Below are positions 1-64,000 of a DNA stretch of 64,000 nt, piece after piece. The translations under genes and the position numbers were made by a program. The DNA is from a virus. Where the stretch lies: positions 1 through 64,000 of the IMG/VR virus record IMGVR_UViG_3300042562_001598; one strand, 5' to 3'. How positions within the stretch are numbered: position 1 is the first letter of the stretch; each line of letters begins with the position of its first letter. The notes under the pieces were generated by a model. It was not told the DNA's origin. It saw nothing but the letters and a program-made list of their open reading frames with translations, and searched no databases.

Positions 1-189
1 GGGTTTGCGGTTTCCCTAATAAAAAATCGTGCGGAACTTATACTTCTGCGGTAACTTAGAATGAGGATGATGTCCGAATACGTCTTAGGATGGTGGTTAT
101 CAGCTTCCCCATATACAGCTGAATGGGCGGTTATTAACAGCCGATAAATATACGGTTAGGTATAAAAGGGGACTTCGGTCTCCTTTTTT
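1..189 (+). ncRNA. structured non-coding RNA, copy 1
   Basis: This stretch has no ORF but folds into a chain of local stems. Stems are 31-36/44-49 (GCGGAA/TTCTGC), 50-55/96-101 (GGTAAC/GTTATC) enclosing 69-72/81-84 (GATG/CGTC, loop TCCGAATA), 108-112/123-127 (CCCAT/ATGGG) and 128-132/139-143 (CGGTT/AGCCG, loop ATTAAC). It ends in an intrinsic terminator with a C(TTCG)G tetraloop at 168-183 followed by six T. The same architecture recurs 198 bp downstream, with base changes that keep the pairing. Loops and the block 55-98 are nearly identical between copies, so both structure and loop sequence look selected. The promoter and possible further copies lie left of the window edge. I do not recognise the family. 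Strand is set by the terminator. Confidence 0.75.
168..189 (+). terminator. intrinsic terminator of ncRNA copy 1
   Basis: A six-base-pair stem GGGGAC/GTCTCC closes a TTCG tetraloop flanked by C-G, the extra-stable UUCG type. T184-T189 follows directly. It fixes the 3' end and strand of the first RNA copy. Confidence 0.8.
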
Positions 190-198
190 AGACATAAA

Positions 199-387
199 GG
201 GTTTACGGTTTCCTTAATAAAGAATCGGGTGAAACTTATAGTTTTACGGTAACTTAGAATGAGGATGATGTCCGAATACATCTTAGGATGGTGGTTACCA
301 GTTCTCCCGTATAAAACTTAACGGGCGTTTATTAACAAACGAGAAACATACGGTTAGGTAAAAAGAGAGACTTTGGTCTCTTTTTTT
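199..387 (+). ncRNA. structured non-coding RNA, copy 2
   Basis: This is the second tandem copy, with compensatory changes relative to copy 1. Stems are 229-234/242-247 (GTGAAA/TTTTAC), 248-253/294-299 (GGTAAC/GTTACC) enclosing 267-270/279-282 (GATG/CATC), 306-310/321-325 (CCCGT/ACGGG) and 326-330/337-341 (CGTTT/AAACG). At least four helices contain paired substitutions, for example CCCAT/ATGGG becoming CCCGT/ACGGG. Loop sequences CTTATA, TCCGAATA and ATTAAC are unchanged. It terminates at the hairpin 367-380 plus a T run. No ribosome start or ORF longer than a few codons fits it. Function is unknown; abundance as a short late or early phage RNA would be the expectation. Confidence 0.75.
365..387 (+). 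terminator. terminator of ncRNA copy 2, probably bidirectional
   Basis: GAGAC (367-371) pairs with GTCTC (376-380) around a TTTG loop and is followed by seven T. A-rich sequence on the left side gives a T run on the opposite strand, so it can also end the minus-strand gene whose stop is at 390. Confidence 0.75.
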
Positions 388-389
388 AG

Positions 390-1031
390 TTATATAAGGT
401 CTTTAACTTTATAACTTCCTTTTAATTGTGGTGTATCAAAAAATGATACCCCTTTAATTTGTGTGATAAAATTAACTTTATATTTATTTTTATCAAATCT
501 ATATACCTCAACAATTTCTTGATAATTGTTTTTAGTTAATAATAAATTTCTACCTTGACCTAATCTCCAATCTTTAGCGTTTTTTATAAATTTTACGATT
601 GTACTTAAGTTATTAATAAATAAGTCAATACCTTCATAAGTGTCAGGGTTTAAGATTCTACTATTATGAAATTTACCTGGAAGTCCAGTCAATGGGTTTA
701 ATGGTGCGTAGTCAGGTTCTGAATTACGGAGTAATCTTTGTTTCCAGTGATTTGTTAGATTGATATCAAACATAATCTCACAACTTACTTGTCCATTTTT
801 ATTTGGTTGCATGTATTCGTCAGGACAAATCCATTTATTACCATTACTATTCCAATTATAAAATGAATTAACTTTTAAAGTTAATTCTGAATTTAATCTA
901 TTAGGAACATTAACGGTTGACTTACCCTCAATTAATAGTTGGTTAATAAAGTTTTCGTGAAGAACAACTTCTTGTATCGTCATTTCACTTTTAAGTGACT
1001 CCCGTAATATTTTTCTAATTAAATCTTTCAT
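390..1031 (-). CDS. hypothetical protein with capsid-targeting-like N-terminus
   Basis: This 213-residue protein matches no family I can name. Its first 11 residues (MKDLIRKILRE) are a basic amphipathic stretch ending in Leu-Arg-Glu, which fits the [L/I]-x-E cleavage rule of T4-type prohead proteases. The body has an aromatic/Gly region around residues 95-120 and a C-terminal segment of alternating strands (around residues 155-205, including a Thr-Gln-Ile-Lys-Gly motif) that looks like a small beta-rich enzyme or toxin-like fold; that last point is only impression. It is transcribed leftwards from an ATATTTATA element six bases before the ATG, so the mRNA may be leaderless. It converges on the terminator of the ncRNA pair. 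It is probably a late virion-associated protein by promoter type and leader. Confidence 0.6.
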   Translation of the reverse strand: MKDLIRKILRESLKSEMTIQEVVLHENFINQLLIEGKSTVNVPNRLNSELTLKVNSFYNWNSNGNKWICPDEYMQPNKNGQVSCEIMFDINLTNHWKQRLLRNSEPDYAPLNPLTGLPGKFHNSRILNPDTYEGIDLFINNLSTIVKFIKNAKDWRLGQGRNLLLTKNNYQEIVEVYRFDKNKYKVNFITQIKGVSFFDTPQLKGSYKVKDLI

Positions 1032-1037
1032 ATCTTT

Positions 1038-1045
1038 TATAAATA
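1038..1045 (-). promoter_or_regulatory. late-type promoter TATTTATA
   Basis: On the minus strand the sequence AATATTTATAA lies six bases before the ATG of the 390-1031 gene. It matches the element found in gene sense before many structural genes in this window. Confidence 0.5.
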
Positions 1046-1063
1046 TTACTTACCCCCAAAAAA

Positions 1064-1092
1064 TTGACAAATCATATCAAATATCTTATCAT
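1064..1092 (+). promoter_or_regulatory. sigma70-like promoter of the DNA polymerase gene
   Basis: TTGACA (1064-1069), a 17-base spacer and TATCAT (1087-1092) give a near-consensus sigma70 promoter 63 bases before the polymerase ATG. It differs from the TATTTATA elements of the structural genes and from the usual Bacteroidota TAnnTTTG box. The SSB gene has a similar one at 35780-35808, which supports an early promoter class. Confidence 0.6.
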
Positions 1093-1155
1093 TGATATGA
1101 ACAAGACAAACCTCATCAACATGGGAGCTAATAAGTCATCTAAAACAATTTTATT

Positions 1156-3867
1156 ATGATATCACAAGAAGACATTGAGAAGTTCCTACAAGGGAATGAC
1201 GACGAAAAATATATTGTATCGGTTGAATACGACTACACCACTGATGCTATCTACAAAGTTATTGAAGACCCCATTAAAGGTAAATTTATTAAAAAAGACA
1301 CATTCACCCCATTCTGTTGGGTTGGAGACCTTAGAGGTGTTAATTTTTACCAAGGGTCAAAAGACTTACAAAAAGCCGCAATGACCAAATACGGAATTAT
1401 GATTATCAAACTTGAAACAAGTGGTAACGAACGACTTGAGAACGGATTGAAATTTATGGTTAAAGCCATGAAAGGATACCGGGCGTTAGTCCAATTCTTC
1501 CGTGATGGAAACCTTGACCCTTGGGGTGAATCCGCAAAAGATAAATTATTAATCCTTCCCCCAGTTGAACAATACCTAATCTCAAAAGAAAAAAGGTTAT
1601 TCAAGGGGTTTGCAGAATACAATGATATTACCAGACTTGTTTATGACTTGGAGACCACATCTTTGGAACCAAAGGATGGAAGAATATTCATGATTGGAAT
1701 CAAAACAAATAAAGGTTACCAAAAGGTTATTGAATGTTCAAATATTGATGAAGAAAGAAAAGGACTTGTTGAGTTCTTTAATATCATTGATGAACTTAAA
1801 CCAAGTATCATCGGTGGATACAATTCAGCGAACTTTGACTGGTTTTGGATATTTGAAAGATGTAAAGCTCTTAACCTTGATATTAAAAAGATTAGTAAAT
1901 CACTTAACCCAAAAAAACCAATCGGGCAAAAAGATGGTATGTTAAAACTTGCCAATGAAGTTGAAAGGTTCAACCAAGTAACTCTTTGGGGGTATAATGT
2001 TATTGATATCATTCACTCCGTTAGACGAGCTCAAGCCATTAACTCCGGAATCAAATCCGCAGGTCTGAAATATATTACACAATACATCAAAGCAGAAGCT
2101 CCTGACCGAGTATATATTGACCACACAGAAATCGGGTCAATGTATGCCAAAAAAGAAGAGTATTGGTTAAACCTAACAAATGGTAAATATAAAAAAGCTG
2201 ATAACCCAACATTTGATAATTTAGATACCAGATTCCCCGGGACTTACACCAAAGTGACAGGTGATAATATCGTGGAAAGATATCTTGACGATGACTTAGA
2301 AGAAACCCTTCTTGTGGATGATGAATTCAATCAAGGGACTTTTCTACTCGCAACAATGGTTCCAACCACATACGAAAGAGTATCCACAATGGGTACCGCA
2401 ACACTATGGAAAACTATTATGCTCGCGTGGTCATACAAATACAATTTAGCCATACCACAGAAAGAAGAAAAACAAGACTTCGTGGGGGGATTGTCAAGAC
2501 TATTAAAAGTGGGTTACTCTAAAGATGTGTTAAAACTGGATTACTCATCCCTGTATCCTGCCATACAACTAGTTCATAATGTATTCCCTGAATGTGACGT
2601 AACTAACGCAATGAAAAGTATGTTGGGGTATTTCAGAAACTCCCGTATCACTTACAAAAATTTAGCAAAAGAGTTCTATGAAACAGATAAGAAAAAATCA
2701 TTAACATACGATAGAAAGCAGCTTCCTATTAAGGTGTTCATTAACTCCCTATTTGGAGCGTTATCAGCACCTCATGTATTTCCTTGGGGTGAGATGAAAA
2801 GTGGGGAACAGATTACCTGCACAGGTCGTCAATATCTCCGTCAGATGTTGAAGTTTTTTATGAACCGGGGGTATACTGCCCTAGTTTGCGACACAGATGG
2901 TATGAACTTTAGCCTTCCTGAGGAAGGTGTTGAAGATAGAAAATATATTGGAAAAGGTATTAATTGGTTAGTGAAAGAGGGCAAAGAATATACTGGTTAT
3001 AACGCGGATGTTGCGGAATTCAATGATGTCTTTATGAAATCTGTCATGGGTTTAGATTGCGACGGAACATGGGACTCTTGTATTAATTTGGCGAGAAAGA
3101 ACTATGCGACAATGGAAAGTGATGGGAAAATTAAACTTACCGGTAATACAATTAAGTCAAAAAAGTTACCTCTATATATTGAGGTGTTTTTAGATAAAGG
3201 TGTTAGATACTTACTTGAGGGTAAAGGACAAGAATTTATTGAATATTATTATGAATATATTCAGATTATCTTTGATATGAAAATACCGTTAAAACAAATT
3301 GCTCAAAGAGCTAAAGTTAAATTGAGTTTAGACGATTACAATAAACGAAGTACTCAAAGAACAAAAGGTGGTGCGTTTATGTCCAAAATGGCACATATGG
3401 AACTAGCTTTAAAACATAAATTAAAAGTATCGTTAGGTGATGTTATATCTTATGTTAATAACGGAACTAGAGCTTCACATGGTGATGTACAAAAGAAAGG
3501 TGATACAGTTCAGTTAAATTGTTATATGTTAGATGTCGCTGAACTTGAAAACAATCCTGATATGAGTGGGGAATATAATATTCCAAGAGCTATAGCGACT
3601 TTCAATAAAAGAATTCAACCATTGTTAGTTGTGTTCAAGGAAGAAGTTAGAAAAGGGTTACTCGTTACCGACCCTGAACAAAGAGGATTTTTCACTAAAG
3701 ACCAATGTCAAATGATTAATGGTATGCCTTTCAAGGAAAGTGACCAAGATACAATTGAGGATTTGTTAACATTGTCTGAAGGTGAAATTAAATATTGGGA
3801 TAAAGTTGGTATTGACCCTAACTACATCTACGAATTAGCGGAACCAGGATGGGAAGAATTTATGTAA
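1156..3867 (+). CDS. DNA polymerase, family B (T4 gp43-like)
   Basis: This 903-residue protein is the replicative DNA polymerase with 3'-5' proofreading, close in length to T4 gp43 (898). The exonuclease motifs are present: Exo I D164-x-E166, Exo II N223 to F227-D228, Exo III Y376-xxx-D380. The polymerase motifs follow: motif A D462 in DYSSLYP, motif B K526 with N530-S531 and G534, and motif C D579-T-D581. Motif C reads Cys-Asp-Thr-Asp-Gly rather than the usual Tyr-Gly-Asp-Thr-Asp-Ser, but both metal-binding aspartates are kept. No intein interrupts the motifs. It stands alone, 32 kb from the rest of the replication genes, behind its own sigma70-like promoter. The ATG at 1156 is not preceded by a Shine-Dalgarno sequence, as is normal in Bacteroidota. 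Confidence 0.95.
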   Translation: MISQEDIEKFLQGNDDEKYIVSVEYDYTTDAIYKVIEDPIKGKFIKKDTFTPFCWVGDLRGVNFYQGSKDLQKAAMTKYGIMIIKLETSGNERLENGLKFMVKAMKGYRALVQFFRDGNLDPWGESAKDKLLILPPVEQYLISKEKRLFKGFAEYNDITRLVYDLETTSLEPKDGRIFMIGIKTNKGYQKVIECSNIDEERKGLVEFFNIIDELKPSIIGGYNSANFDWFWIFERCKALNLDIKKISKSLNPKKPIGQKDGMLKLANEVERFNQVTLWGYNVIDIIHSVRRAQAINSGIKSAGLKYITQYIKAEAPDRVYIDHTEIGSMYAKKEEYWLNLTNGKYKKADNPTFDNLDTRFPGTYTKVTGDNIVERYLDDDLEETLLVDDEFNQGTFLLATMVPTTYERVSTMGTATLWKTIMLAWSYKYNLAIPQKEEKQDFVGGLSRLLKVGYSKDVLKLDYSSLYPAIQLVHNVFPECDVTNAMKSMLGYFRNSRITYKNLAKEFYETDKKKSLTYDRKQLPIKVFINSLFGALSAPHVFPWGEMKSGEQITCTGRQYLRQMLKFFMNRGYTALVCDTDGMNFSLPEEGVEDRKYIGKGINWLVKEGKEYTGYNADVAEFNDVFMKSVMGLDCDGTWDSCINLARKNYATMESDGKIKLTGNTIKSKKLPLYIEVFLDKGVRYLLEGKGQEFIEYYYEYIQIIFDMKIPLKQIAQRAKVKLSLDDYNKRSTQRTKGGAFMSKMAHMELALKHKLKVSLGDVISYVNNGTRASHGDVQKKGDTVQLNCYMLDVAELENNPDMSGEYNIPRAIATFNKRIQPLLVVFKEEVRKGLLVTDPEQRGFFTKDQCQMINGMPFKESDQDTIEDLLTLSEGEIKYWDKVGIDPNYIYELAEPGWEEFM

Positions 3868-3906
3868 AAAAAAAATAATAAAAGTTAGAATTTTACTAAA
3901 AAGATA

Positions 3907-3916
3907 GATATTTATA
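3907..3916 (+). promoter_or_regulatory. late-type promoter GATATTTATA
   Basis: GATATTTATA ends three bases before the ATG at 3920. The same arrangement precedes the second RHH-HNH cassette at 37818. The spacing predicts a transcript starting at or very near the start codon. Confidence 0.5.
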
Positions 3917-3919
3917 TAT

Positions 3920-4075
3920 ATGGGACGACCTAAAAAAGAGGAAAAAGATAAGAAAATTAAAGTTGGTATTTGTTTAGACAGAACTCTATATAACACTATG
4001 ATGGAAAATGGTGGAAAGGTCTCTCGTATAATAGAAAATATAATAAGAGAGTATTATGGAAACAAAGATTTGTAG
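3920..4075 (+). CDS. small ribbon-helix-helix protein, RHH-HNH cassette 1
   Basis: This 51-residue protein starts MGRPKKEEKDKK, followed by a short beta strand (KVGICL) and two helices, the pattern of MetJ/Arc/CopG-type ribbon-helix-helix DNA-binding proteins. Such proteins bind operators as dimers through the paired strands. Its 3' end overlaps the HNH endonuclease gene by 20 bases in another frame, so translation is probably coupled. A second protein of the same design (MGR start, KVKVSVAI strand) sits in the same position before the other HNH gene at 37818. It may repress its own cassette through the overlapping promoter, or help the endonuclease find DNA; both are inference. Confidence 0.7.
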   Translation: MGRPKKEEKDKKIKVGICLDRTLYNTMMENGGKVSRIIENIIREYYGNKDL

Positions 4076-4775
4076 TAAGTGTAAAGAAGAAAAAAATGTG
4101 TGTGACTTTTATGTTGACCCTAACAATCAAAAATATCGGGCTTCGTGTAAAGTATGTTTCTATTTAACCCTTAAAAAACATAGGGATGGTAATAAAACTA
4201 AAATAAAAGAATATGCTAAAAATTATAGATTAGTTAACAAAGATGATATTAAAGAAAAAGGTAAAATTTATCGTGAAACAAACAAAGAAAGGGTGAAATT
4301 AAACCAAATAAAAAATTCTAAAACATATTATTTGAAAAATCGTGAAGTTATGATTGAAAAAAGTCGAAAATTTCGTGAGAATAATCCAAATTATTCTTTT
4401 GAATATAGAGAAAAAAATCCGAATTATAGTAATGATTATCAAAAAAATAGAAAAAAATATGATTTTATCTTTAAAATCTCACATAATATGAGAGTAAGAA
4501 TGTCAATTTTTCTGAAATCAAAAAATATTACGAAGAAAAATAAAACCTTTGAAATTATTGGTTGTTCACCTAAATTTCTTAAAGAACATATTGAGAAACA
4601 ATTTACTGAAGGTATGTCTTGGGATTTGATGGGTCAACATATTCACATTGACCATATTATACCTCTAGCGTCAGCAAATACTGAGGAAGAAATATATAAA
4701 TTGTGTCATTATACTAATTTACAACCACTGTGGGGTCCTGACAACCTAAGTAAAGGTGCGAAAATTATAACATAA
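4056..4775 (+). CDS. HNH homing-type endonuclease, cassette 1
   Basis: This 239-residue protein has an N-terminal zinc-binding motif (Cys6-xx-Cys9 and a second Cys-xx-Cys near residues 31-34), a long Lys/Asn/Tyr-rich helical middle, and a C-terminal HNH nuclease core with Ile-Asp-His-Ile-Ile-Pro and a downstream Asn-Leu-Gln-Pro-Leu-Trp plus Asp-Asn. It would nick or cut DNA as free-standing phage homing endonucleases do. The last 85 residues are closely similar to the protein at 37960-38688, while the middles differ. It sits between the polymerase gene and a bidirectional terminator, so it looks like an inserted mobile gene. No host intron is visible: the polymerase reading frame is intact. 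Confidence 0.85.
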   Translation: METKICSKCKEEKNVCDFYVDPNNQKYRASCKVCFYLTLKKHRDGNKTKIKEYAKNYRLVNKDDIKEKGKIYRETNKERVKLNQIKNSKTYYLKNREVMIEKSRKFRENNPNYSFEYREKNPNYSNDYQKNRKKYDFIFKISHNMRVRMSIFLKSKNITKKNKTFEIIGCSPKFLKEHIEKQFTEGMSWDLMGQHIHIDHIIPLASANTEEEIYKLCHYTNLQPLWGPDNLSKGAKIIT

Positions 4776-4795
4776 AAGTATTACCTTTTGTCGTA

Positions 4796-4824
4796 AGATA
4801 GACCCCATTTTTTAGGGTTTATCT
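4796..4824 (+). terminator. hairpin after HNH gene
   Basis: AGATAGACCC pairs with GGGTTTATCT (one G-T pair) around a T-rich loop, 20 bases after the HNH stop codon. Only three T follow, so it may be a weak terminator or an mRNA-stabilising hairpin. Confidence 0.4.
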
Positions 4825-4844
4825 TTAAACGATTAGTAATAAAA

Positions 4845-4868
4845 AAAAGGTGTCAATTGACACCTTTT
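4845..4868. terminator. bidirectional terminator between convergent genes
   Basis: The perfect inverted repeat AAAAGGTGTC-AATT-GACACCTTTT lies between the convergent HNH gene and the minus-strand gene ending at 4874. A runs and T runs flank it on both strands. Confidence 0.8.
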
Positions 4869-4873
4869 ATATT

Positions 4874-5224
4874 TTATTCTAATTTTAATCCGTCACTGGA
4901 TGAAATATACCAAATATTTTCAACTAAATAGAATTCAACACAAGCTCCTTTATCAATCAATATTTCATCGTATAGTTCATCAATTTTATTATTATCTGGA
5001 ACGATTGTAACTTTAGTTAATGCTTTAATAAAGATATGATTAGTTGTTTTAGAGTTTAATAGTATTTCACAACTATCTATATTTTTTATTACAATAAAAG
5101 TCTCACCATTTGTTGAATAGTTACTTTCAGATATCACTTTTCTTAGTTCAGGTGTTGTGGTCATATTTAAAAATTGTTTTTCTCCAATAAGTTTTCTCAT
5201 AATTTTTTTATTAATATTTCTCAT
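4874..5224 (-). CDS. hypothetical protein, possible virion component
   Basis: This 116-residue protein has an N-terminal basic leader ending in Ile-Gly-Glu at residues 13-15, again matching [L/I]-x-E. The rest is predicted to be mostly beta strands and ends in a pattern (Val-Glu-Phe-Tyr, then Trp-Tyr-Ile-Ser-Ser-Ser-Asp-Gly) often seen at the C-terminus of phage structural and fibre-associated beta-sandwich modules. It is the last gene of the minus-strand run and follows the 5231-6346 gene by six bases, so it is co-transcribed. An internal ATG at residue 9 is possible; the longer start was kept because it leaves a normal short gap. Function is not known. Confidence 0.55.
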   Translation of the reverse strand: MRNINKKIMRKLIGEKQFLNMTTTPELRKVISESNYSTNGETFIVIKNIDSCEILLNSKTTNHIFIKALTKVTIVPDNNKIDELYDEILIDKGACVEFYLVENIWYISSSDGLKLE

Positions 5225-5230
5225 AATTTT

Positions 5231-6346
5231 TTAGATTACATAGATTTGTCTTGGCATAGCACGGAATTTTAGTTGTTTATTTAGATTTTCCGCTAATAAT
5301 GCTTCTTTCTCCATAACTTTTTCAGGACGAAGACGCTCCAATCGTAATTTCAATTCCTCTTCAAGTTTAGTTTGTTCATCTTTACCTTCAGTTAATAAAC
5401 TTTGATAATCCATAGTTAATTCAGAATCCGGTGTTTTGATAGCTCCGCTAAATTTACCTCTTACTCTACCTAAAGTCTGTTTAACATATGCTGTAAACCA
5501 TCTACGAACCCATACTTGAGCTGGGTTATTAAGTTCAGACCAAGCTACTTCTGCGATTGGTACATCAGATGGTAACTTAACAATTTCAGGATTATTTTTT
5601 AAACAAGCATCTCTATCTGCAGGACCAACATCATAGTACCAATAGTGTACTTTTCCACGCATTAATGTTCCATTTCCGAAGTCAAATTTACCCCCAGGTG
5701 TATTCATTAAGTGTATGGCTTTTTTACCATCAGGAAGAGCTGTAACGCGGTATGTAAGGTCACCACCAATTATTCTTCGTTGTATATTAATTTCTTGCAT
5801 TCTAAGAAGCATATCAAAGGCTGGCATCATAAAGTACGACCCTGACATACCCATTTGGGCAAATCCGGCACTACCACCAAGACCTGCTCCACCCATTCCT
5901 CCAAAAGACCAAGGGTCAAAGATAAGGTTATTAAGTGATGATGGTGTAAACCAAAGTAGTTCGTTTAATTCTCTATTTGCGGGAATTTCGTAAATTTGTT
6001 GGTTTTCTTGTAGTTGTATGAAATCTTTTTTAAGAACATCATCACCACCGGCTTGAAGACCTACGATTTTTGAGTATGCGTAAGTGTATCTTGTTTCATA
6101 ATCTAAACTTTTAGTTATGAAGGCTTTGGATAATGATTGTGTATCAAGGTTTAGATTATTAAGGGCGGTCCATTGAGATTCAATTAACCAATCTTGAACG
6201 AATTGGGAGTAATCACCGATAGATAATTCTAATAAACTATCCATCATTTCGTCTTCAATTTCAATTGAACGAACTGGTGCTCCTAATAAGTGTTTAATTC
6301 TTGTGTATAACTTACTTCTTTCGGGTTCTTGAATTATTATTGACAT
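5231..6346 (-). CDS. probable virion structural protein (neck/connector-like)
   Basis: This 371-residue protein has a helical N-terminus with acidic clusters (residues 20-60), a Gly/Met-rich linker near residues 148-170, a mixed middle domain, and a charged coiled-coil-like C-terminus (about 318-355) ending in a basic tail. The segment with Trp-x-Arg-Arg-Trp-Phe-Thr and Leu-Gly-Arg-Val-Arg-Gly-Lys-Phe is of the type seen in head-tail connector or neck proteins of T4-like marine phages. I cannot tie it to a named T4 gene with certainty; gp13-like is the best guess. It lies in a minus-strand run with genes bearing capsid-targeting-like leaders. The start ATG follows the upstream stop by 12 bases. 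Confidence 0.5.
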   Translation of the reverse strand: MSIIIQEPERSKLYTRIKHLLGAPVRSIEIEDEMMDSLLELSIGDYSQFVQDWLIESQWTALNNLNLDTQSLSKAFITKSLDYETRYTYAYSKIVGLQAGGDDVLKKDFIQLQENQQIYEIPANRELNELLWFTPSSLNNLIFDPWSFGGMGGAGLGGSAGFAQMGMSGSYFMMPAFDMLLRMQEINIQRRIIGGDLTYRVTALPDGKKAIHLMNTPGGKFDFGNGTLMRGKVHYWYYDVGPADRDACLKNNPEIVKLPSDVPIAEVAWSELNNPAQVWVRRWFTAYVKQTLGRVRGKFSGAIKTPDSELTMDYQSLLTEGKDEQTKLEEELKLRLERLRPEKVMEKEALLAENLNKQLKFRAMPRQIYVI

Positions 6347-6358
6347 AATGATATTTTA

Positions 6359-7489
6359 TTAATAAATATCGTTAAGTTCATAAATAATTTTTTCTCTTTG
6401 AGTAGGTTTAATTTTTATTGGTGTTAAGATTGGACTATTAGGTGTGTATTTATAAGCGAGAACATCACTACCTTGTTTAATTCTGTATCTTATAGCTAGT
6501 CTATGTTCACTAGAACCTCTTTGTCCTGCGTTAGACCAATACAATTCAATATCTTCAATATTAATAATTGTGTAGTTATCCAATATAATACCTGATAAAT
6601 TTTTCTTAATTTTTTCTAAAAAGTCTGTATGATTTTCATTAATCCAAACAAAAATATCGTCAATGATATGATTATAAAGGTTAATGTATTCGGGTTTTAA
6701 TTTACCTAATTCACCTTGTTTAAATATTGAGAAAAATTCTGATAAATAACTATCTGCTGCAAAGTTTATTTTTTTAACTTCAAATAGTTCTCCCTCATTA
6801 AATATTTTTCTACCATTCTCTAAAGTTAAATTTTTAATACTTTTTAAATCGGCTTTAATTGGAGGTGTTTCTAAAATAGAAGCTTCAATACATTTTTTAA
6901 TATTGGTAATTATTGATTCATAAGTTTCATCACCACTTTGTATTAATTTTATTAAATCAAAAAAACTTTCTTTAGTTTCTAAATCGCATTTATATTTTAA
7001 TTCTAATTTAGTTCTATAAGGTATAAAAACATCTCCAACAAAACTATCTTCGTATTCGGAATATTCTTTATTACGAACAGATTTTAGGATGTTTTCTAAA
7101 TCATCTTCATTAGTAGTGTCATCTAAATTTTTTAAATTCTGACGTGTTTTAGTATTATTAAATTTTGGGTCGTTGATAAAATCCGAAATAGTGTTTAGGT
7201 AAGATACGGTATTACTACTGTTTAAAGAAAGATTAATAATTTTAGGTAAGATACCTGATTTTTTCCAAGTAAAAAAATTAAATAAGTTTTCAACACTTTT
7301 ATTTAACGATGTTAATTCGTCACCTTTTATCTTTTTACTAAAATCATATAATTTACAATAAGGTGTATCTGTATTATTTTTAGTTTTTTTACATAATGAA
7401 TAAATATAGTTTAATGGTTCATCAGGGAATAGACTTCCCTGATTTGCTATTAATCTTTTATATTGTGATTGACTTATTAAAACTTTCAT
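6359..7489 (-). CDS. hypothetical protein, leader-bearing
   Basis: This 376-residue protein begins MKVLISQSQYKRLI, similar to the MKIIITE leaders of genes at 10739, 11154 and 11542 but without a glutamate at the cleavage position. The middle is helical and charged, and the C-terminal 100 residues alternate strands with an Asn-Ala-Gly-Gln-Arg-Gly-Ser-Ser-Glu-His motif. No family is recognised. It lies between the PD-(D/E)XK-like protein and the probable neck protein with short gaps (12 bases each side), so the three are one transcription unit. A TATTTATT sequence lies close before the ATG in gene sense and could be a weak late promoter. Confidence 0.5.
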   Translation of the reverse strand: MKVLISQSQYKRLIANQGSLFPDEPLNYIYSLCKKTKNNTDTPYCKLYDFSKKIKGDELTSLNKSVENLFNFFTWKKSGILPKIINLSLNSSNTVSYLNTISDFINDPKFNNTKTRQNLKNLDDTTNEDDLENILKSVRNKEYSEYEDSFVGDVFIPYRTKLELKYKCDLETKESFFDLIKLIQSGDETYESIITNIKKCIEASILETPPIKADLKSIKNLTLENGRKIFNEGELFEVKKINFAADSYLSEFFSIFKQGELGKLKPEYINLYNHIIDDIFVWINENHTDFLEKIKKNLSGIILDNYTIINIEDIELYWSNAGQRGSSEHRLAIRYRIKQGSDVLAYKYTPNSPILTPIKIKPTQREKIIYELNDIY

Positions 7490-7501
7490 AATAAATAAAT
7501 A

Positions 7502-8380
7502 TTATGTAATATCAAATTTTCTATCCTTTTTATTAAATACATAATTACCATCAACAATTTTTGTGTTTTGGTTGTCAAATATTAATATATTTTTACCACC
7601 ATTACTAAATTTAGAAAAAATCATTAAATCTGTGTAATAAGGTTTAACATTAGCGGTATTATATATAGTAATGGTGTCATCTTCTTCATTATATTGACTT
7701 CTACCGAAAGGTTTTATTTGTGCGGTATACGTCTTAGGGTATATGGTTAATTCACAATCAACACCTTTAAGAGCGTCTTTATCATTACCTATTTCTGCTA
7801 CGCTTACAACATTTTCATCTTTAAATATTTGTTTTAACACTTTTATTGTGTCATCTTCTGTTTTAGCTCCAGTTCCGGTTGTTCTACTAGTTATTTTAAT
7901 TATTTTGTTAAAAGTTGACGAATTTGGGTTAAAAATTCTAGTTTTATATTCGTCAATAACATTAAGGAATTTTTTAGTTTGTTCAATTTGTTCTTTTGGT
8001 GTCACACCCAATATTTGTATTTCAGGTCTTGACTGACTTCTTAACACTTTATTAACATCATTTAATAAAACACAAAAACAACTATAATTTGTATTAATAA
8101 AATTAAGACCGGAACGACCTTTTTTCTCTAAATCATAAATACCGGATAATTGTCCAGGTCCATATTGATTTGCTTGATAATAGTTGTCCGGAAAAACTTC
8201 CATTAACATTCTATCAATTTCATTCGTAAACATTTTTTTAACTTGTGGGTTTGAGTTGAAAACAAAACGAAATTTTTCATCTAATTCTCTGCTACATTTT
8301 TCGGATGAATTATCACCGGCGGTTGAATTATATTTAATTTGTTCTGTAATATTTTGGGCTTTAGCTTCTATAATTTTCAT
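7502..8380 (-). CDS. PD-(D/E)XK nuclease-like protein with leader
   Basis: This 292-residue protein starts with a short leader (MKIIEAKAQNITE) ending in Ile-Thr-Glu. Its C-terminal half carries the pattern of a PD-(D/E)XK nuclease: Glu175 in a helix after Gly-Ala-Lys-Thr, Asp208 in Gly-Val-Asp, and Gln221-Ile-Lys223 on the next strand, with a basic Pro-Phe-Gly-Arg after it. The Q-x-K form of the last motif is known in several nucleases of this fold. The N-terminal half (residues 25-150) is helical and unknown, with Cys101 and Cys103 close together. If the leader is a capsid-targeting sequence, the protein could be packaged and injected to attack host or rival DNA. Nuclease assignment is by motif only. 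Confidence 0.5.
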   Translation of the reverse strand: MKIIEAKAQNITEQIKYNSTAGDNSSEKCSRELDEKFRFVFNSNPQVKKMFTNEIDRMLMEVFPDNYYQANQYGPGQLSGIYDLEKKGRSGLNFINTNYSCFCVLLNDVNKVLRSQSRPEIQILGVTPKEQIEQTKKFLNVIDEYKTRIFNPNSSTFNKIIKITSRTTGTGAKTEDDTIKVLKQIFKDENVVSVAEIGNDKDALKGVDCELTIYPKTYTAQIKPFGRSQYNEEDDTITIYNTANVKPYYTDLMIFSKFSNGGKNILIFDNQNTKIVDGNYVFNKKDRKFDIT

Positions 8381-8405
8381 AATAATTTTTATTTTAATAA
8401 ATAGT

Positions 8406-10166
8406 TTATCTTAACGAATTAATTTTGTTCATCATATTTGCGATGATATCGCCTTTATCTATATTATCACCCATTACGGTGTCAATAACATTCTTTTTAT
8501 TTGATAACATGTCGTAAATTACACCCTCAATACTGTTGTCAAAAATCGGGTAGTACACTGATACGGAGTTTTTCTGACCATATCTATAAGACCTATCTTC
8601 GGCTTGTTGATGATGCGCTGGAACAAAGGATAAGTCATTCATTATAACCGCTTCTCCAGCTGTTAGTGTTATTCCAGCTCCAGCAGCAATTAAATTCCCA
8701 ACAAAAACTTTAATCTTATCATTATTCTGAAATTCATCAACCGCGTATTGTCTTTTTGGGTTGGAACAACTTCCGTCCAAATATACAGATTGTTTTCCAA
8801 AGTGTTCATGTATTTTTTGTAAAACTCCGGTAAAGTTGGTAAAGATAATAACTTTTTTATCTTGGTCAATAATATTTTGTGCTAATTCTATCGTATGTTT
8901 TATTTTTTCTTCGGCAATAACTTGTCTTACCTTCATTAACATACTGAATTGTACGGTTAATGAACTTGATTCCTCTTTTTTCTTATCATACCAATCATAA
9001 TACTCACCCATTAAACCCATATATTGTTTTGAGTTTAATCTCAAATAAACTGGTGTTATGATTTTATCTGGTAAATCTAAAACTTCGGTTTTTAATCTTC
9101 TTAAAAATTGTCTTGAGGTTCTGTCTCTTAATTCCTCTAAATTTGATGCTCCGGTTACATTCCATATTTTACGATTTCCAGCTTTGAATTGGTATCCTTG
9201 GCAATATCTAATAGCGTAAGCCATCCAGTTTTGAGCGACAGGACTTTCTATCAATGAGAGTAAATTAAAATAGTTCATTGGACGAGAAGTCATTGGTGTT
9301 CCGGTTAATAACCAAAGGTATTTACTCTGTTTTACAAAACTATTAACTAATTTAGTTCTTTGAGCTTGACCATTAGAAATATAATGAGCTTCGTCTATTA
9401 TTATTAAGTCAAAGCTAGCTTTTGTTATTAAAGAATTCTCAATATCTTTTAAATCATAAAAGTTTTTAAGGATATCATAATTAATGATTACAAAATCGTG
9501 TTCAGTTGAAAAGTTTTTACCTTCACAAATATATACACTTCTATCCGAATAATTTTCAATTTCTCGTTGCCAATTTATTTTTAATGATGCGGGACAAATA
9601 ATTAATATTTTTTTAACATTAACCTCTAAAGCTGCGATAACCGCTGAGGTCGTTTTTCCTACACCCATGTCGTCTGCTAATATAAACCTTTTTGTTCCTG
9701 ATAGTTTCTCAATTGCGAGTTTTTGATGGTCAAGTGGTGGTCTATGTGAATACTTAGAATAATCAATTACAATTTCTTCGGTTGTGTGGGTTTTTAATAA
9801 CGCACCCTTTGGTAACCAAAAGTCGTGAATGGTCTCACCTGACAATATTTTACCCCAAATATGATAAGCCTTATCTTTCTCAACAAGTAATTTTTCAACC
9901 CAAACTTGTTCGGGTATTTTAACAAGTAATTTTTCGTCGGCTAATTTTTTACCGAAGTAAGGGTCTAAGTCAACCCATTTTTTAGCGACTTTAGGGGTTA
10001 CTTCGTGATAATTAATTATATATTCTGATTGAGAACGAGTTGGAAAGAATTTTTTATTATTTTCCTTTTGGGTTTTCATTTTAAGAATATGGTTATTTGC
10101 TCCCGAATAGGTTTCAAGTATTTCCAACGCTCGTTGTTCTAATAATGGAGTATTTGTATTTTCCAA
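8406..10166 (-). CDS. SNF2-family DNA helicase/translocase
   Basis: This 586-residue protein is a superfamily 2 ATPase of the SNF2 type. Visible motifs are Walker A DDMGVGKT (165-172), DEAH (258-261), motif III Thr-Gly-Thr-Pro (288-291) and motif VI Q521-AED-R525-SY-R528-YGQ, whose Arg-x-Gly-Gln ending is typical of SNF2 proteins. Its length equals T4 UvsW (587), and it probably does the same job of remodelling recombination or replication forks and helping replication switch mode. It is the first gene of the minus-strand run. No in-frame ATG is found upstream; the start is TTG at 10166, and the next ATG is residue 30. It is divergent from the gene at 10227, with about 60 AT-rich bases between them. 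Confidence 0.85.
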   Translation of the reverse strand: MENTNTPLLEQRALEILETYSGANNHILKMKTQKENNKKFFPTRSQSEYIINYHEVTPKVAKKWVDLDPYFGKKLADEKLLVKIPEQVWVEKLLVEKDKAYHIWGKILSGETIHDFWLPKGALLKTHTTEEIVIDYSKYSHRPPLDHQKLAIEKLSGTKRFILADDMGVGKTTSAVIAALEVNVKKILIICPASLKINWQREIENYSDRSVYICEGKNFSTEHDFVIINYDILKNFYDLKDIENSLITKASFDLIIIDEAHYISNGQAQRTKLVNSFVKQSKYLWLLTGTPMTSRPMNYFNLLSLIESPVAQNWMAYAIRYCQGYQFKAGNRKIWNVTGASNLEELRDRTSRQFLRRLKTEVLDLPDKIITPVYLRLNSKQYMGLMGEYYDWYDKKKEESSSLTVQFSMLMKVRQVIAEEKIKHTIELAQNIIDQDKKVIIFTNFTGVLQKIHEHFGKQSVYLDGSCSNPKRQYAVDEFQNNDKIKVFVGNLIAAGAGITLTAGEAVIMNDLSFVPAHHQQAEDRSYRYGQKNSVSVYYPIFDNSIEGVIYDMLSNKKNVIDTVMGDNIDKGDIIANMMNKINSLR

Positions 10167-10201
10167 AGTTATAATTTTAATTAAAAAATAAGTAATAAAT
10201 G

Positions 10202-10211
10202 GATATTTATA
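10202..10211 (+). promoter_or_regulatory. late-type promoter GATATTTATA
   Basis: GATATTTATA followed by AATAAAAAA lies 15 bases before the ATG at 10227, in the divergent gap with the helicase gene. Confidence 0.55.
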
Positions 10212-10226
10212 AATAAAAAATTAATT

Positions 10227-10742
10227 ATGTCAAACAATAAAATGCCTATTTCTAGAATTGGTAAATTTTTTGGTGAGGAAGACTATAATTTGGAGCTTTC
10301 ATTTGGTGAGGAATACTTGTATAATGATATGAACTTTACTTTAGTTCTTTATCGTGTTGATAAGTTAAAAACCAAAAAGGATGATGTCTATGGTGAAGCG
10401 GTATCTGACGCGATAACATTTCTACCTCCTGTTGAGTTTAAAGGACTAGTTCAAGTAATGGTACCAGAGAATAAATATTTGGGAACATCTAAAATAGGTC
10501 AATTTGAACCAGGAAATTTACGAGTTTCAGTGTATCAAAGACATTTGGATGAGTTAGAGGTTGAAATTAATTATGGTGATTATATTGGTTATATGGAGAG
10601 TGAGACAGTTATGAGATATTATGTTGTAAACAATGATGGTCGTGTAACTTCAGATAATAAACACACTTATGGTGGGTACAAAGCGTTTTATAGAACAATA
10701 ATGGCATCACCGGTTACTAATGATGAATTCAGAGGATTATGA
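10227..10742 (+). CDS. probable neck protein (gp14-like)
   Basis: This 171-residue protein is mainly beta-stranded. The segment Asp-Val-Tyr-Gly-Glu-Ala followed by a Phe-Leu-Pro-Pro element, a Gly-Gln-Phe-Glu turn, and a late Gly-Asp-Tyr-Ile strand has the same order as T4-type neck protein gp14 and head-closure proteins, where an Ile-Phe-Gly-Glu-Asp motif precedes the beta core. Such proteins close the filled head and bind the tail. It is shorter than T4 gp14 (256). The stop overlaps the next ATG as ATGA, so the acidic paralogue downstream is coupled to it. A gp15-like gene follows 1.3 kb later, which agrees with a neck/tail-completion region. Assignment is tentative. Confidence 0.45.
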   Translation: MSNNKMPISRIGKFFGEEDYNLELSFGEEYLYNDMNFTLVLYRVDKLKTKKDDVYGEAVSDAITFLPPVEFKGLVQVMVPENKYLGTSKIGQFEPGNLRVSVYQRHLDELEVEINYGDYIGYMESETVMRYYVVNNDGRVTSDNKHTYGGYKAFYRTIMASPVTNDEFRGL

Positions 10743-11122
10743 AAATTATAATAACAGAAAACAAATTATTTAACTCCATTTATGGTTATTTGGAAAAAAC
10801 ATTCATTGAGGAGGACGAATTACATTGGACGTATGCTGAAGATTTAAGTGACGAATATGGTAACGAGGATGAAAATCTTATAATTTTTTATAGAGGTGAT
10901 TGGGAAGGTGAAGACTTTAGTGATATAGTTTTTGCTTATTACGCTAAAGATTATTTTGATGATAGTCCAGCTAATTCTCATAATAGAAGTCAAGCTCCAA
11001 TGTTAATGGTTACGAAATATTACGACCTTAATGATATGTTTGCTCAGCATTGGATTGAACCTATGAAAAAGTGGTTTGAGGGTAAATTTAATTTACCTGT
11101 TAAAAGTATAACATCTTACTAA
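10739..11122 (+). CDS. acidic leader-bearing protein A (paralogue pair)
   Basis: This 127-residue protein starts with MKIIITE, a leader ending in Ile-Thr-Glu, and then a helix (NKLFNSI). The body is strongly acidic, with about 25 Asp/Glu against 11 Lys/Arg, and rich in Tyr and Trp. It ends in a helix containing Glu-Pro-Met-Lys-Lys-Trp-Phe. The next gene (11154-11537) is a same-length paralogue with the first 14 residues identical. Small acidic proteins of phages can mimic DNA and block host nucleases, and T4 injects small internal proteins with cleaved leaders; both comparisons are inference here. The ATG overlaps the preceding stop codon by four bases. Confidence 0.6.
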   Translation: MKIIITENKLFNSIYGYLEKTFIEEDELHWTYAEDLSDEYGNEDENLIIFYRGDWEGEDFSDIVFAYYAKDYFDDSPANSHNRSQAPMLMVTKYYDLNDMFAQHWIEPMKKWFEGKFNLPVKSITSY

Positions 11123-11124
11123 CT

Positions 11125-11156
11125 AAAATATAAAAATATAAAAATATAAAAATATG
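11125..11156 (+). repeat. 8-bp tandem repeat spanning a start codon
   Basis: Four units of AAAATATA, the last changed to AAAATATG, lead straight into the ATG of the second acidic paralogue. The unit supplies the A-rich leader used in Bacteroidota instead of a Shine-Dalgarno sequence, and could vary in length by slippage. Confidence 0.7.
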
Positions 11157-11537
11157 AAAATAATTATTACAGAGAATAAGTTATTTAATTCCATTACAAA
11201 GTATTTGGAAAATACCTACAATTCTGAAGATGATTTAAACTGGGTGTATGACGAATTGTATGATTATGTGAATGATGTATATGATGACCCAATCAATGAA
11301 AATATAAGACTTTATTTTAATGGTTGGCTTGAAGGTGACCATAGTAATGTAATTTTCGCATATTATGATAAAGATTATTGGGATGATGCACCATCAAGAG
11401 CTGAAGCGCCAAAGTTAGTTGTTATGGAATATGATGAACTTACTGAAATGTTTAGTGAATATTGGAAAGAACCAATGAAAAAATGGTTTGAGGAAAAATT
11501 TGGTTTACCGGTAACTTCTGTTACACGAGATGTGTAA
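11154..11537 (+). CDS. acidic leader-bearing protein B (paralogue pair)
   Basis: This 127-residue protein is the tandem paralogue of the one at 10739-11122. The first 14 residues are identical (MKIIITENKLFNSI), the middle has diverged while staying acidic and Tyr/Trp-rich, and the C-terminal block with Glu-Pro-Met-Lys-Lys-Trp-Phe-Glu and Leu-Pro-Val is conserved. Conservation of both ends with a drifting middle suggests the ends do shared work (targeting and folding) and the middle meets a changing partner. An 8-bp tandem repeat forms its leader. A third ORF with the same MKIIITE start follows immediately. No known family is recognised. Confidence 0.6.
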   Translation: MKIIITENKLFNSITKYLENTYNSEDDLNWVYDELYDYVNDVYDDPINENIRLYFNGWLEGDHSNVIFAYYDKDYWDDAPSRAEAPKLVVMEYDELTEMFSEYWKEPMKKWFEEKFGLPVTSVTRDV

Positions 11538-11541
11538 AAAT

Positions 11542-11631
11542 ATGAAAATCATAATAACTGAAATACAAAAAAGATTACTTGAAAATATAAACAAAACAAG
11601 GGTTATTTGTTATAATTGTGGTTGGTTATGA
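11542..11631 (+). pseudogene. truncated MKIIITE-leader ORF with half a zinc ribbon
   Basis: This 29-codon ORF begins with the same MKIIITE leader as its two neighbours, continues with a helix (IQKRLLENINK) and stops just after Cys-Tyr-Asn-Cys-Gly-Trp. A Cys-xx-Cys-Gly-Trp element normally opens a zinc ribbon that needs a second Cys pair; here a TGA interrupts it. The ORF is therefore probably the remnant of a longer leader-bearing zinc-ribbon protein, or a very short coupling peptide. Its stop overlaps the next ATG as ATGA (11628-11631), so it may now serve to couple translation of the following gene. Confidence 0.5.
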
Positions 11632-12026
11632 TAATGAATAATGAGGATAACCATATAGACAAAAAAGTAATGGTTTATTATAACTTAAATAAACACACAT
11701 TTTCAGTTACTTATAAAAATATACTAATTACATACGCAGATTATATTAAATTAACGGATGTTGAATTTAGAGTTAGACCGGGAGGTAGAGAAAGAGTATT
11801 AAAAGAAAAAAGAAAAAATGTTCACGCATTTGTAATCGGAACACTAAAGGAATATTGTAAATACCCTTGTGAGAGTTTACCAAATGACATAAATGACGAC
11901 ATTGTTACCTACGACCCTTACAAGTATAATTCTTATGTGATGAAAGACACCGAAGAACCAATATACAATTCCGATGAGGTTGAGATGATAAATTCAAGAA
12001 ACAAAATATTTATAACAAAACGATAA
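11628..12026 (+). CDS. conserved hypothetical phage protein
   Basis: This 132-residue protein starts at the ATG that overlaps the stop of the preceding short ORF; a TTG 12 bases earlier is less likely. The first 65 residues have the pattern of a small conserved phage protein: Val-Tyr-Tyr-Asn-Leu-Asn-Lys-His, then Phe-Ser-Val, then Val-Arg-Pro-Gly-Gly-Arg-Glu-Arg-Val-Leu-Lys-Glu and Asn-Val-His-Ala-Phe-Val-Ile-Gly. I have a memory of this pattern in other large phages but know no function for it. The C-terminal half is a Tyr/Pro-rich, low-complexity tail. It precedes the gp15-like gene by one base. Confidence 0.55.
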   Translation: MIMNNEDNHIDKKVMVYYNLNKHTFSVTYKNILITYADYIKLTDVEFRVRPGGRERVLKEKRKNVHAFVIGTLKEYCKYPCESLPNDINDDIVTYDPYKYNSYVMKDTEEPIYNSDEVEMINSRNKIFITKR

Positions 12027-12027
12027 A

Positions 12028-13065
12028 ATGCCATTACCTAAAAAAAATAAAAAACATATTCCTTTAACTTATACTAAAACTCTATACCCTAGACGACAAG
12101 AATTAGTTGATAAGATAAATGAACACGGAACTTATTTACCTAAATCAATACTACACGCCGATTTAGATGGGGGTTTTTTGTCATTTGTTAAAAATGAATT
12201 GAAAACGGTTGTAGATGGAAAAACCATTCCTATGGTTGATATTTTAATGACTACTCAAAATTGGTCTCAATTTACTGAAACTTGGGATTTTCAAAATATA
12301 GATAAAAATGTTGAACCACCACTTATAACTGTGGTTAGAATTCCTGAAGTTAAATTTGGTACAAACCCAGCTTTACTATACAACATACCAAATAGAAAAC
12401 AATATTTCTACGCGCAAGTGCCAACTTGGGATGGTCAACGACAAGGCATGGATATCTATAAAATCCCACAACCAGTTCCTGTTGATATTTCTTACACTGT
12501 TAAAATTATTTGTAATAGGATGCGAGAATTAAATGAGTTTAATAAGAATATTATTGAGACATTTGCTTCAAGACAAGCGTACACAACAATTAAAGGTCAT
12601 TACATACCAATTATTATGGGTAATATTTCTGACGAATCTGTTATGGATATTGAAAAGAGAAAGTATTACATTCAAAGTTACGAATTTACCGTTTTAGGAT
12701 TTCTTATTGATGAAAATGAATTTGAGGTTTCTCCGGCAATAACAAGAGTATTACAAGTTGTTGAGTTTGATACTAAAATTAAAAAAAGGAGTGTTAAACC
12801 AAAGGATGTGCAATCAACCACATTTTCAATTTTTACATATCCTATTGGTGTTGTAACTTTTACACAAGTATTTAATTATACTACAAATATTACTTTGGGT
12901 GATTTATTGAATATTAATAGTTTTAATGTGTATATTAATGGTTATTTTTATGGTTCAGATTTATCTGAAATATTAATTAATACAAATGACTCATTAAAGA
13001 TAGACATTATTAAAAAAGATGTTAATAAAGAAAGTACTATTAAATTAAATAATGTGTTAATTTAA
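12028..13065 (+). CDS. tail terminator/sheath stabiliser (gp15-like)
   Basis: This 345-residue protein resembles T4 gp15, which caps the tail tube and sheath and joins the neck. The shared order is a central segment ending Tyr-Asn-Ile-Pro-Asn-Arg-Lys, a Pro-Val-Pro-Val-Asp-Ile-Ser-Tyr strand (residues about 147-155), a helix with repeated Asn (Arg-Met-Arg-Glu-Leu-Asn-Glu-Phe-Asn), an Ile-Pro-Ile-Ile-Met-Gly strand, then Arg-Lys-Tyr-Tyr-Ile-Gln and a Leu-Gly-Phe-Leu-Ile-Asp strand. It is longer than T4 gp15 (272) because of a C-terminal beta-rich extension from about residue 250. It lies just before the sheath gene, as expected. It converges with the small minus-strand RHH gene and overlaps it by four bases. 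Confidence 0.55.
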   Translation: MPLPKKNKKHIPLTYTKTLYPRRQELVDKINEHGTYLPKSILHADLDGGFLSFVKNELKTVVDGKTIPMVDILMTTQNWSQFTETWDFQNIDKNVEPPLITVVRIPEVKFGTNPALLYNIPNRKQYFYAQVPTWDGQRQGMDIYKIPQPVPVDISYTVKIICNRMRELNEFNKNIIETFASRQAYTTIKGHYIPIIMGNISDESVMDIEKRKYYIQSYEFTVLGFLIDENEFEVSPAITRVLQVVEFDTKIKKRSVKPKDVQSTTFSIFTYPIGVVTFTQVFNYTTNITLGDLLNINSFNVYINGYFYGSDLSEILINTNDSLKIDIIKKDVNKESTIKLNNVLI

Positions 13066-13226
13066 TTTTCACCATAGATATCTTTTTTATCTTTACAAGT
13101 TTCAATAATTAAATTTTCTAAAAACTTGTAAATTTTAATACCTCTCTTTTCACAATATAGTTTTAATATATTATGAGCATCTTCCGATATTTTTAAGTTT
13201 TTTATTTTTTTATTATTTTCTTCCAT
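13062..13226 (-). CDS. small ribbon-helix-helix-like protein
   Basis: This 54-residue protein (MEENNKKIKNLKISEDAHNI onwards) has a short strand followed by two helices, like CopG/Arc family regulators. The open frame extends 36 codons further upstream, but that part is hydrophobic and unlike a coding sequence. The start at 13226 is chosen because a TATTTATA element ends four bases before it, the same close spacing as for the other two small RHH genes. Unlike those, no HNH gene follows; it may be a cassette remnant or a regulator of the divergent sheath gene. Its 3' end overlaps the gp15-like gene by four bases. Confidence 0.55.
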   Translation of the reverse strand: MEENNKKIKNLKISEDAHNILKLYCEKRGIKIYKFLENLIIETCKDKKDIYGEN

Positions 13227-13230
13227 AGTA

Positions 13231-13238
13231 TATAAATA
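13231..13238 (-). promoter_or_regulatory. late-type promoter TATTTATA
   Basis: On the minus strand GTATTTATATACTATG places the element four bases before the ATG of the small RHH gene. The divergent sheath promoter lies about 120 bases to the right. Confidence 0.5.
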
Positions 13239-13358
13239 CTTCATAATTAAAAATAAGTGAGATAAAGTATTGATTTTATAAAGGTAGAAAAAAGGTAGAA
13301 AAAAGTATCCTAAATTATAAATTCTTTGTTGCAAGTAAAGTGTTTTGGTTTTTTTTGT

Positions 13359-13368
13359 AATATTTATA
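13359..13368 (+). promoter_or_regulatory. late-type promoter AATATTTATA
   Basis: AATATTTATATATAA lies about 37 bases before the tail sheath ATG and is followed by an A-rich leader with no Shine-Dalgarno sequence. A copy of AAAGGTAGAAA repeated in tandem lies about 75 bases upstream. Confidence 0.55.
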
Positions 13369-13405
13369 TATAAAATAAATTATTAACTAAAAAAAAAACA
13401 AACTA

Positions 13406-16400
13406 ATGGCAACAAACAGTAAAGTATTTGTATCTCCTGGAGTATACACATCTGAAGTTGATTTAAGTTTCGTAGCTCAGAGTGTAGGTGTTACTACATT
13501 GGGTATTGTTGGTGAAACTCTAAAGGGACCAGCATTTGAACCTATCTTTATACGAAATTTTGACGAATTTTCAGCGTTTTTTGGAGGAACATCTCCAGAA
13601 AAATTCATCAACACCCAAATACCAAAGTACGAGGCGTCTTATATTGCAAAATCTTATTTGCAACAATCTAATCAATTATTTGTGACTAGAGTATTAGGTT
13701 TATCTGGGTATGATGCGGGTCCTTCTTGGACAATAACAACAGTTGCTAATGTTGACCCAACAACAATTCATTTTGAATGTTCGGGAAATACAACTGTAAA
13801 TTGTAATGTTGCTTGTACAGCTTACACTAAAACATTAATTTCTGTTAACTTTACAGGGTGTACCGGTAACATTGACAGTATTGGTTTCACATCAAATTTC
13901 CCATCTGAAATTTCTGGTAAGTTAAATTCAACTTATGAGTTGTTTAATGGTAGTACTTCAGTTATTAATACTAATTTAAAATCTCAAATTTTTGATATTA
14001 TTAATACTCCAAGTACTTCAGCAACATCTATATATTATTTTGGAGCAATTTCATCTGAAGATTATAATTCATCGTTAACATCTGGTTATACTTCACCTGT
14101 AAATGTTTTTGGTGTGGATAATGTTGATGGTGGGTTAATTAATTATTCCGCACCACAAAATGATACTTGGTATTATTCTTTATTTGATAATGTTGGTAAT
14201 ACGGTATATAGTGGTAGTTCATTCTATACTACTATTAGTAAATTTGTACAAACATCTCAATCATCAAATTGTGCATCATTCTTTAATTTTAGTATTTCAG
14301 GAACTGCTGGAAGTATCAATTACAATAATAATACTATTGATGTTGTATTACCTTATTCAGGTTTTTCAGGAACTTCATTATCGGCTTTAACACCTGTATT
14401 CAGTGCTTGTACTTCAGATGTGAAAGTTAGTGGTGTTACTCAAGTAAGTAATGTAACTACTAATAACTTCACTGGAACTTGTCTAACTTATGTTTTACGT
14501 TCATCGGATTCTGCGGTTACAACAAATTGGAATGTTTGTGTTACAGTTCAAGACCCTTGTGCTCCGGTAACACCAAATAATTCAGGTACTAATAATACAG
14601 GGACTATTCAAACTTGTTATTCAGGTACAGTTACAGGTTATACTTACACATTTGATGGAACATCTTACTCTGACTATGATGAGTTAGTTTTAGCGACATT
14701 ACGTTCTAGAGGTATTGCGACATATTCAACAGATAACGGACCGGTTTATGAGGTGTCAGGTTTAACTAAGGTATCTTTAAATGTTACTGGTGCTACTTAT
14801 TCTGGTGCAACTAAAAATCCTTTTAACACTTTTGGTATTAATGTGACTAATAAAGATGGTAATGTGTTTTTCTTTGAAACTTCATTCAGTAATGCTGACC
14901 CTAAATATATTAGTAAAGTATTTGGTACTACTAACTTCTCTAAACCAAGAACTACTGTTCCATTGTTTGTTGAAGAAGACTTTAAAACATTATTAAATTA
15001 TGGTTATAGAAAAGGATACATTAGAGGTATTAATAGTCAATTAACGGCTTTAAATAGTGCTAAATTAGACAATACTGGAACATCAATTGCTTGGTATTTA
15101 GAAAAGTATCAATCACCAACATCTCCTTGGTTAGTTTCAGAATTGAGAGGTAATAAAGTTTATGACTTATTCAAATTTACAACAATTGCTGATGGTGATG
15201 CTGCAAATACTGAAGTTAAAATATCTATTGCTAACATCTCATTTAATAACGGAACTTTTGATGTACTTGTAAGAGACTTCTTTGATACAGATAATAACCC
15301 TGTGGTTATTGAAAAATTCACTAATTGTAATATGAATCCTAATGATAACGCATTCGTTGCGAAAAAAATAGGTACTGTTGATGGTGAATATGAATTGAAT
15401 TCTAAATATGTTATGATTGAAATTAATGAGGACGCACCAATTGACGCACTTCCTTGTGGTTTCTTAGGTTATAACTATAGAGAATATGCTGGTGTTCGTT
15501 CACCTTTCCCAGTTGTTAAAAGTAAATACGATTATCCTGGTGAAGTAATTTATAACCCACCTTTCGGTATCTCTTCAGGTGATGATAACTCAACAAAAAG
15601 TGGTGGTGATAATGTTCGTAGAACTTATTTAGGACTTTCTGATACTATTGGTATTGATTCTAGTTTCTTTGGTTATAAAGGTAAACAATCACCTTTGAAT
15701 ATCGCTTGTGATACAACAGGTGACGATTGGTCTTTCAGAACAAAAGGATTCCACATGGATAAAAACGCGAGTGGTATTACAATTCCTAATACATTCTCAA
15801 CTAGTGGAACTCCAGCATTCTTTGTTGGTAGTGCAGATTTTACATCTGACCCAACTTCAGAATCTAATCCATATTACAGATTATACGCTCGTAAATTCTC
15901 ATTGTTAGTTCAAGGAGGTTTTGACGGATGGGATATCTATAGAGAATCAAGAACAAATTCAGATAGATTTGCTATTGGAAAAACTGGTTATTTAAATGGT
16001 GCAAGTGCTAGTTGTTCAACTAAATATCCTTCAGCTACAGGTTGGGGTGCATTTAAACAAATTACTGTTGGAGACAATAGTCAAGATTGGGCTAATACAG
16101 ATTATTACGCTTATTTATTAGGTCAAAGAACTTTCTCTAATCCTGAATCGGTAAATATTAATATATTTGTAACACCAGGTATTGATTATGTAAATAATTC
16201 TAATTTGGTTGAAGATGCGATTGAAATGATTGAGTTTAATAGAGCTGACTCATTGTATATTGCAACAACACCAGATTATAATATGTTTGTACCATCAGTA
16301 GGTGAATCAACTGATTTAATTTACCCACAAGAAGCGGTAGATAACTTAGACCAAACAGGTATTGACTCTAACTACACTGCAACTTACTATCCTTGGGTAT

Positions 16401-16987
16401 TAACTAGAGATAGTGTTAATAACACTCAAATCTATTTACCACCAACAGCGGAAGTAACAAGAAACTTAGCTTTAACTGATAACATCGCATTCCCTTGGTT
16501 TGCGGCAGCCGGTTATACAAGAGGTATTGTTAATGCTGTTAAAGCGAGAAAGAAACTTACTCAAGAAGATAGAGATACACTTTATAATGGTAGAATCAAC
16601 CCTATCGCAACCTTCTCTGACGTTGGAACTGTAATTTGGGGTAATAAAACATTACAAGTTAAACAATCAGCTCTTGACAGAATTAATGTTAGAAGATTAT
16701 TGTTACAAGCGAGAAAATTAATTTCTGCTGTGTCTGTAAGATTGTTATTTGAACAAAATGACCAAAAAGTAAGACAAGATTTCTTAGATGCGGTTAACCC
16801 TATTTTAGATGCTATCAGAAGAGATAGAGGTCTTTATGATTTCCGAGTATCGGTTTCTTCAGACGCTGCTGATTTAGATAGAAATCAAATGACAGGTAAG
16901 ATTTACATCAAACCAACTAAATCTTTAGAATTCATTGATATTACATTCTACATTACTCCAACTGGAGCGTCTTTTGAGAATATTTAA
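13406..16987 (+). CDS. tail sheath protein (gp18-like) with inserted surface domains
   Basis: This 1193-residue protein is the contractile sheath subunit. The N-terminus (Phe-Val-Ser-Pro-Gly-Val-Tyr, then Gly-Ile-Val-Gly-Glu-Thr and Gly-Pro-Ala) and the C-terminal 250 residues (Ala-Ala-Gly-Tyr-Thr-Arg-Gly, Arg-Ile-Asn-Val-Arg-Arg-Leu, and the final Gly-Lys-Ile-Tyr-Ile-Lys-Pro strand) are typical of T4 gp18. It is almost twice as long as gp18 (659). The excess is in residues about 120-480, Ser/Thr/Asn-rich beta modules. Residues about 296-388 resemble the Ig-like surface domains of Bacteroidota (strand, then Val-Leu-Pro, Leu-Ser-Ala-Leu-Thr-Pro, then Trp-x-Val-x-Val). These would decorate the outside of the tail. 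A strong terminator follows. Confidence 0.9.
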   Translation: MATNSKVFVSPGVYTSEVDLSFVAQSVGVTTLGIVGETLKGPAFEPIFIRNFDEFSAFFGGTSPEKFINTQIPKYEASYIAKSYLQQSNQLFVTRVLGLSGYDAGPSWTITTVANVDPTTIHFECSGNTTVNCNVACTAYTKTLISVNFTGCTGNIDSIGFTSNFPSEISGKLNSTYELFNGSTSVINTNLKSQIFDIINTPSTSATSIYYFGAISSEDYNSSLTSGYTSPVNVFGVDNVDGGLINYSAPQNDTWYYSLFDNVGNTVYSGSSFYTTISKFVQTSQSSNCASFFNFSISGTAGSINYNNNTIDVVLPYSGFSGTSLSALTPVFSACTSDVKVSGVTQVSNVTTNNFTGTCLTYVLRSSDSAVTTNWNVCVTVQDPCAPVTPNNSGTNNTGTIQTCYSGTVTGYTYTFDGTSYSDYDELVLATLRSRGIATYSTDNGPVYEVSGLTKVSLNVTGATYSGATKNPFNTFGINVTNKDGNVFFFETSFSNADPKYISKVFGTTNFSKPRTTVPLFVEEDFKTLLNYGYRKGYIRGINSQLTALNSAKLDNTGTSIAWYLEKYQSPTSPWLVSELRGNKVYDLFKFTTIADGDAANTEVKISIANISFNNGTFDVLVRDFFDTDNNPVVIEKFTNCNMNPNDNAFVAKKIGTVDGEYELNSKYVMIEINEDAPIDALPCGFLGYNYREYAGVRSPFPVVKSKYDYPGEVIYNPPFGISSGDDNSTKSGGDNVRRTYLGLSDTIGIDSSFFGYKGKQSPLNIACDTTGDDWSFRTKGFHMDKNASGITIPNTFSTSGTPAFFVGSADFTSDPTSESNPYYRLYARKFSLLVQGGFDGWDIYRESRTNSDRFAIGKTGYLNGASASCSTKYPSATGWGAFKQITVGDNSQDWANTDYYAYLLGQRTFSNPESVNINIFVTPGIDYVNNSNLVEDAIEMIEFNRADSLYIATTPDYNMFVPSVGESTDLIYPQEAVDNLDQTGIDSNYTATYYPWVLTRDSVNNTQIYLPPTAEVTRNLALTDNIAFPWFAAAGYTRGIVNAVKARKKLTQEDRDTLYNGRINPIATFSDVGTVIWGNKTLQVKQSALDRINVRRLLLQARKLISAVSVRLLFEQNDQKVRQDFLDAVNPILDAIRRDRGLYDFRVSVSSDAADLDRNQMTGKIYIKPTKSLEFIDITFYITPTGASFENI

Positions 16988-17010
16988 TAGACTTAATAGA
17001 TTTTTTTATA

Positions 17011-17040
17011 AAAAACCCTCTTTAATCGGAGGGTTTTTTT
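17011..17040 (+). terminator. intrinsic terminator after tail sheath
   Basis: CCCTC (17016-17020) pairs with GAGGG (17029-17033), with A-run/T-run extension and eight T after the stem. It follows the sheath stop codon by about 25 bases and isolates this highly expressed gene. Confidence 0.85.
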
Positions 17041-17050
17041 ATTTACTGTA

Positions 17051-17058
17051 TATTTATA
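17051..17058 (+). promoter_or_regulatory. late-type promoter TATTTATA
   Basis: GTATATTTATAAGTATG places the element three bases before the ATG at 17062. It comes directly after the sheath terminator, so the HAD-like gene must be transcribed from here. Confidence 0.55.
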
Positions 17059-17061
17059 AGT

Positions 17062-17883
17062 ATGAGACTTAAAAACAAATTAAAAGAGGGTATTGATGAT
17101 TATGGAACTCCTGATATGAAGTATTATGCTTTTGATTGGGATGATAACATTGTTACAATGCCAACAAAAATCATTCTTAAAGATGAGGATGGTGATGAAG
17201 TGGGGATGTCAACACAAGATTTCGCTGAATATAGAACTGAAGTTGGAAAAGAACCTTTTGAATATCAAGGTCATACTATAGTAGGTTTTGCAGAATTACC
17301 TTTTAGAAATTTTACAGTAACTGGAGATAAAGATTTCATTATTGACGCTATGTTAGCTAAAATAGGACCAGCTTGGCCTGATTTTGTTGAGGCAATTAAT
17401 AATGGTTCAATATTCTCAATAGTTACTGCTAGAGGTCATACACCTTCGGTATTAAAAGAAGCGTGTTATAATTATATAGTGTCAAATTTTAACGGAATTG
17501 ATTCTAACGAATTAGTTAGAAATTTAGAAAAATATAGACATTTAGCTGACGAAGAACAACTATCTAAACGAGAAATGATTAAAGAATATTTGGATTTATG
17601 TAAATTTTATCCTGTGACTTATGGTGAAGGTTCAGCGACTAATCCGGAAGAAGGAAAAATTAAAGCATTAAAAGAATTTATTTCTTATGTTAAAGAAGTG
17701 TCTAATTCATTACAAAAGAAAGCTTTATTAAAAAATAAAATAAGTAATCACTTTTTACCAACTATTGGATTTTCAGATGATGATATTAGAAATGTTGAAA
17801 CAGTTAAAAAACATTTTGAGAAAGAACCTGATAATATTTTAAAAACATATTTAACATCAACAGGAACTAAAAAAGAATATTAA
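17062..17883 (+). CDS. HAD-like hydrolase with leader
   Basis: This 273-residue protein carries HAD-superfamily motif I as Asp25-Trp-Asp27-Asp-Asn29 on a predicted strand and motif II as Val-Thr122-Ala-Arg-Gly125. A lysine in the Gly-Lys-Ile-Lys segment near residue 206 could be motif III. It would be a phosphatase, perhaps acting on nucleic-acid ends or nucleotides; the substrate cannot be read from sequence. The Thr of motif I is replaced by Asn, which is unusual. Residues 1-9 (MRLKNKLKE) form a basic leader ending in Leu-Lys-Glu, so processing by a prohead protease would leave the enzyme intact. It stands between sheath and tube genes under its own promoter. Confidence 0.65.
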   Translation: MRLKNKLKEGIDDYGTPDMKYYAFDWDDNIVTMPTKIILKDEDGDEVGMSTQDFAEYRTEVGKEPFEYQGHTIVGFAELPFRNFTVTGDKDFIIDAMLAKIGPAWPDFVEAINNGSIFSIVTARGHTPSVLKEACYNYIVSNFNGIDSNELVRNLEKYRHLADEEQLSKREMIKEYLDLCKFYPVTYGEGSATNPEEGKIKALKEFISYVKEVSNSLQKKALLKNKISNHFLPTIGFSDDDIRNVETVKKHFEKEPDNILKTYLTSTGTKKEY

Positions 17884-17955
17884 TTAATAAATTAGATATT
17901 TAATATATAGTATTGAACTAAAAAAAGTAAATATACGAAATAAAAAACATTTTAA

Positions 17956-17965
17956 GATATTTATA
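17956..17965 (+). promoter_or_regulatory. late-type promoter GATATTTATA
   Basis: GATATTTATAG lies 35 bases before the tail tube ATG, followed by an A-rich leader of the kind used by Bacteroidota ribosomes. Confidence 0.55.
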
Positions 17966-18000
17966 GTAAATAATAAAATAAAAACTAACAAAAAAATATT

Positions 18001-18489
18001 ATGGCGGATTTATTAATGAAAATGCCGGTTCCTTACGAACCAAAAAGACAAAATAGGTTTATAATGAGATTTCCATCAACATTGGGAATTAACGAATGGT
18101 TCGTTGAAACTGCTGCAAGACCACACATCACTATTAATTCAACGGAGGTTCAATTTTTAAATACATCAACTTATGTTGCGGGTAGATTTACATGGTCACC
18201 AATTACTGTTAAATTTAGAGACCCGATTGGTCCTTCTGCTTCACAAGCGTTAATGGAATGGGTTCGTTTATGTGCTGAATCAGTAACAGGTCGTATGGGT
18301 TACGCTGCAGGATACAAGAAAAATATTGACCTTGAGATGTTAGACCCAACTGGTGTTGTTGTTGAAAAATGGATACTTGAAGGTTCTTGGTTAATGGATG
18401 TTAACTTTGATTCATTAGGGTACGGTGCCGACCAATTAGCGTCAATCACTGCTCAAATCCGTATGGATAGATGTATATTAGTTTACTAA
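18001..18489 (+). CDS. tail tube protein (gp19-like)
   Basis: This 162-residue protein is the inner tail tube subunit, the same length as T4 gp19 (163). It shows the family pattern: an N-terminal Pro-Tyr-Glu-Pro-Lys-Arg-Gln-Asn-Arg-Phe start, a strand with Arg-Pro followed by the alpha-loop region, Trp-Ser-Pro-Ile-Thr-Val-Lys-Phe-Arg-Asp-Pro, a helix ending Trp-Val-Arg, and C-terminal strands with Trp-x-Leu-x-Gly-Ser-Trp and Asp-Arg-Cys. Tube proteins stack as hexamers inside the sheath. It has its own late-type promoter. A homing endonuclease gene follows, separating it from the chaperone and tape measure genes. Confidence 0.9.
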   Translation: MADLLMKMPVPYEPKRQNRFIMRFPSTLGINEWFVETAARPHITINSTEVQFLNTSTYVAGRFTWSPITVKFRDPIGPSASQALMEWVRLCAESVTGRMGYAAGYKKNIDLEMLDPTGVVVEKWILEGSWLMDVNFDSLGYGADQLASITAQIRMDRCILVY

Positions 18490-18556
18490 AAAAATACATA
18501 ACCTTTACAACCAAATAAAAAATCTATATATTTATCATATAATAATATGATGGTAT

Positions 18557-20137
18557 ATGGATTTTTCTTTTTTTACAACCGATAACAAATCAGGGTATAA
18601 AACCACGGAAAAGTGGTTATCTAAAAATTACCCCCAAGTTTACAACTCAATTATTGAGTATACTACTAAATTAGACCTTGAGATGTCTTTTAAGGAGAAA
18701 ATATGGTTTTATTATAATAAGTTAACGGAGAGACCTAAATGTTTAACCTGTGGGAGTGATATTTCTTTTAGAAATAGATTTGACAAACCATATGGGGATT
18801 TTTGTTCATTAATTTGTATTAACGACAATAAGGGTGAGATGATGAAACGACAAAGTAAAACCTTCCAACAAAAATACGGTGTTGATTTTTACCCTAAACA
18901 TAATGACTTTGTTAAAAAACAAAAAGAGACTAAATTATTAAAATATGGTGATGAAAATTTTAATAATGTTGAAAAAAGTAAAATAACTAGACTTGAGAAA
19001 TATGGTGATGAGAATTACAATAATATTGACAAAACCAAAAAAACTTGTTTAGAATTATATGGTGATGAAAATTACAGTAAGAGTAATCATTATAAAAATA
19101 AAATTAATGAAACTTTTAAGAGTTTATATCCGGATGTTAATTTTATTGATATAAAAAAAGAAAAAGTTGTTATAACTTGTGTTAATTGTGGAAAAAATAG
19201 TGAGTTTTCTAAACAACTTTTATATGAAAGACATAAAAGGGGTTATGACATATGTGTTGAGTGTAACCCTATAGGGTTTTCAAGTAGAAGTGGATATGAG
19301 AATGAAATATGTGATTTTTTAGATAGTCTCAATGTGAATTACGAAACAAATAAAAAAATTACAAATAAAAGAACTGAAATTGATATTTTTTTACCGGAAT
19401 ATAACTTGGGTATTGAAATGAATGGTGTTTATTGGCATAATGAATTATTTAAGACTATGGGTTATCATCTACAAAAGACTAATGAATGTAATGAGATTGG
19501 GATTAAATTAATTCATATTTTTGAGGATGAATGGTTATATAAACAAGATATTGTAAAATCTATTTTATTGAGTAAATTAAATAAAATACCAAATAGACTT
19601 TATGGTAGAAAGTGTGAAATAAAAGAAATTACTTCTAAAGAATCAAAAATATTTTTAGAGAATAACCATATTCAAGGGAATGTTAATTCTAAAGTTAAAA
19701 TTGGTTTATTTTACGAATCCCAATTAGTATCATTAATGACATTCTCTAAAGGGCGAATTTTAATGGGCGGTAAAGATACTGAATGGGAACTAAACAGATT
19801 TTGTAATTTGACTAATCATAATATTATTGGTGCGGCGTCCAGGTTAATGAGTTTTTTTGTGAAAAATTACAACCCAAATAAAGTTGTTTCTTATTCCGAT
19901 ATTAGAATTTTTGATGGGAGTATGTATAAGAAATTAAACTTTCAGTATGTGTCAAAATCAAAACCTAACTATTGGTATGTTATAAATGGTATTAGACGAC
20001 ATAGATTTGGATTTAGGAAATCAATATTAATTAAAGATGGTTATGATAAAAACATGACTGAAAAACAAATAATGTTAGATAGGAAAATTTACAGAATATA
20101 TGATTGTGGTAATATTAGATGGGAATTTAATATTTAA
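18557..20137 (+). CDS. homing endonuclease, PD-(D/E)XK type with C-terminal GNAT-like domain
   Basis: This 526-residue protein looks like a free-standing mobile endonuclease. Residues 60-80 contain a Cys-xx-Cys zinc element (Cys-Leu-Thr-Cys-Gly) with a second Cys pair shortly after. Residues about 127-178 hold three repeats of Lys-Tyr-Gly-Asp-Glu-Asn about 19 residues apart, probably DNA-contacting. Another Cys-xx-Cys-Gly ribbon follows near residue 215. The nuclease core at about 272-295 has Glu-Ile-Asp-Ile-Phe-Leu-Pro then Gly-Ile-Glu-Met-Asn-Gly and Tyr-Trp-His, as in Vsr-like PD-(D/E)XK homing enzymes. Residues about 350-490 have strand-helix order and Gly-Ala-Ala-Ser-Arg-Leu, like Mom/GNAT acetyltransferases. 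It is inserted between the tube and chaperone genes; the neighbours are intact. Confidence 0.65.
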   Translation: MDFSFFTTDNKSGYKTTEKWLSKNYPQVYNSIIEYTTKLDLEMSFKEKIWFYYNKLTERPKCLTCGSDISFRNRFDKPYGDFCSLICINDNKGEMMKRQSKTFQQKYGVDFYPKHNDFVKKQKETKLLKYGDENFNNVEKSKITRLEKYGDENYNNIDKTKKTCLELYGDENYSKSNHYKNKINETFKSLYPDVNFIDIKKEKVVITCVNCGKNSEFSKQLLYERHKRGYDICVECNPIGFSSRSGYENEICDFLDSLNVNYETNKKITNKRTEIDIFLPEYNLGIEMNGVYWHNELFKTMGYHLQKTNECNEIGIKLIHIFEDEWLYKQDIVKSILLSKLNKIPNRLYGRKCEIKEITSKESKIFLENNHIQGNVNSKVKIGLFYESQLVSLMTFSKGRILMGGKDTEWELNRFCNLTNHNIIGAASRLMSFFVKNYNPNKVVSYSDIRIFDGSMYKKLNFQYVSKSKPNYWYVINGIRRHRFGFRKSILIKDGYDKNMTEKQIMLDRKIYRIYDCGNIRWEFNI

Positions 20138-20186
20138 TCTTTATTAAAAACAAAAATAAACTATTTTATAATAAAAACTATTTTAT

Positions 20187-20945
20187 ATGGAACAAGAAAC
20201 GATAAAAGCTGCGACGGAGAATTTTAATTTACCTCATGATGTGGTAACATTACCTACTGGTGGTATTTTTTACAAATCAAAGAAAAAATCAGTTAAAGTT
20301 GGTTATTTAACCGCAGCTGATGAAAATTTTTTAATTAATGCTTTAACCGGTGATAAAGATAATATTGTAATGACTTTATTAAGAAGTAAGTTATACGAAC
20401 ATGATTTACGACCTGAAGAACTAATGGATGGTGATGTTGAAGCTATTCTACTTTTTTTACGAAATACTTCTTTTGGTCCTGAATACAATATGAGTTTAGT
20501 TGACCCAAAAAACGGTAAAAAATTTGACGCTAGTATTATGCTAGATGAGTTAAACATAAAAAAGAGTGAGGTAAATCCTAATGAGGATGGACATTTTGTA
20601 ACTAAATTACCTAGAAGTGGGGCTTCGGTTAAATTACGACCTATGACTTTTGCGGAAACAGTTGAAATTGAAAAAATGGTTAGTCAATATCCTGCGGGTA
20701 GAGTTGCACCAACCGTTACTTGGAGGTTGCAAAAACAAATTGTTGAATTAGATGGTTCAACTGATAAAGGTACAATTGCTATGTTTATAGATACGATGCC
20801 GATTATGGATTCTAAATATATTCGTAAATTTATTAACAATAACCAACCTTCGTTAGATTTAACGAAAAGTGTAATCGCCCCATCAGGAGAATTGGTATCT
20901 TTAGAGATAACCTTTGGGGTTGAGTTTTTTCGGCCTTTCTTCTAA
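20187..20945 (+). CDS. tail assembly chaperone / baseplate hub gp26-like protein
   Basis: This 252-residue protein has the pattern of the T4 gp26 baseplate family: Leu-Pro-Thr-Gly-Gly-Ile-Phe-Tyr near residue 21, Val-Gly-Tyr-Leu-Thr-Ala-Ala-Asp-Glu around 37-46, a helix of the type Asp-Gly-Asp-Val-Glu-Ala-Ile-Leu-Leu-Phe-Leu-Arg, then Phe-Gly-Pro-Glu-Tyr. It lies directly upstream of the tape measure gene, where many tailed phages encode a tail assembly chaperone pair made by ribosomal frameshifting. The frame ends at 20945 in Glu-Phe-Phe-Arg-Pro-Phe-Phe. At 20928-20933 the codons TTT CGG could slip +1 to TTC GGC, joining the protein to the ORF ending at 21090. Both calls are by motif and context. 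Confidence 0.6.
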   Translation: MEQETIKAATENFNLPHDVVTLPTGGIFYKSKKKSVKVGYLTAADENFLINALTGDKDNIVMTLLRSKLYEHDLRPEELMDGDVEAILLFLRNTSFGPEYNMSLVDPKNGKKFDASIMLDELNIKKSEVNPNEDGHFVTKLPRSGASVKLRPMTFAETVEIEKMVSQYPAGRVAPTVTWRLQKQIVELDGSTDKGTIAMFIDTMPIMDSKYIRKFINNNQPSLDLTKSVIAPSGELVSLEITFGVEFFRPFF

Positions 20946-21090
20946 TTACCGACAACTTTTAATTGAAGAATATTATGCGATGTCTAAATTTATGGGTATA
21001 AGTTATGGTGATTTCAATACTATACCAACATATATGAGGAAATACTTATTAACTAGAATAACTGAAGATAATAGTCCAAAAGAGTCTTAA
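20914..21090 (+). CDS. C-terminal chaperone ORF, probably reached by +1 frameshift
   Basis: This frame is +1 relative to the gp26-like gene and opens after a TAA at 20908. From 20932 it encodes GLSSNYRQLLIEEYYAMSKF and 32 more residues with Ile-Ser-Tyr-Gly-Asp-Phe and Pro-Thr-Tyr-Met-Arg-Lys, a pattern I associate with the short helical product found after gp26-type genes. The coherent sequence begins before the only ATG in this frame, inside the end of the upstream gene, so either a TTG start (20914 or 20920) or a +1 slip at TTT-CGG is needed. A fusion would read Glu-Phe-Phe-Gly-Leu-Ser. The stop codon lies in the loop of a long hairpin before the tape measure gene. Confidence 0.6.
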   Translation: MGLSFFGLSSNYRQLLIEEYYAMSKFMGISYGDFNTIPTYMRKYLLTRITEDNSPKES

Positions 21091-21120
21091 AAACCTCTAT
21101 TTGGACTATTTATTTTATAA
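21070..21120 (+). terminator. long hairpin before tape measure gene
   Basis: AATAGTCCAAA (21070-21080) pairs perfectly with TTTGGACTATT (21100-21110), and AGAG/CTCT extends the stem inwards. A T-rich tract follows. The stop codon of the chaperone extension (21088-21090) sits in the loop, so translation into it would open the hairpin. Confidence 0.6.
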
Positions 21121-21144
21121 TAACTAATGTAAAAAAAATACAGT

Positions 21145-23103
21145 ATGGCTTCTAAAAAAGACGAAGGATTATTAGCTTCAATTAATCAAACATTAAATGA
21201 ATTAGTTACAGCTGTTGGTACAAATATTGACCCGGGTCGTATAAAGGAAATAATGTTTGAAGTTGACGAAGGCGCTCATCAAGTATTAAAAACTTTTGGA
21301 CAAGGTCGTGAAATGATTCAAGGGTTAAAACAATCAATGACTGGTGCTGTTGACGCTGTTAAGTTATTAGGTGGTGGTTGGTCTGACATTCTTAATATTC
21401 AAGATGGTATTTCTAGAGATTTAAATAGAAATATTGTTTTAAGTAAAGATTCTTATGAAAGTCTTTACGCTACTAGTGAGGTTGCCGGAGTGAGCGCTCA
21501 GAATATGGTAACATCATTTAAAGATGCTGGTATATCGGCTTATCACGCATCAAGTGAAATGGGTAAAGTTGTTAATATTGCCAGAGAAATTGGTGTTAAT
21601 GCTCAAGATGTGTCTAGTAAAGTACTTAATAATATGGACGCCCTTAACAAATATAATTTTGAAGGTGGTGTTCAGGGATTGGCTAAAATGGCAGCTCAAG
21701 CTAGTATGTTAAGAATTGAGATGTCACAAACTTTAAGTTTTGCTGAAAAAGTTTTTGACCCAGAAGGAGCTATTGAAACTGCTGCGGCACTACAAAGGCT
21801 AGGTGTTGCTCAAAGTGATTTATTAGACCCGTTAAGATTAATGGATTTATCTCAAAATGACCCTGCTGAATTACAAAATCAAATCGTTCAAATGACTCAG
21901 CAATTTGTTAAACTAAATGACGCTGGTAATTTTGAGATTATGAAAGGTAGTAAAAGACAGTTGAGAGAAATTGCTCAAGCGATGAATATACCTTATGAGA
22001 CATTAACTAAAATGGCGTTAGGTAGTGCGGAACTTGAAGACAAGATGAAAAAAATTAGGTTTCCTCCTTTGACTTTAGATGAAAATCAAAAAACATTGAT
22101 TGCTAATATGGCGGAAATGAAAGATGGTACTTATAAAATAGAGGTTGGTGGTGAAACTAAAAGTGTTTCTGAATTAAACGAAAAAGATTTAGATTTACTT
22201 AAAAAAGTTGGTGAACCAAAAACTATGGAAGAATTGGCTAAAGACCAATTAACCACTTTAGAGGATATTGCGGCAGGTATAAATTTTTTAGCTGATAAGG
22301 GTGGTTATGTTGCTGCTGGTTCTAAATTAGGAACTGCGGCTTTAGAAACTGGTAGAAAAGCTGGTAGAGTAATACCAAGGGTAGTTCCAAAAGATTTATC
22401 AATATCCAATTTAACTAAAGGTCTTAATGAAAAAACCAAAGAAATTAATACGGTAATTACTGGATTAGGTAATAATACAATGTCTGTTTCAACGGCTATT
22501 GGTAGTTTAGGTAAAATTCTTACTGACGGTGGTAAATTTATTGAAGACAATATAAATAAAACTTTCGGTAATTTAAGTAAGGAAGTAAGTAATGTTGTTA
22601 CTCTTGATGAGGTTAAAGACTTTTTTAAAAATATGACTGATGCGGTTGAAAAAAGATTACCGACAAATAATGCGGCTACTACTCAAAGTAATATAATTAA
22701 TAATAACGATTTGAGTAGGGGTTTAAATACTAATAATATTAATCCAACATCAGACTCTATTAGACCCCAAGAACAAAGTGTGGTACCTGCAACAACACCT
22801 TCTATTGCTCCGATAACATATAATAATGAATCATTAAGAAATTTAACTAGTAATAAAAACGAAGTTGTATCTCAAGACCAAAATATAAAAACAACTACGG
22901 ATATTAATCTTAATCATACAATTAATATTACTGCTCCACCAGGTGTTGACACACAACAACTTGTTTTTGACCTTAAAAATGATACTAAATTTAAAGAAGG
23001 TGTGATAACGGCAATTGCTGCAGGAATGACAAATAACGGTTTAACGGCCTCTAGCAGTAACCCCCAACAAAGAATGAATTCATTTATGAATCCTAAAGTA
23101 TAA
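21145..23103 (+). CDS. tail tape measure protein (gp29-like)
   Basis: This 652-residue protein is mostly long helices rich in Ala, Lys, Glu, Leu and Gln, with Gly-Ala clusters and no enzyme motif, as expected of a tape measure that sets tail length and threads the tube. T4 gp29 is 590 residues, so the tail should be of similar length. Residues about 100-230 alternate Ser-Gly-Ala turns with helices like the membrane-proximal parts of tape measure proteins. The C-terminal 130 residues are Asn/Thr/Ser/Gln-rich and disordered, ending in a small beta unit. It sits between the chaperone pair and the hub genes. The call rests on composition, size and position. Confidence 0.6.
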   Translation: MASKKDEGLLASINQTLNELVTAVGTNIDPGRIKEIMFEVDEGAHQVLKTFGQGREMIQGLKQSMTGAVDAVKLLGGGWSDILNIQDGISRDLNRNIVLSKDSYESLYATSEVAGVSAQNMVTSFKDAGISAYHASSEMGKVVNIAREIGVNAQDVSSKVLNNMDALNKYNFEGGVQGLAKMAAQASMLRIEMSQTLSFAEKVFDPEGAIETAAALQRLGVAQSDLLDPLRLMDLSQNDPAELQNQIVQMTQQFVKLNDAGNFEIMKGSKRQLREIAQAMNIPYETLTKMALGSAELEDKMKKIRFPPLTLDENQKTLIANMAEMKDGTYKIEVGGETKSVSELNEKDLDLLKKVGEPKTMEELAKDQLTTLEDIAAGINFLADKGGYVAAGSKLGTAALETGRKAGRVIPRVVPKDLSISNLTKGLNEKTKEINTVITGLGNNTMSVSTAIGSLGKILTDGGKFIEDNINKTFGNLSKEVSNVVTLDEVKDFFKNMTDAVEKRLPTNNAATTQSNIINNNDLSRGLNTNNINPTSDSIRPQEQSVVPATTPSIAPITYNNESLRNLTSNKNEVVSQDQNIKTTTDINLNHTINITAPPGVDTQQLVFDLKNDTKFKEGVITAIAAGMTNNGLTASSSNPQQRMNSFMNPKV

Positions 23104-23123
23104 GTAAAAATTTATAATCAATC

Positions 23124-23131
23124 TATTTATA
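23124..23131 (+). promoter_or_regulatory. late-type promoter TATTTATA
   Basis: CTATTTATAATAAAATAAAAATACATG places the element 15 bases before the ATG of the large hub gene, the same spacing as at 10227 and 34847. Confidence 0.5.
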
Positions 23132-23146
23132 ATAAAATAAAAATAC

Positions 23147-26100
23147 ATGTCAAATAGTTTCCTATCATTTACATCATCATCATCGTTTAGAAATAGTCTT
23201 ATGGCTAAAAACTTGGCACCGTATAATGTCCAAGGGGTTTATAGTCCACAAGTTAGTAATTTAACCTATGAAACGATTTTAGGTGATTCTCAAGTTATTG
23301 ATTCACCTAATAATTTGATAGCTGAAGACCCTTATGTTAAAATTTTATACCCATTAAATGAGTACGGACCAACTGGAGGTTATAACCCAAATATACTATT
23401 TAATGGTCCTTTATTACCTGTAACACCAAATCAAGGTCCTTATGCTCCTACACAGAGTGATGTTTTGACGGGTAATGATGTTTATTTAAATAAAGATAGG
23501 TTTTCACCATATATTAATAATATATTTACTCCGGATGGGGGGTATAGAAATATATTTGATGTTGTTACAAATTCATTTACATATCATTATGCGTCTTTAT
23601 ACGGTACTAACTTCGTTGCTTCTTCATATTCTCCGATATCAATATTATTATCAAATGACCCTACAGGTAGTAATGGTTTATTATCCCAAGATTCTTATAT
23701 TGCTAGAATTGGTGCTTTAAGGTTAAATGAGTTATTTAAAGATAGAATTAATAATGAAATTTTTAAAAACACAGTTGGTAGAGTTAACTTAAACGCGTTA
23801 CAAGACCCATTTGAGATAAGTTTATTATTAACTGGACAACAACCATTAATTTATAAAAATTGGAAAATTACAGTACCAGAAAACCCTATATTTTCGGTTG
23901 CGGATTTCGCAACTAGATTAGCTGGGGCTTATTGGCCTGTGTCATTAATTCCGGGTGATTATTTTGAGGATAATACTTTAAATGGTCAAACAAAACAAAC
24001 TTCAGCTGCGTTAAATGTTGTTAATCAATTAACAGGTGGCTTTTTAGGTCCTATATTAAATAAAAGGAGAAATCCTTCTGAAATATTTTTATCTAATACG
24101 GGTAACGGACAAAGGTCTGCTTTATTCGCTAATATTGATTATAATAAATACCAACCAAGTTATAACAAAACATTCGGTGGTTTATTGGGTATTGGACAAG
24201 CTCTTGTTAATTTGGCAATTAATTTAATTAACCCAAGTAACGGAACATTAGTTGGTGGTTATTATGTTGGTAGTAGAAATGCTGAACCATCGGTGATTAC
24301 TTCACCGGCTAATCAAGTACCTGTTGATTCATTTGGAAAACAATTACAAACACCTGTTTATGGTCCTTCAGAATTGGGTATTCTATATGAAGGTAATGAA
24401 GGTAAACTTAATTTTGGTTTAGGTGGTAAAAACAATACTGAAAACACTTCTGGTGGTTTGGTATGGACATCACCTAAATATAAATCAAATGCTGGATTTC
24501 ACGCAACACCTGGAGGTGGTTCAGGAAGTATGGATGGTGGGTTTAATGACATATCAGCAACTTACACTAGAGATGAATCAACTAATGTTGACTTTAAGGA
24601 AGGGTCAATTTTAGACCAAACTCAAAGACTTATTAATTCAGCTGACAATGTATCAGGTATTAATAGATTAAAACATGTTGGTAATGCGATGAATCAAGTT
24701 AGTAAAGTATTCCACGATGGGTATAAAGAAATTACTAAAGGTTCTAAAGTTGTGTCATATACTAAAAATACAACAGGTGAAGAAAAAGGTATTGAATATT
24801 GTAGAGTTTTTACTAAAGATAATCCATATTTGACATATAATGATTTACAAAAATCTGATGGTATTACTACAACTGGTAGACAATTTACTAATTCAGTTTT
24901 AGATAACACATATAATTTAAATATAGCTCCACTTAGAGGTGAGGGGTCAACTAATATACAAAAAAACTCGGAAAATAAATTGGTTGCTAAAAAATATATG
25001 TTTTCAATTGAGAATTTGGCGTGGAGAACATCTAGTAGACCTGGGTTTAGAGTTGAGGATTTACCAGTATGTGAACAAGGACCAAATGGTGGTCGGGTTA
25101 TGTGGTTTCCACCATATGGTTTAACATTCTCAGATAGTAGTACTGCAAATTGGAATTCTACATCATTTTTAGGTAGACCTGAGCCTATGTTTACCTATAA
25201 AGATACTAAACGAAGTGGTAGTTTAAGTTGGAAAATTATTGTTGATAGTCCTTCAGTTATGAATCTTATTGTTGAAGAACAATTAAAAGGTAAAAACAAA
25301 GAAAAAATTGATTCAATATTAGACTCTTTTTTTGCGGGTTGTGCGAAATATGATATATATGATTTAGCTCAAAAATTTAATCAAATCCCTATGAATCAAT
25401 TATATGATTTTCAGGAAGCTTTAAGTGACCCTAAAATTACTAAAGAACAATACGAGGCGATTTTTAAGGAAATTCCAACGGGTGGAGATGCTAATACTAA
25501 TCAAACACAGGCTAAAGACGCTACAATTACAAAATTGGAGGATGGTTATATTGGTGTGGGTTATTATTTTGATAATGACATACCTGACCCTAATTCAAGA
25601 GCAACAACATCATCAGTTAGTTTTGAGACTACCTATGCCGCATATACTAGTGCTAATAATATTGAAACATATCAAAAAACATCTGAAGGTGCTTTTAATA
25701 GTGGTCTGTCGTATTGTAAAACAAATCCTGGTTATTGTGAAAATCAAACAAAAGTAACTGAATTTTTTGATAATATTGTTAAAGATAACTATGAAAAATT
25801 GTCAAAAGAGTTTATAACTGACTTATTTAATGTTTTAAAAGAAAAAAAAGGTAAAGTAACTATTAATTTAATAGGTTCTGCATCTTCATCGGCAAATCCT
25901 GATTATAATATTAATTTGTCTAAAAGACGTATAGATTCGGTTACAAAATTTATGAAAGATGTTAAAGTTGGGGATGATTCTTTAACTCAATTTTTTGATG
26001 ACAAAACTTTAATTATTTCTGATAAGCCTATGGGTGAGGGTGCTGAAGTCAATGTAAAACCATTAGGTAAGAATGGTTCAGGTCAAGAAGTAGATTGTTC

Positions 26101-28123
26101 AAAAAATCAATTAAGTGGTTCTGGTAAAGTAAAAGATTCTATCGCTGATAAATTTTCAGTAACGGCGATGGCTTGTAGACGAGTTGTTATTAAATCTATA
26201 GTGGTTGTACCGACTGTAGTTACACCATTACCAACACCAATACCAAATGTTATTACCGACCCTGTTGTCGCGACAATTACACCACCAACTCCAGACCCGT
26301 TGAGTGCTAGAAAAAAAGGGATTAGTAAGAAAATTATAAGAACCTTATTGACAGAATGTAATTATTTTGATGTTATTAAAGATAAAGACCCGATGGTTTA
26401 TGATTCAATTAGGGAAAAAGTTAAATATTTTAACCCTGCGTTTCACTCTATGACACCTGAAGGTTTAAATAGTCGTTTAACATTTTTAAATCAATGTGTT
26501 AGACCTGGTGAAACCATACCGGTTATAGATTCCGATGGTAAACCAAAACATAATGACGCATTAAATACATCATTTGGTTCAGCACCGGTATTAATATTAA
26601 GAATTGGTGATTTTTTCAATACTAAAATAATACCAAACAATGTATCATTTACTTATGACCCATTAGTTTTAGATATGAACCCTGAAGGTATTGGAGTACA
26701 ACCTATGATTGCTAATGTTACTTTAACTTTTGATATTATTGGAGGAATGGGATTGGCAAAACCTGTAGAAGAGTTACAGAACGCTTTATCGTTTAATTAT
26801 TATGGTAATACTGAAATATATGATGAAAGAGCTACAGCGACTGAAGATGTGTCTAAATTAGATGCTAAATTCGCTGCGGAATTTTATGAAACTCCCCCAA
26901 CTCCAAAAATTGAAAATAAAATTACTAATGACGCCGGTAGTACTATTGGTACTATAATAACAACTATACCTGTTACTAACGGACAAACCGGTGAAATCTC
27001 GTATCTCACTATTATGGATAAATTATTGAATAGTTCTAAAGAATATTATACCAATATTCCAAATCAAATGGAATCAAGTATAAAGGCTTATAATTATGGT
27101 ATTTGGCAATTAGTTACTCAAGATAGAAATTATACTAAAGGTGTGTTAGGTGATGTTAATGGTAGTGATAAAATAAGTGATGTTCTTATTTATGGAAAAC
27201 CTAAAGAGGATGTTGAAACAAAAATAAATTCGTTATTTACCGAATTTATTAAAGATGTTGAAAAACCTAAAGATAGTAATAATAATTTCATTATCAAAAA
27301 TTTAGCAAAATATAAAGATTTAACAGAATCCGATATTAATAATGTAATTCTTAATTTCGTTAAATATATACAAGATTTTAAGAATGATTTTAGTCCTGGT
27401 ATCTTTAATATTACAAATACTATTGTGGAACAAGAACAAAATATGAATATTATTTTTAATAAACTTAATTTCATTACTAGTAAGTCAGATGGTAAAATAA
27501 TAGATAATCAAAATAGAATATATAATATCGCTGGAACAACTGAGGTAAGTCCTCAAAGTACAAATGTTGTTGATACATATGCTGAATTATGGGCTGATTA
27601 TAGTGAAGTTGGTAAAAAATTAATTGAGTTTAATTCTATAATGGTAGATAATAAAGTTATTACTGATAAATATACTGAACCGGGAGGTTTTACACCTGAA
27701 ACTAATGTGTTATCTTTAATTGAAGATAGACGAATGTTTATGGTCATGGCTAGAGTGTTTGAGGATAAAAATAAATTGAAGGACTTTCAAGATAAAATCA
27801 TTTCAGGCGAGGTGTTAAAAGTTAAAAAATTATCGTTTTTAAAACGAAAATTTAATAGTATATGTGATGACTTTAGAGATATTGTTAAGGACGAATTAAA
27901 GGCTGAAGAAAAGTTAATTGTTGGTGTAAAAAAACTTGATAGATATAAAAAATTCTTAGATAAATCAACTTATGTTAAAGGTAAAATGAGAAAGTTTACT
28001 TATACTACAGTTCCTGATGATACTAAAATTGCTTTACAGACGAAAATGTTAACAGAATTATACTCAACTAAAAATAGTAATGATGATAAAACAACCTTTA
28101 ATGGTAAGGTTCAATTTAATTAA
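23147..28123 (+). CDS. large tail/hub structural protein with OmpA-like domain
   Basis: This 1658-residue protein lies between the tape measure and gp53-like genes, so a hub or tube-initiator role is likely. Residues 1-700 are Gly/Asn/Pro-rich beta structure. Residues about 800-1021 form an OmpA-like peptidoglycan-binding domain: Gly-Tyr-Tyr-Phe-Asp-Asn-Asp-Ile-Pro-Asp-Pro at the start, as in flavobacterial proteins, then Ile-Gly-Ser-Ala-Ser-Ser, Asn-Leu-Ser-Lys-Arg-Arg-Ile-Asp-Ser-Val and a closing Arg-Arg-Val-Val-Ile strand. Residues about 1146-1228 (Val-Leu-Ile-Leu-Arg-Ile-Gly-Asp-Phe, later Thr-Phe-Asp-Ile-Ile-Gly-Gly) look like a hub beta-barrel. The C-terminal 400 residues are helical and charged. 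The domain would fix the tail tip to the host cell wall. Confidence 0.65.
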   Translation: MSNSFLSFTSSSSFRNSLMAKNLAPYNVQGVYSPQVSNLTYETILGDSQVIDSPNNLIAEDPYVKILYPLNEYGPTGGYNPNILFNGPLLPVTPNQGPYAPTQSDVLTGNDVYLNKDRFSPYINNIFTPDGGYRNIFDVVTNSFTYHYASLYGTNFVASSYSPISILLSNDPTGSNGLLSQDSYIARIGALRLNELFKDRINNEIFKNTVGRVNLNALQDPFEISLLLTGQQPLIYKNWKITVPENPIFSVADFATRLAGAYWPVSLIPGDYFEDNTLNGQTKQTSAALNVVNQLTGGFLGPILNKRRNPSEIFLSNTGNGQRSALFANIDYNKYQPSYNKTFGGLLGIGQALVNLAINLINPSNGTLVGGYYVGSRNAEPSVITSPANQVPVDSFGKQLQTPVYGPSELGILYEGNEGKLNFGLGGKNNTENTSGGLVWTSPKYKSNAGFHATPGGGSGSMDGGFNDISATYTRDESTNVDFKEGSILDQTQRLINSADNVSGINRLKHVGNAMNQVSKVFHDGYKEITKGSKVVSYTKNTTGEEKGIEYCRVFTKDNPYLTYNDLQKSDGITTTGRQFTNSVLDNTYNLNIAPLRGEGSTNIQKNSENKLVAKKYMFSIENLAWRTSSRPGFRVEDLPVCEQGPNGGRVMWFPPYGLTFSDSSTANWNSTSFLGRPEPMFTYKDTKRSGSLSWKIIVDSPSVMNLIVEEQLKGKNKEKIDSILDSFFAGCAKYDIYDLAQKFNQIPMNQLYDFQEALSDPKITKEQYEAIFKEIPTGGDANTNQTQAKDATITKLEDGYIGVGYYFDNDIPDPNSRATTSSVSFETTYAAYTSANNIETYQKTSEGAFNSGLSYCKTNPGYCENQTKVTEFFDNIVKDNYEKLSKEFITDLFNVLKEKKGKVTINLIGSASSSANPDYNINLSKRRIDSVTKFMKDVKVGDDSLTQFFDDKTLIISDKPMGEGAEVNVKPLGKNGSGQEVDCSKNQLSGSGKVKDSIADKFSVTAMACRRVVIKSIVVVPTVVTPLPTPIPNVITDPVVATITPPTPDPLSARKKGISKKIIRTLLTECNYFDVIKDKDPMVYDSIREKVKYFNPAFHSMTPEGLNSRLTFLNQCVRPGETIPVIDSDGKPKHNDALNTSFGSAPVLILRIGDFFNTKIIPNNVSFTYDPLVLDMNPEGIGVQPMIANVTLTFDIIGGMGLAKPVEELQNALSFNYYGNTEIYDERATATEDVSKLDAKFAAEFYETPPTPKIENKITNDAGSTIGTIITTIPVTNGQTGEISYLTIMDKLLNSSKEYYTNIPNQMESSIKAYNYGIWQLVTQDRNYTKGVLGDVNGSDKISDVLIYGKPKEDVETKINSLFTEFIKDVEKPKDSNNNFIIKNLAKYKDLTESDINNVILNFVKYIQDFKNDFSPGIFNITNTIVEQEQNMNIIFNKLNFITSKSDGKIIDNQNRIYNIAGTTEVSPQSTNVVDTYAELWADYSEVGKKLIEFNSIMVDNKVITDKYTEPGGFTPETNVLSLIEDRRMFMVMARVFEDKNKLKDFQDKIISGEVLKVKKLSFLKRKFNSICDDFRDIVKDELKAEEKLIVGVKKLDRYKKFLDKSTYVKGKMRKFTYTTVPDDTKIALQTKMLTELYSTKNSNDDKTTFNGKVQFN

Positions 28124-28125
28124 AC

Positions 28126-28452
28126 ATGGGTAAAAAACAATATTATAACAGATATAACGATTTTATTATTGACGGGAAACAAACTGTTTTTCCGTATGTG
28201 TCAATTCCAGGTAAAAGTTCGGATAAAAAGTATATTTATCGTGTTGGTCAGTCAAGATTAGATAAAATATCACAACAATATTATGGTTCACCATTTTTTG
28301 GGTGGTTAATATTACAAAGTAATCCTATTTACGGTGGTGAAGAATGGACTATTCCAGATGGGAGTGTTTTGACAGTTCCATTTCCTTTAGTTGCGTCAAT
28401 ACAAGATTACAATAATGAGTTAGATAATTATTTTTATTATTATGGTAGGTAG
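28126..28452 (+). CDS. baseplate wedge protein with LysM-like fold (gp53-like)
   Basis: This 108-residue protein contains Tyr-Arg-Val-Gly-Gln-Ser-Arg-Leu-Asp-Lys-Ile-Ser, Tyr-Tyr-Gly-Ser-Pro, Trp-Leu-Ile-Leu-Gln-Ser-Asn-Pro and Trp-Thr-Ile-Pro-Asp-Gly followed by Leu-Thr-Val-Pro-Phe-Pro. This is the LysM-like pattern of T4 gp53 and similar baseplate wedge or tail-cap proteins, which bind other baseplate parts rather than peptidoglycan. It is shorter than T4 gp53 (196). The gap to the previous stop is two bases and the stop overlaps the next gene by 11 bases, so the three genes are translated as a coupled unit. Confidence 0.7.
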   Translation: MGKKQYYNRYNDFIIDGKQTVFPYVSIPGKSSDKKYIYRVGQSRLDKISQQYYGSPFFGWLILQSNPIYGGEEWTIPDGSVLTVPFPLVASIQDYNNELDNYFYYYGR

Positions 28453-31400
28453 TTCGGAAAATATATTAGTTGAGTTTGATTACAATAATATTACAATTAT
28501 TGACCCTAATAAAGTTATTGATAGTGATGGAAAAGTAAAAGAACGAAATGTTAAGATGGAGGATTTAGTAATGTATGCTAATTTAGAATGTAAATTAGTA
28601 CCAAGAACTAAATTAATTTATGGTATTTCAAATAACAATGATGTACAAAACATTTCTATTGCTAATATTAACTTCTTAAATCAAGGTGGTAAAACTTTAT
28701 TAGATAATTCATATACTGATGAGTTAACCGGTAAAGGTGTTTTGCAAGGATTAGGTGTCAATCAAGTAAAACAAGATAAGATAAGTACATCTGATAAACC
28801 AGATGATTATTTTATAAAACAAACTTTAATGTCTAATGGTAAGGTTGGTGCTGTTGATAATGGGTTATTAGGTATTACATCAATAAATATTAATCAAGGG
28901 ATGGATTTCCTACCTTCAATTTCGGTGACTTTAGAAGATATTAAAGGGCGAGCGATGTTTGAAGCGGGTGACAATTCACCTTATGCGGCATTTTTCAATT
29001 TACCATATCCTATGTTTACATTAACAATTAAAGGTTATTATGGTAAAGCTGTTAAATTATCTTTAATGTTACAAACATTTACATCTAGATATGATAATGT
29101 TAATGGTAATTTTAAAATTGACTTAAAGTTTTATACCTATAAATATACAATGTTAAGTGAGGTAACTATGGCAGCATTATTAGCCACACCTCATATGTAT
29201 CAATCTAGGTTAAAAATAAGTACTAAAACAACAACTGGAGCTGTTAACCCAACAGAACCTACAAAGGATGTTGTGGTTGAACGAGGATTTCAAAAGATAA
29301 AAGAAGTTTATAGTGAGTATAAATCAAAAGGTTTAATACCTGACGATTTTCCTGAAATTACTTTAGTTCAATTAAGAAATAATATTGAAAATTTTATTAA
29401 AAACATATTAGATTCATTTACTAAACAAAATTTAGACCCGTTAAGTTATATTGAAGAATATCAAGAGTCATTACGTAAATATGGTGGTGAGGTTTTTTTA
29501 TATGGTGGGACAGATTCGTGGTTTGGAGAATATATGGACCAAGAAAATTTTTTTATAAAAAAGGATGGTTCTAAATTATATACTTTTAAAACAGAGTTTC
29601 AAACAGGTCAAAAAAATACTGACGCTATTAGTAAACTAAATGGTATTATTAAGAAATATAATGAATTATTAAAAAATGATAAAACATTAGGTGAAAATGG
29701 TAGTTATACTATTGATGGTAAAGTAATATCATCTAAAGTAAGTTTTGATATTGCCTATGGAACTTTTACTAAAGATATTAGAGAAGTTGATATAAATTTA
29801 CTTGAAACTTATTTATTAAGGACAAAAACAAAAAGTGTTACTGAAGATAGTGTTGAATTTAAAGCGTTTGTTCTTAAATTACAGACTGATAATTATTTAA
29901 ATAATATCAGGATTAGAGATGCGATGGGAAATAAACAAACTGGTTTTCAGTGGTTTGCTTTTGAAGGTAAAGATAATTTTGAGGGTGTATTAAATAAAAT
30001 TTCTAAAGTCGCTGGTGATTTTACAGAACAAATACAAAATGAATTAACCAAAGCTTTATCTACTTTATTACAGAGTAAAGCTAATGGTATTGGGTTTGTC
30101 CCAACAATTAGAAATGTTCTTGCTGTTGTTTTTGCAAGTGGTGAGGGGTTTTTAAGATTGATGGATGATGTTCACACACAAGCTTGGGAATTAAGAAATA
30201 ATGACACTAGAAAAAATGTTATTTTTGACACAACAATAGCTAACGCTTCACAAGATAATTTAACATCGGGTGATGTTAAAAATCAACCTGTATTCCCTTG
30301 GCCACAAATGATTGTTGGTACTAGTGGTGAAGATGGGTCTGAAAAATATACAATTACTTATCCTGGTGATAAGGAAGTTATAAATAAAACTAAAGCTTAT
30401 TTATCACATATTTGGCCTGAAGTTGAATTCCTTGAAGAATTTGTCCGTGGTTATACTGAAAGAGATAGTGACCCTACACCTTCAACACCTAAAAATAATG
30501 AATTAAATGATATTCAAAGAGTTTCATTTACCCCTATTGAATTTCCGGTTGACAATTCTGTTTATGGTAATAAAGAGGAAGTTAAATTTTTTTATGAAAT
30601 ATTTGAAAGAATGTTTATGACCTCTAATTATTCTGGTTTAATTAGAAGTAGTGAGGACACAACAGATACGGATGTTATTACGAGTATTATTGCAGAAGGG
30701 GAAAACATTAATTTAACAAAAAGTTTATCAGATGAAAATCCGTTTTTGATTAAAAAATTAAAGGAATTTAATTTAAGTTCAGGTAATTTTGAGGTTTTAT
30801 TAAGACATATCTCAAATGATGGGACTGGGAATAGTTGGCAAAATTTTATAAGAGGTATTTTTAACACATCATATATTAAAAATAAAGTAAATAATTCAAG
30901 TTTTACTTTTATAGATAAAAATGTGTTTACAAATAGTAATGTTACTCAACCCTTAATATCTTTAGCTTCTGAAGATAAGATGGTTAATTTTATTTCTGAA
31001 AAAACAACGACTAATTCATATAATTTTACAGATTTATACCCTTTTACTGATTTACAGTGGGATAAAAGTAATTTATCTAATGGGTCGTCTATTGGTAGTG
31101 TTGAACAAACATTCAATACCACTAATGTATTAGTTTATAATACTAATGTAAAAACAATTAGTAATTTTAAACAAATAACGGATACTGATGTAAAAAGACC
31201 TATAACTAACTTTTTATTTAAAGATGTTAAAACACCTCAATATACTGAAGACATATATAATGGTGTTGTTAATAATATTAATAATTTAAATAGTTTCTAT
31301 TCAAGTAGATATTACAATACTCAATTACCGACAGAAGGTAATTTAAGATATTTTAATTACAGTGGTGGTGTGTCGGCAAATCAGACAGTATCTATCCTTA

Positions 31401-34400
31401 ATACACCATATTTTATTAATTCAATACAACAGGGTGTTAATAATTATTTATTAGATGTTGAGTATCCTTATAAGTCAGCGGCTTATTTATTCATTAATAG
31501 TTTACCTTTAGCTACTTTAAGAGAAAAATATAAAACATATGAAAATGAATCATCAAATGATTTAGATTATATTTTCGCAACATTAAAGAAATTTGGTGCA
31601 ATACATAAATTACCTTACGCTTGGGTATTAAAGATTGGTTCAATATGGCATAGATATAAAACATATGTTAATACTAATGTTGATATTATTGATACTTCTT
31701 GGTCAGGTTTTAGTTATACTAAAAACTTTTCACCTATAGCTAATTCTCCGGAGACAAATTATTCGTTAAATTTCAATAATGGGTTTTATGATATTGTTTT
31801 AGAGAAAAACACTACATTAGGTACTGAAGTTTCAACAGTTATTAATACAGGATTTTATCCTAAATTAATAAATGATTTTAATATTTTTTATCAAGGGTTT
31901 GAAGTTTATACTGGTTATACTAATTCTGACATTCAGAATGGATTCAATTCTGGGGTTACATTAAATTATGTACCATCAGCAATTATTGATTCAAAAGAAG
32001 GGTTTGATAGTAAAAATAAAGGTAGAGATTTAAGAATTGTACCTTGGTCTGTTTTTGTTAATACTAGAGATGGTATTTCATCATTTATTATGCCATCACA
32101 AGGGTCGTTAATTAATCAAACTAAAAACGAATGTTTCACTAATGAAGGTAAGTTAGAGTTTGAAGTTACTGGTAATACCGCAATGTATAACGGTTCGGTT
32201 CGTTTATTTTGGTCAGCGCCTAATTATGGTTACTTTGATGTTAATAAGGTTGTTAAACCATTACCGCATCAATATATGAAAAATGTTTCACCAACATCAT
32301 ATTCTGTATTTGGATTTTCAGTTTCAACACAAGAAAATTATTCAATTAATGGTCAAAGTAGTGGATACACTTCTATGAATGAGATTTTTTCTGTATTTGA
32401 AAAAGATATATTAGATAAGTTTGAAACGGAATTTTTAGATTTTTCTAAATCAATATATGATTATCAAAGTACGGACATTTCAAATACTGATAGTAATTCC
32501 GAAAAATCATTTAAGAATTTTCAGATGTTGATGAGAGATTTAATGAAAGTCCCTAAAAGTAAAGGTATTGACGGTAAAGAAATCATTACTGATATGCAAA
32601 AACAACAGATAACGAGTCTTAGTAATGGGTTGAATCAATTTTTAAATTATGATGTAGTTTTCAAATATGGTAATCCTGCTAATTTTGATAAAAGGTTATT
32701 CTATAGTTTTTCAAGTCCTAAAATTACTAACCCATATACTTGGGATAAGTATTCAATAACAACACCAAATACTTTACCAACTAGTGGTGGAAGTGTTACT
32801 TTATTACAATCTAAAACTAATTCTCCTGATGTTTGGAAAACTTTGGAAACTTATGTTGGGTTTTCAGATGTTAGTGGTCTTACTTATAGTAATAACGGTT
32901 CTTGTATTACTGATTTTTTTGTTGATTGTAATGTAGCGTTTAATACTGAAAATATAATTAATTTAGCACCAATTATTAAAATATATGCGACTCAAAAATT
33001 AAAAGATAAAACTTTAAATTATTCTAAATTTATAAAATTAATGGATAATTATATTTTATCGGTTAAGAACTTCCAAGATAAAACCTTTAATAATTTAATG
33101 ATTAGATTACGACAATCATTACCTGATGTTGGTAATGCTTCTAAACCTAATTTTGAAACTGTTTTAGAAGGTACTCAAACTAAAGTTGAATTATGGGAAT
33201 CGTTTAAAGCTATTAATGATAAATGGATTTCCGGTGGAGATTTTAAAACTAAAACATTATTTGAGGATGTGTTATTATTGGATAGAGCTAGTAGAAATGT
33301 AGGTAACGAGATTTTAATTGATGTTTATAAATTAAAGGACTTATTGACAAATATACCTGAAAAAGTGAGTATGTTAAGTTTTGTTCAGACTATATTGGTT
33401 GAGAATAATTTTGTTGTTATGAATTTACCATCCTATGTTAATTTTTATGGTGTTCAAGACGCGGTAAAAAATCCAATACCAAAAGCTGAAGGGACTTTAG
33501 ATTTTGCAAATACAATGTTTGGTGCGTTTATGAATGTTGATTATAGAGAATCTTCGGCTAAATTAGTTTGTTTTTACGCAAGTAAACCAAGTGAACATGT
33601 TGAAATGAAAAACAATGTTGATTATAGATTCAAAAATGATGCGTTTGACTTAAGAAAAAATGACAATCCATTAGTTGAGAATCAAATGGGTAAAAATGAT
33701 TGGGATAAGTCAAATAAAGTTGTTGGGTTTAATGTTGACATTGGTCCTCAAAATCAATCTATATTCTATGGTTTCCAAGTTGACCAAAACCCTGGTTTAG
33801 CCACAGCAGAATCTTTAGAAGTTTTAAATCAAATGGCTAATTTATACGGCAATCGTGGAGGTGCAAGTCAAAATGTGTCATTATATAATTTATATAAAAA
33901 CAGAAGTTATACTTGTACAGTTTCTATGATGGGTAATGCTATGATACAACCGACAATGTATTTCAATTTAAGACATGTCCCTATGTTTAGTGGCCCTTAT
34001 TTAATTCAAAAAGTTACTCACGCTATAAATCCAGGTAGTTTTGAAACCATTATAACGGGTATAAGACAACCAACAGCGTCATTACCTAAAATAAATGATT
34101 ATATTCAATCATTAAAAACTAACTTATTGAAAACTATTATTGATAAAAATAAACAAGATAGAAAAAATAAAGAGGAGTCTATTAAATCAAATAGTAAAGG
34201 TGATGTTATAAAACAAAAAGCGGATACATATAATGATGCTATGAATAAGGGTGGAAATACTTCAGCTTCAGTTGCTAATTGTTATCCAGCTAATACTGGG
34301 GGAACTCAAAATATTGGGTATAGTGAATATGTTGTTGTTACAGCACCTAAAAGTACTAAAGAAAGTTTTAAAACAATTGCTGATTTAATTAGTTCTAAAA

Positions 34401-34819
34401 CTTCAGATAAAAAATTACGATACATTATTTTCACTACATTACATTTGGCTTCTGGAACTTTACAACAATTTGAAAGTAATGAAAACAATTTTGCGGGTAT
34501 TAAACTAAATGAATATTGGGGTGATGGAAGTAATAGTTATTTAAAAGGAAACCAATATTATTGTTCTGCGGGTAATCAACCATTCGCATTATTTAATACA
34601 CCTACAGACAATATTAATTTTTTAATTAGTAGATGGTCAAAAAGAGTTGGTAATATTAAAAGTATTACTAAAGAAGAATTAACTAAATTTTGGATTATAA
34701 ATGAGGATGCAACTCAAAAACTTCCTAATGTTTATTCTACTATGGATAAGACACAATTAACTAATATTGAAAATGAAGTACAAAAAGCTATTGATGTTGC
34801 ATACACTTTTTTCAGATAA
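28442..34819 (+). CDS. giant baseplate hub protein with C-terminal glucosaminidase-like domain
   Basis: At 2125 residues this is the largest protein in the window. Residues about 150-256 resemble gp27-type hub proteins: Phe-Leu-Pro-Ser-Ile-Ser-Val-Thr-Leu, Asn-Leu-Pro-Tyr-Pro-Met-Phe-Thr-Leu-Thr-Ile-Lys-Gly-Tyr-Tyr-Gly-Lys, then a Tyr/Phe-rich beta strand run. The middle 1500 residues are Asn/Ser/Tyr-rich beta modules. Residues about 1730-1900 include a second hub-like segment with Gln-Pro-Thr-Met-Tyr-Phe-Asn-Leu. Residues about 1970-2070 read like a peptidoglycan glucosaminidase fold (Asn-Asn-Phe-Ala-Gly-Ile-Lys-Leu, later Phe-Asn-Thr-Pro and Phe-Leu-Ile-Ser-Arg-Trp), though the catalytic Glu is not certain. 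It would puncture and digest the cell wall. The ATG overlaps the gp53-like gene. Confidence 0.7.
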   Translation: MVGSSENILVEFDYNNITIIDPNKVIDSDGKVKERNVKMEDLVMYANLECKLVPRTKLIYGISNNNDVQNISIANINFLNQGGKTLLDNSYTDELTGKGVLQGLGVNQVKQDKISTSDKPDDYFIKQTLMSNGKVGAVDNGLLGITSININQGMDFLPSISVTLEDIKGRAMFEAGDNSPYAAFFNLPYPMFTLTIKGYYGKAVKLSLMLQTFTSRYDNVNGNFKIDLKFYTYKYTMLSEVTMAALLATPHMYQSRLKISTKTTTGAVNPTEPTKDVVVERGFQKIKEVYSEYKSKGLIPDDFPEITLVQLRNNIENFIKNILDSFTKQNLDPLSYIEEYQESLRKYGGEVFLYGGTDSWFGEYMDQENFFIKKDGSKLYTFKTEFQTGQKNTDAISKLNGIIKKYNELLKNDKTLGENGSYTIDGKVISSKVSFDIAYGTFTKDIREVDINLLETYLLRTKTKSVTEDSVEFKAFVLKLQTDNYLNNIRIRDAMGNKQTGFQWFAFEGKDNFEGVLNKISKVAGDFTEQIQNELTKALSTLLQSKANGIGFVPTIRNVLAVVFASGEGFLRLMDDVHTQAWELRNNDTRKNVIFDTTIANASQDNLTSGDVKNQPVFPWPQMIVGTSGEDGSEKYTITYPGDKEVINKTKAYLSHIWPEVEFLEEFVRGYTERDSDPTPSTPKNNELNDIQRVSFTPIEFPVDNSVYGNKEEVKFFYEIFERMFMTSNYSGLIRSSEDTTDTDVITSIIAEGENINLTKSLSDENPFLIKKLKEFNLSSGNFEVLLRHISNDGTGNSWQNFIRGIFNTSYIKNKVNNSSFTFIDKNVFTNSNVTQPLISLASEDKMVNFISEKTTTNSYNFTDLYPFTDLQWDKSNLSNGSSIGSVEQTFNTTNVLVYNTNVKTISNFKQITDTDVKRPITNFLFKDVKTPQYTEDIYNGVVNNINNLNSFYSSRYYNTQLPTEGNLRYFNYSGGVSANQTVSILNTPYFINSIQQGVNNYLLDVEYPYKSAAYLFINSLPLATLREKYKTYENESSNDLDYIFATLKKFGAIHKLPYAWVLKIGSIWHRYKTYVNTNVDIIDTSWSGFSYTKNFSPIANSPETNYSLNFNNGFYDIVLEKNTTLGTEVSTVINTGFYPKLINDFNIFYQGFEVYTGYTNSDIQNGFNSGVTLNYVPSAIIDSKEGFDSKNKGRDLRIVPWSVFVNTRDGISSFIMPSQGSLINQTKNECFTNEGKLEFEVTGNTAMYNGSVRLFWSAPNYGYFDVNKVVKPLPHQYMKNVSPTSYSVFGFSVSTQENYSINGQSSGYTSMNEIFSVFEKDILDKFETEFLDFSKSIYDYQSTDISNTDSNSEKSFKNFQMLMRDLMKVPKSKGIDGKEIITDMQKQQITSLSNGLNQFLNYDVVFKYGNPANFDKRLFYSFSSPKITNPYTWDKYSITTPNTLPTSGGSVTLLQSKTNSPDVWKTLETYVGFSDVSGLTYSNNGSCITDFFVDCNVAFNTENIINLAPIIKIYATQKLKDKTLNYSKFIKLMDNYILSVKNFQDKTFNNLMIRLRQSLPDVGNASKPNFETVLEGTQTKVELWESFKAINDKWISGGDFKTKTLFEDVLLLDRASRNVGNEILIDVYKLKDLLTNIPEKVSMLSFVQTILVENNFVVMNLPSYVNFYGVQDAVKNPIPKAEGTLDFANTMFGAFMNVDYRESSAKLVCFYASKPSEHVEMKNNVDYRFKNDAFDLRKNDNPLVENQMGKNDWDKSNKVVGFNVDIGPQNQSIFYGFQVDQNPGLATAESLEVLNQMANLYGNRGGASQNVSLYNLYKNRSYTCTVSMMGNAMIQPTMYFNLRHVPMFSGPYLIQKVTHAINPGSFETIITGIRQPTASLPKINDYIQSLKTNLLKTIIDKNKQDRKNKEESIKSNSKGDVIKQKADTYNDAMNKGGNTSASVANCYPANTGGTQNIGYSEYVVVTAPKSTKESFKTIADLISSKTSDKKLRYIIFTTLHLASGTLQQFESNENNFAGIKLNEYWGDGSNSYLKGNQYYCSAGNQPFALFNTPTDNINFLISRWSKRVGNIKSITKEELTKFWIINEDATQKLPNVYSTMDKTQLTNIENEVQKAIDVAYTFFR

Positions 34820-34823
34820 CGCA

Positions 34824-34831
34824 TATTTATA
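34824..34831 (+). promoter_or_regulatory. late-type promoter TATTTATA
   Basis: GCATATTTATATATAAAACACACATTATG places the element 15 bases before the ATG at 34847, just after the hub gene stop. Confidence 0.5.
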
Positions 34832-34846
34832 TATAAAACACACATT

Positions 34847-35071
34847 ATGAGTACAAAATTAATATTAGATAATTATTTAGGTAAAAATACCAGACATTCA
34901 GAAAAAGATTTGGGTAATGGTTCTAAACAGGTATGTGATTTAGACACAGGAGATTGTTATACTATCAGAATGAAAGATGGTTTAATTGAAAGAGTTGATA
35001 ACACTTTAAATACAAATAAAAAAATCCAAGTTGAAACTTTAACTGGTGTAAAACAATTATTAAACGGATAA
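34847..35071 (+). CDS. small hypothetical protein
   Basis: This 74-residue protein has no recognised family. Its middle (Ser-Lys-Gln-Val-Cys-Asp-Leu-Asp-Thr-Gly-Asp-Cys-Tyr-Thr-Ile) is a compact beta hairpin with two cysteines five residues apart, followed by Asp-Gly-Leu-Ile-Glu-Arg-Val and a C-terminal helix. The size and the two close Cys fit a small virion or metal-binding module, but no function follows from this. It has its own late-type promoter and is followed after three bases by the Pro/Ala-rich protein at 35075. Confidence 0.55.
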   Translation: MSTKLILDNYLGKNTRHSEKDLGNGSKQVCDLDTGDCYTIRMKDGLIERVDNTLNTNKKIQVETLTGVKQLLNG

Positions 35072-35074
35072 ATT

Positions 35075-35740
35075 ATGAAAAAAATTGACGAAAAGATATT
35101 AGAAGAAATTGCTAGATATAATTCAATTAATTCTTATATTACAGAACAGGAAACGGCTTTACCCCCAGTTCCAGGTGAAGAAGAATTAGCTTTACCACCG
35201 GCTCCGGGTATGGAAGGTGTTCCACCTGTTGACCCTAATTTAGCTCCTGCGGCACCTGCGGCTCCTGAAACGGCTGCTGTTGATGTTGCGACTGACCCAG
35301 ATGTAGAAAAAGTTGAAGGTGATGGGACTGAAGAAGGTACAACAGAAGAAATGGACATTACTGATTTAGTTAAGTCTCAAAAAAATATTGAGAGTAAACA
35401 GGAAGAGTTCTTTAATACTTTGTTTAATCATTTGAATGATTTAGATAGTAAATTAGGTGAAATGGATAACATTGTTAATACATTGAATAATTTAGAAGCT
35501 AAAATTGAAAAACTTAGACCTAAAACTGCTGAAGAAAAATTAGAATTAAGAAGTTTAGATTCTGGTCCATATACGACTAAGTTATCTGATTTCTTTAATG
35601 ACAAACAAGATGATTTTGAGAAAACTGGTAAAGAGTATGTTTTAACGACAGATGAGGTTCAAGATTATTCACCAACTGAGATAAAAAAAACTTTTAGAAA
35701 CTTTGGAGATGAGACTAACTCATTTACAAACATAAGATAA
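35075..35740 (+). CDS. Pro/Ala-rich coiled-coil virion-type protein with leader
   Basis: This 221-residue protein begins MKKIDEKILEEIARYNSI, a charged helix with several [L/I]-x-E sites, and Ile-Thr-Glu at residues 22-24. Residues 28-75 are Pro/Ala/Glu-rich (repeated Leu-Pro-Pro-x-Pro-Gly) and disordered. Residues about 95-150 form a coiled coil with Leu/Ile heptads (Asn-Thr-Leu-Asn-Asn-Leu-Glu-Ala-Lys-Ile). The C-terminus is acidic and helical. The make-up resembles scaffold-like or internal head proteins of large phages. It closes the tail operon, before a strong UUCG terminator. Function is inferred only from composition. Confidence 0.55.
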   Translation: MKKIDEKILEEIARYNSINSYITEQETALPPVPGEEELALPPAPGMEGVPPVDPNLAPAAPAAPETAAVDVATDPDVEKVEGDGTEEGTTEEMDITDLVKSQKNIESKQEEFFNTLFNHLNDLDSKLGEMDNIVNTLNNLEAKIEKLRPKTAEEKLELRSLDSGPYTTKLSDFFNDKQDDFEKTGKEYVLTTDEVQDYSPTEIKKTFRNFGDETNSFTNIR

Positions 35741-35745
35741 ATATA

Positions 35746-35770
35746 ACGACCTTCGGGTCGTTTTTTTTTT
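35746..35770 (+). terminator. UUCG intrinsic terminator ending the tail module
   Basis: ACGACC pairs with GGTCGT around a TTCG tetraloop and is followed by ten T. It separates the late tail module from the early SSB promoter starting 10 bases later. Confidence 0.9.
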
Positions 35771-35779
35771 ACATATAAT

Positions 35780-35808
35780 TTGACTAACTAGATTTCTTCG
35801 CTTATACT
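35780..35808 (+). promoter_or_regulatory. sigma70-like promoter of the SSB gene
   Basis: TTGACT (35780-35785), a 17-base spacer and TATACT (35803-35808) form a sigma70-type promoter 29 bases before the SSB ATG. It matches the spacing of the polymerase promoter at 1064-1092. Confidence 0.6.
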
Positions 35809-35837
35809 TATCTAAACAATTAAAACTTATATAATTT

Positions 35838-36698
35838 ATGGCGACAACAAACAATTCATTAGATGCTGTATTAGCACAGTACGAGAAATCAAAACAAGGT
35901 GGTTCTTCAACGACAAACAAAATGTCACAAGAAGACAGAATGAAAAAATACTTTGCGGCAATTCTAACCGACAAAGAAACACAAGGACAAAGAAGAGTAA
36001 GAATCTTACCTACTACAGATGGAACTTCACCATTTAAGGAAGTATGGTATCACGAGATTCAGGTTGATGGAAAATTCCAAAAATTCTATGACCCGGGTAA
36101 AAACGATAATGAGCGTTCACCTTTGAATGAGGTTTACGAAGATTTGCGTTCAACTGGAAAAGAGTCTGACAAAAAATTAGCGTCAACTTACCAATCAAGA
36201 AAATTTTACATTGTTAAAGTTATTGACAGAGATAACGAAGCTGACGGACCTAAATTTTGGAGATTCAAGGACAATTACAAGAATGATGGTATCTTGGATA
36301 AAATCATCCCAATTTGGAGAAACAAAGGTGATATTACTGACGCTGACACAGGTCGTGATTTGATTTTAGAATTAACTAAAGCTAAAACCCCTAAAGGAGC
36401 TCTATATACAGTTATTCAAACAATTATGCACGATGACCCAGCTCCTTTGAGTGATGACAAAGAAGTTTCAGATTCTTGGGTAAACGACCCAACTACTTGG
36501 AACGATGTTTACGCTAAAAAACCTTTGGAATATTTGGAAGCGATTGCTGTTGGTGAAACACCTCGTTGGGACAGTGATAAAGGTGGTTATGTTTACGGTG
36601 ATAGTACTTCAGGTGAAGCATCTTTTGGTGGAACAACTAAAAAAGAAGTTCTTGACCCCCAATTACACGATGAACCGGCTGATGATATGCCTTTCTAA
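35838..36698 (+). CDS. single-stranded DNA-binding protein (gp32-like)
   Basis: This 286-residue protein is close to T4 gp32 in length (301) and layout. An N-terminal basic, flexible arm is followed by Arg-Met-Lys-Lys-Tyr-Phe and a core with Arg-Arg-Val-Arg-Ile-Leu-Pro, Trp-Tyr-His-Glu-Ile, Phe-Tyr-Asp-Pro-Gly and Phe-Tyr-Ile-Val-Lys-Val, as in the gp32 OB fold. The C-terminus is acidic and ends Asp-Asp-Met-Pro-Phe, like the Asp-Asp-Ile-Pro-Phe tip of bacterial SSB that recruits partner proteins. It coats single strands during replication and recombination. It opens the replication module under its own sigma70-like promoter; uvsX-like follows after a hairpin. Confidence 0.8.
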   Translation: MATTNNSLDAVLAQYEKSKQGGSSTTNKMSQEDRMKKYFAAILTDKETQGQRRVRILPTTDGTSPFKEVWYHEIQVDGKFQKFYDPGKNDNERSPLNEVYEDLRSTGKESDKKLASTYQSRKFYIVKVIDRDNEADGPKFWRFKDNYKNDGILDKIIPIWRNKGDITDADTGRDLILELTKAKTPKGALYTVIQTIMHDDPAPLSDDKEVSDSWVNDPTTWNDVYAKKPLEYLEAIAVGETPRWDSDKGGYVYGDSTSGEASFGGTTKKEVLDPQLHDEPADDMPF

Positions 36699-36710
36699 AA
36701 ATTAATTACT

Positions 36711-36743
36711 ACATAGACTCTGAGTTAATCTTGGGGTCTATGT
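36711..36743 (+). promoter_or_regulatory. hairpin between SSB and UvsX genes
   Basis: ACATAGAC (36711-36718) pairs with GTCTATGT (36736-36743) in a perfect eight-base stem, 12 bases after the SSB stop. No T run follows, so it is more likely an mRNA processing, stability or translation-control element than a terminator. Confidence 0.4.
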
Positions 36744-36765
36744 ATTATAACTAAAACACTAACAA

Positions 36766-37764
36766 ATGGCGATAAAGAAAAAAACATTCTCACTGGATGA
36801 TATTAAGGGTAAATTCTCTACAAAAACTAAATATAAAGCGGAGAGTTATTATAACTGTGGTGAAGCTTTTTATGAAGCTTGTGGGATACCAGGTCCGGTA
36901 ATGGGGGGTATTAATATGATGTTGGGTCATAGTAATAGTTCAAAAACTACAGCAATGATTTTAGCTGCGGTAGATGCTCAAAAACGAGGTGACTTACCTG
37001 TGTTTATTATTACCGAAAAGAAATGGTCATGGTCTCATGCTGTTGAATTGGGTTTACAAGCAGAACAAGATGCTGATGGAAATTGGGATGGTCAATTTAT
37101 CTTTAATGATAGTTTTGATTATATTGAACAAGCAACAGACTTTATTAATTCTGTTTTGGACACACAAGAAGCGGGGGACATTCCATATAATCTTTTATTC
37201 TTATGGGATTCTGTAGGGTCTATACCATGTAAGATGACCTTTGAGGGTAAAGGTGGAAAGATGCACAACGCGTCAGCTCTTTCAGATAAGATAGGTATGG
37301 GAATCCATTCAAGAATATCAAAATCAAAAAAAGAGGACTATCCGTATTATAATACAATGGTTGTTATTAACCAACCTTGGGTAGATTTACCGGATTCGCC
37401 TTTTGGTCAACCGGAAATTAAAGCGAAAGGTGGGGAGGCGTTATGGTTAGCGTCAAGTATTGTATTCTTATTTGGTAATCAAAAGAAATCAGGTATTAAT
37501 CATATTACAGCGACTAAAAACAATAGAACAGTATCTTATGCTATTAGAACTAAAGTATCAATACTGAAAAATCATGTTAATGGAATAGCTTTTAAGGATG
37601 GTAAAATTATTGCTGTACCACAAGGCTATATTAAAGATGATAAAGTAGCGATTGATAAATACAAAAAAGAATATTCAGGATATTGGAGTAAAATCTTAGG
37701 GGGTGAAGGCGAAATCTCCTTCAAGGAAGACACATTGAGTGGTCTTGAACCGGAAGAGGATTAA
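36766..37764 (+). CDS. uvsX: recombinase UvsX (RecA family)
   Basis: This 332-residue protein is the strand-exchange recombinase. The Walker A loop reads Gly54-His-Ser-Asn-Ser-Ser-Lys60-Thr-Thr62, matching the unusual Gly-Pro-Ser-Lys-Ser-Phe-Lys-Ser loop of T4 UvsX rather than RecA. Glu84 after a beta strand (Phe-Ile-Ile-Thr-Glu) is the likely catalytic glutamate, and Walker B ends Leu-Phe-Leu-Trp-Asp148-Ser. A later Ala-Lys-Gly-Gly-Glu-Ala-Leu segment is the family's DNA-binding loop region. It is shorter than T4 UvsX (about 390). It lies between the SSB and exonuclease genes, in keeping with recombination-dependent replication. Confidence 0.88.
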   Translation: MAIKKKTFSLDDIKGKFSTKTKYKAESYYNCGEAFYEACGIPGPVMGGINMMLGHSNSSKTTAMILAAVDAQKRGDLPVFIITEKKWSWSHAVELGLQAEQDADGNWDGQFIFNDSFDYIEQATDFINSVLDTQEAGDIPYNLLFLWDSVGSIPCKMTFEGKGGKMHNASALSDKIGMGIHSRISKSKKEDYPYYNTMVVINQPWVDLPDSPFGQPEIKAKGGEALWLASSIVFLFGNQKKSGINHITATKNNRTVSYAIRTKVSILKNHVNGIAFKDGKIIAVPQGYIKDDKVAIDKYKKEYSGYWSKILGGEGEISFKEDTLSGLEPEED

Positions 37765-37774
37765 AAAAAAATTG

Positions 37775-37801
37775 ATACTATTACTACTTTTTAGTATTTT
37801 T
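37775..37801 (+). terminator. weak intrinsic terminator after uvsX
   Basis: ATACTA (37775-37780) pairs with TAGTAT (37792-37797) and is followed by TTTT. It separates uvsX from the inserted RHH-HNH cassette. Confidence 0.5.
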
Positions 37802-37803
37802 AT

Positions 37804-37813
37804 GATATTTATA
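37804..37813 (+). promoter_or_regulatory. late-type promoter GATATTTATA
   Basis: GATATTTATATAATATG places the TATTTATA core four bases before the ATG of the second small RHH gene. The sequence and spacing nearly repeat those at 3907, although this cassette lies inside the early module. Confidence 0.5.
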
Positions 37814-37817
37814 TAAT

Positions 37818-37970
37818 ATGGGAAGACTTAAAATTGATGACGACAAAAAAAAAGTGAAAGTTTCTGTGGCTATTGACCCTGAACTACCACAATACTTTAA
37901 AGATAGGTCTATTAATTTATCTTCCCTTGTTAATAAATTATTAAAAGAATATATTAAAGATGGAAACTAA
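37818..37970 (+). CDS. small ribbon-helix-helix protein, RHH-HNH cassette 2
   Basis: This 50-residue protein starts MGRLKIDDDKKK, followed by a strand (KVKVSVAI), Asp-Pro-Glu-Leu, and two helices with Leu-Ser-Ser-Leu-Val-Asn-Lys-Leu-Leu, a clear ribbon-helix-helix layout. It is the counterpart of the protein at 3920-4075: both start MGR-x-K, both have the same promoter at the same distance, and both overlap an HNH endonuclease gene (11 bases here). The pairing at two distant loci shows that the two genes travel together. Its role, autoregulation or DNA targeting, is inference. Confidence 0.7.
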   Translation: MGRLKIDDDKKKVKVSVAIDPELPQYFKDRSINLSSLVNKLLKEYIKDGN

Positions 37971-38688
37971 AGTTTGTATTAAATGTCATTTGGATAAAGA
38001 ATTATCTAATTTTAGAAAACGTAAAGACTCTAAAGATGGTTTTAGAGGTGAATGTAAAGAATGTTCTTATTTATTTTGGAAAAATTATAGGGATAATAAT
38101 CTTGAAATTCTGAAAGAAAAGAAAAAAAAACAATACATTGATACTAAAGAAAAAACATTATTAAGGGTTAAAAAATATCGAGAAAGAAATATTACTATTA
38201 TTAGAGAAAAAGATAGAGAAAGGTCCAAAGAAACACGTAAAAAAGAACCGAATAAGTATAAAATATATTATGATAAAAATAAGGAAGATATTTTACGTTA
38301 TAAAAAAATATGGGCTGAAAAAAATAAAGAAGTTATTAAAGTTAAAAAAAATCATTATAACACTTTAAGATTAAAAAACGATTTAATTTTTCGTTTAAGA
38401 CATACTATGAGGTCTAGACTTCGTTCATTTCTTAAAACTCGTAATATTACAAAAAAAAATAAAACTTTTGATATTGTAGGTTGTTCTCCGGAATTTCTTA
38501 AAGAACATTTAGAGTCTCAATTTGTTGAAGGTATGGCCTGGGATAACAGAAAGGAATGGCATATTGACCATATCATTCCATTATCTTCAGCAAAAACAGA
38601 AGAAGACATTTACAAGTTATGTCATTACACTAATCTCCAACCATTATGGGCTGAAGATAATATAAAAAAGAGTAACAAAATATTATAG
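37960..38688 (+). CDS. HNH homing-type endonuclease, cassette 2
   Basis: This 242-residue protein has an N-terminal Cys6-xx-Cys9 plus second Cys-xx-Cys zinc element, a very Lys-rich helical middle, and a C-terminal HNH core with His-Ile-Asp-His-Ile-Ile-Pro-Leu and Asn-Leu-Gln-Pro-Leu-Trp followed by Asp-Asn. The last 85 residues match the protein at 4056-4775 closely, including Gly-Cys-Ser-Pro-x-Phe-Leu-Lys-Glu-His. The middle parts differ, which suggests different DNA targets. It sits between uvsX and the exonuclease gene, both intact, so the cassette is an insertion. The exonuclease gene starts nine bases after its stop. Confidence 0.85.
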   Translation: METKVCIKCHLDKELSNFRKRKDSKDGFRGECKECSYLFWKNYRDNNLEILKEKKKKQYIDTKEKTLLRVKKYRERNITIIREKDRERSKETRKKEPNKYKIYYDKNKEDILRYKKIWAEKNKEVIKVKKNHYNTLRLKNDLIFRLRHTMRSRLRSFLKTRNITKKNKTFDIVGCSPEFLKEHLESQFVEGMAWDNRKEWHIDHIIPLSSAKTEEDIYKLCHYTNLQPLWAEDNIKKSNKIL

Positions 38689-38697
38689 TAACAATCG

Positions 38698-39735
38698 GTG
38701 AAAAATTCACCACAAAACAAAAGAAAAGTGACCAAAACACTTCTTATTGATGGTAATAATTTACTGAAGATTGGGGTTAAGGGGGTTAAAGACTTCTTCC
38801 ACAAGGGTAAACATGTTGGGGGAACTTGGCATTTTATCAACACATTACGACGATTCGTTGATGAACAAAACTTTGATAAAGTTGTTGTTATGTGGGATGG
38901 TAATGATAGTTCTTTAGCTCGTAAATTAATCTACCCCCAATACAAATCAAATCGAAACTTGGATATTAACCAAGAACAAGAAAATTCATTCACGGAACAG
39001 AAAGACCGGGTAAAACAATACCTGGAGGAAGGTTTTATTCGTCAAATAATTGTGGATAACAATGAAGCTGATGATTTGATTGCGTATTATTGTCAAATAT
39101 CTGAAGATGAACATAAGACAATATTCTCCGGTGATAAGGATTTAACTCAATTAATTTCGGATAAGGTATCACTATATTCTCCATCAACTAAGATAACTTA
39201 TAAAAATGGTGATAAGATAAAAATATACCATTATGACATTCCACATAGTAATATGATAACTTATAAGATATTGGCTGGTGATAAGTCTGATAATATTGAT
39301 GGAATCTATTACTTGGGTGAGAAAACTTTAATGAAAATATTCCCTGAATTATTTGACTCCGAGGTAAAAATTGCCGATATTCTTAAAAAGGCGGAAACCC
39401 TATTAAAGGAGGATAAAGACAACAAGGCTTTACAGAATTTATTATCGGGTAAAACAAAAAGTGGGATTTATGGTGAAGAATATTTTTTTATTAACGAAAA
39501 AATCATAAATTTGTCCAATCCAATAATAACCGATGAGGCTAAAGAATTGGTTGAGTTGTATTATAAAGAAAGTTTAGACCCGGATGGTCGGGGATATAAG
39601 AATTTTATTAAAATGATGATGGAAGACGGGTTCTTCAAGTTTTTACCGAAAGGTGATGATGCTTGGGTAAATTTTGTCAAACCATTTCTAAAATTAACCA
39701 GAAAAGAAAAGAGAAACCACAAACAAATTAAATAA
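38698..39735 (+). CDS. 5'-3' exonuclease / RNase H (T4 Rnh-like, FEN1 family)
   Basis: This 345-residue protein is a flap-nuclease family enzyme that removes RNA primers and 5' flaps on the lagging strand. The acidic metal-binding residues are in order: Asp18 (Leu-Ile-Asp-Gly-Asn-Asn), Asp67 (Trp-Asp-Gly-Asn-Asp), Glu123 and Asp125-Asp126 (Asn-Glu-Ala-Asp-Asp), Asp146 and Asp148 (Ser-Gly-Asp-Lys-Asp), and Asp195/Asp198 (Ala-Gly-Asp-Lys-Ser-Asp-Asn-Ile). The last one opens the helix-hairpin DNA-binding region. T4 RNase H is 305 residues. The start is GTG at 38698; a GTG ten codons later, just before the first strand, is possible. It is encoded right after the HNH cassette and probably shares its transcript. 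Confidence 0.9.
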   Translation: MKNSPQNKRKVTKTLLIDGNNLLKIGVKGVKDFFHKGKHVGGTWHFINTLRRFVDEQNFDKVVVMWDGNDSSLARKLIYPQYKSNRNLDINQEQENSFTEQKDRVKQYLEEGFIRQIIVDNNEADDLIAYYCQISEDEHKTIFSGDKDLTQLISDKVSLYSPSTKITYKNGDKIKIYHYDIPHSNMITYKILAGDKSDNIDGIYYLGEKTLMKIFPELFDSEVKIADILKKAETLLKEDKDNKALQNLLSGKTKSGIYGEEYFFINEKIINLSNPIITDEAKELVELYYKESLDPDGRGYKNFIKMMMEDGFFKFLPKGDDAWVNFVKPFLKLTRKEKRNHKQIK

Positions 39736-39752
39736 TTAATAAATAAACAAAA

Positions 39753-40205
39753 ATGAAAGACCAAGAATCAGTAAAATTAGAATTTTTAATGACCGTTAAC
39801 GATAACATTATCGTACAAAGATTTTTTAATGTTAGAGACTTCAATCCGGAGGCTAAATCTTCAGTTGATTTGTATAATATTCTTTATGATTTTAAGATTG
39901 ATATTGAGGACCAATTGAAGGTTAAAACCACAAATTACATGCTTGATAATATGTATGATATTATCCATAACCCTAACATTTTGGAAACATCAGTTATTGA
40001 AGGTCCGGAGTATTTTAACATCTACATCAAACAAGGCGATGTGACAATTTGTCATAGACAGGTGGATGCGAAAATATACCCGCCTAAGATTAGATACACT
40101 GTAGATGTCCGTCCTTACTTGAAAAGTTTACTAAACTCTTTGACTGACACTTTTTCATCTCAAGAATTAAATTTTGAATATGCTGATGTTCTTTTGAAAC
40201 GATAA
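39753..40205 (+). CDS. conserved hypothetical protein of replication module
   Basis: This 150-residue protein has no catalytic motif. It starts with beta strands (Val-Lys-Leu-Glu-Phe-Leu-Met, Ile-Ile-Val-Gln-Arg-Phe-Phe-Asn-Val), has a central acidic helix with Tyr and Asp, then Asp-Val-Thr-Ile-Cys-His-Arg-Gln-Val-Asp and Arg-Tyr-Thr-Val-Asp-Val-Arg-Pro-Tyr, and ends in a helix. The mix of strand and helix and its place between exonuclease and helicase suggest an accessory replication factor, for instance a helicase- or SSB-interacting protein, but I recognise no homologue. It follows the exonuclease by 17 bases. Confidence 0.55.
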   Translation: MKDQESVKLEFLMTVNDNIIVQRFFNVRDFNPEAKSSVDLYNILYDFKIDIEDQLKVKTTNYMLDNMYDIIHNPNILETSVIEGPEYFNIYIKQGDVTICHRQVDAKIYPPKIRYTVDVRPYLKSLLNSLTDTFSSQELNFEYADVLLKR

Positions 40206-40213
40206 TATTTATC
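40204..40213 (+). promoter_or_regulatory. possible late-type promoter AATATTTATC
   Basis: AATATTTATC overlaps the end of the preceding gene and lies 19 bases before the helicase ATG. The last base differs from the consensus A, so this is a weak match. Confidence 0.3.
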
Positions 40214-40232
40214 AATAACTAAAAGAAACATT

Positions 40233-41609
40233 ATGTCATCTAAAAAGAATTTTGATTATCTGGGAAGTACATTTCAGATACAGTTGTTAAACCAAATTAT
40301 TATTGATAAAGAATTCTCAAGGTCAATAATAGATGTTATTGAGGCAAACTATTTTGAGAATAAGTATTTTAAACTAATCATTCAGATGATTAAGGAGTAC
40401 TACGTCAAATATGAACACATGCCTACTTTTGACACTTTAGAACAGATTACTAAATCTGAACTACAACAAGAAATGGCAGCTAAAATTGTGATTGATACAA
40501 TCACTAAAATTAAAGAGTGCTCTGTTGAAGGCGGAGAATTTGTACAAGAAAAAGCGATGAAGTTTTGTAAACAACAAGAACTTCAAAAGGTTATGAGTAA
40601 GGCTCAAAAAATTATTGATGGTGGTGAATTTGAGAATTACGATACCGTTGAACAATTAGTTAGAACAGCGTTACAGGTTGGGGAAAGAGAAGATGGTATG
40701 TCTGATGTTTTTTACAATTTAGATGATGTTTTAAACGAAGATTATAGACATCCAATACCAATGGGTATTCCTGGTATAGATAGACTCTTAAAAGGGGGTT
40801 TAGCCAAAGGTGAAATTGGGGTTATCTTGGCGCCAACTGGTGTGGGTAAATCAACATTGTTGACTAAAATCGCTAATCATTCATTCAATTTGGGTTATAA
40901 TGTTATTCAAATATTTTTTGAGGACAATCCTAAAATTATTCAAAGAAAACACATAACATTATGGACTAAAATCCATCCTGATGATTTGACTGAAAGAAAA
41001 GAAGAAGCGATGGCTAAAGTTAGGGAAGTTGAAAGTACTATGACTAATAAGTTAATTCTTAAAAAACTTCCGTCTGATACGGTAACTATGTTACAAATAA
41101 AGAATCAGATTAGAAAGATTATTGCTGATGGTGTTAAAATTGATATGGTTTTATTGGATTATATTGATTGTGTTGTTCCGGACAGAAATTTAGGTGATGA
41201 GTGGAAGTCTGAAGGGTCAGTAATGAGAGGTTTTGAATCAATGTGTCACGAATTAGATTTAGTTGGTTGGACTGCGACACAAGGAAATAGGTCAAGTATT
41301 TCATCTGATGTTGTAACCACAGACCAAATGGGTGGGTCAATTAAGAAAGCTCAAGTGGGTCACGTTATTATTTCTGTTGCTAAATCATTACAACAAAAAG
41401 AGATGAAACTAGCTACAATGGCGATAACAAAGTCTCGTATTGGTGATGATGGTGTTGTATTTGAGAATTGTAAATTTGATAATGGAACATTAGAAATTGA
41501 TACCGAAAGTTCTGTAACATTCTTAGGTTTAGAAGAACAAACTGAAGAAAGAAATAGACAAAGAATTAAAGACTTGGTTGAAAAACGAAAATTAAACACT
41601 AAAAACTAA
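40233..41609 (+). CDS. replicative DNA helicase (gp41-like, DnaB family)
   Basis: This 458-residue protein is the hexameric replication helicase, close to T4 gp41 (475). An N-terminal helical domain (about 1-150) is followed by a RecA-like core with Walker A Ala200-Pro-Thr-Gly-Val-Gly-Lys206-Ser-Thr208, a Phe-Phe-Glu-Asp loop after the next strand (catalytic Glu about 230), and Walker B Val-Leu-Leu-Asp309-Tyr-Ile-Asp. The segment Gly-Gly-Ser-Ile-Lys-Lys-Ala-Gln then Ile-Thr-Lys-Ser-Arg near 400 is the arginine-finger and DNA-loop region. No intein interrupts it. It is followed by nrdB after 12 bases. Confidence 0.9.
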   Translation: MSSKKNFDYLGSTFQIQLLNQIIIDKEFSRSIIDVIEANYFENKYFKLIIQMIKEYYVKYEHMPTFDTLEQITKSELQQEMAAKIVIDTITKIKECSVEGGEFVQEKAMKFCKQQELQKVMSKAQKIIDGGEFENYDTVEQLVRTALQVGEREDGMSDVFYNLDDVLNEDYRHPIPMGIPGIDRLLKGGLAKGEIGVILAPTGVGKSTLLTKIANHSFNLGYNVIQIFFEDNPKIIQRKHITLWTKIHPDDLTERKEEAMAKVREVESTMTNKLILKKLPSDTVTMLQIKNQIRKIIADGVKIDMVLLDYIDCVVPDRNLGDEWKSEGSVMRGFESMCHELDLVGWTATQGNRSSISSDVVTTDQMGGSIKKAQVGHVIISVAKSLQQKEMKLATMAITKSRIGDDGVVFENCKFDNGTLEIDTESSVTFLGLEEQTEERNRQRIKDLVEKRKLNTKN

Positions 41610-41621
41610 AATATAAGTAAA

Positions 41622-42569
41622 ATGGAAAAAATATTACAAGAGAATAAAGACCGATTTGTTATATTTCCTATTCAACATAAAGATATTTGGGAATATTATA
41701 CACAACACCAAGCTGCTTTTTGGACTGCGGAAGAAATTGATTTAACTGATGATATTAGAGATTGGGAAAATTTAACAGATAATGAAAAATATTTCATTAA
41801 AAATGTTTTATCATTCTTTGCTGCGTCAGATGGTATTGTTAATGAAAACTTGGCAGAAAACTTTTTAAAAGAAGTCCAATATCCGGAAGCAAAATTTTTT
41901 TATGGGTTTCAAATAATGATGGAAAATATACATTCTTTAACGTATTCTTTATTGATAGATACTTATATATCTAACTCGGAGGAAAAGGATGAGTGTTTCC
42001 ACGCGATTGATAGATTACCTGCTGTTCAAAAGAAAGCTGCATGGGCGTTAGATTGGATTAAAGACACTACCTTTGAAGAAAGGTTAATAGCTTTTGCTGC
42101 TGTAGAAGGTATATTCTTTTCAGGTTCGTTTTGTGCAATATTTTGGATGAAATCAAGAGGTATTATGCCTGGATTATGTTCTGCAAATAGTCTTATTTTT
42201 AAGGATGAAAACTTACATTGTGACTTTGCAATTCATTTGTTGAATAACCACATTGAGAACAAACCGACTGAAAAAAGAATTAAAGAAATTTTATTATCAG
42301 CGTTAGATATTGAAAAAGAGTTTATTACTGAATCTTTGCCCGTATCTTTAATAGGTATGAACCATAACTTGATGAAACAATATTTAGAATTTGTTACTGA
42401 CGGACTTTTAGTGAAATTCGGATGTAAAAAACAATTCAATGTTGAACAACCATTCAAATTTATGGAACAGATAGCTATTGAAACTAAAGGAAACTTTTTT
42501 GAAGGTAGAACACTTGAATATCAAAAAGCGAAATTGAATGAAACGCTATCATTTACTGACGATTTTTAA
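41622..42569 (+). CDS. nrdB: ribonucleotide reductase class I, small subunit
   Basis: This 315-residue protein is the radical-generating subunit of aerobic ribonucleotide reductase. The di-iron ligands are visible: Asp70 (Ala-Ala-Ser-Asp-Gly), Glu101 and His104 (Glu-Asn-Ile-His-Ser), Glu162 (Val-Glu-Gly), Glu196 and His199 (Asp-Glu-Asn-Leu-His). Tyr108 in the His-Ser-Leu-Thr-Tyr pattern is the radical tyrosine, so it is a conventional tyrosyl-radical enzyme rather than a manganese-only variant. The C-terminus ends in Phe-Thr-Asp-Asp-Phe, the usual tail that docks on NrdA. It supplies dNTPs for phage replication with NrdA, whose gene starts 21 bases later. Confidence 0.93.
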
Positions 42570-42590
42570 TAAAAAAATATATAAATTACT

Positions 42591-44990
42591 ATGTCATTAA
42601 AGATAAAGAAAAGAAGTGGGGATGAAGTTGCCTTTAATCCCCAAAAAATTTACGGTCGTATTAAGAAAGCCTCAAAAGGACTGAATGTTAATTCTGATGA
42701 AATATTCATCAAAGTAATTACTTCAGTTCCTACTGAAGGTAACATTACGACTAAAGAGTTGGATAAGTTAATATACGAGATTGCTGCGTCATATACTGGA
42801 AGTCATCACGATTATTCAAGGTTAGCGTCATCAGTTGCGATATCATCTTACCATAAAGACAGTTATGATAGTTTTGGTAATACTATGACAACACTACATA
42901 GTGAAGGTGTTATTCACGACAAATTAATTGAGACTATTGAAAATTATGGTTCTGAAAATATTGAAAAATTATTAAACCACAATAACGATTATAATTTTGA
43001 TTATTTTGCTTGGAAAGCATTACAAGAAATGTATTTGTTAAAGTTACCAAATGGACAAGCTATTGAAAGACCTCAACATATGTATATGAGGATAGCTCTT
43101 TGGGTTACAGATTCTTTTGAAGAAGCTACAGAGTATTATCAATCATTGTCTGAACAAAGAATCTCAAAAGCAACACCTATTATGATTAATTCTGGGACTT
43201 TAATTCCCCAATTAGCATCTTGTGTGTTACATTATAATGACGCTGATTCAAGAAAAGGGTTATTGAATACATTGAATGATATTTCAACATATTCATCTGA
43301 TGCTGCGGGTATTGGGTTATGTATGTCAAACCAAAGAAGTAAAGAAAGTCGTATTACAACATCTGGTGGTTTTGCTGGAGGTTTATTAAAATATCTGAAA
43401 ATTGTTAATGAGTCTTTAAGATTTTTTAATCAACAAGGTAGAAGACCTGGTAGTGCTGCGATTTATTTAGAACCTTGGCACAAAGATATCTATGATTTGT
43501 TAGATATTAAGAAAAACACTGGGAAAGATGAGTTAAGAGCTAGAGATTTATTCACCGCTTTATGGATTCCAGATAACTTTATGAGAGCCGTTAAAAATAA
43601 CGAGGATTGGTATTTGTTTTGTCCTAATGATATTAAGAAAGCTGGTGTTAAAGCTCTACAAGAGTGTTATGGTGATGAATACGAAACTAATTATCGTAAA
43701 GCGGTTGAATTAGGTATTGGTAAGAAAACGAAAGCGACTGAAATTTGGAATAAGATTATTGAATCTCAAGTTGAAACTGGTGTTCCGTATTTATGTTCAA
43801 AAGATAGTGCTAATAGAAAAACCAACCATCAAAACATTGGGGTAATTAAACAATCAAATTTGTGTAATGAGATTTACCAATATACCGATGAAAAAACTAC
43901 AGCAATCTGTACTTTATCATCAATGGTCTTGAAAAATTTCATTATTGACGGAAAATTTGACTTTAACTTACTATATACTGAAGTTAGAAAGGTTACCAGA
44001 ACTTTAAACAAAGTTATTAACATTAATAGTTATTCAACTTCTAAAGGGGAAAAAGGTGGTTTAGAACAAAGAGCTATTGCTATTGGTACTCAAGGATTAG
44101 CGGATGTTTTTTATATTTTAGATTATATTTTCACATCTGAAGAAGCGAGAGTATTGAATAAACAGATTTTTGAGACAATTTATTTTGCTGCGATTACGGA
44201 AAGTAATGACTTATGTAAAAATGGTAAATATGAACCATATAACTTCTTTGAAGGGTCACCAATGTCTAATGGAGTATTCCAATTTGATATGTGGGGTGTT
44301 GACCAATCTGATTTGATGTGGGATTGGAGTTCATTAAAAGAAAGTGTTAAAGAATTTGGAATTTGTAATTCTTTATTTACAGCACAAATGCCTGTTGCGT
44401 CGTCAGCTAAAATAACAGGTTCATTTGAAATGACTGAACCGGCACATTCTGCGTTATTTAACAGACGTGTTGTTGGAGGTGAGATTTTAATTGTTAACAA
44501 GTATTTGATTAATGATTTTGAGAAATTAGGTATTTGGTCTGAAGAATTGAAAAATGATATTATTGTTGATGGTGGTTCTATCCAACACATTAATTTCAAT
44601 AAATATTTAGATTCTGAAGATAAAAATTATCTTAAAAAACTTAAAAGAACTGAACATTTAATTGCGAAGTATAAAACAATTTGGGAGATATCACAAAGAG
44701 AATTAATTGATATGGCGGCTGAAAGAGCTCCGTTCATTGACCAATCACAATCAATGAACATTTATATGGCAAATCCAACCTTATCAAAAATATCTTCGTC
44801 ACATTTTCACTCTTGGGATAAAGGATTAAAAACATTATGTTATTATGTGAGAACTCAAGCCATATCAACGGGTGCTAAACATTTAGCGATTGATATGTCT
44901 AAAATGAGTAATCCTATTGAGAAACCTAATGTTACTATAAATAACAAACCACAAGAATCTGAATTTGAGTGTTTTGGTTGTTCTTCATAA
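42591..44990 (+). CDS. nrdA: ribonucleotide reductase class I, large subunit
   Basis: This 799-residue protein is the catalytic subunit. An N-terminal ATP-cone (residues 1-95, Lys-Arg-Ser-Gly-Asp-Glu-Val-Ala-Phe start) indicates activity control by ATP/dATP. Catalytic residues can be placed as Cys211 (Ala-Ser-Cys-Val-Leu), the radical Cys425 with Asn423 and Glu427 (Asn-Leu-Cys-Asn-Glu), Cys440 (Ile-Cys-Thr-Leu-Ser-Ser), and the C-terminal shuttle pair Cys794/Cys797 (Glu-Cys-Phe-Gly-Cys-Ser-Ser). Gly-Arg-Arg-Pro-Gly-Ser-Ala and Tyr-Leu-Glu-Pro-Trp-His are family hallmarks, and Tyr-Tyr-Val-Arg-Thr near the end is the radical-transfer pair. T4 NrdA is 754 residues. It closes the early module before a terminator. 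Confidence 0.94.
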   Translation: MSLKIKKRSGDEVAFNPQKIYGRIKKASKGLNVNSDEIFIKVITSVPTEGNITTKELDKLIYEIAASYTGSHHDYSRLASSVAISSYHKDSYDSFGNTMTTLHSEGVIHDKLIETIENYGSENIEKLLNHNNDYNFDYFAWKALQEMYLLKLPNGQAIERPQHMYMRIALWVTDSFEEATEYYQSLSEQRISKATPIMINSGTLIPQLASCVLHYNDADSRKGLLNTLNDISTYSSDAAGIGLCMSNQRSKESRITTSGGFAGGLLKYLKIVNESLRFFNQQGRRPGSAAIYLEPWHKDIYDLLDIKKNTGKDELRARDLFTALWIPDNFMRAVKNNEDWYLFCPNDIKKAGVKALQECYGDEYETNYRKAVELGIGKKTKATEIWNKIIESQVETGVPYLCSKDSANRKTNHQNIGVIKQSNLCNEIYQYTDEKTTAICTLSSMVLKNFIIDGKFDFNLLYTEVRKVTRTLNKVININSYSTSKGEKGGLEQRAIAIGTQGLADVFYILDYIFTSEEARVLNKQIFETIYFAAITESNDLCKNGKYEPYNFFEGSPMSNGVFQFDMWGVDQSDLMWDWSSLKESVKEFGICNSLFTAQMPVASSAKITGSFEMTEPAHSALFNRRVVGGEILIVNKYLINDFEKLGIWSEELKNDIIVDGGSIQHINFNKYLDSEDKNYLKKLKRTEHLIAKYKTIWEISQRELIDMAAERAPFIDQSQSMNIYMANPTLSKISSSHFHSWDKGLKTLCYYVRTQAISTGAKHLAIDMSKMSNPIEKPNVTINNKPQESEFECFGCSS

Positions 44991-45000
44991 AGAAATAGAA

Positions 45001-45029
45001 AAAAATCACGACAATGTTCGTGATTTTTT
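45001..45029 (+). terminator. intrinsic terminator after nrdA
   Basis: AAAAATCACGA pairs with TCGTGATTTTTT around CAATGT, giving an 11-base stem with a built-in T run. It separates the early nucleotide genes from the late promoter at 45038. Confidence 0.85.
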
Positions 45030-45037
45030 CTTTATAC

Positions 45038-45047
45038 GATATTTATA
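45038..45047 (+). promoter_or_regulatory. late-type promoter GATATTTATA
   Basis: GATATTTATAATTATG places the element three bases before the gp25-like ATG, directly after a terminator. This is one of the clearest cases because nothing else can drive the baseplate genes. Confidence 0.6.
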
Positions 45048-45050
45048 ATT

Positions 45051-45509
45051 ATGGCAGACGGATATACATATGGTTTAACATTTCCTTTTAGGGATTCTTT
45101 TGATGGTAAATACTTGAGTTTAACAAGTTATAGTGACGAAGAAATTAGGTCGGAATTAATACACCTTTTACTAACAAGAAAAGGTACGAGATATTATTTA
45201 CCTGATTTTGGAACTAGATTATACGAATTTATTTTTGAACCATTAGATGGTCCAACATTTTCAGATATTGATGCTGAAATACGAGATTCGGTTAATGAAT
45301 ATTTACCGGGTTTAACTATAACTAATATAAGTATTAATCCGGCATCGGAAGGTGATGAAGATAAAGGTTCTTATATTGGTGATAATAACGAAAGAATATT
45401 TAGAGTACCTGGTATGGCAGCTAAAGAACATACCGCTAAAGTTAAAATAGATTATAAAGTTACTGACGATGTATTTAGAGGTGGTGATTTTGTAATAATT
45501 AATATATAA
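45051..45509 (+). CDS. baseplate wedge protein (gp25-like)
   Basis: This 152-residue protein belongs to the gp25/GPW baseplate family, which joins the baseplate to the first sheath ring. The hallmarks are Gly-Leu-Thr-Phe-Pro-Phe-Arg near the start, Glu-Leu-Ile-His-Leu-Leu-Leu-Thr-Arg-Lys-Gly-Thr-Arg, Pro-Asp-Phe-Gly-Thr-Arg-Leu-Tyr-Glu-Phe-Ile-Phe-Glu-Pro, and a helix followed by a strand with Pro-Gly-Leu. T4 gp25 is 132 residues; the extra length is an acidic insertion near residue 100. It heads the second structural module and is followed after five bases by the gp6-like gene. Confidence 0.92.
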   Translation: MADGYTYGLTFPFRDSFDGKYLSLTSYSDEEIRSELIHLLLTRKGTRYYLPDFGTRLYEFIFEPLDGPTFSDIDAEIRDSVNEYLPGLTITNISINPASEGDEDKGSYIGDNNERIFRVPGMAAKEHTAKVKIDYKVTDDVFRGGDFVIINI

Positions 45510-45514
45510 GAAAT

Positions 45515-47353
45515 ATGGCTAATAAAAAAATATCCTATACAACAAGAGATTTTCAATCTCTTAGAACTGAATTAATAAATTTCACAAGAAGTTATTATCC
45601 TGAATTAATTGATAGTTTTAATGATGCTTCAGTATTTTCAGTATTATTAGATTTGAACGCTGCCGTTGCGGATAACTTACATTTCAATATTGATAGAAGT
45701 ATTCAGGAAACGGTTTTGCAATACGCTCAACAAAAATCATCAATATATAATATCGCCAAAACTTATGGATTAAAAATACCGGGACAAAGACCATCGGTTG
45801 CTTTAGTTGACTTTTCAATTACAGTTCCGGCTTATGGTGATAAAGAAGACTTAAGATATTGTGGTATTTTAAGAAGAGGGTCTCAAGCCAGTGGTGCTGG
45901 ACAAGTATTTGAAACTGTCTATGATATTGATTTCGCGTCACCAATAAACGCTGAAGGATATCCAAATAGATTAAAAATACCTAATTTTGATTCTAATAAT
46001 ACATTATTAAATTACACTATTGTTAAACGAGAAACTGTTGTTAATGGTGTTACAAAAGTATTTAAAAGAACTATCACAGCTAATGATATTAAACCATTTT
46101 TTGAGTTATTTTTACCAGACAAAAATGTTTTAGGAGTTACAAGTGTTATTTTAAAAGATGGAACTCAATATAGTAATGTTCCGTCAATGCAGGAATTTTT
46201 AGGTTTAGATAATAGATGGTATGAAGTTAAAGCTTTAATTGAGGATAGAGTATTTGTTGAAGACCCTACAAAAGTTTCAGATAGTCCAGGTATTAAAGTA
46301 GGTAAGTATGTGTCAACATCTGATAAATTTATAACTGAATTCACTCCGGAAGGTTTCTTTAAAATGACTTTTGGTGGTGGTAACCAATCCGCCGATGAAC
46401 AATTAAGGGAGTTTGCTAGAGATGGATTTAAATTAGATTTATATAAGTATTCAAATAACCTTGCTTTAGGTAGTTCATTAAAAGCTAATTCAACTTTATT
46501 TATTCAATATAGAGTCGGTGGTGGAACTGGAAGTAATTTAGGTATAAATGTCATAACTCAATTAGGTAATATTGACTTTTTTGTTAATGGACCTTCAGAC
46601 TCAATTAATACTAGTGTTGTTAACTCCTTGAGATGTAATAATGTTACCGCGGCGATAGGTGGTGCTAACTACCCAACAACCGAAGAAGTTAGAAATTTAG
46701 TGTCTTATAACTTTTCAGCTCAAAATAGAGCTGTAACTGTTAATGATTACGATTCTATTATTAGAACAATGCCTTCACAATTTGGTGCTCCAGCTAAAGT
46801 TGCCATTACCGAAGAAAATAATAAGATTAAAATACAAATGCTTTCTTATGATGAGAATGGTACTCTTACAGAAATTGTTTCAAACACATTGAAAAACAAT
46901 CTTGCAAATTACCTATCTAATTATCGTATGATTAATGATTACATATCTATTGAAACTGCTAATGTGATTGATTTAGGGGTTAATATTGATGTGGTATTAG
47001 ATAATAGTCAAAACCAAGGTATTGTTATCTCTAAAATTATTAATATTATTTCAGACTATTTTAATCCATCCAATAGAGGTATGGGTGAGAATGTATTTGT
47101 TTCCGAAATTAGACGACTAATTCAAAGTGAAAATGGGGTAATTGCTATTTCAGATATTCAGTTTTTTAATAAAATTGGGGGTCAATATTCATCATCTCAA
47201 ACATCTCAAAGATACTTGGATTCAGAAACTAAACAAATTGAATTAATTGACGATACTATTTTTGCTGAACCAAAACAAACTTATCAAATTAGATACCCTA
47301 ATAAAGATATTAATGTTAGAGTTAAAAATCTAAAAACCACTAATTTCACATAG
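45515..47353 (+). CDS. baseplate wedge protein (gp6-like, baseplate J family)
   Basis: This 612-residue protein is the central wedge protein that links neighbouring wedges into the baseplate ring; T4 gp6 has 660. Family features are the N-terminal Thr-Thr-Arg-Asp-Phe-Gln-Ser-Leu-Arg, Asp-Leu-Asn-Ala-Ala-Val-Ala-Asp-Asn-Leu, Gln-Glu-Thr-Val-Leu-Gln-Tyr-Ala, Tyr-Gly-Leu-Lys-Ile-Pro-Gly, the central Gly-Gly-Gly-Thr-Gly-Ser-Asn turn, and Ala-Val-Thr-Val-Asn-Asp-Tyr-Asp followed by Met-Pro-Ser-Gln-Phe-Gly near residue 415. It follows gp25 as in T4. The next gene starts after 74 AT-rich bases. Confidence 0.88.
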   Translation: MANKKISYTTRDFQSLRTELINFTRSYYPELIDSFNDASVFSVLLDLNAAVADNLHFNIDRSIQETVLQYAQQKSSIYNIAKTYGLKIPGQRPSVALVDFSITVPAYGDKEDLRYCGILRRGSQASGAGQVFETVYDIDFASPINAEGYPNRLKIPNFDSNNTLLNYTIVKRETVVNGVTKVFKRTITANDIKPFFELFLPDKNVLGVTSVILKDGTQYSNVPSMQEFLGLDNRWYEVKALIEDRVFVEDPTKVSDSPGIKVGKYVSTSDKFITEFTPEGFFKMTFGGGNQSADEQLREFARDGFKLDLYKYSNNLALGSSLKANSTLFIQYRVGGGTGSNLGINVITQLGNIDFFVNGPSDSINTSVVNSLRCNNVTAAIGGANYPTTEEVRNLVSYNFSAQNRAVTVNDYDSIIRTMPSQFGAPAKVAITEENNKIKIQMLSYDENGTLTEIVSNTLKNNLANYLSNYRMINDYISIETANVIDLGVNIDVVLDNSQNQGIVISKIINIISDYFNPSNRGMGENVFVSEIRRLIQSENGVIAISDIQFFNKIGGQYSSSQTSQRYLDSETKQIELIDDTIFAEPKQTYQIRYPNKDINVRVKNLKTTNFT

Positions 47354-47427
47354 TAATTTATTTTTTAATATTCTTGCTTATTTTTATAAAATAACATATT
47401 AACTATTTATTAAAAAAAAGTAATAGA

Positions 47428-50400
47428 ATGTCAAATTCATATAGAATAAGAACCAAACCTGGTGTTGATGAATCAATAAATATTTTAATTGACCAAGAGT
47501 TTGAATATTTAGAGATTTTATCTTTAAAATTACTGCAAAGTCAAATATATACAAGACAATGTTCTGATTATGGGGTTGTTGTAGGTCGTGTTAGTGTTAA
47601 TAATGGTTTTGGTTTACCAAATGCTAAAGTATCTGTTTTTATTCCTTTAGACACGACTGATGAAGCTGACCCTGTAATCTCTGAACTATATCCATACAAA
47701 ACATTAACAGAATTAAATGATGATGGGTATAGATATAATTTACTACCTTACAAACCTTCACATAGTGGACATGTACCTACGGGTACATTTTTTGATAGAC
47801 TTGATGTCTTAATAGACCCAACTTTAATTGAGGTTTATGATAAATACTACAAATATACCACCGTAACTAATTCAAGTGGAGATTATATGATATTTGGTAT
47901 CCCAACGGGAAGTCAAACTATTGTTATGGATGTTGATTTATCAGATATTGGGGAATTTTCATTATCACCTCAAGATTTAATACGAATGGGCGCTGCGACA
48001 TCTAATCAAGTTGCTGGAACAAAATTTAAAGCGTCTACTAATTTACGAGAATTACCACAATTAATTACAATTAACAAAACAATTGATGTTAGTCCGTTAT
48101 GGGGTGAACCAGGATTATGTAATTTAGGTATAACAAGAACTGATTTTGATTTATCTGGAGAAGCTAATATTGATATTAGACCTACAGCTATATTTATGGG
48201 GTCAATCATTTCAACAAATGATAATGATTCTATAAAGGCTGGTTGTACTGTTAGAAGTAATGGGGGTTATTTATGTGATATGATTACTGGTCCAGGTGAA
48301 ATTTTAGCAATTAGACAAACCATATATCAAGATTCTTATGGTAGACCAATTTTGGAAACTGTTGATTTAGATGAGGGTGGTCAAGTTATTGATGAGAATG
48401 GAACTTGGATGGTTGATGTCCCAATGAATTTGGATTATGTTGTAACTAACGAATTTGGTGAACAAGTTATTTCTGACGACCCTAAAAGAGGTATTCCGAC
48501 TAGAGGTAAATACCGATTTAAAGTTAAATGGAATCAATCTCCTTCATTGTCTGAAAGTGTAAAAAGAGGTTATTTTTTAGTTCCTAATATTAGAGAATAT
48601 GGATGGTCGGGTACTAGTAAAGACGACCCGTTTTTTATTAAAGATATTTCAACAGAGTATAGTAGTTATCAGTTAGCTATGAAATCATATTCATTTAGTT
48701 TAGATTGGTCGGATTATGGTTATACAGGTTCTTCTTTGAATAGTAACGCTGTTATTGGTAGGCAAATGATTCAAGATGCTATAGATTGTAAAGATACTTT
48801 CTATGATATGAAATATAATAAAGTCTATACTGTGTCCCAATTACTTGATAAGTATAGAAAAGGCTATAGTAATGATAGATTTATTGGTGTTAAAAATATT
48901 TTAGACAATAGTTGTCAGAGTGAAAATTATAAATTCCCAACAAATGATTCTAATCTGAGGTTAGATATTATATTTATATTATTTTCATTATTAATGATGG
49001 TTTTCAGACCTATTTTGTATGTTCTTGTATTAGTAATGCACATATTATTCTTTATTTTAGAGTTACTTAAATCTTATTTAGTTTATGGCCTTGTTGGATG
49101 GGCTGCTTTTGCTGCTTACAATGCGTTTACCGCGGCTAGTGTTTCCGCGCCAGCTTTTGGTTTAACAGCAACAAATATTGCTGCGGGAGTTGCTTATCTT
49201 ACTTTAGGTGTTATGTTAGTTTTTGTTAGAGATGAGTTAAAAAAAATAGATTTAAATGGTATTAATTTACCTTTATTAACTTATCCTGATTGTGATATGT
49301 GTGATTGTGATGCAACAGGTGCAACACCAGGTAATGCCCCTGGAAATAGTAAAGTTTTAGCTAATAAAAACAGAAGAATTCCATGTAGTACAATTACTTC
49401 AGATTTAACACCTATGAATGTTTTAATGTCAAATATTCAAATTTCACAACTAGGTACACCAATATATGACTATCCATTTTTTGATGACGAATCGTATAAA
49501 ACAGTTGCTTTTATGCAAATTTTTGCGGGTAAACAATATGTTGATAGAGCAGATGTTAGTATTGGAACCTCAAGTTTAGTTACAGCAAAATATTCAATCA
49601 CTGATAGTAGTGGTAATGATAAAAACTATACTGATTATTTTTTCACTTCAAGTTTAACTTTAGCCGAAAGAATTAATTTGTTTAACACTAAAGCGAAATA
49701 TTTCGACAATAGTCCAAATAACCCTGGTGGTGGTGTTAATAGAATTAGAACAACTTTCGGAATTAATTCTAATCCGGGAAAATCTCACCTTGATAATACT
49801 ATTGTTATTATTGGTGATATTAATAGTTTAAGTAATTATATACCAGGTCAATTAATTAGTTTCCAAAATCCAAATTTATCTAAAGATTTAAACACTACAA
49901 ATGCTATAGCTAATCAATATGGTAATAATGCAATTACTGGAACTTCAGCTACAACTACGACGATTACGGTTAATTTCGCAAAAACAGATGGTTCAGGTAA
50001 TAGTGGTGTTACATATAATAATATTGTTCAAACTGGTGATAGCGTGTATCATAAATTCCCTATTGATATGGAATATTTCCAAGTAATTACTGGTATGACT
50101 TATGATAGTTTTTCGGCTAATTGTTCTAATGATATTGTCAATTCTTTAAACAACAGGTTTCTGAATAATAATATGAGGGTTATTGAAATTACTGGTCAAC
50201 ATAGTGGTGAGGATAATTGTCAAGAAGTTCATATGGTGTCACCAATAACTAAAGTTGATGATTATAAAAATTTATCAGTAATTATTTTAAATAGAGGTGT
50301 TGACCCATATTCTTCTAAAATTGATGTTCAGTATGATTTAAGTGTTCTATTTGGTAAAAATTTTGGAGATGTTAATTCTATTGTGAAAGGTAATTATCGT

Positions 50401-52584
50401 ATGAATATACCTGTTAATGGTAAGTTCTTAAATGTCAGTCATAACAAAACAAATTTAGTTACTAATACGGCAATTGATACTTACTCTAACCAATCTTTAT
50501 ATTTTAATTCTTTTTATTATACGCCAAGTAATCAGTTTAGTGCATTTACATCGGATTTACATAGTTATTATTCAGCCTTAGATAGAAGTAATGGAAACTT
50601 CCAACCCTCAGGAAATAATTCTAATAAATTAAAAAATGTTTCTTATACTACTGGTGTTAATAGTATTAATGGTGTTTCTGTTAAGTTTCAAAATACTTGT
50701 ACTATTGACCCATATATTAAAGTTAGTGCGTATGGTTGTTTTAATTATCATTTTACGGGTAATACAACAACAAGTGATAGGAATAGAGGTTATTTTCCAT
50801 CTGAAATTATTGAAGGTGGGTCTATGGAATGGATTGATGGTACACCACCACCAAGACTTTCTTGTAGTGGTTATGGCTGTTATATAAACCCTGTTAATAA
50901 AATAAGAGCCATATATTTTTCACCAATATATAATACTACCGGAAATACTTTAACTTATAATCGTGGTTCAGGTACAACTACGAATCAAATAGTTATGAGG
51001 TCTGATAGATTACCATCATCAACAGTTGTGGATGAAACTAATTGTAATGGTTTTTTACTACAGAAAAACAGAAATTTTCAGATATATAATATACCTGATA
51101 CCGGTATTGTTGGTATTGTTTTAACAGGGTCAACTTTACCATCAATGACTGCTGGTGTTGCTGATAATACTGCGGATAATAAAACTAGTAAAATACTTGA
51201 GTCAACCTCTTGTGGTGGGTCAGTTCCATTAGCTTGTTATGTTAATGATGGTAATGGTAATGTTACAATAAGTGATAGTGATAGTTGTAGAACTTATAAT
51301 AGTGAAAAAATATTTAGTAATGGATGTTATATTCTTGTTACAACAGTGTTTTTATCATTACTCAAAGATTGGGGTTTATTAACAGAATGGATTTCAAGAA
51401 CTAGTATTAATTTTGGTGCCTGTAGAAATGTTTGGTCACATACATTTTCAAATAATTGGGTTAATGGAACATTATACGCTTATTCATTTAATGATGATGT
51501 AACATATAATAGTCTAAATAAACCAAGTAGTGATTATTGTAGAGATACCTTAATATTACATACTACTAATAATTTTTATTATAGAAGTTCACCTTATGAC
51601 GCTAAAAATGGTTGGTTTATAGGTAAATATAGAAATGAAAGTGGTGTTATAGAAATTCTTGGTCCGTATGGTGATAATTTTAATAATTTACAAAATCCTA
51701 CAACTATTATGGATTTAGGACCTAGAAATAATTATTTACAAGAATTAGTTATGTCGGATGAATTTGATGGGTATGTCGCTAATAGATTAAATAGTTCAAC
51801 ATATGGAGATGTTACCGAAATATTAAATATTCTGATTTTAAGTAGGCTGATGAATAAAAAATTTATTGATAAGATGTTACAAATTTTTGTAGGGTCTAAT
51901 ATTTTAGCTTATTTTAGTAGAACTAAAAATAAAGTTGATGGGGATTATTCACAATTAATTTCAATTAATTCTGAATTAGGTGTTTCACCTTTTCAAGCAT
52001 CTAATTATCCGGATAATCCACCACCAATGCAAAGTCCAATATACATTAGTGGGTTTGAAGATACTAATTCAGTTATAGGTATTTTCTTTTCTTCAGATAC
52101 TCGTATTAGAGATTTTATAACACCAAAAAGAACTGTTATAAATTCACAATTACCGGTTGGGAATAATTGTGCTTTTAATAACTTTTCAGTTTTTAGTCAA
52201 GAAGTTCCATTTTATCAATGGACTATTGAGGGTAACAAAACAATTTTTGGTAATGAAGATAATAGTTGGAATACAAATCCGATTTATGGTAAAAGTTTCT
52301 TTTCTTTTCATTATCAATCTTTAGATAGGTTAGATAGTAATTCAAGGTATTTTAGACCAACAAATATAAGTAAGAGTGAATATACTAAAGGTTATATTTA
52401 TGCGGTTAGTGGTAATGGTTCTATTGATGAAAGTTATGTTAATTGGTCTCAAAACACACCTAACAAACCAAAATCAATAACAACTGGAGCTCCATTTTAT
52501 TTTTATTTTGGTTTGAAAAAAGGTAAATCTGCTTACGATAGATTTACAACTAAATGGGTTGACACAACAACAATAGTTGATTAA
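47428..52584 (+). CDS. giant baseplate protein with transmembrane-like segment
   Basis: This 1718-residue protein is in the position of T4 gp7. The N-terminal 250 residues include a carboxypeptidase-regulatory-like beta domain (Val-Val-Val-Gly-Arg-Val-Ser, Pro-Asn-Ala-Lys-Val-Ser-Val, Asn-Ser-Ser-Gly-Asp-Tyr). Residues about 509-597 are strongly hydrophobic and can form three to four membrane helices, with a small-residue stretch (Ala/Gly/Thr) in the middle. Directly after, at about 620-629, is Cys-Asp-Met-Cys-Asp-Cys. The remaining 1050 residues are Asn/Ser/Gly-rich beta modules with scattered Cys. Such a hydrophobic segment is unusual in a baseplate protein; it may be buried until contraction and then enter the membrane. 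No frame break is seen. Confidence 0.6.
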   Translation: MSNSYRIRTKPGVDESINILIDQEFEYLEILSLKLLQSQIYTRQCSDYGVVVGRVSVNNGFGLPNAKVSVFIPLDTTDEADPVISELYPYKTLTELNDDGYRYNLLPYKPSHSGHVPTGTFFDRLDVLIDPTLIEVYDKYYKYTTVTNSSGDYMIFGIPTGSQTIVMDVDLSDIGEFSLSPQDLIRMGAATSNQVAGTKFKASTNLRELPQLITINKTIDVSPLWGEPGLCNLGITRTDFDLSGEANIDIRPTAIFMGSIISTNDNDSIKAGCTVRSNGGYLCDMITGPGEILAIRQTIYQDSYGRPILETVDLDEGGQVIDENGTWMVDVPMNLDYVVTNEFGEQVISDDPKRGIPTRGKYRFKVKWNQSPSLSESVKRGYFLVPNIREYGWSGTSKDDPFFIKDISTEYSSYQLAMKSYSFSLDWSDYGYTGSSLNSNAVIGRQMIQDAIDCKDTFYDMKYNKVYTVSQLLDKYRKGYSNDRFIGVKNILDNSCQSENYKFPTNDSNLRLDIIFILFSLLMMVFRPILYVLVLVMHILFFILELLKSYLVYGLVGWAAFAAYNAFTAASVSAPAFGLTATNIAAGVAYLTLGVMLVFVRDELKKIDLNGINLPLLTYPDCDMCDCDATGATPGNAPGNSKVLANKNRRIPCSTITSDLTPMNVLMSNIQISQLGTPIYDYPFFDDESYKTVAFMQIFAGKQYVDRADVSIGTSSLVTAKYSITDSSGNDKNYTDYFFTSSLTLAERINLFNTKAKYFDNSPNNPGGGVNRIRTTFGINSNPGKSHLDNTIVIIGDINSLSNYIPGQLISFQNPNLSKDLNTTNAIANQYGNNAITGTSATTTTITVNFAKTDGSGNSGVTYNNIVQTGDSVYHKFPIDMEYFQVITGMTYDSFSANCSNDIVNSLNNRFLNNNMRVIEITGQHSGEDNCQEVHMVSPITKVDDYKNLSVIILNRGVDPYSSKIDVQYDLSVLFGKNFGDVNSIVKGNYRMNIPVNGKFLNVSHNKTNLVTNTAIDTYSNQSLYFNSFYYTPSNQFSAFTSDLHSYYSALDRSNGNFQPSGNNSNKLKNVSYTTGVNSINGVSVKFQNTCTIDPYIKVSAYGCFNYHFTGNTTTSDRNRGYFPSEIIEGGSMEWIDGTPPPRLSCSGYGCYINPVNKIRAIYFSPIYNTTGNTLTYNRGSGTTTNQIVMRSDRLPSSTVVDETNCNGFLLQKNRNFQIYNIPDTGIVGIVLTGSTLPSMTAGVADNTADNKTSKILESTSCGGSVPLACYVNDGNGNVTISDSDSCRTYNSEKIFSNGCYILVTTVFLSLLKDWGLLTEWISRTSINFGACRNVWSHTFSNNWVNGTLYAYSFNDDVTYNSLNKPSSDYCRDTLILHTTNNFYYRSSPYDAKNGWFIGKYRNESGVIEILGPYGDNFNNLQNPTTIMDLGPRNNYLQELVMSDEFDGYVANRLNSSTYGDVTEILNILILSRLMNKKFIDKMLQIFVGSNILAYFSRTKNKVDGDYSQLISINSELGVSPFQASNYPDNPPPMQSPIYISGFEDTNSVIGIFFSSDTRIRDFITPKRTVINSQLPVGNNCAFNNFSVFSQEVPFYQWTIEGNKTIFGNEDNSWNTNPIYGKSFFSFHYQSLDRLDSNSRYFRPTNISKSEYTKGYIYAVSGNGSIDESYVNWSQNTPNKPKSITTGAPFYFYFGLKKGKSAYDRFTTKWVDTTTIVD

Positions 52585-52586
52585 TT

Positions 52587-54395
52587 ATGAGTAATAGAAT
52601 AGATTATAGAGTTATATTAGGGTCTTTGAGATATAAATCAGCGTCAAATACTGATTTTATGTTTCAAGTCCCTCTTATTCAAACATCAAAACAAAATATT
52701 GAATATGATAAAAATATTGATGTTGATTTAGCACAAGTATATGATAATGAACGACAAAAGTCTGATATTTTTAGACCTACTTGTAAATTCTCAATATTAT
52801 TTAAGAATTCATACACTGGCAGTACAAATTATGTCCCATTAGAAAATAATCTTCAATATGTTAATGAAGAAAGTTTAGCGTCATTATCTTGTGTTGACCA
52901 AAATCCTGATAATATTAGATGGGAAGGTTTTTTACAATATAATGAATTTGATTTTATTAGGAACGATTATAATATACCTGGATATACTACACCACCTAAT
53001 AATCATATAGATTTTATTTCTAAAAGTGCGTCAACATATAATTGGAATTTTTATATGACATATCCTTTTGAGAATGTTTATAATAAAAAATTACAATGTA
53101 TTGAGGGTATTACTAATGAAACTTTAGATTGGGTTGCTAAAGATGGTATACCTTTTATTATTGAGAATAAAACTAATAACGGAAACAATATAATATCGTT
53201 TATTTGTCCTGTCAAACATGGACTAAATGATGGTGACGCGGTAAAATTAAATTTTTCATACAATAATATTGATACTTTTTTAGTATATTCATTAGGAAAT
53301 GATGCTTCTGGTAGTGAAAGTTTTATCTTTAATATATATGATGTAGGTTTTACTGGAACAACTTTTAATAATAAAAAAGAAGGTACATTTAAACGAATTA
53401 TAAATATTGATAGTCCTACCGATACAACGTCCATTTATTATGTTAGGAGACATAAAGTATTAACAAATACGACTGATAATGTATTAGTTAACGCAGGATT
53501 TGAACAGAATATATTTGGGACTAAAAAAAAATATGAGAGTGGTAGTTACACCCCTAATAAATTATCTAGAGTCTCTATTAAAGAGGGGTCACAATCTTAC
53601 ACATTATCATTCAATTCAGATATTCAGATTAATCCAATTAGAGATAATTTGAAGAGACCTATTACTGAATTATTTTTTACTGTTGTTTGGAAAGGGTTTT
53701 TTGGATATACTTTTGGTAGGTCAGGTTCTTCAGGGTTATATAAAATGAAACAAGGATTTGGTTTTAATTTACCTTTAGACCCAATAACTAAATTACCGAC
53801 AAATTGGTGGAAAGATAGTAATAATGATTCTAATACTAATTTTACGTTATCAACTTATAATACACCTTTAGGTATTAACTCCAATGGTCAGAAAATTAAT
53901 TTTACGTATGTTAATACTTTAAATGTCGGAGATACATTAGATGGTGATTTCTGTGAATGGAATTCCTATGAACAAAAAGAAAGAGTTATTTCTAATTTAT
54001 ATCATAAATTAACTCACAATCCTGAAGTTTTTGACACAGGTTTAGTAAAACCATTAAATACTATTTCTGATAAAAATAATCCATTTGGTTATTATTATCA
54101 ACCTCATCATAGTTTGACGATTAGAAAATATTCTAGTTATATTGAGGAAGGGGATAAAAAAAATGTTATAGACATACCTGATTACTCGTATTTTTCAACA
54201 ACAAAAAACTTGTTTATTTGGAGGGATATTTATACTTATGGTTTTATTGACGCTGAAAAAATTGGTGTTAATTATCCATTTTTAAATGGTGTTCATTATC
54301 CTTATAGAGATATTAATTTTAGAATAATACCTGAAGGGACTAATTATAAAGAGAATACAATAATAGCTGAACCAACAATAGACGATTGTGAATAA
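52587..54395 (+). CDS. baseplate/tail structural protein
   Basis: This 602-residue protein starts two bases after the previous stop and is predicted all-beta with many Asn, Tyr, Phe and Lys. No enzyme motif is found. Features are an Ile-Arg-Trp-Glu-Gly-Phe-Leu-Gln-Tyr strand near residue 110, an Asp-Gly-Asp-Ala-Val-Lys-Leu element, and a C-terminal His-His-Ser-Leu-Thr-Ile-Arg-Lys-Tyr-Ser-Ser-Tyr. Position between the giant baseplate protein and the fibre genes suggests a wedge or fibre-attachment role, as gp8 or gp10 have in T4, but sequence alone does not show which. Its end overlaps the next gene by eight bases. Confidence 0.5.
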   Translation: MSNRIDYRVILGSLRYKSASNTDFMFQVPLIQTSKQNIEYDKNIDVDLAQVYDNERQKSDIFRPTCKFSILFKNSYTGSTNYVPLENNLQYVNEESLASLSCVDQNPDNIRWEGFLQYNEFDFIRNDYNIPGYTTPPNNHIDFISKSASTYNWNFYMTYPFENVYNKKLQCIEGITNETLDWVAKDGIPFIIENKTNNGNNIISFICPVKHGLNDGDAVKLNFSYNNIDTFLVYSLGNDASGSESFIFNIYDVGFTGTTFNNKKEGTFKRIINIDSPTDTTSIYYVRRHKVLTNTTDNVLVNAGFEQNIFGTKKKYESGSYTPNKLSRVSIKEGSQSYTLSFNSDIQINPIRDNLKRPITELFFTVVWKGFFGYTFGRSGSSGLYKMKQGFGFNLPLDPITKLPTNWWKDSNNDSNTNFTLSTYNTPLGINSNGQKINFTYVNTLNVGDTLDGDFCEWNSYEQKERVISNLYHKLTHNPEVFDTGLVKPLNTISDKNNPFGYYYQPHHSLTIRKYSSYIEEGDKKNVIDIPDYSYFSTTKNLFIWRDIYTYGFIDAEKIGVNYPFLNGVHYPYRDINFRIIPEGTNYKENTIIAEPTIDDCE

Positions 54396-55185
54396 TAAAT
54401 TTACTTTTACATTACCGGAAAACGACAAATATATTAATTTACCTGTTGAAATCAAGTGGGATTTTAATGGTAAGGAAGATAGTATTGAATTATATGAAGA
54501 AGATGTTGTTAAAGAAATTATTGGTATTGCGGAAGATTTCGAAGTCTTAAGATTTTCTCACGCTTCTTATAGTAGTGATACTAAAACAGATGTAAAATAC
54601 AATTTCCATTTTTATAGTGGTGATACGACAAATATATCAGCTTCAACGGCGAGTAATTGGGTGTGTAGTTATATTCCGGAAGGTTTTACTAAATCCGAAG
54701 TTTATTATTATTCAAAACCATTCACGAAATCATTTTTTAAATTAGATTTTTACGATACAAATAATCCAAAATCACAAACTAATTATTTCACGGTTATTAT
54801 ACCCGTTCAACAAGGTAATACTGAAAGTGTTAGTCTTACACCATATAAACCTAATGTTAATATTCGTATTCCATCATACAATTTAGATTATGTTGGTGAT
54901 AAAGAAGGGTTTTTCTTATATTGGTTAAGAAAAAAACAATTTATTGATTTAAACACTTTTTATATGACAGCTAAATTTTTTGATGGTAGATTAGGTGTTT
55001 ATGTTAAAATGATGACAGAACCACAATCAACTTTAACTCAAAAATTTACATTTGAAGGTAGTAAATATTTTTATCGTAAAGTAGTTTTAGATTACGAAAC
55101 TAAAGAATATAAAATATATGATAACTTAGGTACTAGAATTGGAACTGATAGTCCCATAAAATGGTATGAATATATAAATCCTTAA
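54388..55185 (+). CDS. baseplate/tail structural protein
   Basis: This 265-residue protein starts at GTG, overlapping the previous gene by eight bases, so translation is coupled. It is beta-rich with an N-terminal strand set (Phe-Thr-Phe-Thr-Leu-Pro, Leu-Pro-Val-Glu-Ile-Lys-Trp-Asp-Phe), Pro-Tyr-Lys-Pro-Asn-Val-Asn-Ile-Arg-Ile-Pro in the middle and Tyr-Trp-Leu-Arg-Lys-Lys-Gln-Phe-Ile-Asp-Leu-Asn-Thr-Phe-Tyr-Met, which looks like a protein-protein contact helix. I do not recognise a family. It is flanked on both sides by proteins of the same kind, so it is probably part of the same baseplate or fibre-base complex. Confidence 0.5.
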   Translation: MNNKFTFTLPENDKYINLPVEIKWDFNGKEDSIELYEEDVVKEIIGIAEDFEVLRFSHASYSSDTKTDVKYNFHFYSGDTTNISASTASNWVCSYIPEGFTKSEVYYYSKPFTKSFFKLDFYDTNNPKSQTNYFTVIIPVQQGNTESVSLTPYKPNVNIRIPSYNLDYVGDKEGFFLYWLRKKQFIDLNTFYMTAKFFDGRLGVYVKMMTEPQSTLTQKFTFEGSKYFYRKVVLDYETKEYKIYDNLGTRIGTDSPIKWYEYINP

Positions 55186-55188
55186 TTT

Positions 55189-56364
55189 ATGGAAGATAGA
55201 AATTATTATATTAAAATTTCACCTGAATTTATAAGTGGGGATATTTTTAAAACAAAATATTTAGACCCTTATACTGATAATATTGAAATACCGTTTTGTT
55301 GTGACATAACAACAAGTGCGGTTACTAAATATTATACAGGTGACACCTATGTTTATTCATCAATGACTGATGTATTATCAGGAGGAACAGGAGGGACATC
55401 ACTATTAACGGGTTTAACTATTCCTATATTTTTAACTGAAACCGCTGTTGATGTTGGTTATTATTCGGTTTTTGACGGAATGTTATTACAAAAAGAGACG
55501 ATGACAAATTTCTTGTTCTCGGCAACAACTGGTAGTCCTTACACTTATTACTTTTATAACACTTCAGATGTTGAGTTTAAGAAATATTTGGAGTTTTCAT
55601 CCTACTATGTAGATTGGGGTGATGGCCATAGTTCACCTGTGACCTCAACAGCACCTAATTATTATTCACACACTTATTTTAGTGGTGGTAACTATACTAT
55701 TAGTATGTCCGGTATGAGCCCTTGGGGTTCAAATGTGGTAAAGAAAACAATTACAGTACCATATAGTGGTATTACAGCGACAGACCCTAAAGGAACCGCT
55801 TATTTCACTCCGGCTGGTGGTAATTGGTCAGGAACATCATTAATGTATGATTATATTTTTAGTGGTGATGAAAGTTGTGATACTTATTTAACTAACGATT
55901 ATACCTTCACTACAACACCATTTTTAGTTACGGGTTATACTAAATCATCATTAAATGATTTACAAGTGTATGGTAAATCATCTGAATTAGTTGATGGTAA
56001 ATTTAGATTAAATACTCAAATTACTGGAACTACAGGTATTGTTGGGACATATTATGGAAAATCTAATGATGGGTTATATACCAGCTATTCAATTAATGGA
56101 ATGGATTACTATGATTATAATGATGGTACAACATTGTTTGCTGTTTACTCGTCTGGGATAACTCCTGATATGGTAATATGTTCAGCGATAACAAAAAATG
56201 AAGTTTTACTTAATGTAATTGACGAACCTGAAGTCCAATCAAATATCTTTATTGAAAGAGGTAAATTATCTGGTTTAGAGAGATTAGAACGAATGGGTGA
56301 GATTGATAGTTTGGGTGATTTAGAGAAATATGGGTATGGATTTTTTAATGTTATAAAAATATAA
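55189..56364 (+). CDS. tail-fibre-base protein with PKD-like domain
   Basis: This 391-residue protein has a PKD-type Ig-like domain at about residues 130-195: Val-Asp-Trp-Gly-Asp-Gly, then Tyr-Ser-His-Thr-Tyr, Gly-Asn-Tyr-Thr-Ile-Ser and a closing Lys-Lys-Thr-Ile-Thr-Val strand. PKD domains are common in flavobacterial surface proteins and bind glycans or proteins. The N-terminal 40 residues (Tyr-Tyr-Ile-Lys-Ile-Ser-Pro-Glu-Phe) and the C-terminal helix (Leu-Glu-Arg-Leu-Glu-Arg-Met-Gly-Glu, then Leu-Gly-Asp-Leu-Glu-Lys-Tyr-Gly) are probably assembly parts. It follows the previous gene by three bases. It is likely a host-contacting or fibre-anchoring component. Confidence 0.6.
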   Translation: MEDRNYYIKISPEFISGDIFKTKYLDPYTDNIEIPFCCDITTSAVTKYYTGDTYVYSSMTDVLSGGTGGTSLLTGLTIPIFLTETAVDVGYYSVFDGMLLQKETMTNFLFSATTGSPYTYYFYNTSDVEFKKYLEFSSYYVDWGDGHSSPVTSTAPNYYSHTYFSGGNYTISMSGMSPWGSNVVKKTITVPYSGITATDPKGTAYFTPAGGNWSGTSLMYDYIFSGDESCDTYLTNDYTFTTTPFLVTGYTKSSLNDLQVYGKSSELVDGKFRLNTQITGTTGIVGTYYGKSNDGLYTSYSINGMDYYDYNDGTTLFAVYSSGITPDMVICSAITKNEVLLNVIDEPEVQSNIFIERGKLSGLERLERMGEIDSLGDLEKYGYGFFNVIKI

Positions 56365-56368
56365 TATT

Positions 56369-56378
56369 GATATTTATA
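56369..56378 (+). promoter_or_regulatory. late-type promoter GATATTTATA
   Basis: GATATTTATATATAAATAATAAACG lies 35 bases before the ATG at 56414 and is followed by an A-rich leader. It starts the last transcription unit visible in the window. Confidence 0.55.
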
Positions 56379-56413
56379 TATAAATAATAAACGAATTAAT
56401 AACAATATAAAAC

Positions 56414-57322
56414 ATGTCGGTAGGAAGTTACGGAACTATAAGACCAAGTGATGTCAGTCCAGAGGATGTGGAAATAATTTTAAATTATACACCTAGTCGT
56501 GATTATACAGATAATTTTCTTTTAACAAAATTAGACGCTAAATCAATACTTAGACCTTATTATAATAATGATAAAACAGGTGGAAACGCCAATGTTGAAA
56601 TATTAGGTGGGTTATATAATTTAAGATTACCAGCTGAACAATTTAACAAAATTGGTATTTACACATTAATGATAAGACCAGCACAAATCAGAACTAAAAT
56701 TTTGGATTGTGGTGTATTATCGTCATTACCTAATGTTAAAGGTATTATTATTGATTTAAACAATGTTCCTACTGATTTTAGAAATAAATTTGTTAATCAA
56801 GGTTTAGTTGGTTTTAGAATTGAATATTTAAATTCAGATGGTACAAAAATACCTAATTTTTTTAGGATTATAACCTCATCATTCTTTTGTGAACCGGTTA
56901 TTCAGAATTTAACTAATACATCTCAAAAAGCTATACGATATAGATACACAGATAGTAATAGTAATTTAATTTATTGTACTGTTTCACCATCGTCAGCGCC
57001 ATCAAACAAACCAAATGCGACACCTTATATAGGTCAACCAGACCAAAATATTATTATTACTAATACATTCTTCAACCCTATTAGTGTTGATATTGAAATT
57101 GCGGAACATGATATTTCTACATTGGCAATTGCATTGTATGGTAATCAAACAAAATCTATTGATGATGGTATCTATACTATATACGATACTCAAAATAATA
57201 TTTACAAACAATATAACTTATACGAAATTAGAGACCAATTTAACGCTTTATTGTATGAAGTTAGACAAGATAGAGGAAATAATATTGATTTCAGTAAAAA
57301 CTTTACAAATATTACACAATAA
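56414..57322 (+). CDS. tail structural protein
   Basis: This 302-residue protein begins Ser-Val-Gly-Ser-Tyr-Gly-Thr-Ile-Arg-Pro-Ser-Asp-Val-Ser-Pro-Glu-Asp-Val and is predicted mainly beta-stranded. The region Leu-Met-Ile-Arg-Pro-Ala-Gln-Ile-Arg-Thr and Phe-Phe-Arg-Ile-Ile-Thr suggests a sandwich domain, and the C-terminal 60 residues form a helix-rich assembly tail (Leu-Tyr-Glu-Ile-Arg-Asp-Gln-Phe-Asn). No family is recognised. Its TAA shares its last A with the ATG of the next gene, so the two are tightly coupled and probably work together at the base of the fibres. Confidence 0.5.
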   Translation: MSVGSYGTIRPSDVSPEDVEIILNYTPSRDYTDNFLLTKLDAKSILRPYYNNDKTGGNANVEILGGLYNLRLPAEQFNKIGIYTLMIRPAQIRTKILDCGVLSSLPNVKGIIIDLNNVPTDFRNKFVNQGLVGFRIEYLNSDGTKIPNFFRIITSSFFCEPVIQNLTNTSQKAIRYRYTDSNSNLIYCTVSPSSAPSNKPNATPYIGQPDQNIIITNTFFNPISVDIEIAEHDISTLAIALYGNQTKSIDDGIYTIYDTQNNIYKQYNLYEIRDQFNALLYEVRQDRGNNIDFSKNFTNITQ

Positions 57323-60300
57323 TGGCGTTAATAAAATATAAAAATCCCCCAATCGTTCCTGCGACAGGAGCTGGAACATTCTCCGATGACCTAGTAGGGT
57401 TTCAATTGGTGACTGGTGGTGGTTTAACGCAAGGAAATTTTGAGTTTACACAATCAATTACTGAAAAGAACAATAGGACTTTTAATACAGGTAATTTTTC
57501 AAATCCAATATCCTTAGAGGGTTTAGGTGTTGAGAGTGTTGCACAATCAAAAGCGATATTTGAGAAAAACTTTAATGTTTACCCGAATTACGATTTAAGT
57601 GATATTACAAATTTTACTTTATACGGTTCAATGGTTAAGAGAATATCCTCATCAATTGAAACGATATTGACTAAATTCCCGGCAGGTATTGAATCTACTT
57701 TTATGGGTTCAAATTATGTAACGGGTGAAACGGCTTCAAATATTTCATATAGTGAGATTGATGATACAACAACTTTTGAGTTAAGTGTGTCTAAAATCCG
57801 TAATCCGTTTGATGTTGACTTTACAACCAATTCAACCAGAAACTTACAGTTAAGAGAAGTTCAGGTTTCGTCATTAAGGAATATGACTACTCAGTATGCG
57901 AAATATTCGTTATATTTCAATGGTGAGGGTTATGAATTAAATGGTATTATACCGACAACATCATCAAGTAGTGGAATTTTAACTTTAAAAGTTACAGGTA
58001 ATCCATTTTCAGGTCAATCATTTAGTTATACTGATTTTATTGTTAGACCTAATGATTTTGAATCAAATAAAGTATTTATTGATGGTTTAGATGAGGTTGA
58101 AAAGTTTTTATTAAATAGAAATATTACTCCTAAATACACGGCAGTATTTAAAGTTCCTAAAGATGCTGATGACGGTACTTATTATACTTTAAATCAAGAG
58201 GTTACTTGGCCGATAGAAGGTGTGTGGAATTTAGACATTTCAAGTAATTCATTTAATAATTATTTAACAACATTGAATACAATTAGTGAATCTATGGATT
58301 CATATAAGACTAATTTAATTTCAAGGTTTTTAACAACTGGAGCATTTAAAGAGTTTGACACATCTGACCAAAAGATGGAAAAAGTTCTTCAAATTTACGG
58401 ACGAGGGTTTGATGAGACTAAAAAATTCATAAACGGATTGGCGTATATGAATTCTGTTAATTATAATGTTGGGAATGATATTCCATCTAAATTACTTAAA
58501 AATTTAGCACAAACACTAGGTTGGAACACTAATATTTCACCAACATCTGAAGACGACTTTTTAAGTTCGGTTTTTGGTGAAAAAAATAATGAAAAATCAA
58601 AATTTACAGGTATTTCAACACCGGCAACACCGGATGAGTTGAATTATCAGTTTTATAGGAATTTAATTATGAATTCCGCATATCTTTTCAAGGCAAAGGG
58701 GACTAGAAAATCAATTGAAATGTTAATGAGATTGATTGGTGCTCCGGATGCTTTAGTTGAATTTAATGAACACATTTATTTGGCTGACCAAAAGATTAAT
58801 ATAAATAATTTCAATACACAATACGCTGAAATTTCAGGGGGTACTTATGCTAAAGAATTACCAACACTTGAAGCTGGTAACACTTTTAAGATTAAGGGTG
58901 AGATATTTACAGGGTTTACAACCGAAACAGTTATTAAAGATGTAAACATAAGTAGAGGGCAATATCCTGTTGATGAAGAGGGTTATCCTTCATCACCAAT
59001 TAATACTGATGAATTTTTCTTTGAAAAAGGTAGTGGTTGGTTTGAATCAACACCAAAACATAGGTCACCTGAACAAGTTGATTTAACTAATAGTGTTTTC
59101 ACTGGTAGTAATCCTAGTTATCAAACTACCTTAACGCCATATTCATATGGTCAAGAGTATTTTGATAGGTTTAGAACATTACCATATATGAATTTAGGAT
59201 ATTCGTTAACTCTAACCATTGACAACAATAAAAGTTGGGTTGATAGTGAGGTTGGGTTAAGGTCTAATTTAGATGGGGGTTATAATGCACAATATTATAC
59301 TAGTGATGATAAACTAGTTTTAAATGCTAAAAATGTTGATTTATTTTTAAATCCGGCACAAGGATTAGTTTACGATGTATGGTATATGTCAAGAACTTAT
59401 AATTATCCAATTCCGAGTGAAGGTTTAAAAACATATCCTGAATACCCACAAAGAGGTGGAGTTGACTGGACAGATATTAATCCACAACCTGATAGAAAAA
59501 CATTTTTTGAGTTCGCTCAAACATTTTGGAATACAACTATTAATGTTAGAAATAGACAATTTGCGACAGATGGGGGAACGATGGGTTATCCTACACTCCA
59601 ATCAATATATTGGAAATATTTAGAGTCTGAAAAAAACGCTGGTATCAAAAATGATAACTTTAACTACGACACTATGATGGAGTATGTTAATGGAATTGGT
59701 GATTATTGGGTTAGATTAGTTGAACAAATGATACCTGCGAGTACTATTTGGAATACTGGGGTAAAAATAGAGAATTCTATATTTCATAGACAAAAATATG
59801 CTTGGAGAAGACAAAGAGGATGTCAATTCATTCCTACTCCTTGTAATCCATGTCAATTAACGACAAATATATACACCTATGATTGTCCAAATCAGTCTGT
59901 TGAATGTTTTAAATATCCTTGGGAGACTAATTCAAGTACACAATCATTCAATGGTGTTTTAGGTACTGTGTTAACTAATTATTTAACAAGTCAAGATTAT
60001 ACATTGGATAATTGTATAATAGATAGTATAAATAGTGATTGGTATGTTGATTTACGACTTGACGATACTATTGTTGTTAAACAATACTTTTTCTCTGGTC
60101 AAGGCGGGCCTAACGGAGGGAATAGTTCGCCTAGTAAAACACAATGGGATGTTGCGTTATCAACAGCGTTAACTAGTTTATTAACTTATGGCTATGAGTA
60201 TACTTTAACAAGTAATACTGTAACTGTTTATAACAAAATCTGTTCTAAAAATACTTCAGGTATTAATTTCAAGTTAAATGTTGGTGTTGATTTCACGATA

Positions 60301-60336
60301 AACTGTCCTGTTTATACTAAATCTTTATACGAATAA
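57322..60336 (+). CDS. large tail/fibre-base structural protein
   Basis: This 1004-residue protein has an N-terminal Pro-rich start and an extended beta region (1-330), a helical region at about 330-470 with Phe-Lys-Ala-Lys-Gly-Thr-Arg-Lys-Ser-Ile-Glu-Met-Leu-Met-Arg-Leu-Ile-Gly (near 455), similar in style to tail protein I-type wedge proteins, and later beta modules. Residues about 830-870 are Cys-rich (Pro-Thr-Pro-Cys-Asn-Pro-Cys and further Cys), possibly disulfides or metal ligands in the exposed tip. The C-terminal 130 residues form a repetitive beta module with Cys pairs. It is coupled to the gene before it through a one-base overlap and precedes the SprB-repeat fibre. Confidence 0.5.
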   Translation: MALIKYKNPPIVPATGAGTFSDDLVGFQLVTGGGLTQGNFEFTQSITEKNNRTFNTGNFSNPISLEGLGVESVAQSKAIFEKNFNVYPNYDLSDITNFTLYGSMVKRISSSIETILTKFPAGIESTFMGSNYVTGETASNISYSEIDDTTTFELSVSKIRNPFDVDFTTNSTRNLQLREVQVSSLRNMTTQYAKYSLYFNGEGYELNGIIPTTSSSSGILTLKVTGNPFSGQSFSYTDFIVRPNDFESNKVFIDGLDEVEKFLLNRNITPKYTAVFKVPKDADDGTYYTLNQEVTWPIEGVWNLDISSNSFNNYLTTLNTISESMDSYKTNLISRFLTTGAFKEFDTSDQKMEKVLQIYGRGFDETKKFINGLAYMNSVNYNVGNDIPSKLLKNLAQTLGWNTNISPTSEDDFLSSVFGEKNNEKSKFTGISTPATPDELNYQFYRNLIMNSAYLFKAKGTRKSIEMLMRLIGAPDALVEFNEHIYLADQKININNFNTQYAEISGGTYAKELPTLEAGNTFKIKGEIFTGFTTETVIKDVNISRGQYPVDEEGYPSSPINTDEFFFEKGSGWFESTPKHRSPEQVDLTNSVFTGSNPSYQTTLTPYSYGQEYFDRFRTLPYMNLGYSLTLTIDNNKSWVDSEVGLRSNLDGGYNAQYYTSDDKLVLNAKNVDLFLNPAQGLVYDVWYMSRTYNYPIPSEGLKTYPEYPQRGGVDWTDINPQPDRKTFFEFAQTFWNTTINVRNRQFATDGGTMGYPTLQSIYWKYLESEKNAGIKNDNFNYDTMMEYVNGIGDYWVRLVEQMIPASTIWNTGVKIENSIFHRQKYAWRRQRGCQFIPTPCNPCQLTTNIYTYDCPNQSVECFKYPWETNSSTQSFNGVLGTVLTNYLTSQDYTLDNCIIDSINSDWYVDLRLDDTIVVKQYFFSGQGGPNGGNSSPSKTQWDVALSTALTSLLTYGYEYTLTSNTVTVYNKICSKNTSGINFKLNVGVDFTINCPVYTKSLYE

Positions 60337-60355
60337 AATAAATAAAATAATATAA

Positions 60356-62560
60356 ATGAGTTGTTTTTTATCATATACACAAAGTGTAACCGGGGATTGT
60401 TCCAATACTAATGTTGGTGCTTTTACTATTAATATTAATGGTGAAGCACCGGACTATATTATACAATGGTTAAGTCCACCTTTAGGTACAATTGCTTTGG
60501 GTGCTGGTGTTACAGCTTATACTCAAACTAATTTATCGGGGGGAACTTATAGTTTTAATGTTATTGACTCTTGTTTACCTACTAATACAACACAACCAAT
60601 TAATATTTATATTTCTACAGGTACTTGTGTTAGTTTAAACAATGTGGTTAATACATTATGTGGTAGTAATAATGGTACTTTAACAGCTGAAAATAGTAAC
60701 TTTTACGACACCTCAGAATTTTATTTATACGAAACAACTAATGGTTATATAACATCTGGTTCGTCCTTTGGTAATTCATTCACTTTTAATGATTTGTCAC
60801 CTGGGTTTTATTATGTCGTTGGTAATGATGGTGGAGGATGTACGGGTAAATCAGAAACTTGTATTATAAAAAGTTCAACAACAATTGATTATGGTTTTTA
60901 TATTGTAAATGACGCTGGGTGTACTGTAAATTCAGGTAAAGTTTTTATAACCGGTTTAACAGGTAACCCCCCATATACTTATTTATGGAGTAATGGTGCG
61001 GTTACAGATTCTATTAGTGGTTTAACTGCTGGGTATTATAGTGTTTCTGTTACTGATAGTACTTATTGTACAATATCAAAAAGTGCTATGGTTATTGATG
61101 TACCATCAGTTGGTTTAGGAGCTTTTGTTGTTACAAGTCCTTCATGTTTCACTAGTGATGGTGAGGTTGAGGTTATAATAACAGGAGGAACAGCACCATA
61201 TTATTATTTAGGGTCTAATGGACAATCATATATATCTTTCAGTACTTCTCAAACATTTACAGGTTTAGGTGGGGGATTATTCACGGTAACTGTAACGGAC
61301 GCTGGATTATGTAGTTTTACAAGTTCAATTTCTGTTTTAGTTCCAAATGGATTTAGTATTGCGACTATTGGTATAATAAATTCTAGTTGTAATAATTATG
61401 ATGGGTCTATTTCACCGATTAGTTTATTTGGTGGTAGTGGGAATTATGTTTATAGTTTAACTTATCCTGATGGACATACAATTTCTCAATCTACTACTAA
61501 TAGTAATTGGTCGTTTAATGGATTATCAGGTGGAACATACACATTAAGTATTAATGACGGGACTTGTTCTTTTGTGAGTGCTTACACTATTGATAACCAA
61601 GTTAAATATACCTTAAGTACCTCAACAACTGGGGTAACTTGTGGTTTAGATAATGGTTCGGTAACTTTAACTATTGGTTCTGGAGGAACACCACCATATT
61701 TATATGAGATTGATGGACAATCAATAAGTACGTCATTTACCTCACATACCTTTAATAATTTAAGTTATGGGTCTAATATGGCTTCGGTTACAGATTCATC
61801 AACACTTATTTGTAAACAAAATACTCCTTTTTTTATTGATGGTAGTTCAGGCGTTGATTTTACTTTAAATAGTACAAATGCAACCAATGGTTCTAATGGG
61901 ACTATTTCAACATTAATTACAAGTGGTGAACCACCATTCACTTTAGAATGGAGTAATAATGTAAATGGTCAAACAGGTTTAACCATAACTAATTTATCCG
62001 CGTCAACATATACCCTTAAAGTTACTGATAGTAATAGTTGTGTTAAAACTCAAAGTGTTGTAATTAATGGTTCTGTGATTTTAGGTTCTTACCAAACATA
62101 TGAAATATGTGAGGATATTTTTAGTGATACAACTACATTAGGTAAAAAAGGTCCTAAAGAAATGTTAAACGAAGGATTTTATGATTTAACTTCAGATTTT
62201 ACGGATTGTATTCTTAATAACGCCATTTTTACTGTTATGGTTGACATAAGTGGAGTTACGGCATCAACCGAGTTTTATACAGGGTATACTTTAAATGATT
62301 ATCCTACTGATAGTGTATATGAAACCGAATTATCTAATTTAATTGAGAGTTATCCACAAATTGGGGATGTTATTCTTATTCATTCTGAAAATACTATTGT
62401 GATAAAAACAAGTTGTGAAACTGAATATTTGGTTGATACGAGTATTAAAACATATCTTAAGATTAATTATGATATTTCTTGTGTTGTTGCGGATTGTGTA
62501 CCACCTGTGCCTTGTACAACAGATTTTGTTATGAGTGGTTATAGTTATAATATTTCTTAA
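60356..62560 (+). CDS. tail fibre / adhesin with SprB-type repeats
   Basis: This 734-residue protein is built of about six to seven SprB-like repeats of roughly 75-85 residues. Each has the sequence Cys, Gly-x-Val, Gly-Gly-Thr/Asn-x-Pro-Pro-Tyr-x-Tyr, Trp-Ser-Asn-Gly, a Gly-Leu-x-x-Gly-x-Tyr turn, and Val-x-Val-Thr-Asp-x-x-x-Cys. Repeats start near residues 12, 181, 257, 339, 424 and 505. SprB is the cell-surface gliding adhesin of flavobacteria, and its repeats carry their ligand-binding surface. A phage fibre made of the same repeats would bind the host surface. Residues 575-734 form a separate Cys-containing C-terminal domain, possibly the tip. Confidence 0.8.
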   Translation: MSCFLSYTQSVTGDCSNTNVGAFTININGEAPDYIIQWLSPPLGTIALGAGVTAYTQTNLSGGTYSFNVIDSCLPTNTTQPINIYISTGTCVSLNNVVNTLCGSNNGTLTAENSNFYDTSEFYLYETTNGYITSGSSFGNSFTFNDLSPGFYYVVGNDGGGCTGKSETCIIKSSTTIDYGFYIVNDAGCTVNSGKVFITGLTGNPPYTYLWSNGAVTDSISGLTAGYYSVSVTDSTYCTISKSAMVIDVPSVGLGAFVVTSPSCFTSDGEVEVIITGGTAPYYYLGSNGQSYISFSTSQTFTGLGGGLFTVTVTDAGLCSFTSSISVLVPNGFSIATIGIINSSCNNYDGSISPISLFGGSGNYVYSLTYPDGHTISQSTTNSNWSFNGLSGGTYTLSINDGTCSFVSAYTIDNQVKYTLSTSTTGVTCGLDNGSVTLTIGSGGTPPYLYEIDGQSISTSFTSHTFNNLSYGSNMASVTDSSTLICKQNTPFFIDGSSGVDFTLNSTNATNGSNGTISTLITSGEPPFTLEWSNNVNGQTGLTITNLSASTYTLKVTDSNSCVKTQSVVINGSVILGSYQTYEICEDIFSDTTTLGKKGPKEMLNEGFYDLTSDFTDCILNNAIFTVMVDISGVTASTEFYTGYTLNDYPTDSVYETELSNLIESYPQIGDVILIHSENTIVIKTSCETEYLVDTSIKTYLKINYDISCVVADCVPPVPCTTDFVMSGYSYNIS

Positions 62561-62571
62561 ATAAATTACAT

Positions 62572-62871
62572 ATGACATCAATTGATTTATATTCTATTAG
62601 TGGTTTAAATTATCCATATACTGTTTATGTTTGTGATGTATATGGAAATCAGTGTATTTTAGTGTCAGTTATTTCTTCAAATGTTCCACCATATAATACA
62701 ATATTATTACCACCATTATTTGACCACGCGCCTGCGGTTGGAATCAAAATCATCACATCAGATGGTTGTGAAAGATTTAAGGTCTTTAATTGTGTTTTAA
62801 TTTATAAACAATTCCAAGATTTGGAGTTATTTGAGTTTATGGATGGTATTCAATATGATTTCCAAAATTAA
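62572..62871 (+). CDS. small fibre-associated protein
   Basis: This 99-residue protein is a single beta-rich domain: Tyr-Pro-Tyr-Thr-Val-Tyr-Val-Cys-Asp-Val, Pro-Pro-Tyr-Asn-Thr-Ile-Leu-Leu-Pro-Pro, Ile-Ile-Thr-Ser-Asp-Gly-Cys-Glu-Arg-Phe. The paired Cys and Pro-Pro-Tyr resemble half of an SprB repeat, so it may be a fibre cap or fibre-assembly protein. It lies between two SprB-type fibre genes and starts 11 bases after the first. There is a 71-base gap with a TATTTATT sequence before the next gene. Function is not known. Confidence 0.5.
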   Translation: MTSIDLYSISGLNYPYTVYVCDVYGNQCILVSVISSNVPPYNTILLPPLFDHAPAVGIKIITSDGCERFKVFNCVLIYKQFQDLELFEFMDGIQYDFQN

Positions 62872-62942
62872 AGTATTTATTAATATGGAAAATTATTTAA
62901 TTTGTCAATAATTTTCTTATAATTTATTGAATATTAAAATTT

Positions 62943-63947
62943 ATGGGTTTTATTAATGAATGTGGTGTTATTACAATATTTCCTATGTCGGTTGAATGTG
63001 GTGATTATACTAATCCGACAACTCCAATTTCAAATAACGGGGAGGTATCAATTAATATAACAGGTGGAACACCGCCTTATGATATTACTTGGACGAATAA
63101 TGGTAGTAAAACAGCTACATTAATTAATTTACCACCTGGTAATTATACCGCGACAGTTACTGATTACTGGAAAGACTTTACAGGGGTTACTACATGTGTT
63201 TTAAGTGCTCAATCTTATAATTATTTATTGAATCAATGTTGTCCACCAACATTATATTGGAAATTACCTAATTTAACACCTACTAATTTAACAGGTGCTA
63301 CAGTGACAGGTGATTGTACAGGTCTTAATGTTATTATATCGGGAATGACTAATGATTTAAGAAATTGTTATTGTGATTACGAAATACCGACTTGTATTAC
63401 CGATAAGTATAGTGCTGAAACTCAAACTTGTGGAAGAAAAACTATTAAATATAATGCTGGTAGTGGAGTTTATTATTGGTTTGTACAAAACTTGGATTAT
63501 AACTTTTCTGTTTATAAGATAGAACCAAGTGTAACTTCAGGTAGTTATAACATATATAATTATAGTGGTTGTTGTTCTCAATCATATATGACAGGATTTA
63601 CTAATAATAGTGTTTTTAGTTCAGATTGTGGTCCATTCACAGGAACTGGGTTATTTGATTGGTATAACAGAACTGTTTTAAATGTTGGGTTAAATAATAA
63701 TTATTTATTCTACCCTTATTACAATAGTGGAACGACCAAATGTATGGTGAGTGGTGGTAGTAACCAAGAAATTGTTACAATATCATCAAATTATAATGTT
63801 TTAGGTAAATATATTAAAATTGTTAAAACACCAAATGATATTTCATATAATGTTACATCATTAGTTGATTTACCACCAACAGTGACTTGGACACCGGGTA
63901 TAATCTATAGTGGTTGCTCTTGGGATTATTTCTATAATAGAAGTTAA
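62943..63947 (+). CDS. fibre protein with one SprB-type repeat
   Basis: This 334-residue protein has an SprB-type repeat at residues 15-95: Cys-Gly-Asp, Gly-Glu-Val-Ser-Ile, Gly-Gly-Thr-Pro-Pro-Tyr-Asp-Ile-Thr-Trp, Leu-Pro-Pro-Gly-Asn-Tyr-Thr-Ala-Thr-Val-Thr-Asp. The remaining 240 residues are a Cys-rich beta domain (Cys-Cys-Pro-Pro, Cys-Tyr-Cys-Asp, Cys-Cys-Ser-Gln), with many Tyr, Asn and Gly, as in host-binding fibre tips. It belongs to the same set as the 60356 gene and likely forms a second fibre part. The next gene starts 18 bases later and runs off the window. Confidence 0.65.
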   Translation: MGFINECGVITIFPMSVECGDYTNPTTPISNNGEVSINITGGTPPYDITWTNNGSKTATLINLPPGNYTATVTDYWKDFTGVTTCVLSAQSYNYLLNQCCPPTLYWKLPNLTPTNLTGATVTGDCTGLNVIISGMTNDLRNCYCDYEIPTCITDKYSAETQTCGRKTIKYNAGSGVYYWFVQNLDYNFSVYKIEPSVTSGSYNIYNYSGCCSQSYMTGFTNNSVFSSDCGPFTGTGLFDWYNRTVLNVGLNNNYLFYPYYNSGTTKCMVSGGSNQEIVTISSNYNVLGKYIKIVKTPNDISYNVTSLVDLPPTVTWTPGIIYSGCSWDYFYNRS

Positions 63948-63965
63948 AATAAAAAAAAATAATAT

Positions 63966-64000
63966 ATGGCGTTTTCAGCTTCAACATGTGTAACAAATTT
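63966..64000 (+). CDS. start of a further fibre-region gene (partial)
   Basis: An ATG at 63966 opens a frame starting MAFSASTCVTN that runs past the window end. The Ser/Thr/Cys start is like that of the fibre proteins before it. It is too short for any functional call. Confidence 0.4.
   Translation, partial: MAFSASTCVTN

Follow-up and report, generated by a model that had tools for sequence, protein, structure and literature searches.

The window analysed here, comprising the opening 64 kb of an IMG/VR virus record of 282,192 bp from a giant lake phage, begins with two similar stretches of DNA that contain no protein-coding gene, and the question raised by this locus is what they specify and with what partner, if any, they act. 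As originally predicted, there are two units at an exact spacing of 198 bp: they align with each other without gaps, and each ends in its own intrinsic terminator, a stem followed by a T run (Table 1). Short ORFs of 28 and 20 amino acids beginning at a conserved ATG were rejected, as they are not kept in relatives; the frame is broken in record G002 by a stop after MRMMSEYVL, and the ATG itself is lost in G004. Over its full length, each unit aligns as a single 190-nt RNA, without short tandem repeats. Minimum-energy folding was uninformative (z = -0.29 and -2.07), which is expected because several helices are pseudoknotted. The record begins exactly at unit 1, and it had been proposed that further copies might lie to the left; this is unlikely because contigs L002 and L005, which come from the same or a very close phage and extend further left, have a promoter immediately before unit 1 and exactly two units, without a third in tandem. 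A further contig, L004, has a single unit carrying the downstream flank of unit 2, which suggests duplication or loss through recombination between the units.

Table 1. Features of the RNA locus at the start of the window; R3 is the covariance model of the core.
Feature	Position	Strand	Basis or detail
RNA unit 1 (type 1), with intrinsic terminator (~164-189)	1-190	+	Unit alignment; R3 match 50-130, 89.8 bits
5' hairpin CGGUUU/AAAUCG, unit 1	8-29	+	Unbroken in four type-1 sequences, one-sided variation only
P2 hairpin, unit 1 (stem 31-36/44-49)	31-49	+	Listed paired changes confirmed; two double-change pairs, 0/24 cells unpaired
Core three-way junction, unit 1	50-101	+	Covariation on alignment A5, plus two further types
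P3, unit 1	50-56/95-101	+	Listed paired changes confirmed
P4, unit 1	65-67/73-75	+	
GAAUA, unit 1	76-80	+	
P5, unit 1	81-84/89-92	+	
Core H-type pseudoknot, unit 1	102-129	+	S1/S2 covariation; descriptor specificity
S1, unit 1	102-105/117-120	+	
S2, unit 1	108-112/123-127	+	One half of the H-type pseudoknot; followed by CG
L2 (AUAC), unit 1	113-116	+	
P6 hairpin, unit 1, loop ANUAAC (stem 128-132/139-143)	128-143	+	Listed paired changes confirmed; two double-change pairs
RNA unit 2 (type 1), with intrinsic terminator (~362-387)	199-388	+	Alignment; R3 match 248-328, 97.2 bits
Junction and pseudoknot core, unit 2	248-327	+	Descriptor, covariation, R3 match
Convergent gene encoding 213 aa (stop codon 2 nt beyond unit 2)	390-1031	-	Profile search, structure prediction

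All four helices for which paired base changes had been listed are present, unit 2 lying at +198, and they correspond to P2, P3, P6 and S2, the last being half of a pseudoknot. The sequence TCCGAATA, put forward as an unchanged loop, is not a hairpin loop: its UCC forms the 3' strand of P4, and GAAUA links P4 to P5 because P5 pairs CRUC with the GAUG that follows. Overall, the RNA family and its helix changes stood, and what had been missed were the pseudoknots, the three-way junction, a third copy in the genome, and the convergent protein neighbour. In order, the family core consists of P3 enclosing a linker, the variable hairpin P4, RAAUA, P5 (CRUC-loop-GAUG), and GU. The pseudoknot after this junction has the form S1(4)-2-S2(5)-AUAN-S1'-2-S2'-CG, the numbers being base pairs for the stems and nucleotides between them. 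Both units carry the P3/P4/P5 junction with RAAUA, the H-type pseudoknot, and the CG. There are slight indications that GGG at positions 1-3 pairs with CCC at 14-16, which would turn the 5' hairpin into an H-type pseudoknot. For type 1, no pairing between the loops CCUAA (15-19) and UUAGG (156-160) is claimed because neither unit 2 nor the G004 copy keeps it.

Relatives were sought in IMG/VR by pattern scans, covariance models, and a structure descriptor. Pattern scans yielded close relatives in L003 (record G002) and L127 (record G004), where the RNA adjoins a gp55-like late sigma factor gene. Both contigs belong to a T4-like lineage that has the huge phages LR745206 and LR756502 (630-640 kb) as relatives (portal proteins 83% and 79% identical). 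Those two genomes have other sequence between the genes flanking the gp55 locus, which thus provides no clean empty site. The window phage and the L003/L127 lineage have almost no detectable protein similarity, yet their type-1 units are ~80-88% identical. The sole protein match between them is a homing-endonuclease-like protein (phrog_3339), encoded in the window at 18557-20137 and again near 234 kb of the window phage genome (G000), with a homologue near the RNA in L127.

The window phage genome also carries a more distant form, type 2, which lies beyond the window at 198972-199152, surrounded by 13 clustered tRNA genes; type 2 occurs as well in G006, a 296-kb relative with a 69% identical DNA polymerase. 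The tRNA cluster spans G000:194.2-201.8 kb (L134) and includes a tRNA gene whose two-base anticodon is unreadable (L134:16570-16641) and one for tRNA-Phe with the anticodon AAA. The window phage also encodes a GOLLD RNA (G000:207804-208211; L135:3804-4211) and a tmRNA (G000:209677-210063; L135:5677-6063, minus strand), and the SmpB gene between them (L135:4789-5241; Pfam E = 1.4e-47) completes a phage-encoded trans-translation pair. A model search of G006 revealed type 3 at G006:27065-27147, which has the same core in a longer RNA, apparently of perhaps 300 nt or more (G006:27.03-27.3 kb; L483/L393). Separately, G006 encodes a full DnaJ-like chaperone (L225:1306-2241). Copies of the family are thus located near the DNA polymerase gene in the main clade, in the tRNA cluster of the phage, and beside the late sigma factor in the huge-phage lineage.

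The descriptor is a pseudoknot-only script that was written after types 1 to 3 had been seen, and types 4 (L438) and 5 (L478) therefore constitute its independent test. In two phage genomes it returned family members alone, with ~0.3 matches per genome expected by chance; over 4.66 Mb of loci it again returned only members, including the previously unseen carriers L438 and L439, and a looser version added L478 and L479. These new finds have new S1/S2 letters, yet P5 and GAUGGUG occur at the expected position. When the CG rule was dropped, the ten matches whose stems contain five or more G or C were all members and all ended in CG. The R3 model added type 6 in L418, L430, and L431 (31-33 bits), in which the P5 loops are GUAA and GAAA (GNRA) and the stem CGUC/GACG compensates for CAUC/GAUG. 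Type 6 has the junction, but its pseudoknot loops are longer, and the family is thus not uniform.

Outside these phages, searches with a specific 28-mer and with a gapped core pattern found no member in 84,980 bacterial and archaeal genomes, and R3 found none in 396 Bacteroidota genomes, a weak search in which few candidates per genome were scored. Blast against named phages gave terminator matches or nothing, and a plasmid search with a type-2 sequence gave no match. Matches to short exact patterns were mostly chance matches in protein-coding sequence, and opposite-strand matches to models R1 and R2 near 20 bits were to terminators rather than to members.

The original prediction would have failed if covariation had vanished once more homologues were aligned; instead, variation preserves the structure across at least six types. 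In the alignment of nine divergent members (A5), 97.8% of helix cells pair and 14 of 20 pairs show double-sided changes, values that none of 500 shuffles matched in either respect; sliding the partner by one column reduced pairing to ~43%. Both S1 and S2 are 100% paired in the nine sequences, with double changes in four of four and four of five pairs, respectively. Because relatedness inflates covariation counts, the test was repeated with one sequence per type: 99% of cells paired, against a mean of 79% after whole 3' strands were swapped, and 0 of 5000 swaps reached as high a value. Within type 1, four distinct sequences include two double-change pairs in each of P2 and P6 and no broken cell. 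The compensatory changes include G-U intermediates.

The promoter of unit 1 lies outside the window record, but TTTG-N19-TATCTTTG, a promoter form used by Bacteroidota, precedes the unit in L002 and L005. The exact sequence occurs six times in the window genome, against 0.1 expected, and TTTG-N19/20-TANNTTTG is present just upstream at most member loci. No such promoter was found upstream in L478, and L003 and type 3 have a -7-like box without a -33 box at the usual distance. In the window clade, the RNA is not the leader of any downstream gene. To judge from sequence, each unit is a gene specifying a structured RNA of ~190 nt, and in that clade the RNA has its own predicted promoter and terminator.

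No unit had a match in Rfam 15 at gathering level, and at E ≤ 5 only terminator-dominated noise was returned for them. Together with the variation described above, this supports the proposal of a new phage ncRNA family, which is well supported on sequence grounds and is so far confined to large phages, probably of Bacteroidota. By "new" we mean absent from Rfam; the RNA may have been sighted earlier, unnamed, in undeposited lists such as that of a human-microbiome set (PMC8040213).

Throughout the DNA polymerase clade, a gene on the opposite strand lies tail to tail with the RNA, ~0-12 nt away. The encoded proteins are homologous yet divergent, being 22-47% identical to that of the window, and the neighbour protein had no match in the sequence libraries searched. 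A profile search of all ORFs of the near-whole genomes G000 and G006 and of 80 relatives found the protein family only beside the RNA: it is present at nine of nine RNA loci and at 10 of 80 overall, although these are not independent events and the association may partly reflect shared ancestry. The tenth locus is truncated by the end of its contig. The type-2 RNAs of G006 and G007 show the same pairing at another locus (39.4 kb in G006, where the DNA polymerase is at 234 kb). A multi-copy gene family also adjoins the RNA locus (L002:4574-5269; further copies in G000 near 108.8, 115.0, 163.3, and 187.5 kb), some copies of which have the domain twice. The RNA is not tied to this neighbouring gene because the G002, G004, and tRNA-cluster copies have no such gene adjoining. 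The neighbour of the type-3 RNA matches a protein of LR745206 that has no RNA beside it.

An AlphaFold2 model of the neighbour protein, of moderate quality (pLDDT 75), resembles the RelE superfamily, to which RegB, the T4 early-mRNA endoribonuclease, belongs. In the PDB, the leading matches were ParE, HigB, and T4 RegB, none significant (E ≥ 0.06); in a Foldseek search of viral models (BFVD), a RegB-annotated protein matched at E = 1.8e-3 (probability 1.00), and three matches had E ≤ 0.001. We regard a RegB-like fold as likely but unproven. An H..R..R motif is present in most of the neighbour proteins, those of type 6 being without H..R; the single-sequence model of the type-3 neighbour (pLDDT 54) was too poor for use.

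The RNA family itself is well supported; for its mechanism, we infer a trans-acting, protein-binding phage RNA that is probably part of an RNA-nuclease module with the tail-to-tail, putatively RegB-like partner, a reading that we hold tentatively and at somewhat less than even odds. The host polymerase would transcribe the RNA during infection from a host-type promoter, and the RNA would act in trans by binding a protein. In the main clade, the most likely partner would be the small protein encoded tail to tail, the two forming an accessory module in which the RNA might, like an RNA antitoxin, hold, inhibit, or steer the nuclease. For members without the neighbour (the tRNA-cluster copy and those of the other huge-phage lineage), the protein would be supplied elsewhere or by the host. 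The convergent arrangement, unlike that of known RNA antitoxins, argues against the module, as do the copies without the gene, the LR745206 protein without an RNA, the moderate model with its non-significant PDB matches, and the type-6 neighbours that lack H..R. The full version of the proposal, in which a promoter-driven pseudoknotted RNA controls or guides a RegB-like endoribonuclease encoded tail to tail with it in a new giant-phage module while unlinked copies act elsewhere, including in unrelated phages, is on balance doubtful.

Control of a RegB-like nuclease is the leading specific proposal because of the neighbour protein, but the location of one copy in the tRNA cluster, together with the unlinked copies, makes a role in the translation machinery nearly as likely. 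The RNA would then stand alone, acting in trans on the machinery of translation or transcription of either host or phage (the ribosome, tRNA processing, or RNA polymerase), and the convergent gene would be a passenger that shares its terminator. We regard this as a serious possibility, if one short of an even chance: a relative sits in the tRNA cluster near the GOLLD, tmRNA, and SmpB genes, an unrelated lineage of T4-like huge phages has the RNA without the protein, and the type-1 units have stayed similar between phages that otherwise share almost nothing. Against this reading, the protein family was found only next to the RNA, and at loci of two different kinds. It is improbable that the RNA, or the RNA and protein together, is a moron-like cassette that jumps between phages and is selected for its own spread; its patchy presence (9 of 80 related loci), its varying position relative to the DNA polymerase gene, and its tandem duplication in some contigs but not in L004 would be consistent with mobility, but no ends, target-site duplications, or recombinase were seen, and structure is under strong compensatory selection in every copy.

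A cis-acting riboswitch or attenuator of the adjoining gene would account for an aptamer-like junction and pseudoknot with an intrinsic terminator in each unit, but it is very improbable, and the orientation of the genes already refutes it in large part: the gene that follows is encoded on the opposite strand, rather than downstream on the same strand as for a riboswitch leader, the terminator ends a gene-less transcript in the members examined, and tandem units each have a terminator of their own. That these direct repeats beside replication genes are a DNA repeat or recombination site rather than RNA is scarcely credible, given compensatory changes that pass through G-U and promoters and terminators in fixed order.

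The preferred RNA-nuclease reading can be set against systems already described. GOLLD and ROOL are structured phage RNAs of unknown function (PMC12286853), and the present family adds a well-supported member to the few such RNAs known from phages. GOLLD is likewise a pseudoknotted phage RNA near tRNA genes (PMC12286853), but many examples exceed 800 nt, compared with ~190 nt here, the junction and pseudoknot are different, and there is no covariance model match. The units, the type-2 copy, and the type-3 RNA all failed to reach the gathering threshold of GOLLD (RF02032); identification of the type-3 RNA as GOLLD was tested and dropped, there being no RF02032 match. ROOL is also phage-encoded, pseudoknotted, and near tRNA islands (PMC12286853), but is ~660 nt, and the units have no Rfam match.

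Type III toxin-antitoxin systems (ToxI, AntiQ) resemble the locus in placing a pseudoknotted RNA, which S1/S2 covariation indicates here, beside a gene for a predicted endoribonuclease-like protein. They differ in that the antitoxin consists of short tandem repeats, which the units lack, and is encoded upstream of the toxin on the same strand, whereas the gene is convergent in every pair found here and the RNA has a separate promoter. The predicted fold of the neighbour is RegB/RelE-like rather than ToxN-like, a distinction drawn without direct comparison with ToxN. T4 RegB is the closest named fold match, at ~12% identity and with no sequence-profile match, and we know of no partner RNA for it. 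T4 encodes its stable RNAs C and D, small RNAs of unknown function, within a tRNA cluster, and they are likened to the family, by description only, in size and setting. The family is of a known kind, that of phage structured RNAs, but has its own architecture, in which unrelated phage lineages keep a compact pseudoknot although their sequences have diverged widely. It also has a candidate protein partner, through which, in contrast to GOLLD and ROOL, function can be approached at once. Should RNA and protein indeed form a module, a nuclease would be under RNA control in a layout that has not been described for type III systems.

Follow-up and report, generated by a model that had tools for sequence, protein, structure and literature searches.

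Short N-terminal leaders ending in [L/I]-x-E in a huge T4-like phage: candidate capsid-targeting signals on unrelated proteins

Why do otherwise unrelated proteins of one phage begin with short leaders that end in the same motif, [L/I]-x-E? The question is raised by a 64-kb stretch of DNA, here called the window, which belongs to a 282-kb T4-like phage record. The phage is a huge T4-like virus of bacteria, its host is probably a member of the Bacteroidota, and the leaders also occur in hundreds of its uncultured relatives. For the majority of the proteins of huge phages no role is known. The initial annotation had read the leaders as signals of the T4 kind, which direct proteins into the head and are then cut off, and we followed this reading through the window, the rest of the genome and related viral contigs.

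Leader genes of the window

Five leader sequences named in the initial annotation, MKDLIRKILRE, MKIIEAKAQNITE, MKIIITE (at 10739 and 11154), MRLKNKLKE and MKKIDEKILEE, were present as described. The genes listed from 390, 7502, 10739, 11154, 17062 and 35075 are supported as leader genes, with the following features.

999..1031, minus strand: class D leader MKDLIRKILRE of gene 390-1031 (same leader on 50 unrelated bodies)
390..1031, minus strand: leader-bearing protein, 213 aa (open reading frame)
8342..8380, minus strand: leader MKIIEAKAQNITE of gene 7502-8380 (orthologue N-termini)
7502..8380, minus strand: PD-(D/E)XK-type nuclease-like protein with leader (structure matches and motif)
10739..11122, plus strand: acidic protein with class B leader MKIIITE (orthologue N-termini)
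11154..11537, plus strand: paralogue of 10739 with the identical leader MKIIITE (55% identical)
17062..17088, plus strand: leader MRLKNKLKE of the HAD-like protein (orthologue leaders)
17062..17883, plus strand: HAD-like protein between the tail sheath and tail tube genes (motif YYAFDWDDN and position)
35075..35146, plus strand: two-site leader MKKIDEKILEE...SYITE of gene 35075-35740 (relative L259)

An orthologue of 390-1031 at 30% identity carries the leader MRNLIRKILIE, and a Pfam search with the body gave no match. For 7502-8380, [LI].E lies within the first 20 residues in 33 of the 47 distinct orthologue N-termini, and the structure model gives residues 1-27 a pLDDT below 50, against a folded body. 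The nuclease-like character of this member of the proposed set comes from residues 167-292, which in structure comparison match restriction endonucleases, Hjc resolvases and I-Ssp6803I with Z up to 8.4 (Foldseek E-values not significant), and from the invariant motif GxDCE ... QIK. The two genes of the acidic pair are paralogues and were therefore counted once. The motif is found in 39 of the 43 distinct orthologue N-termini of 10739, and in the structure model the first helix begins at residue 7, the predicted cut; a PDB search with the fold of the pair gave no significant match. The HAD assignment of the third member rests on its motif, and a Pfam search found no HAD match. Its 25 distinct orthologue leaders vary in length and sequence, with Glu at P1 in all 25 and Leu or Ile at P3 in 22, and three further orthologues carry entirely different leaders. 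For 35075, both sites are retained (RILNE...KYIFE) in the sole relative found, at 54% identity.

Other cases had to be corrected. The leader ending in IGE that had been assigned to 4874-5224 is not kept: at 84-89% identity, relatives read IGD, with Asp at the cut site, and only 11 of the 62 distinct orthologue N-termini contain [LI].E. We also rejected 5231-6346, at the start of the reported interval, which is a head-tail adaptor-type neck protein with a conserved Pro after I-x-E. NrdB (41622), whose Leu-Gln-Glu had already been set aside as accidental, was left as chance; its motif, like those of 4874 and the neck protein, is a chance case of the kind expected from composition. At 11542 the leader MKIIITE is indeed present, but the gene is not intact, being a broken reading frame of 29 codons. 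A stop and a frame change separate this remnant from its body gene, and relatives of the locus have either an unbroken leader, zinc ribbon and body or the body without a leader. The warning that 6359-7489 has the shape of a leader but no Glu was justified, since Gln stands at the cut site where orthologues have Glu (e.g., MKVLIRED, MKFIMSES).

11542..11631, plus strand: remnant, leader MKIIITE with zinc-ribbon stub, closed by a stop (three-frame translation)
11634..12026, plus strand: body gene of the remnant, here without a leader (PF25735, Pfam E 4e-28)
6359..7489, minus strand: class B leader protein MKVLISQ, Gln replacing Glu (orthologues keep Glu)

Motif enrichment and leader classes

An AT-rich genome encodes much Lys, Ile and Glu, so that [LI].E near protein starts is common, and the leaders could be a product of composition. 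We counted [LI].E ending at residues 5-20 of the gene products, with gene starts from our own gene caller. The motif was found in 61 of 182 genes, against 39.9 ± 5.0 in shuffled sequences and 34 ± 6 in internal windows. In 93 kb kept out of discovery it was found in 47 of 116 genes against 26.4 expected, a count reached by none of 1000 composition-preserving shuffles. The excess over shuffled N-termini that the capsid-packaging claim predicted was thus confirmed, also outside the discovery set. The total is 108 cases in 298 genes; about 66 of them are expected from composition alone, which leaves an excess of about 40 leader candidates in one genome. As controls, [LI].D, [VF].E, [AGS].E and E.[LI] stayed at background in the same genome, and [LI].N and [LI].K showed a marginal excess. 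When all 400 residue pairs were scanned with one protein per family, IxE ranked first and LxE second. Chance is therefore true of single genes and refuted for the set, for which we give it almost no weight.

The same test showed nothing in the crAss001 genome. A distant 484-kb phage, LR756508, has leader-like families of its own, although [LI].D and E.[LI] are also raised there (z about 3), so that the genome-wide test is not specific in that phage. Its MxLKDLLxE arrays with an LxRG motif resemble ADP-ribosyltransferases, and we did not retain this assignment, as Pfam gave no confirmation.

The leaders fall into classes that recur across public viral contigs. They are 7, 11, 22 or about 30 residues long, often with two sites, and in related phages about 150 unrelated proteins share leaders ended by [L/I]-x-E. 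Class C (MKK[IV][IV]RLTExDL..., in its fullest form MKK(I/V)(I/V)RLTESDLxRIVKRVIxE) was found on 103 mutually unrelated proteins, counted as body clusters, and 99 of the 103 leaders end in [LI]-x-E although the search pattern did not require the motif. Asp never occurs at position 22, P3 and P1 are near-invariant around a free P2, and conservation collapses directly after the Glu. The 50 bodies of class D (MKxLIRKILxE), from IMG/VR, are likewise mutually unrelated and have Glu11 in 86%, again not demanded by the pattern, and class B (MKIIITE type) has Glu7 in 33 of 41. A further class reads MKNLFxIxEEEKNRILNLHxxATKRxYLxE. The codons of the leaders vary synonymously, so selection acts on the protein, which excludes a shared DNA element in place of a peptide. 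Among 84,980 cellular genomes a single MAG had the class C leader, on two short contigs that are themselves phage-like, and a cellular origin was rejected on this ground. A tblastn search with the leaders in phages and plasmids gave no match, which says little because such short queries are insensitive.

A late-promoter-like element and the head protease

The sequence TATTTAT[AT] lies upstream of 17 of 34 leader genes and of 47 of 273 other genes (P 5e-5), and for class C genes the count is 66 of 100, with 6.7 in shuffled sequence. Among the annotated genes checked, it is present at sheath, tube, gp25, portal, protease and scaffold, and absent from eight replication or nucleotide genes and from the TerL, gp6 and capsid protein genes. 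Leader genes and virion genes appear to share a late-promoter-like element, which in the window is placed as follows.

1038..1045, minus strand: late-promoter-like TATTTATA upstream of 390-1031
8396..8403, minus strand: late-promoter-like TATTTATT upstream of 7502-8380
17051..17058, plus strand: late-promoter-like TATTTATA upstream of the HAD-like gene
13361..13368, plus strand: copy of the element that precedes the tail sheath gene (comparison)

As leaders and element travel jointly, the leaders might be a relic of descent or of gene-cassette recombination, in which a 5' coding segment was copied with its promoter for expression and the peptide has no role. We consider this very improbable in view of the synonymous variation of the codons and the near-invariant P3 and P1 around a free P2. 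Moreover, the HAD-like body has swapped non-homologous leaders and [LI].E was retained in each.

The initial annotation had also pointed to the rest of the genome as the place to look for a prohead protease and more leaders, and both were found. The genome encodes a gp21-type (S77) prohead protease (PF03420, E 4.3e-25, match at 229325-229756 within 229163-229897 of the record), whose gene adjoins those for portal, scaffold and major capsid protein (MCP). The propeptide of the major capsid protein ends in LINE/A (the slash marks the cut), which is kept in 78 of 78 relatives checked. The S77 protease was found in 17 of 20 large leader-carrying contigs; the other three also lack the gp23 capsid gene and are thus fragments. 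Internal [LI].E in the scaffold protein is not above what its composition predicts. An internal excess of the motif, 11 against 5, is seen instead in a 239-aa protein encoded beside portal and protease.

The leaders might instead be removable docking tags for another late process, at the tail, a membrane or a replication compartment, with the gp21-type cut incidental or made by another Glu-specific protease. Possible cell-wall enzymes among the leader-bearing bodies (YkuD, PG-binding) could in fact serve lysis or the tail and not the head. We regard this as unlikely, because the leaders end in the motif of the capsid propeptide of the same phage, which is also that of the published gp21 rule, the contigs that lack the protease lack the capsid gene too, and leaders are not in excess among the genes of the tail module (3 of 21).

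Taken together, the protease gene, the capsid propeptide motif, the held-out enrichment, the shared leaders and the shared promoter-like element strongly support, at the level of sequence, the claim that the leaders are cut after [L/I]-x-E by a protease like gp21 of T4. As the leader end is the cutting signal of the head protease of the phage itself, it suggests head loading, trimming and delivery into the host. We therefore favor, with a probability of about 0.8, the reading that the leaders target proteins to the capsid as in T4, but on a greatly expanded scale. Late in infection, many unrelated proteins would be made, each preceded by a short leader of one of several classes; the leader would bind the prohead core, so that the protein becomes enclosed, and the S77 protease would cut after [L/I]-x-E. 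The mature protein, free inside the head, would then pass into the host together with the DNA. The CCA-adding enzyme and the DHH-type protein among the leader-bearing bodies have no obvious reason to be injected, which counts against this reading, as do the TerL, gp6 and capsid protein genes without the promoter-like element, the ordinary motif content of the scaffold and the distance of the leader sequences from that of T4.

We also lean, with less assurance, towards a broader reading, in which huge T4-like Bacteroidota phages possess a general cargo-loading system with several interchangeable, cleavable leaders by which the prohead encloses tens of different accessory proteins in each genome. 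These would come from hundreds of families that change quickly between phages, and the leader alone would predict which phage proteins of no known role are injected. The cargo would comprise nucleases, ADP-ribosyltransferases, phosphatases, cell-wall enzymes and many proteins to which no role is assigned. Provided that the leader does mark proteins packaged in the head, it supplies a simple rule for picking hundreds of candidate injected effectors from sequence; these would act very early, within minutes of the start of infection, and probably on host defences or on targets of host takeover. The leaders would also be ready-made tags to load chosen proteins into phage heads, and the internal-protein strategy of T4 would be a main means by which a very abundant group of environmental phages deploys its accessory genes.

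Comparison with known systems

By published rules (PMC9026906), T4 processing follows L/I-X-E, the capsid-targeting sequence (CTS) has about 10 residues and Asp at the cut site blocks processing. The T4 proteins IPI, IPII, IPIII and Alt, processed by gp21, likewise are unrelated proteins with a short N-terminal leader ending in L/I-x-E, in a genome with an S77 protease and a matching capsid motif (FLTE/A, the equivalent of LINE/A). Alt has ADP-ribosyltransferase activity, and in at least one relative of the window phage the leader precedes an ADP-ribosyltransferase (PF18760, E 2.6e-17). However, T4 has a handful of such proteins, whereas the window genome has its candidates above chance in far larger number and one class spans 103 bodies. 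The leaders also differ in sequence and length, often have two sites, and apart from K2 and the end motif share little with the T4 CTS MKTYQEFIAE. That sequence is not clearly defining, since a third internal protein of T4 departs from it too.

For DarA, DarB and proteins of that type in phage P1, we know of no common short leader of this kind. They and related defence proteins are accessory, head-packaged and injected (on DarA and Hdf, see PMC12810830). The ejection proteins of phiKZ, 201phi2-1 and SPN3US are likewise many head proteins, cut after Glu by a gp21 homologue and delivered into the cell (PMC9026906, PMC10052503), a step that we infer here. In phiKZ the motif is S/A-x-E, on propeptides of the virus's own core set, whereas [AGS].E is at background in the window genome; the portions of the giant-phage ejection-protein literature covered here describe no common short leader on many accessory proteins.

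The Bacteroidetes jumbo phages that encode bS21 (PMC9723584) and other huge phages probably belong to the same broad group, with T4-like head genes, genomes of 200-400 kb and Bacteroidota hosts. The excerpts available of the literature on them make no mention of leaders or head-targeted cargo, and in one paper packaging of bS21 in the head is raised as a possibility. We judge the leader set to be a large, new variant of the capsid-targeting system of T4.

Head module and enrichment of the [LI].E motif

The virus record is 282,192 bases long, and its first 64,000 bases (the window) carry T4-like tail, neck and replication genes. With a GC content of about 30% and few Shine-Dalgarno sites, it would suit a Bacteroidota host. 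The initial annotation proposed searching the wider genome for a prohead protease, and one was found:

229325-229756 of the record: gp21-family (S77) prohead protease, PF03420, E 4.3e-25

Its neighbours are the portal gene, the gene of an acidic scaffold and that of a gp23-type capsid protein. The capsid propeptide ends in LINE|A at residue 59 in 78/78 relatives, flanked by variable residues on either side; T4 gp23 has FLTE|A at this position. Between portal and protease (227822-228541 of the record) lies a 239-aa protein in which [LI].E occurs 11 times where 5 would be expected; it may be a core protein that is cleaved into fragments, as happens in T4.

The suggested enrichment of the motif over shuffled N-termini was borne out. 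Among the genes called in 184 kb of the record, [LI].E ended at residues 5-20 in 61/182, against 39.9 +/- 5.0 when the same N-termini were shuffled and 34 +/- 6 in internal windows. In this set the control motifs [LI].D, [VF].E, [AGS].E and E.[LI] stayed at background level, with a marginal increase for [LI].N and for [LI].K. The result was replicated in 93 kb of previously unused sequence with 116 genes (47 observed, 26.4 expected, reached by 0/1000 shuffles), where [LI][TSGAN]E occurred 29 times vs 7.8. The excess of genes bearing an N-terminal [LI].E is about 41 in total. Bacteroides phage crAss001 showed no [LI].E excess (20/87 vs 17.7).

The same motif emerged when it was not named in advance. 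The record's own genes and 240 IMG/VR loci around capsid, sheath and neck genes gave 2681 proteins in 375 families. With one protein per family, IxE ranked first and LxE second of all 400 pairs of residues with this spacing within residues 1-30, Glu was maximal at residues 7-9, and the excess was absent from inner windows.

Leader classes and a late-promoter-like element

Leaders, the short N-terminal segments ending in [LI].E, fall into classes. Class C was searched in IMG/VR by a DNA pattern for MKK[IV][IV]RLTExDL, with residues 13 onward outside the pattern. At least 138 distinct proteins were obtained; their bodies (first 30 residues removed) form at least 103 clusters without detectable mutual similarity. 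Among the matches listed, position 20 holds Ile, Leu or Val and position 22 holds Glu in 91% (Asp in none), with position 21 between them free to vary (2.6 bits), and conservation drops towards the random-sequence level from residue 23; the leader ends in [LI].E in 99/103 and in [VM].E in the remaining 4. Class D, which includes MKDLIRKILRE of the window, precedes 50 unrelated bodies, with Glu11, which the search did not demand, in 86%. Class B (MKIIITE) has Glu7 in 33/41 unrelated bodies, and class A (MKNLFxIxEEEKNRILNLHxxATKRxYLxE) is found chiefly in the neighbourhood of the capsid gene. Leader codons vary synonymously; therefore, the conserved thing is the peptide.

Among 84,980 cellular genomes, the class C pattern occurred in a single MAG, on two short, viral-looking contigs with additional leader genes in tandem. 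Of the large contigs bearing a class A or class C leader, 17/20 have the S77 protease; the other three also lack the gp23 capsid gene and thus miss the head module. At 160894-166707 of the record, an array of at least five MKIIITENQY paralogues (149-209 aa) is a local duplication burst of one leader protein. Within a protein of another phage locus (L248:681-1109), a segment resembling the class C leader (KLTESDLTRLVIKEE) occurs again, as if two units had fused.

The 8-mer TATTTATA lies upstream of 42 genes (5.6 expected), on the coding strand and usually some 25 bases ahead of the start. It is the reverse complement of TATAAATA, the T4 late promoter.

13361-13368, 17051-17058 and 1038-1045 of the window as examples, and throughout the rest of the record; strand-specific: TATTTAT[AT] element

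Written in this form, the 8-mer precedes the sheath, tube, gp25, portal, protease and scaffold genes; it was absent before TerL, gp6 and MCP and before 8/8 replication or nucleotide genes checked. It accompanies 17/34 leader genes vs 47/273 others (P 5e-5) and, among the IMG/VR class C matches listed, 66/100 vs 6.7 by shuffling. We read it as the probable late promoter in this clade.

Leader genes of the window and the proteins carried

The N-termini quoted in the initial annotation are present in the sequence. The leader of gene 390 is supported, being kept in an orthologue at 30% identity, and both sites of 35075 are retained in its single relative. Orthologues of 7502 have different leaders, most with [LI].E, which supports its assignment; its residues 1-27 are disordered and its body folded in the predicted structure. 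The leaders of 10739 and 11154 were also supported, with the first helix predicted to start at residue 7. Strong support exists for the HAD-like 17062, in which the cut-site Glu was found in 25/25 parsed leaders despite varying length and sequence; three other orthologues join the same body to the quite different leaders MSLYVKKLVREIITE, MNYSVLTRQIINEMINE and MRNRIIELLRE. The caution about 6359, a leader shape without Glu, was apt, as Gln stands here and Glu in orthologues. The proposed leader of 4874 is not one. Gene 5231 was likewise rejected as a leader. For 11542 the leader stood, with a zinc-ribbon stub, but the gene is not intact, the stub being severed from the body gene; relatives include unbroken and leaderless copies.

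11542-11631 of the window and 8092-8625 of another phage locus (L089): zinc-ribbon insertion, PF25735 family

This module (CDxCGWSWxLADGGNDPYxCHKCGHDN) lies between leader and body in some PF25735 members and is missing in others. Two similar HNH-like proteins (4056-4775 and 37960-38688), each lie after an MGRxK ORF of about 50 codons, an arrangement that looks like a mobile pair. Two related long inserted proteins, at 18557-20137 beside the tail tube and at 233559-235178 of the record beside the capsid genes, resemble homing endonucleases.

Most leader-bearing bodies have no assigned function. The nuclease-like reading of 7502 held at that level, through a PD-(D/E)XK-type likeness, and 17062 is HAD-like by motif. 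Beyond the window, the carried proteins of the same phage include an L,D-transpeptidase (YkuD, E 8.9e-7) and a DHH-like protein, and there is one weak match to PG-binding. Relatives have a CCA-adding enzyme with the leader MKNLIRKILKE and an ADP-ribosyltransferase (PF18760, E 2.6e-17) with MKTFIRKILRE; the latter activity is also that of T4 Alt, an injected enzyme. In LR756508, a distant 484-kb phage, protein arrays (L543:27696-31405, L544:29494-37887) combine the leader MxLKDLLxE with an LxRG(S/T) motif. These may possibly be ADP-ribosyltransferases like T4 Alt; Pfam did not confirm this identity, and the PHROGs matches are families without known function.

Comparison with T4 capsid targeting

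PMC9026906 and PMC7697877 describe T4 internal proteins entering the prohead by a capsid-targeting sequence (CTS) of about 10 residues, cleavage by gp21 after L/I-X-E, which is prevented when Asp stands at the cut site, and foreign proteins brought into the prohead by the CTS. By analogy, the leader would take its body protein into the prohead, the S77 protease would cut after [L/I]-x-E, and the cut proteins would be packaged in the head and then injected, as the initial annotation had proposed. Such steps would account for the shared leader and free body, the fixed P3 (L/I) and P1 (Glu) with free P2 between them, the absent Asp, the loss of conservation past the cut, the element that leader genes have in common with virion genes and the co-presence with the protease. 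We infer cutting, packaging and injection of the leader proteins on this basis.

Among the papers listed, none linked the capsid targeting sequence to huge phages, and leaders go unmentioned in the texts that deal with related phages, an absence that is not proof. The principle is already known from T4. The phages described here differ from T4 in leader sequences and lengths, in the frequent double sites, and in how many carriers each genome has and how large the carrier pool is.
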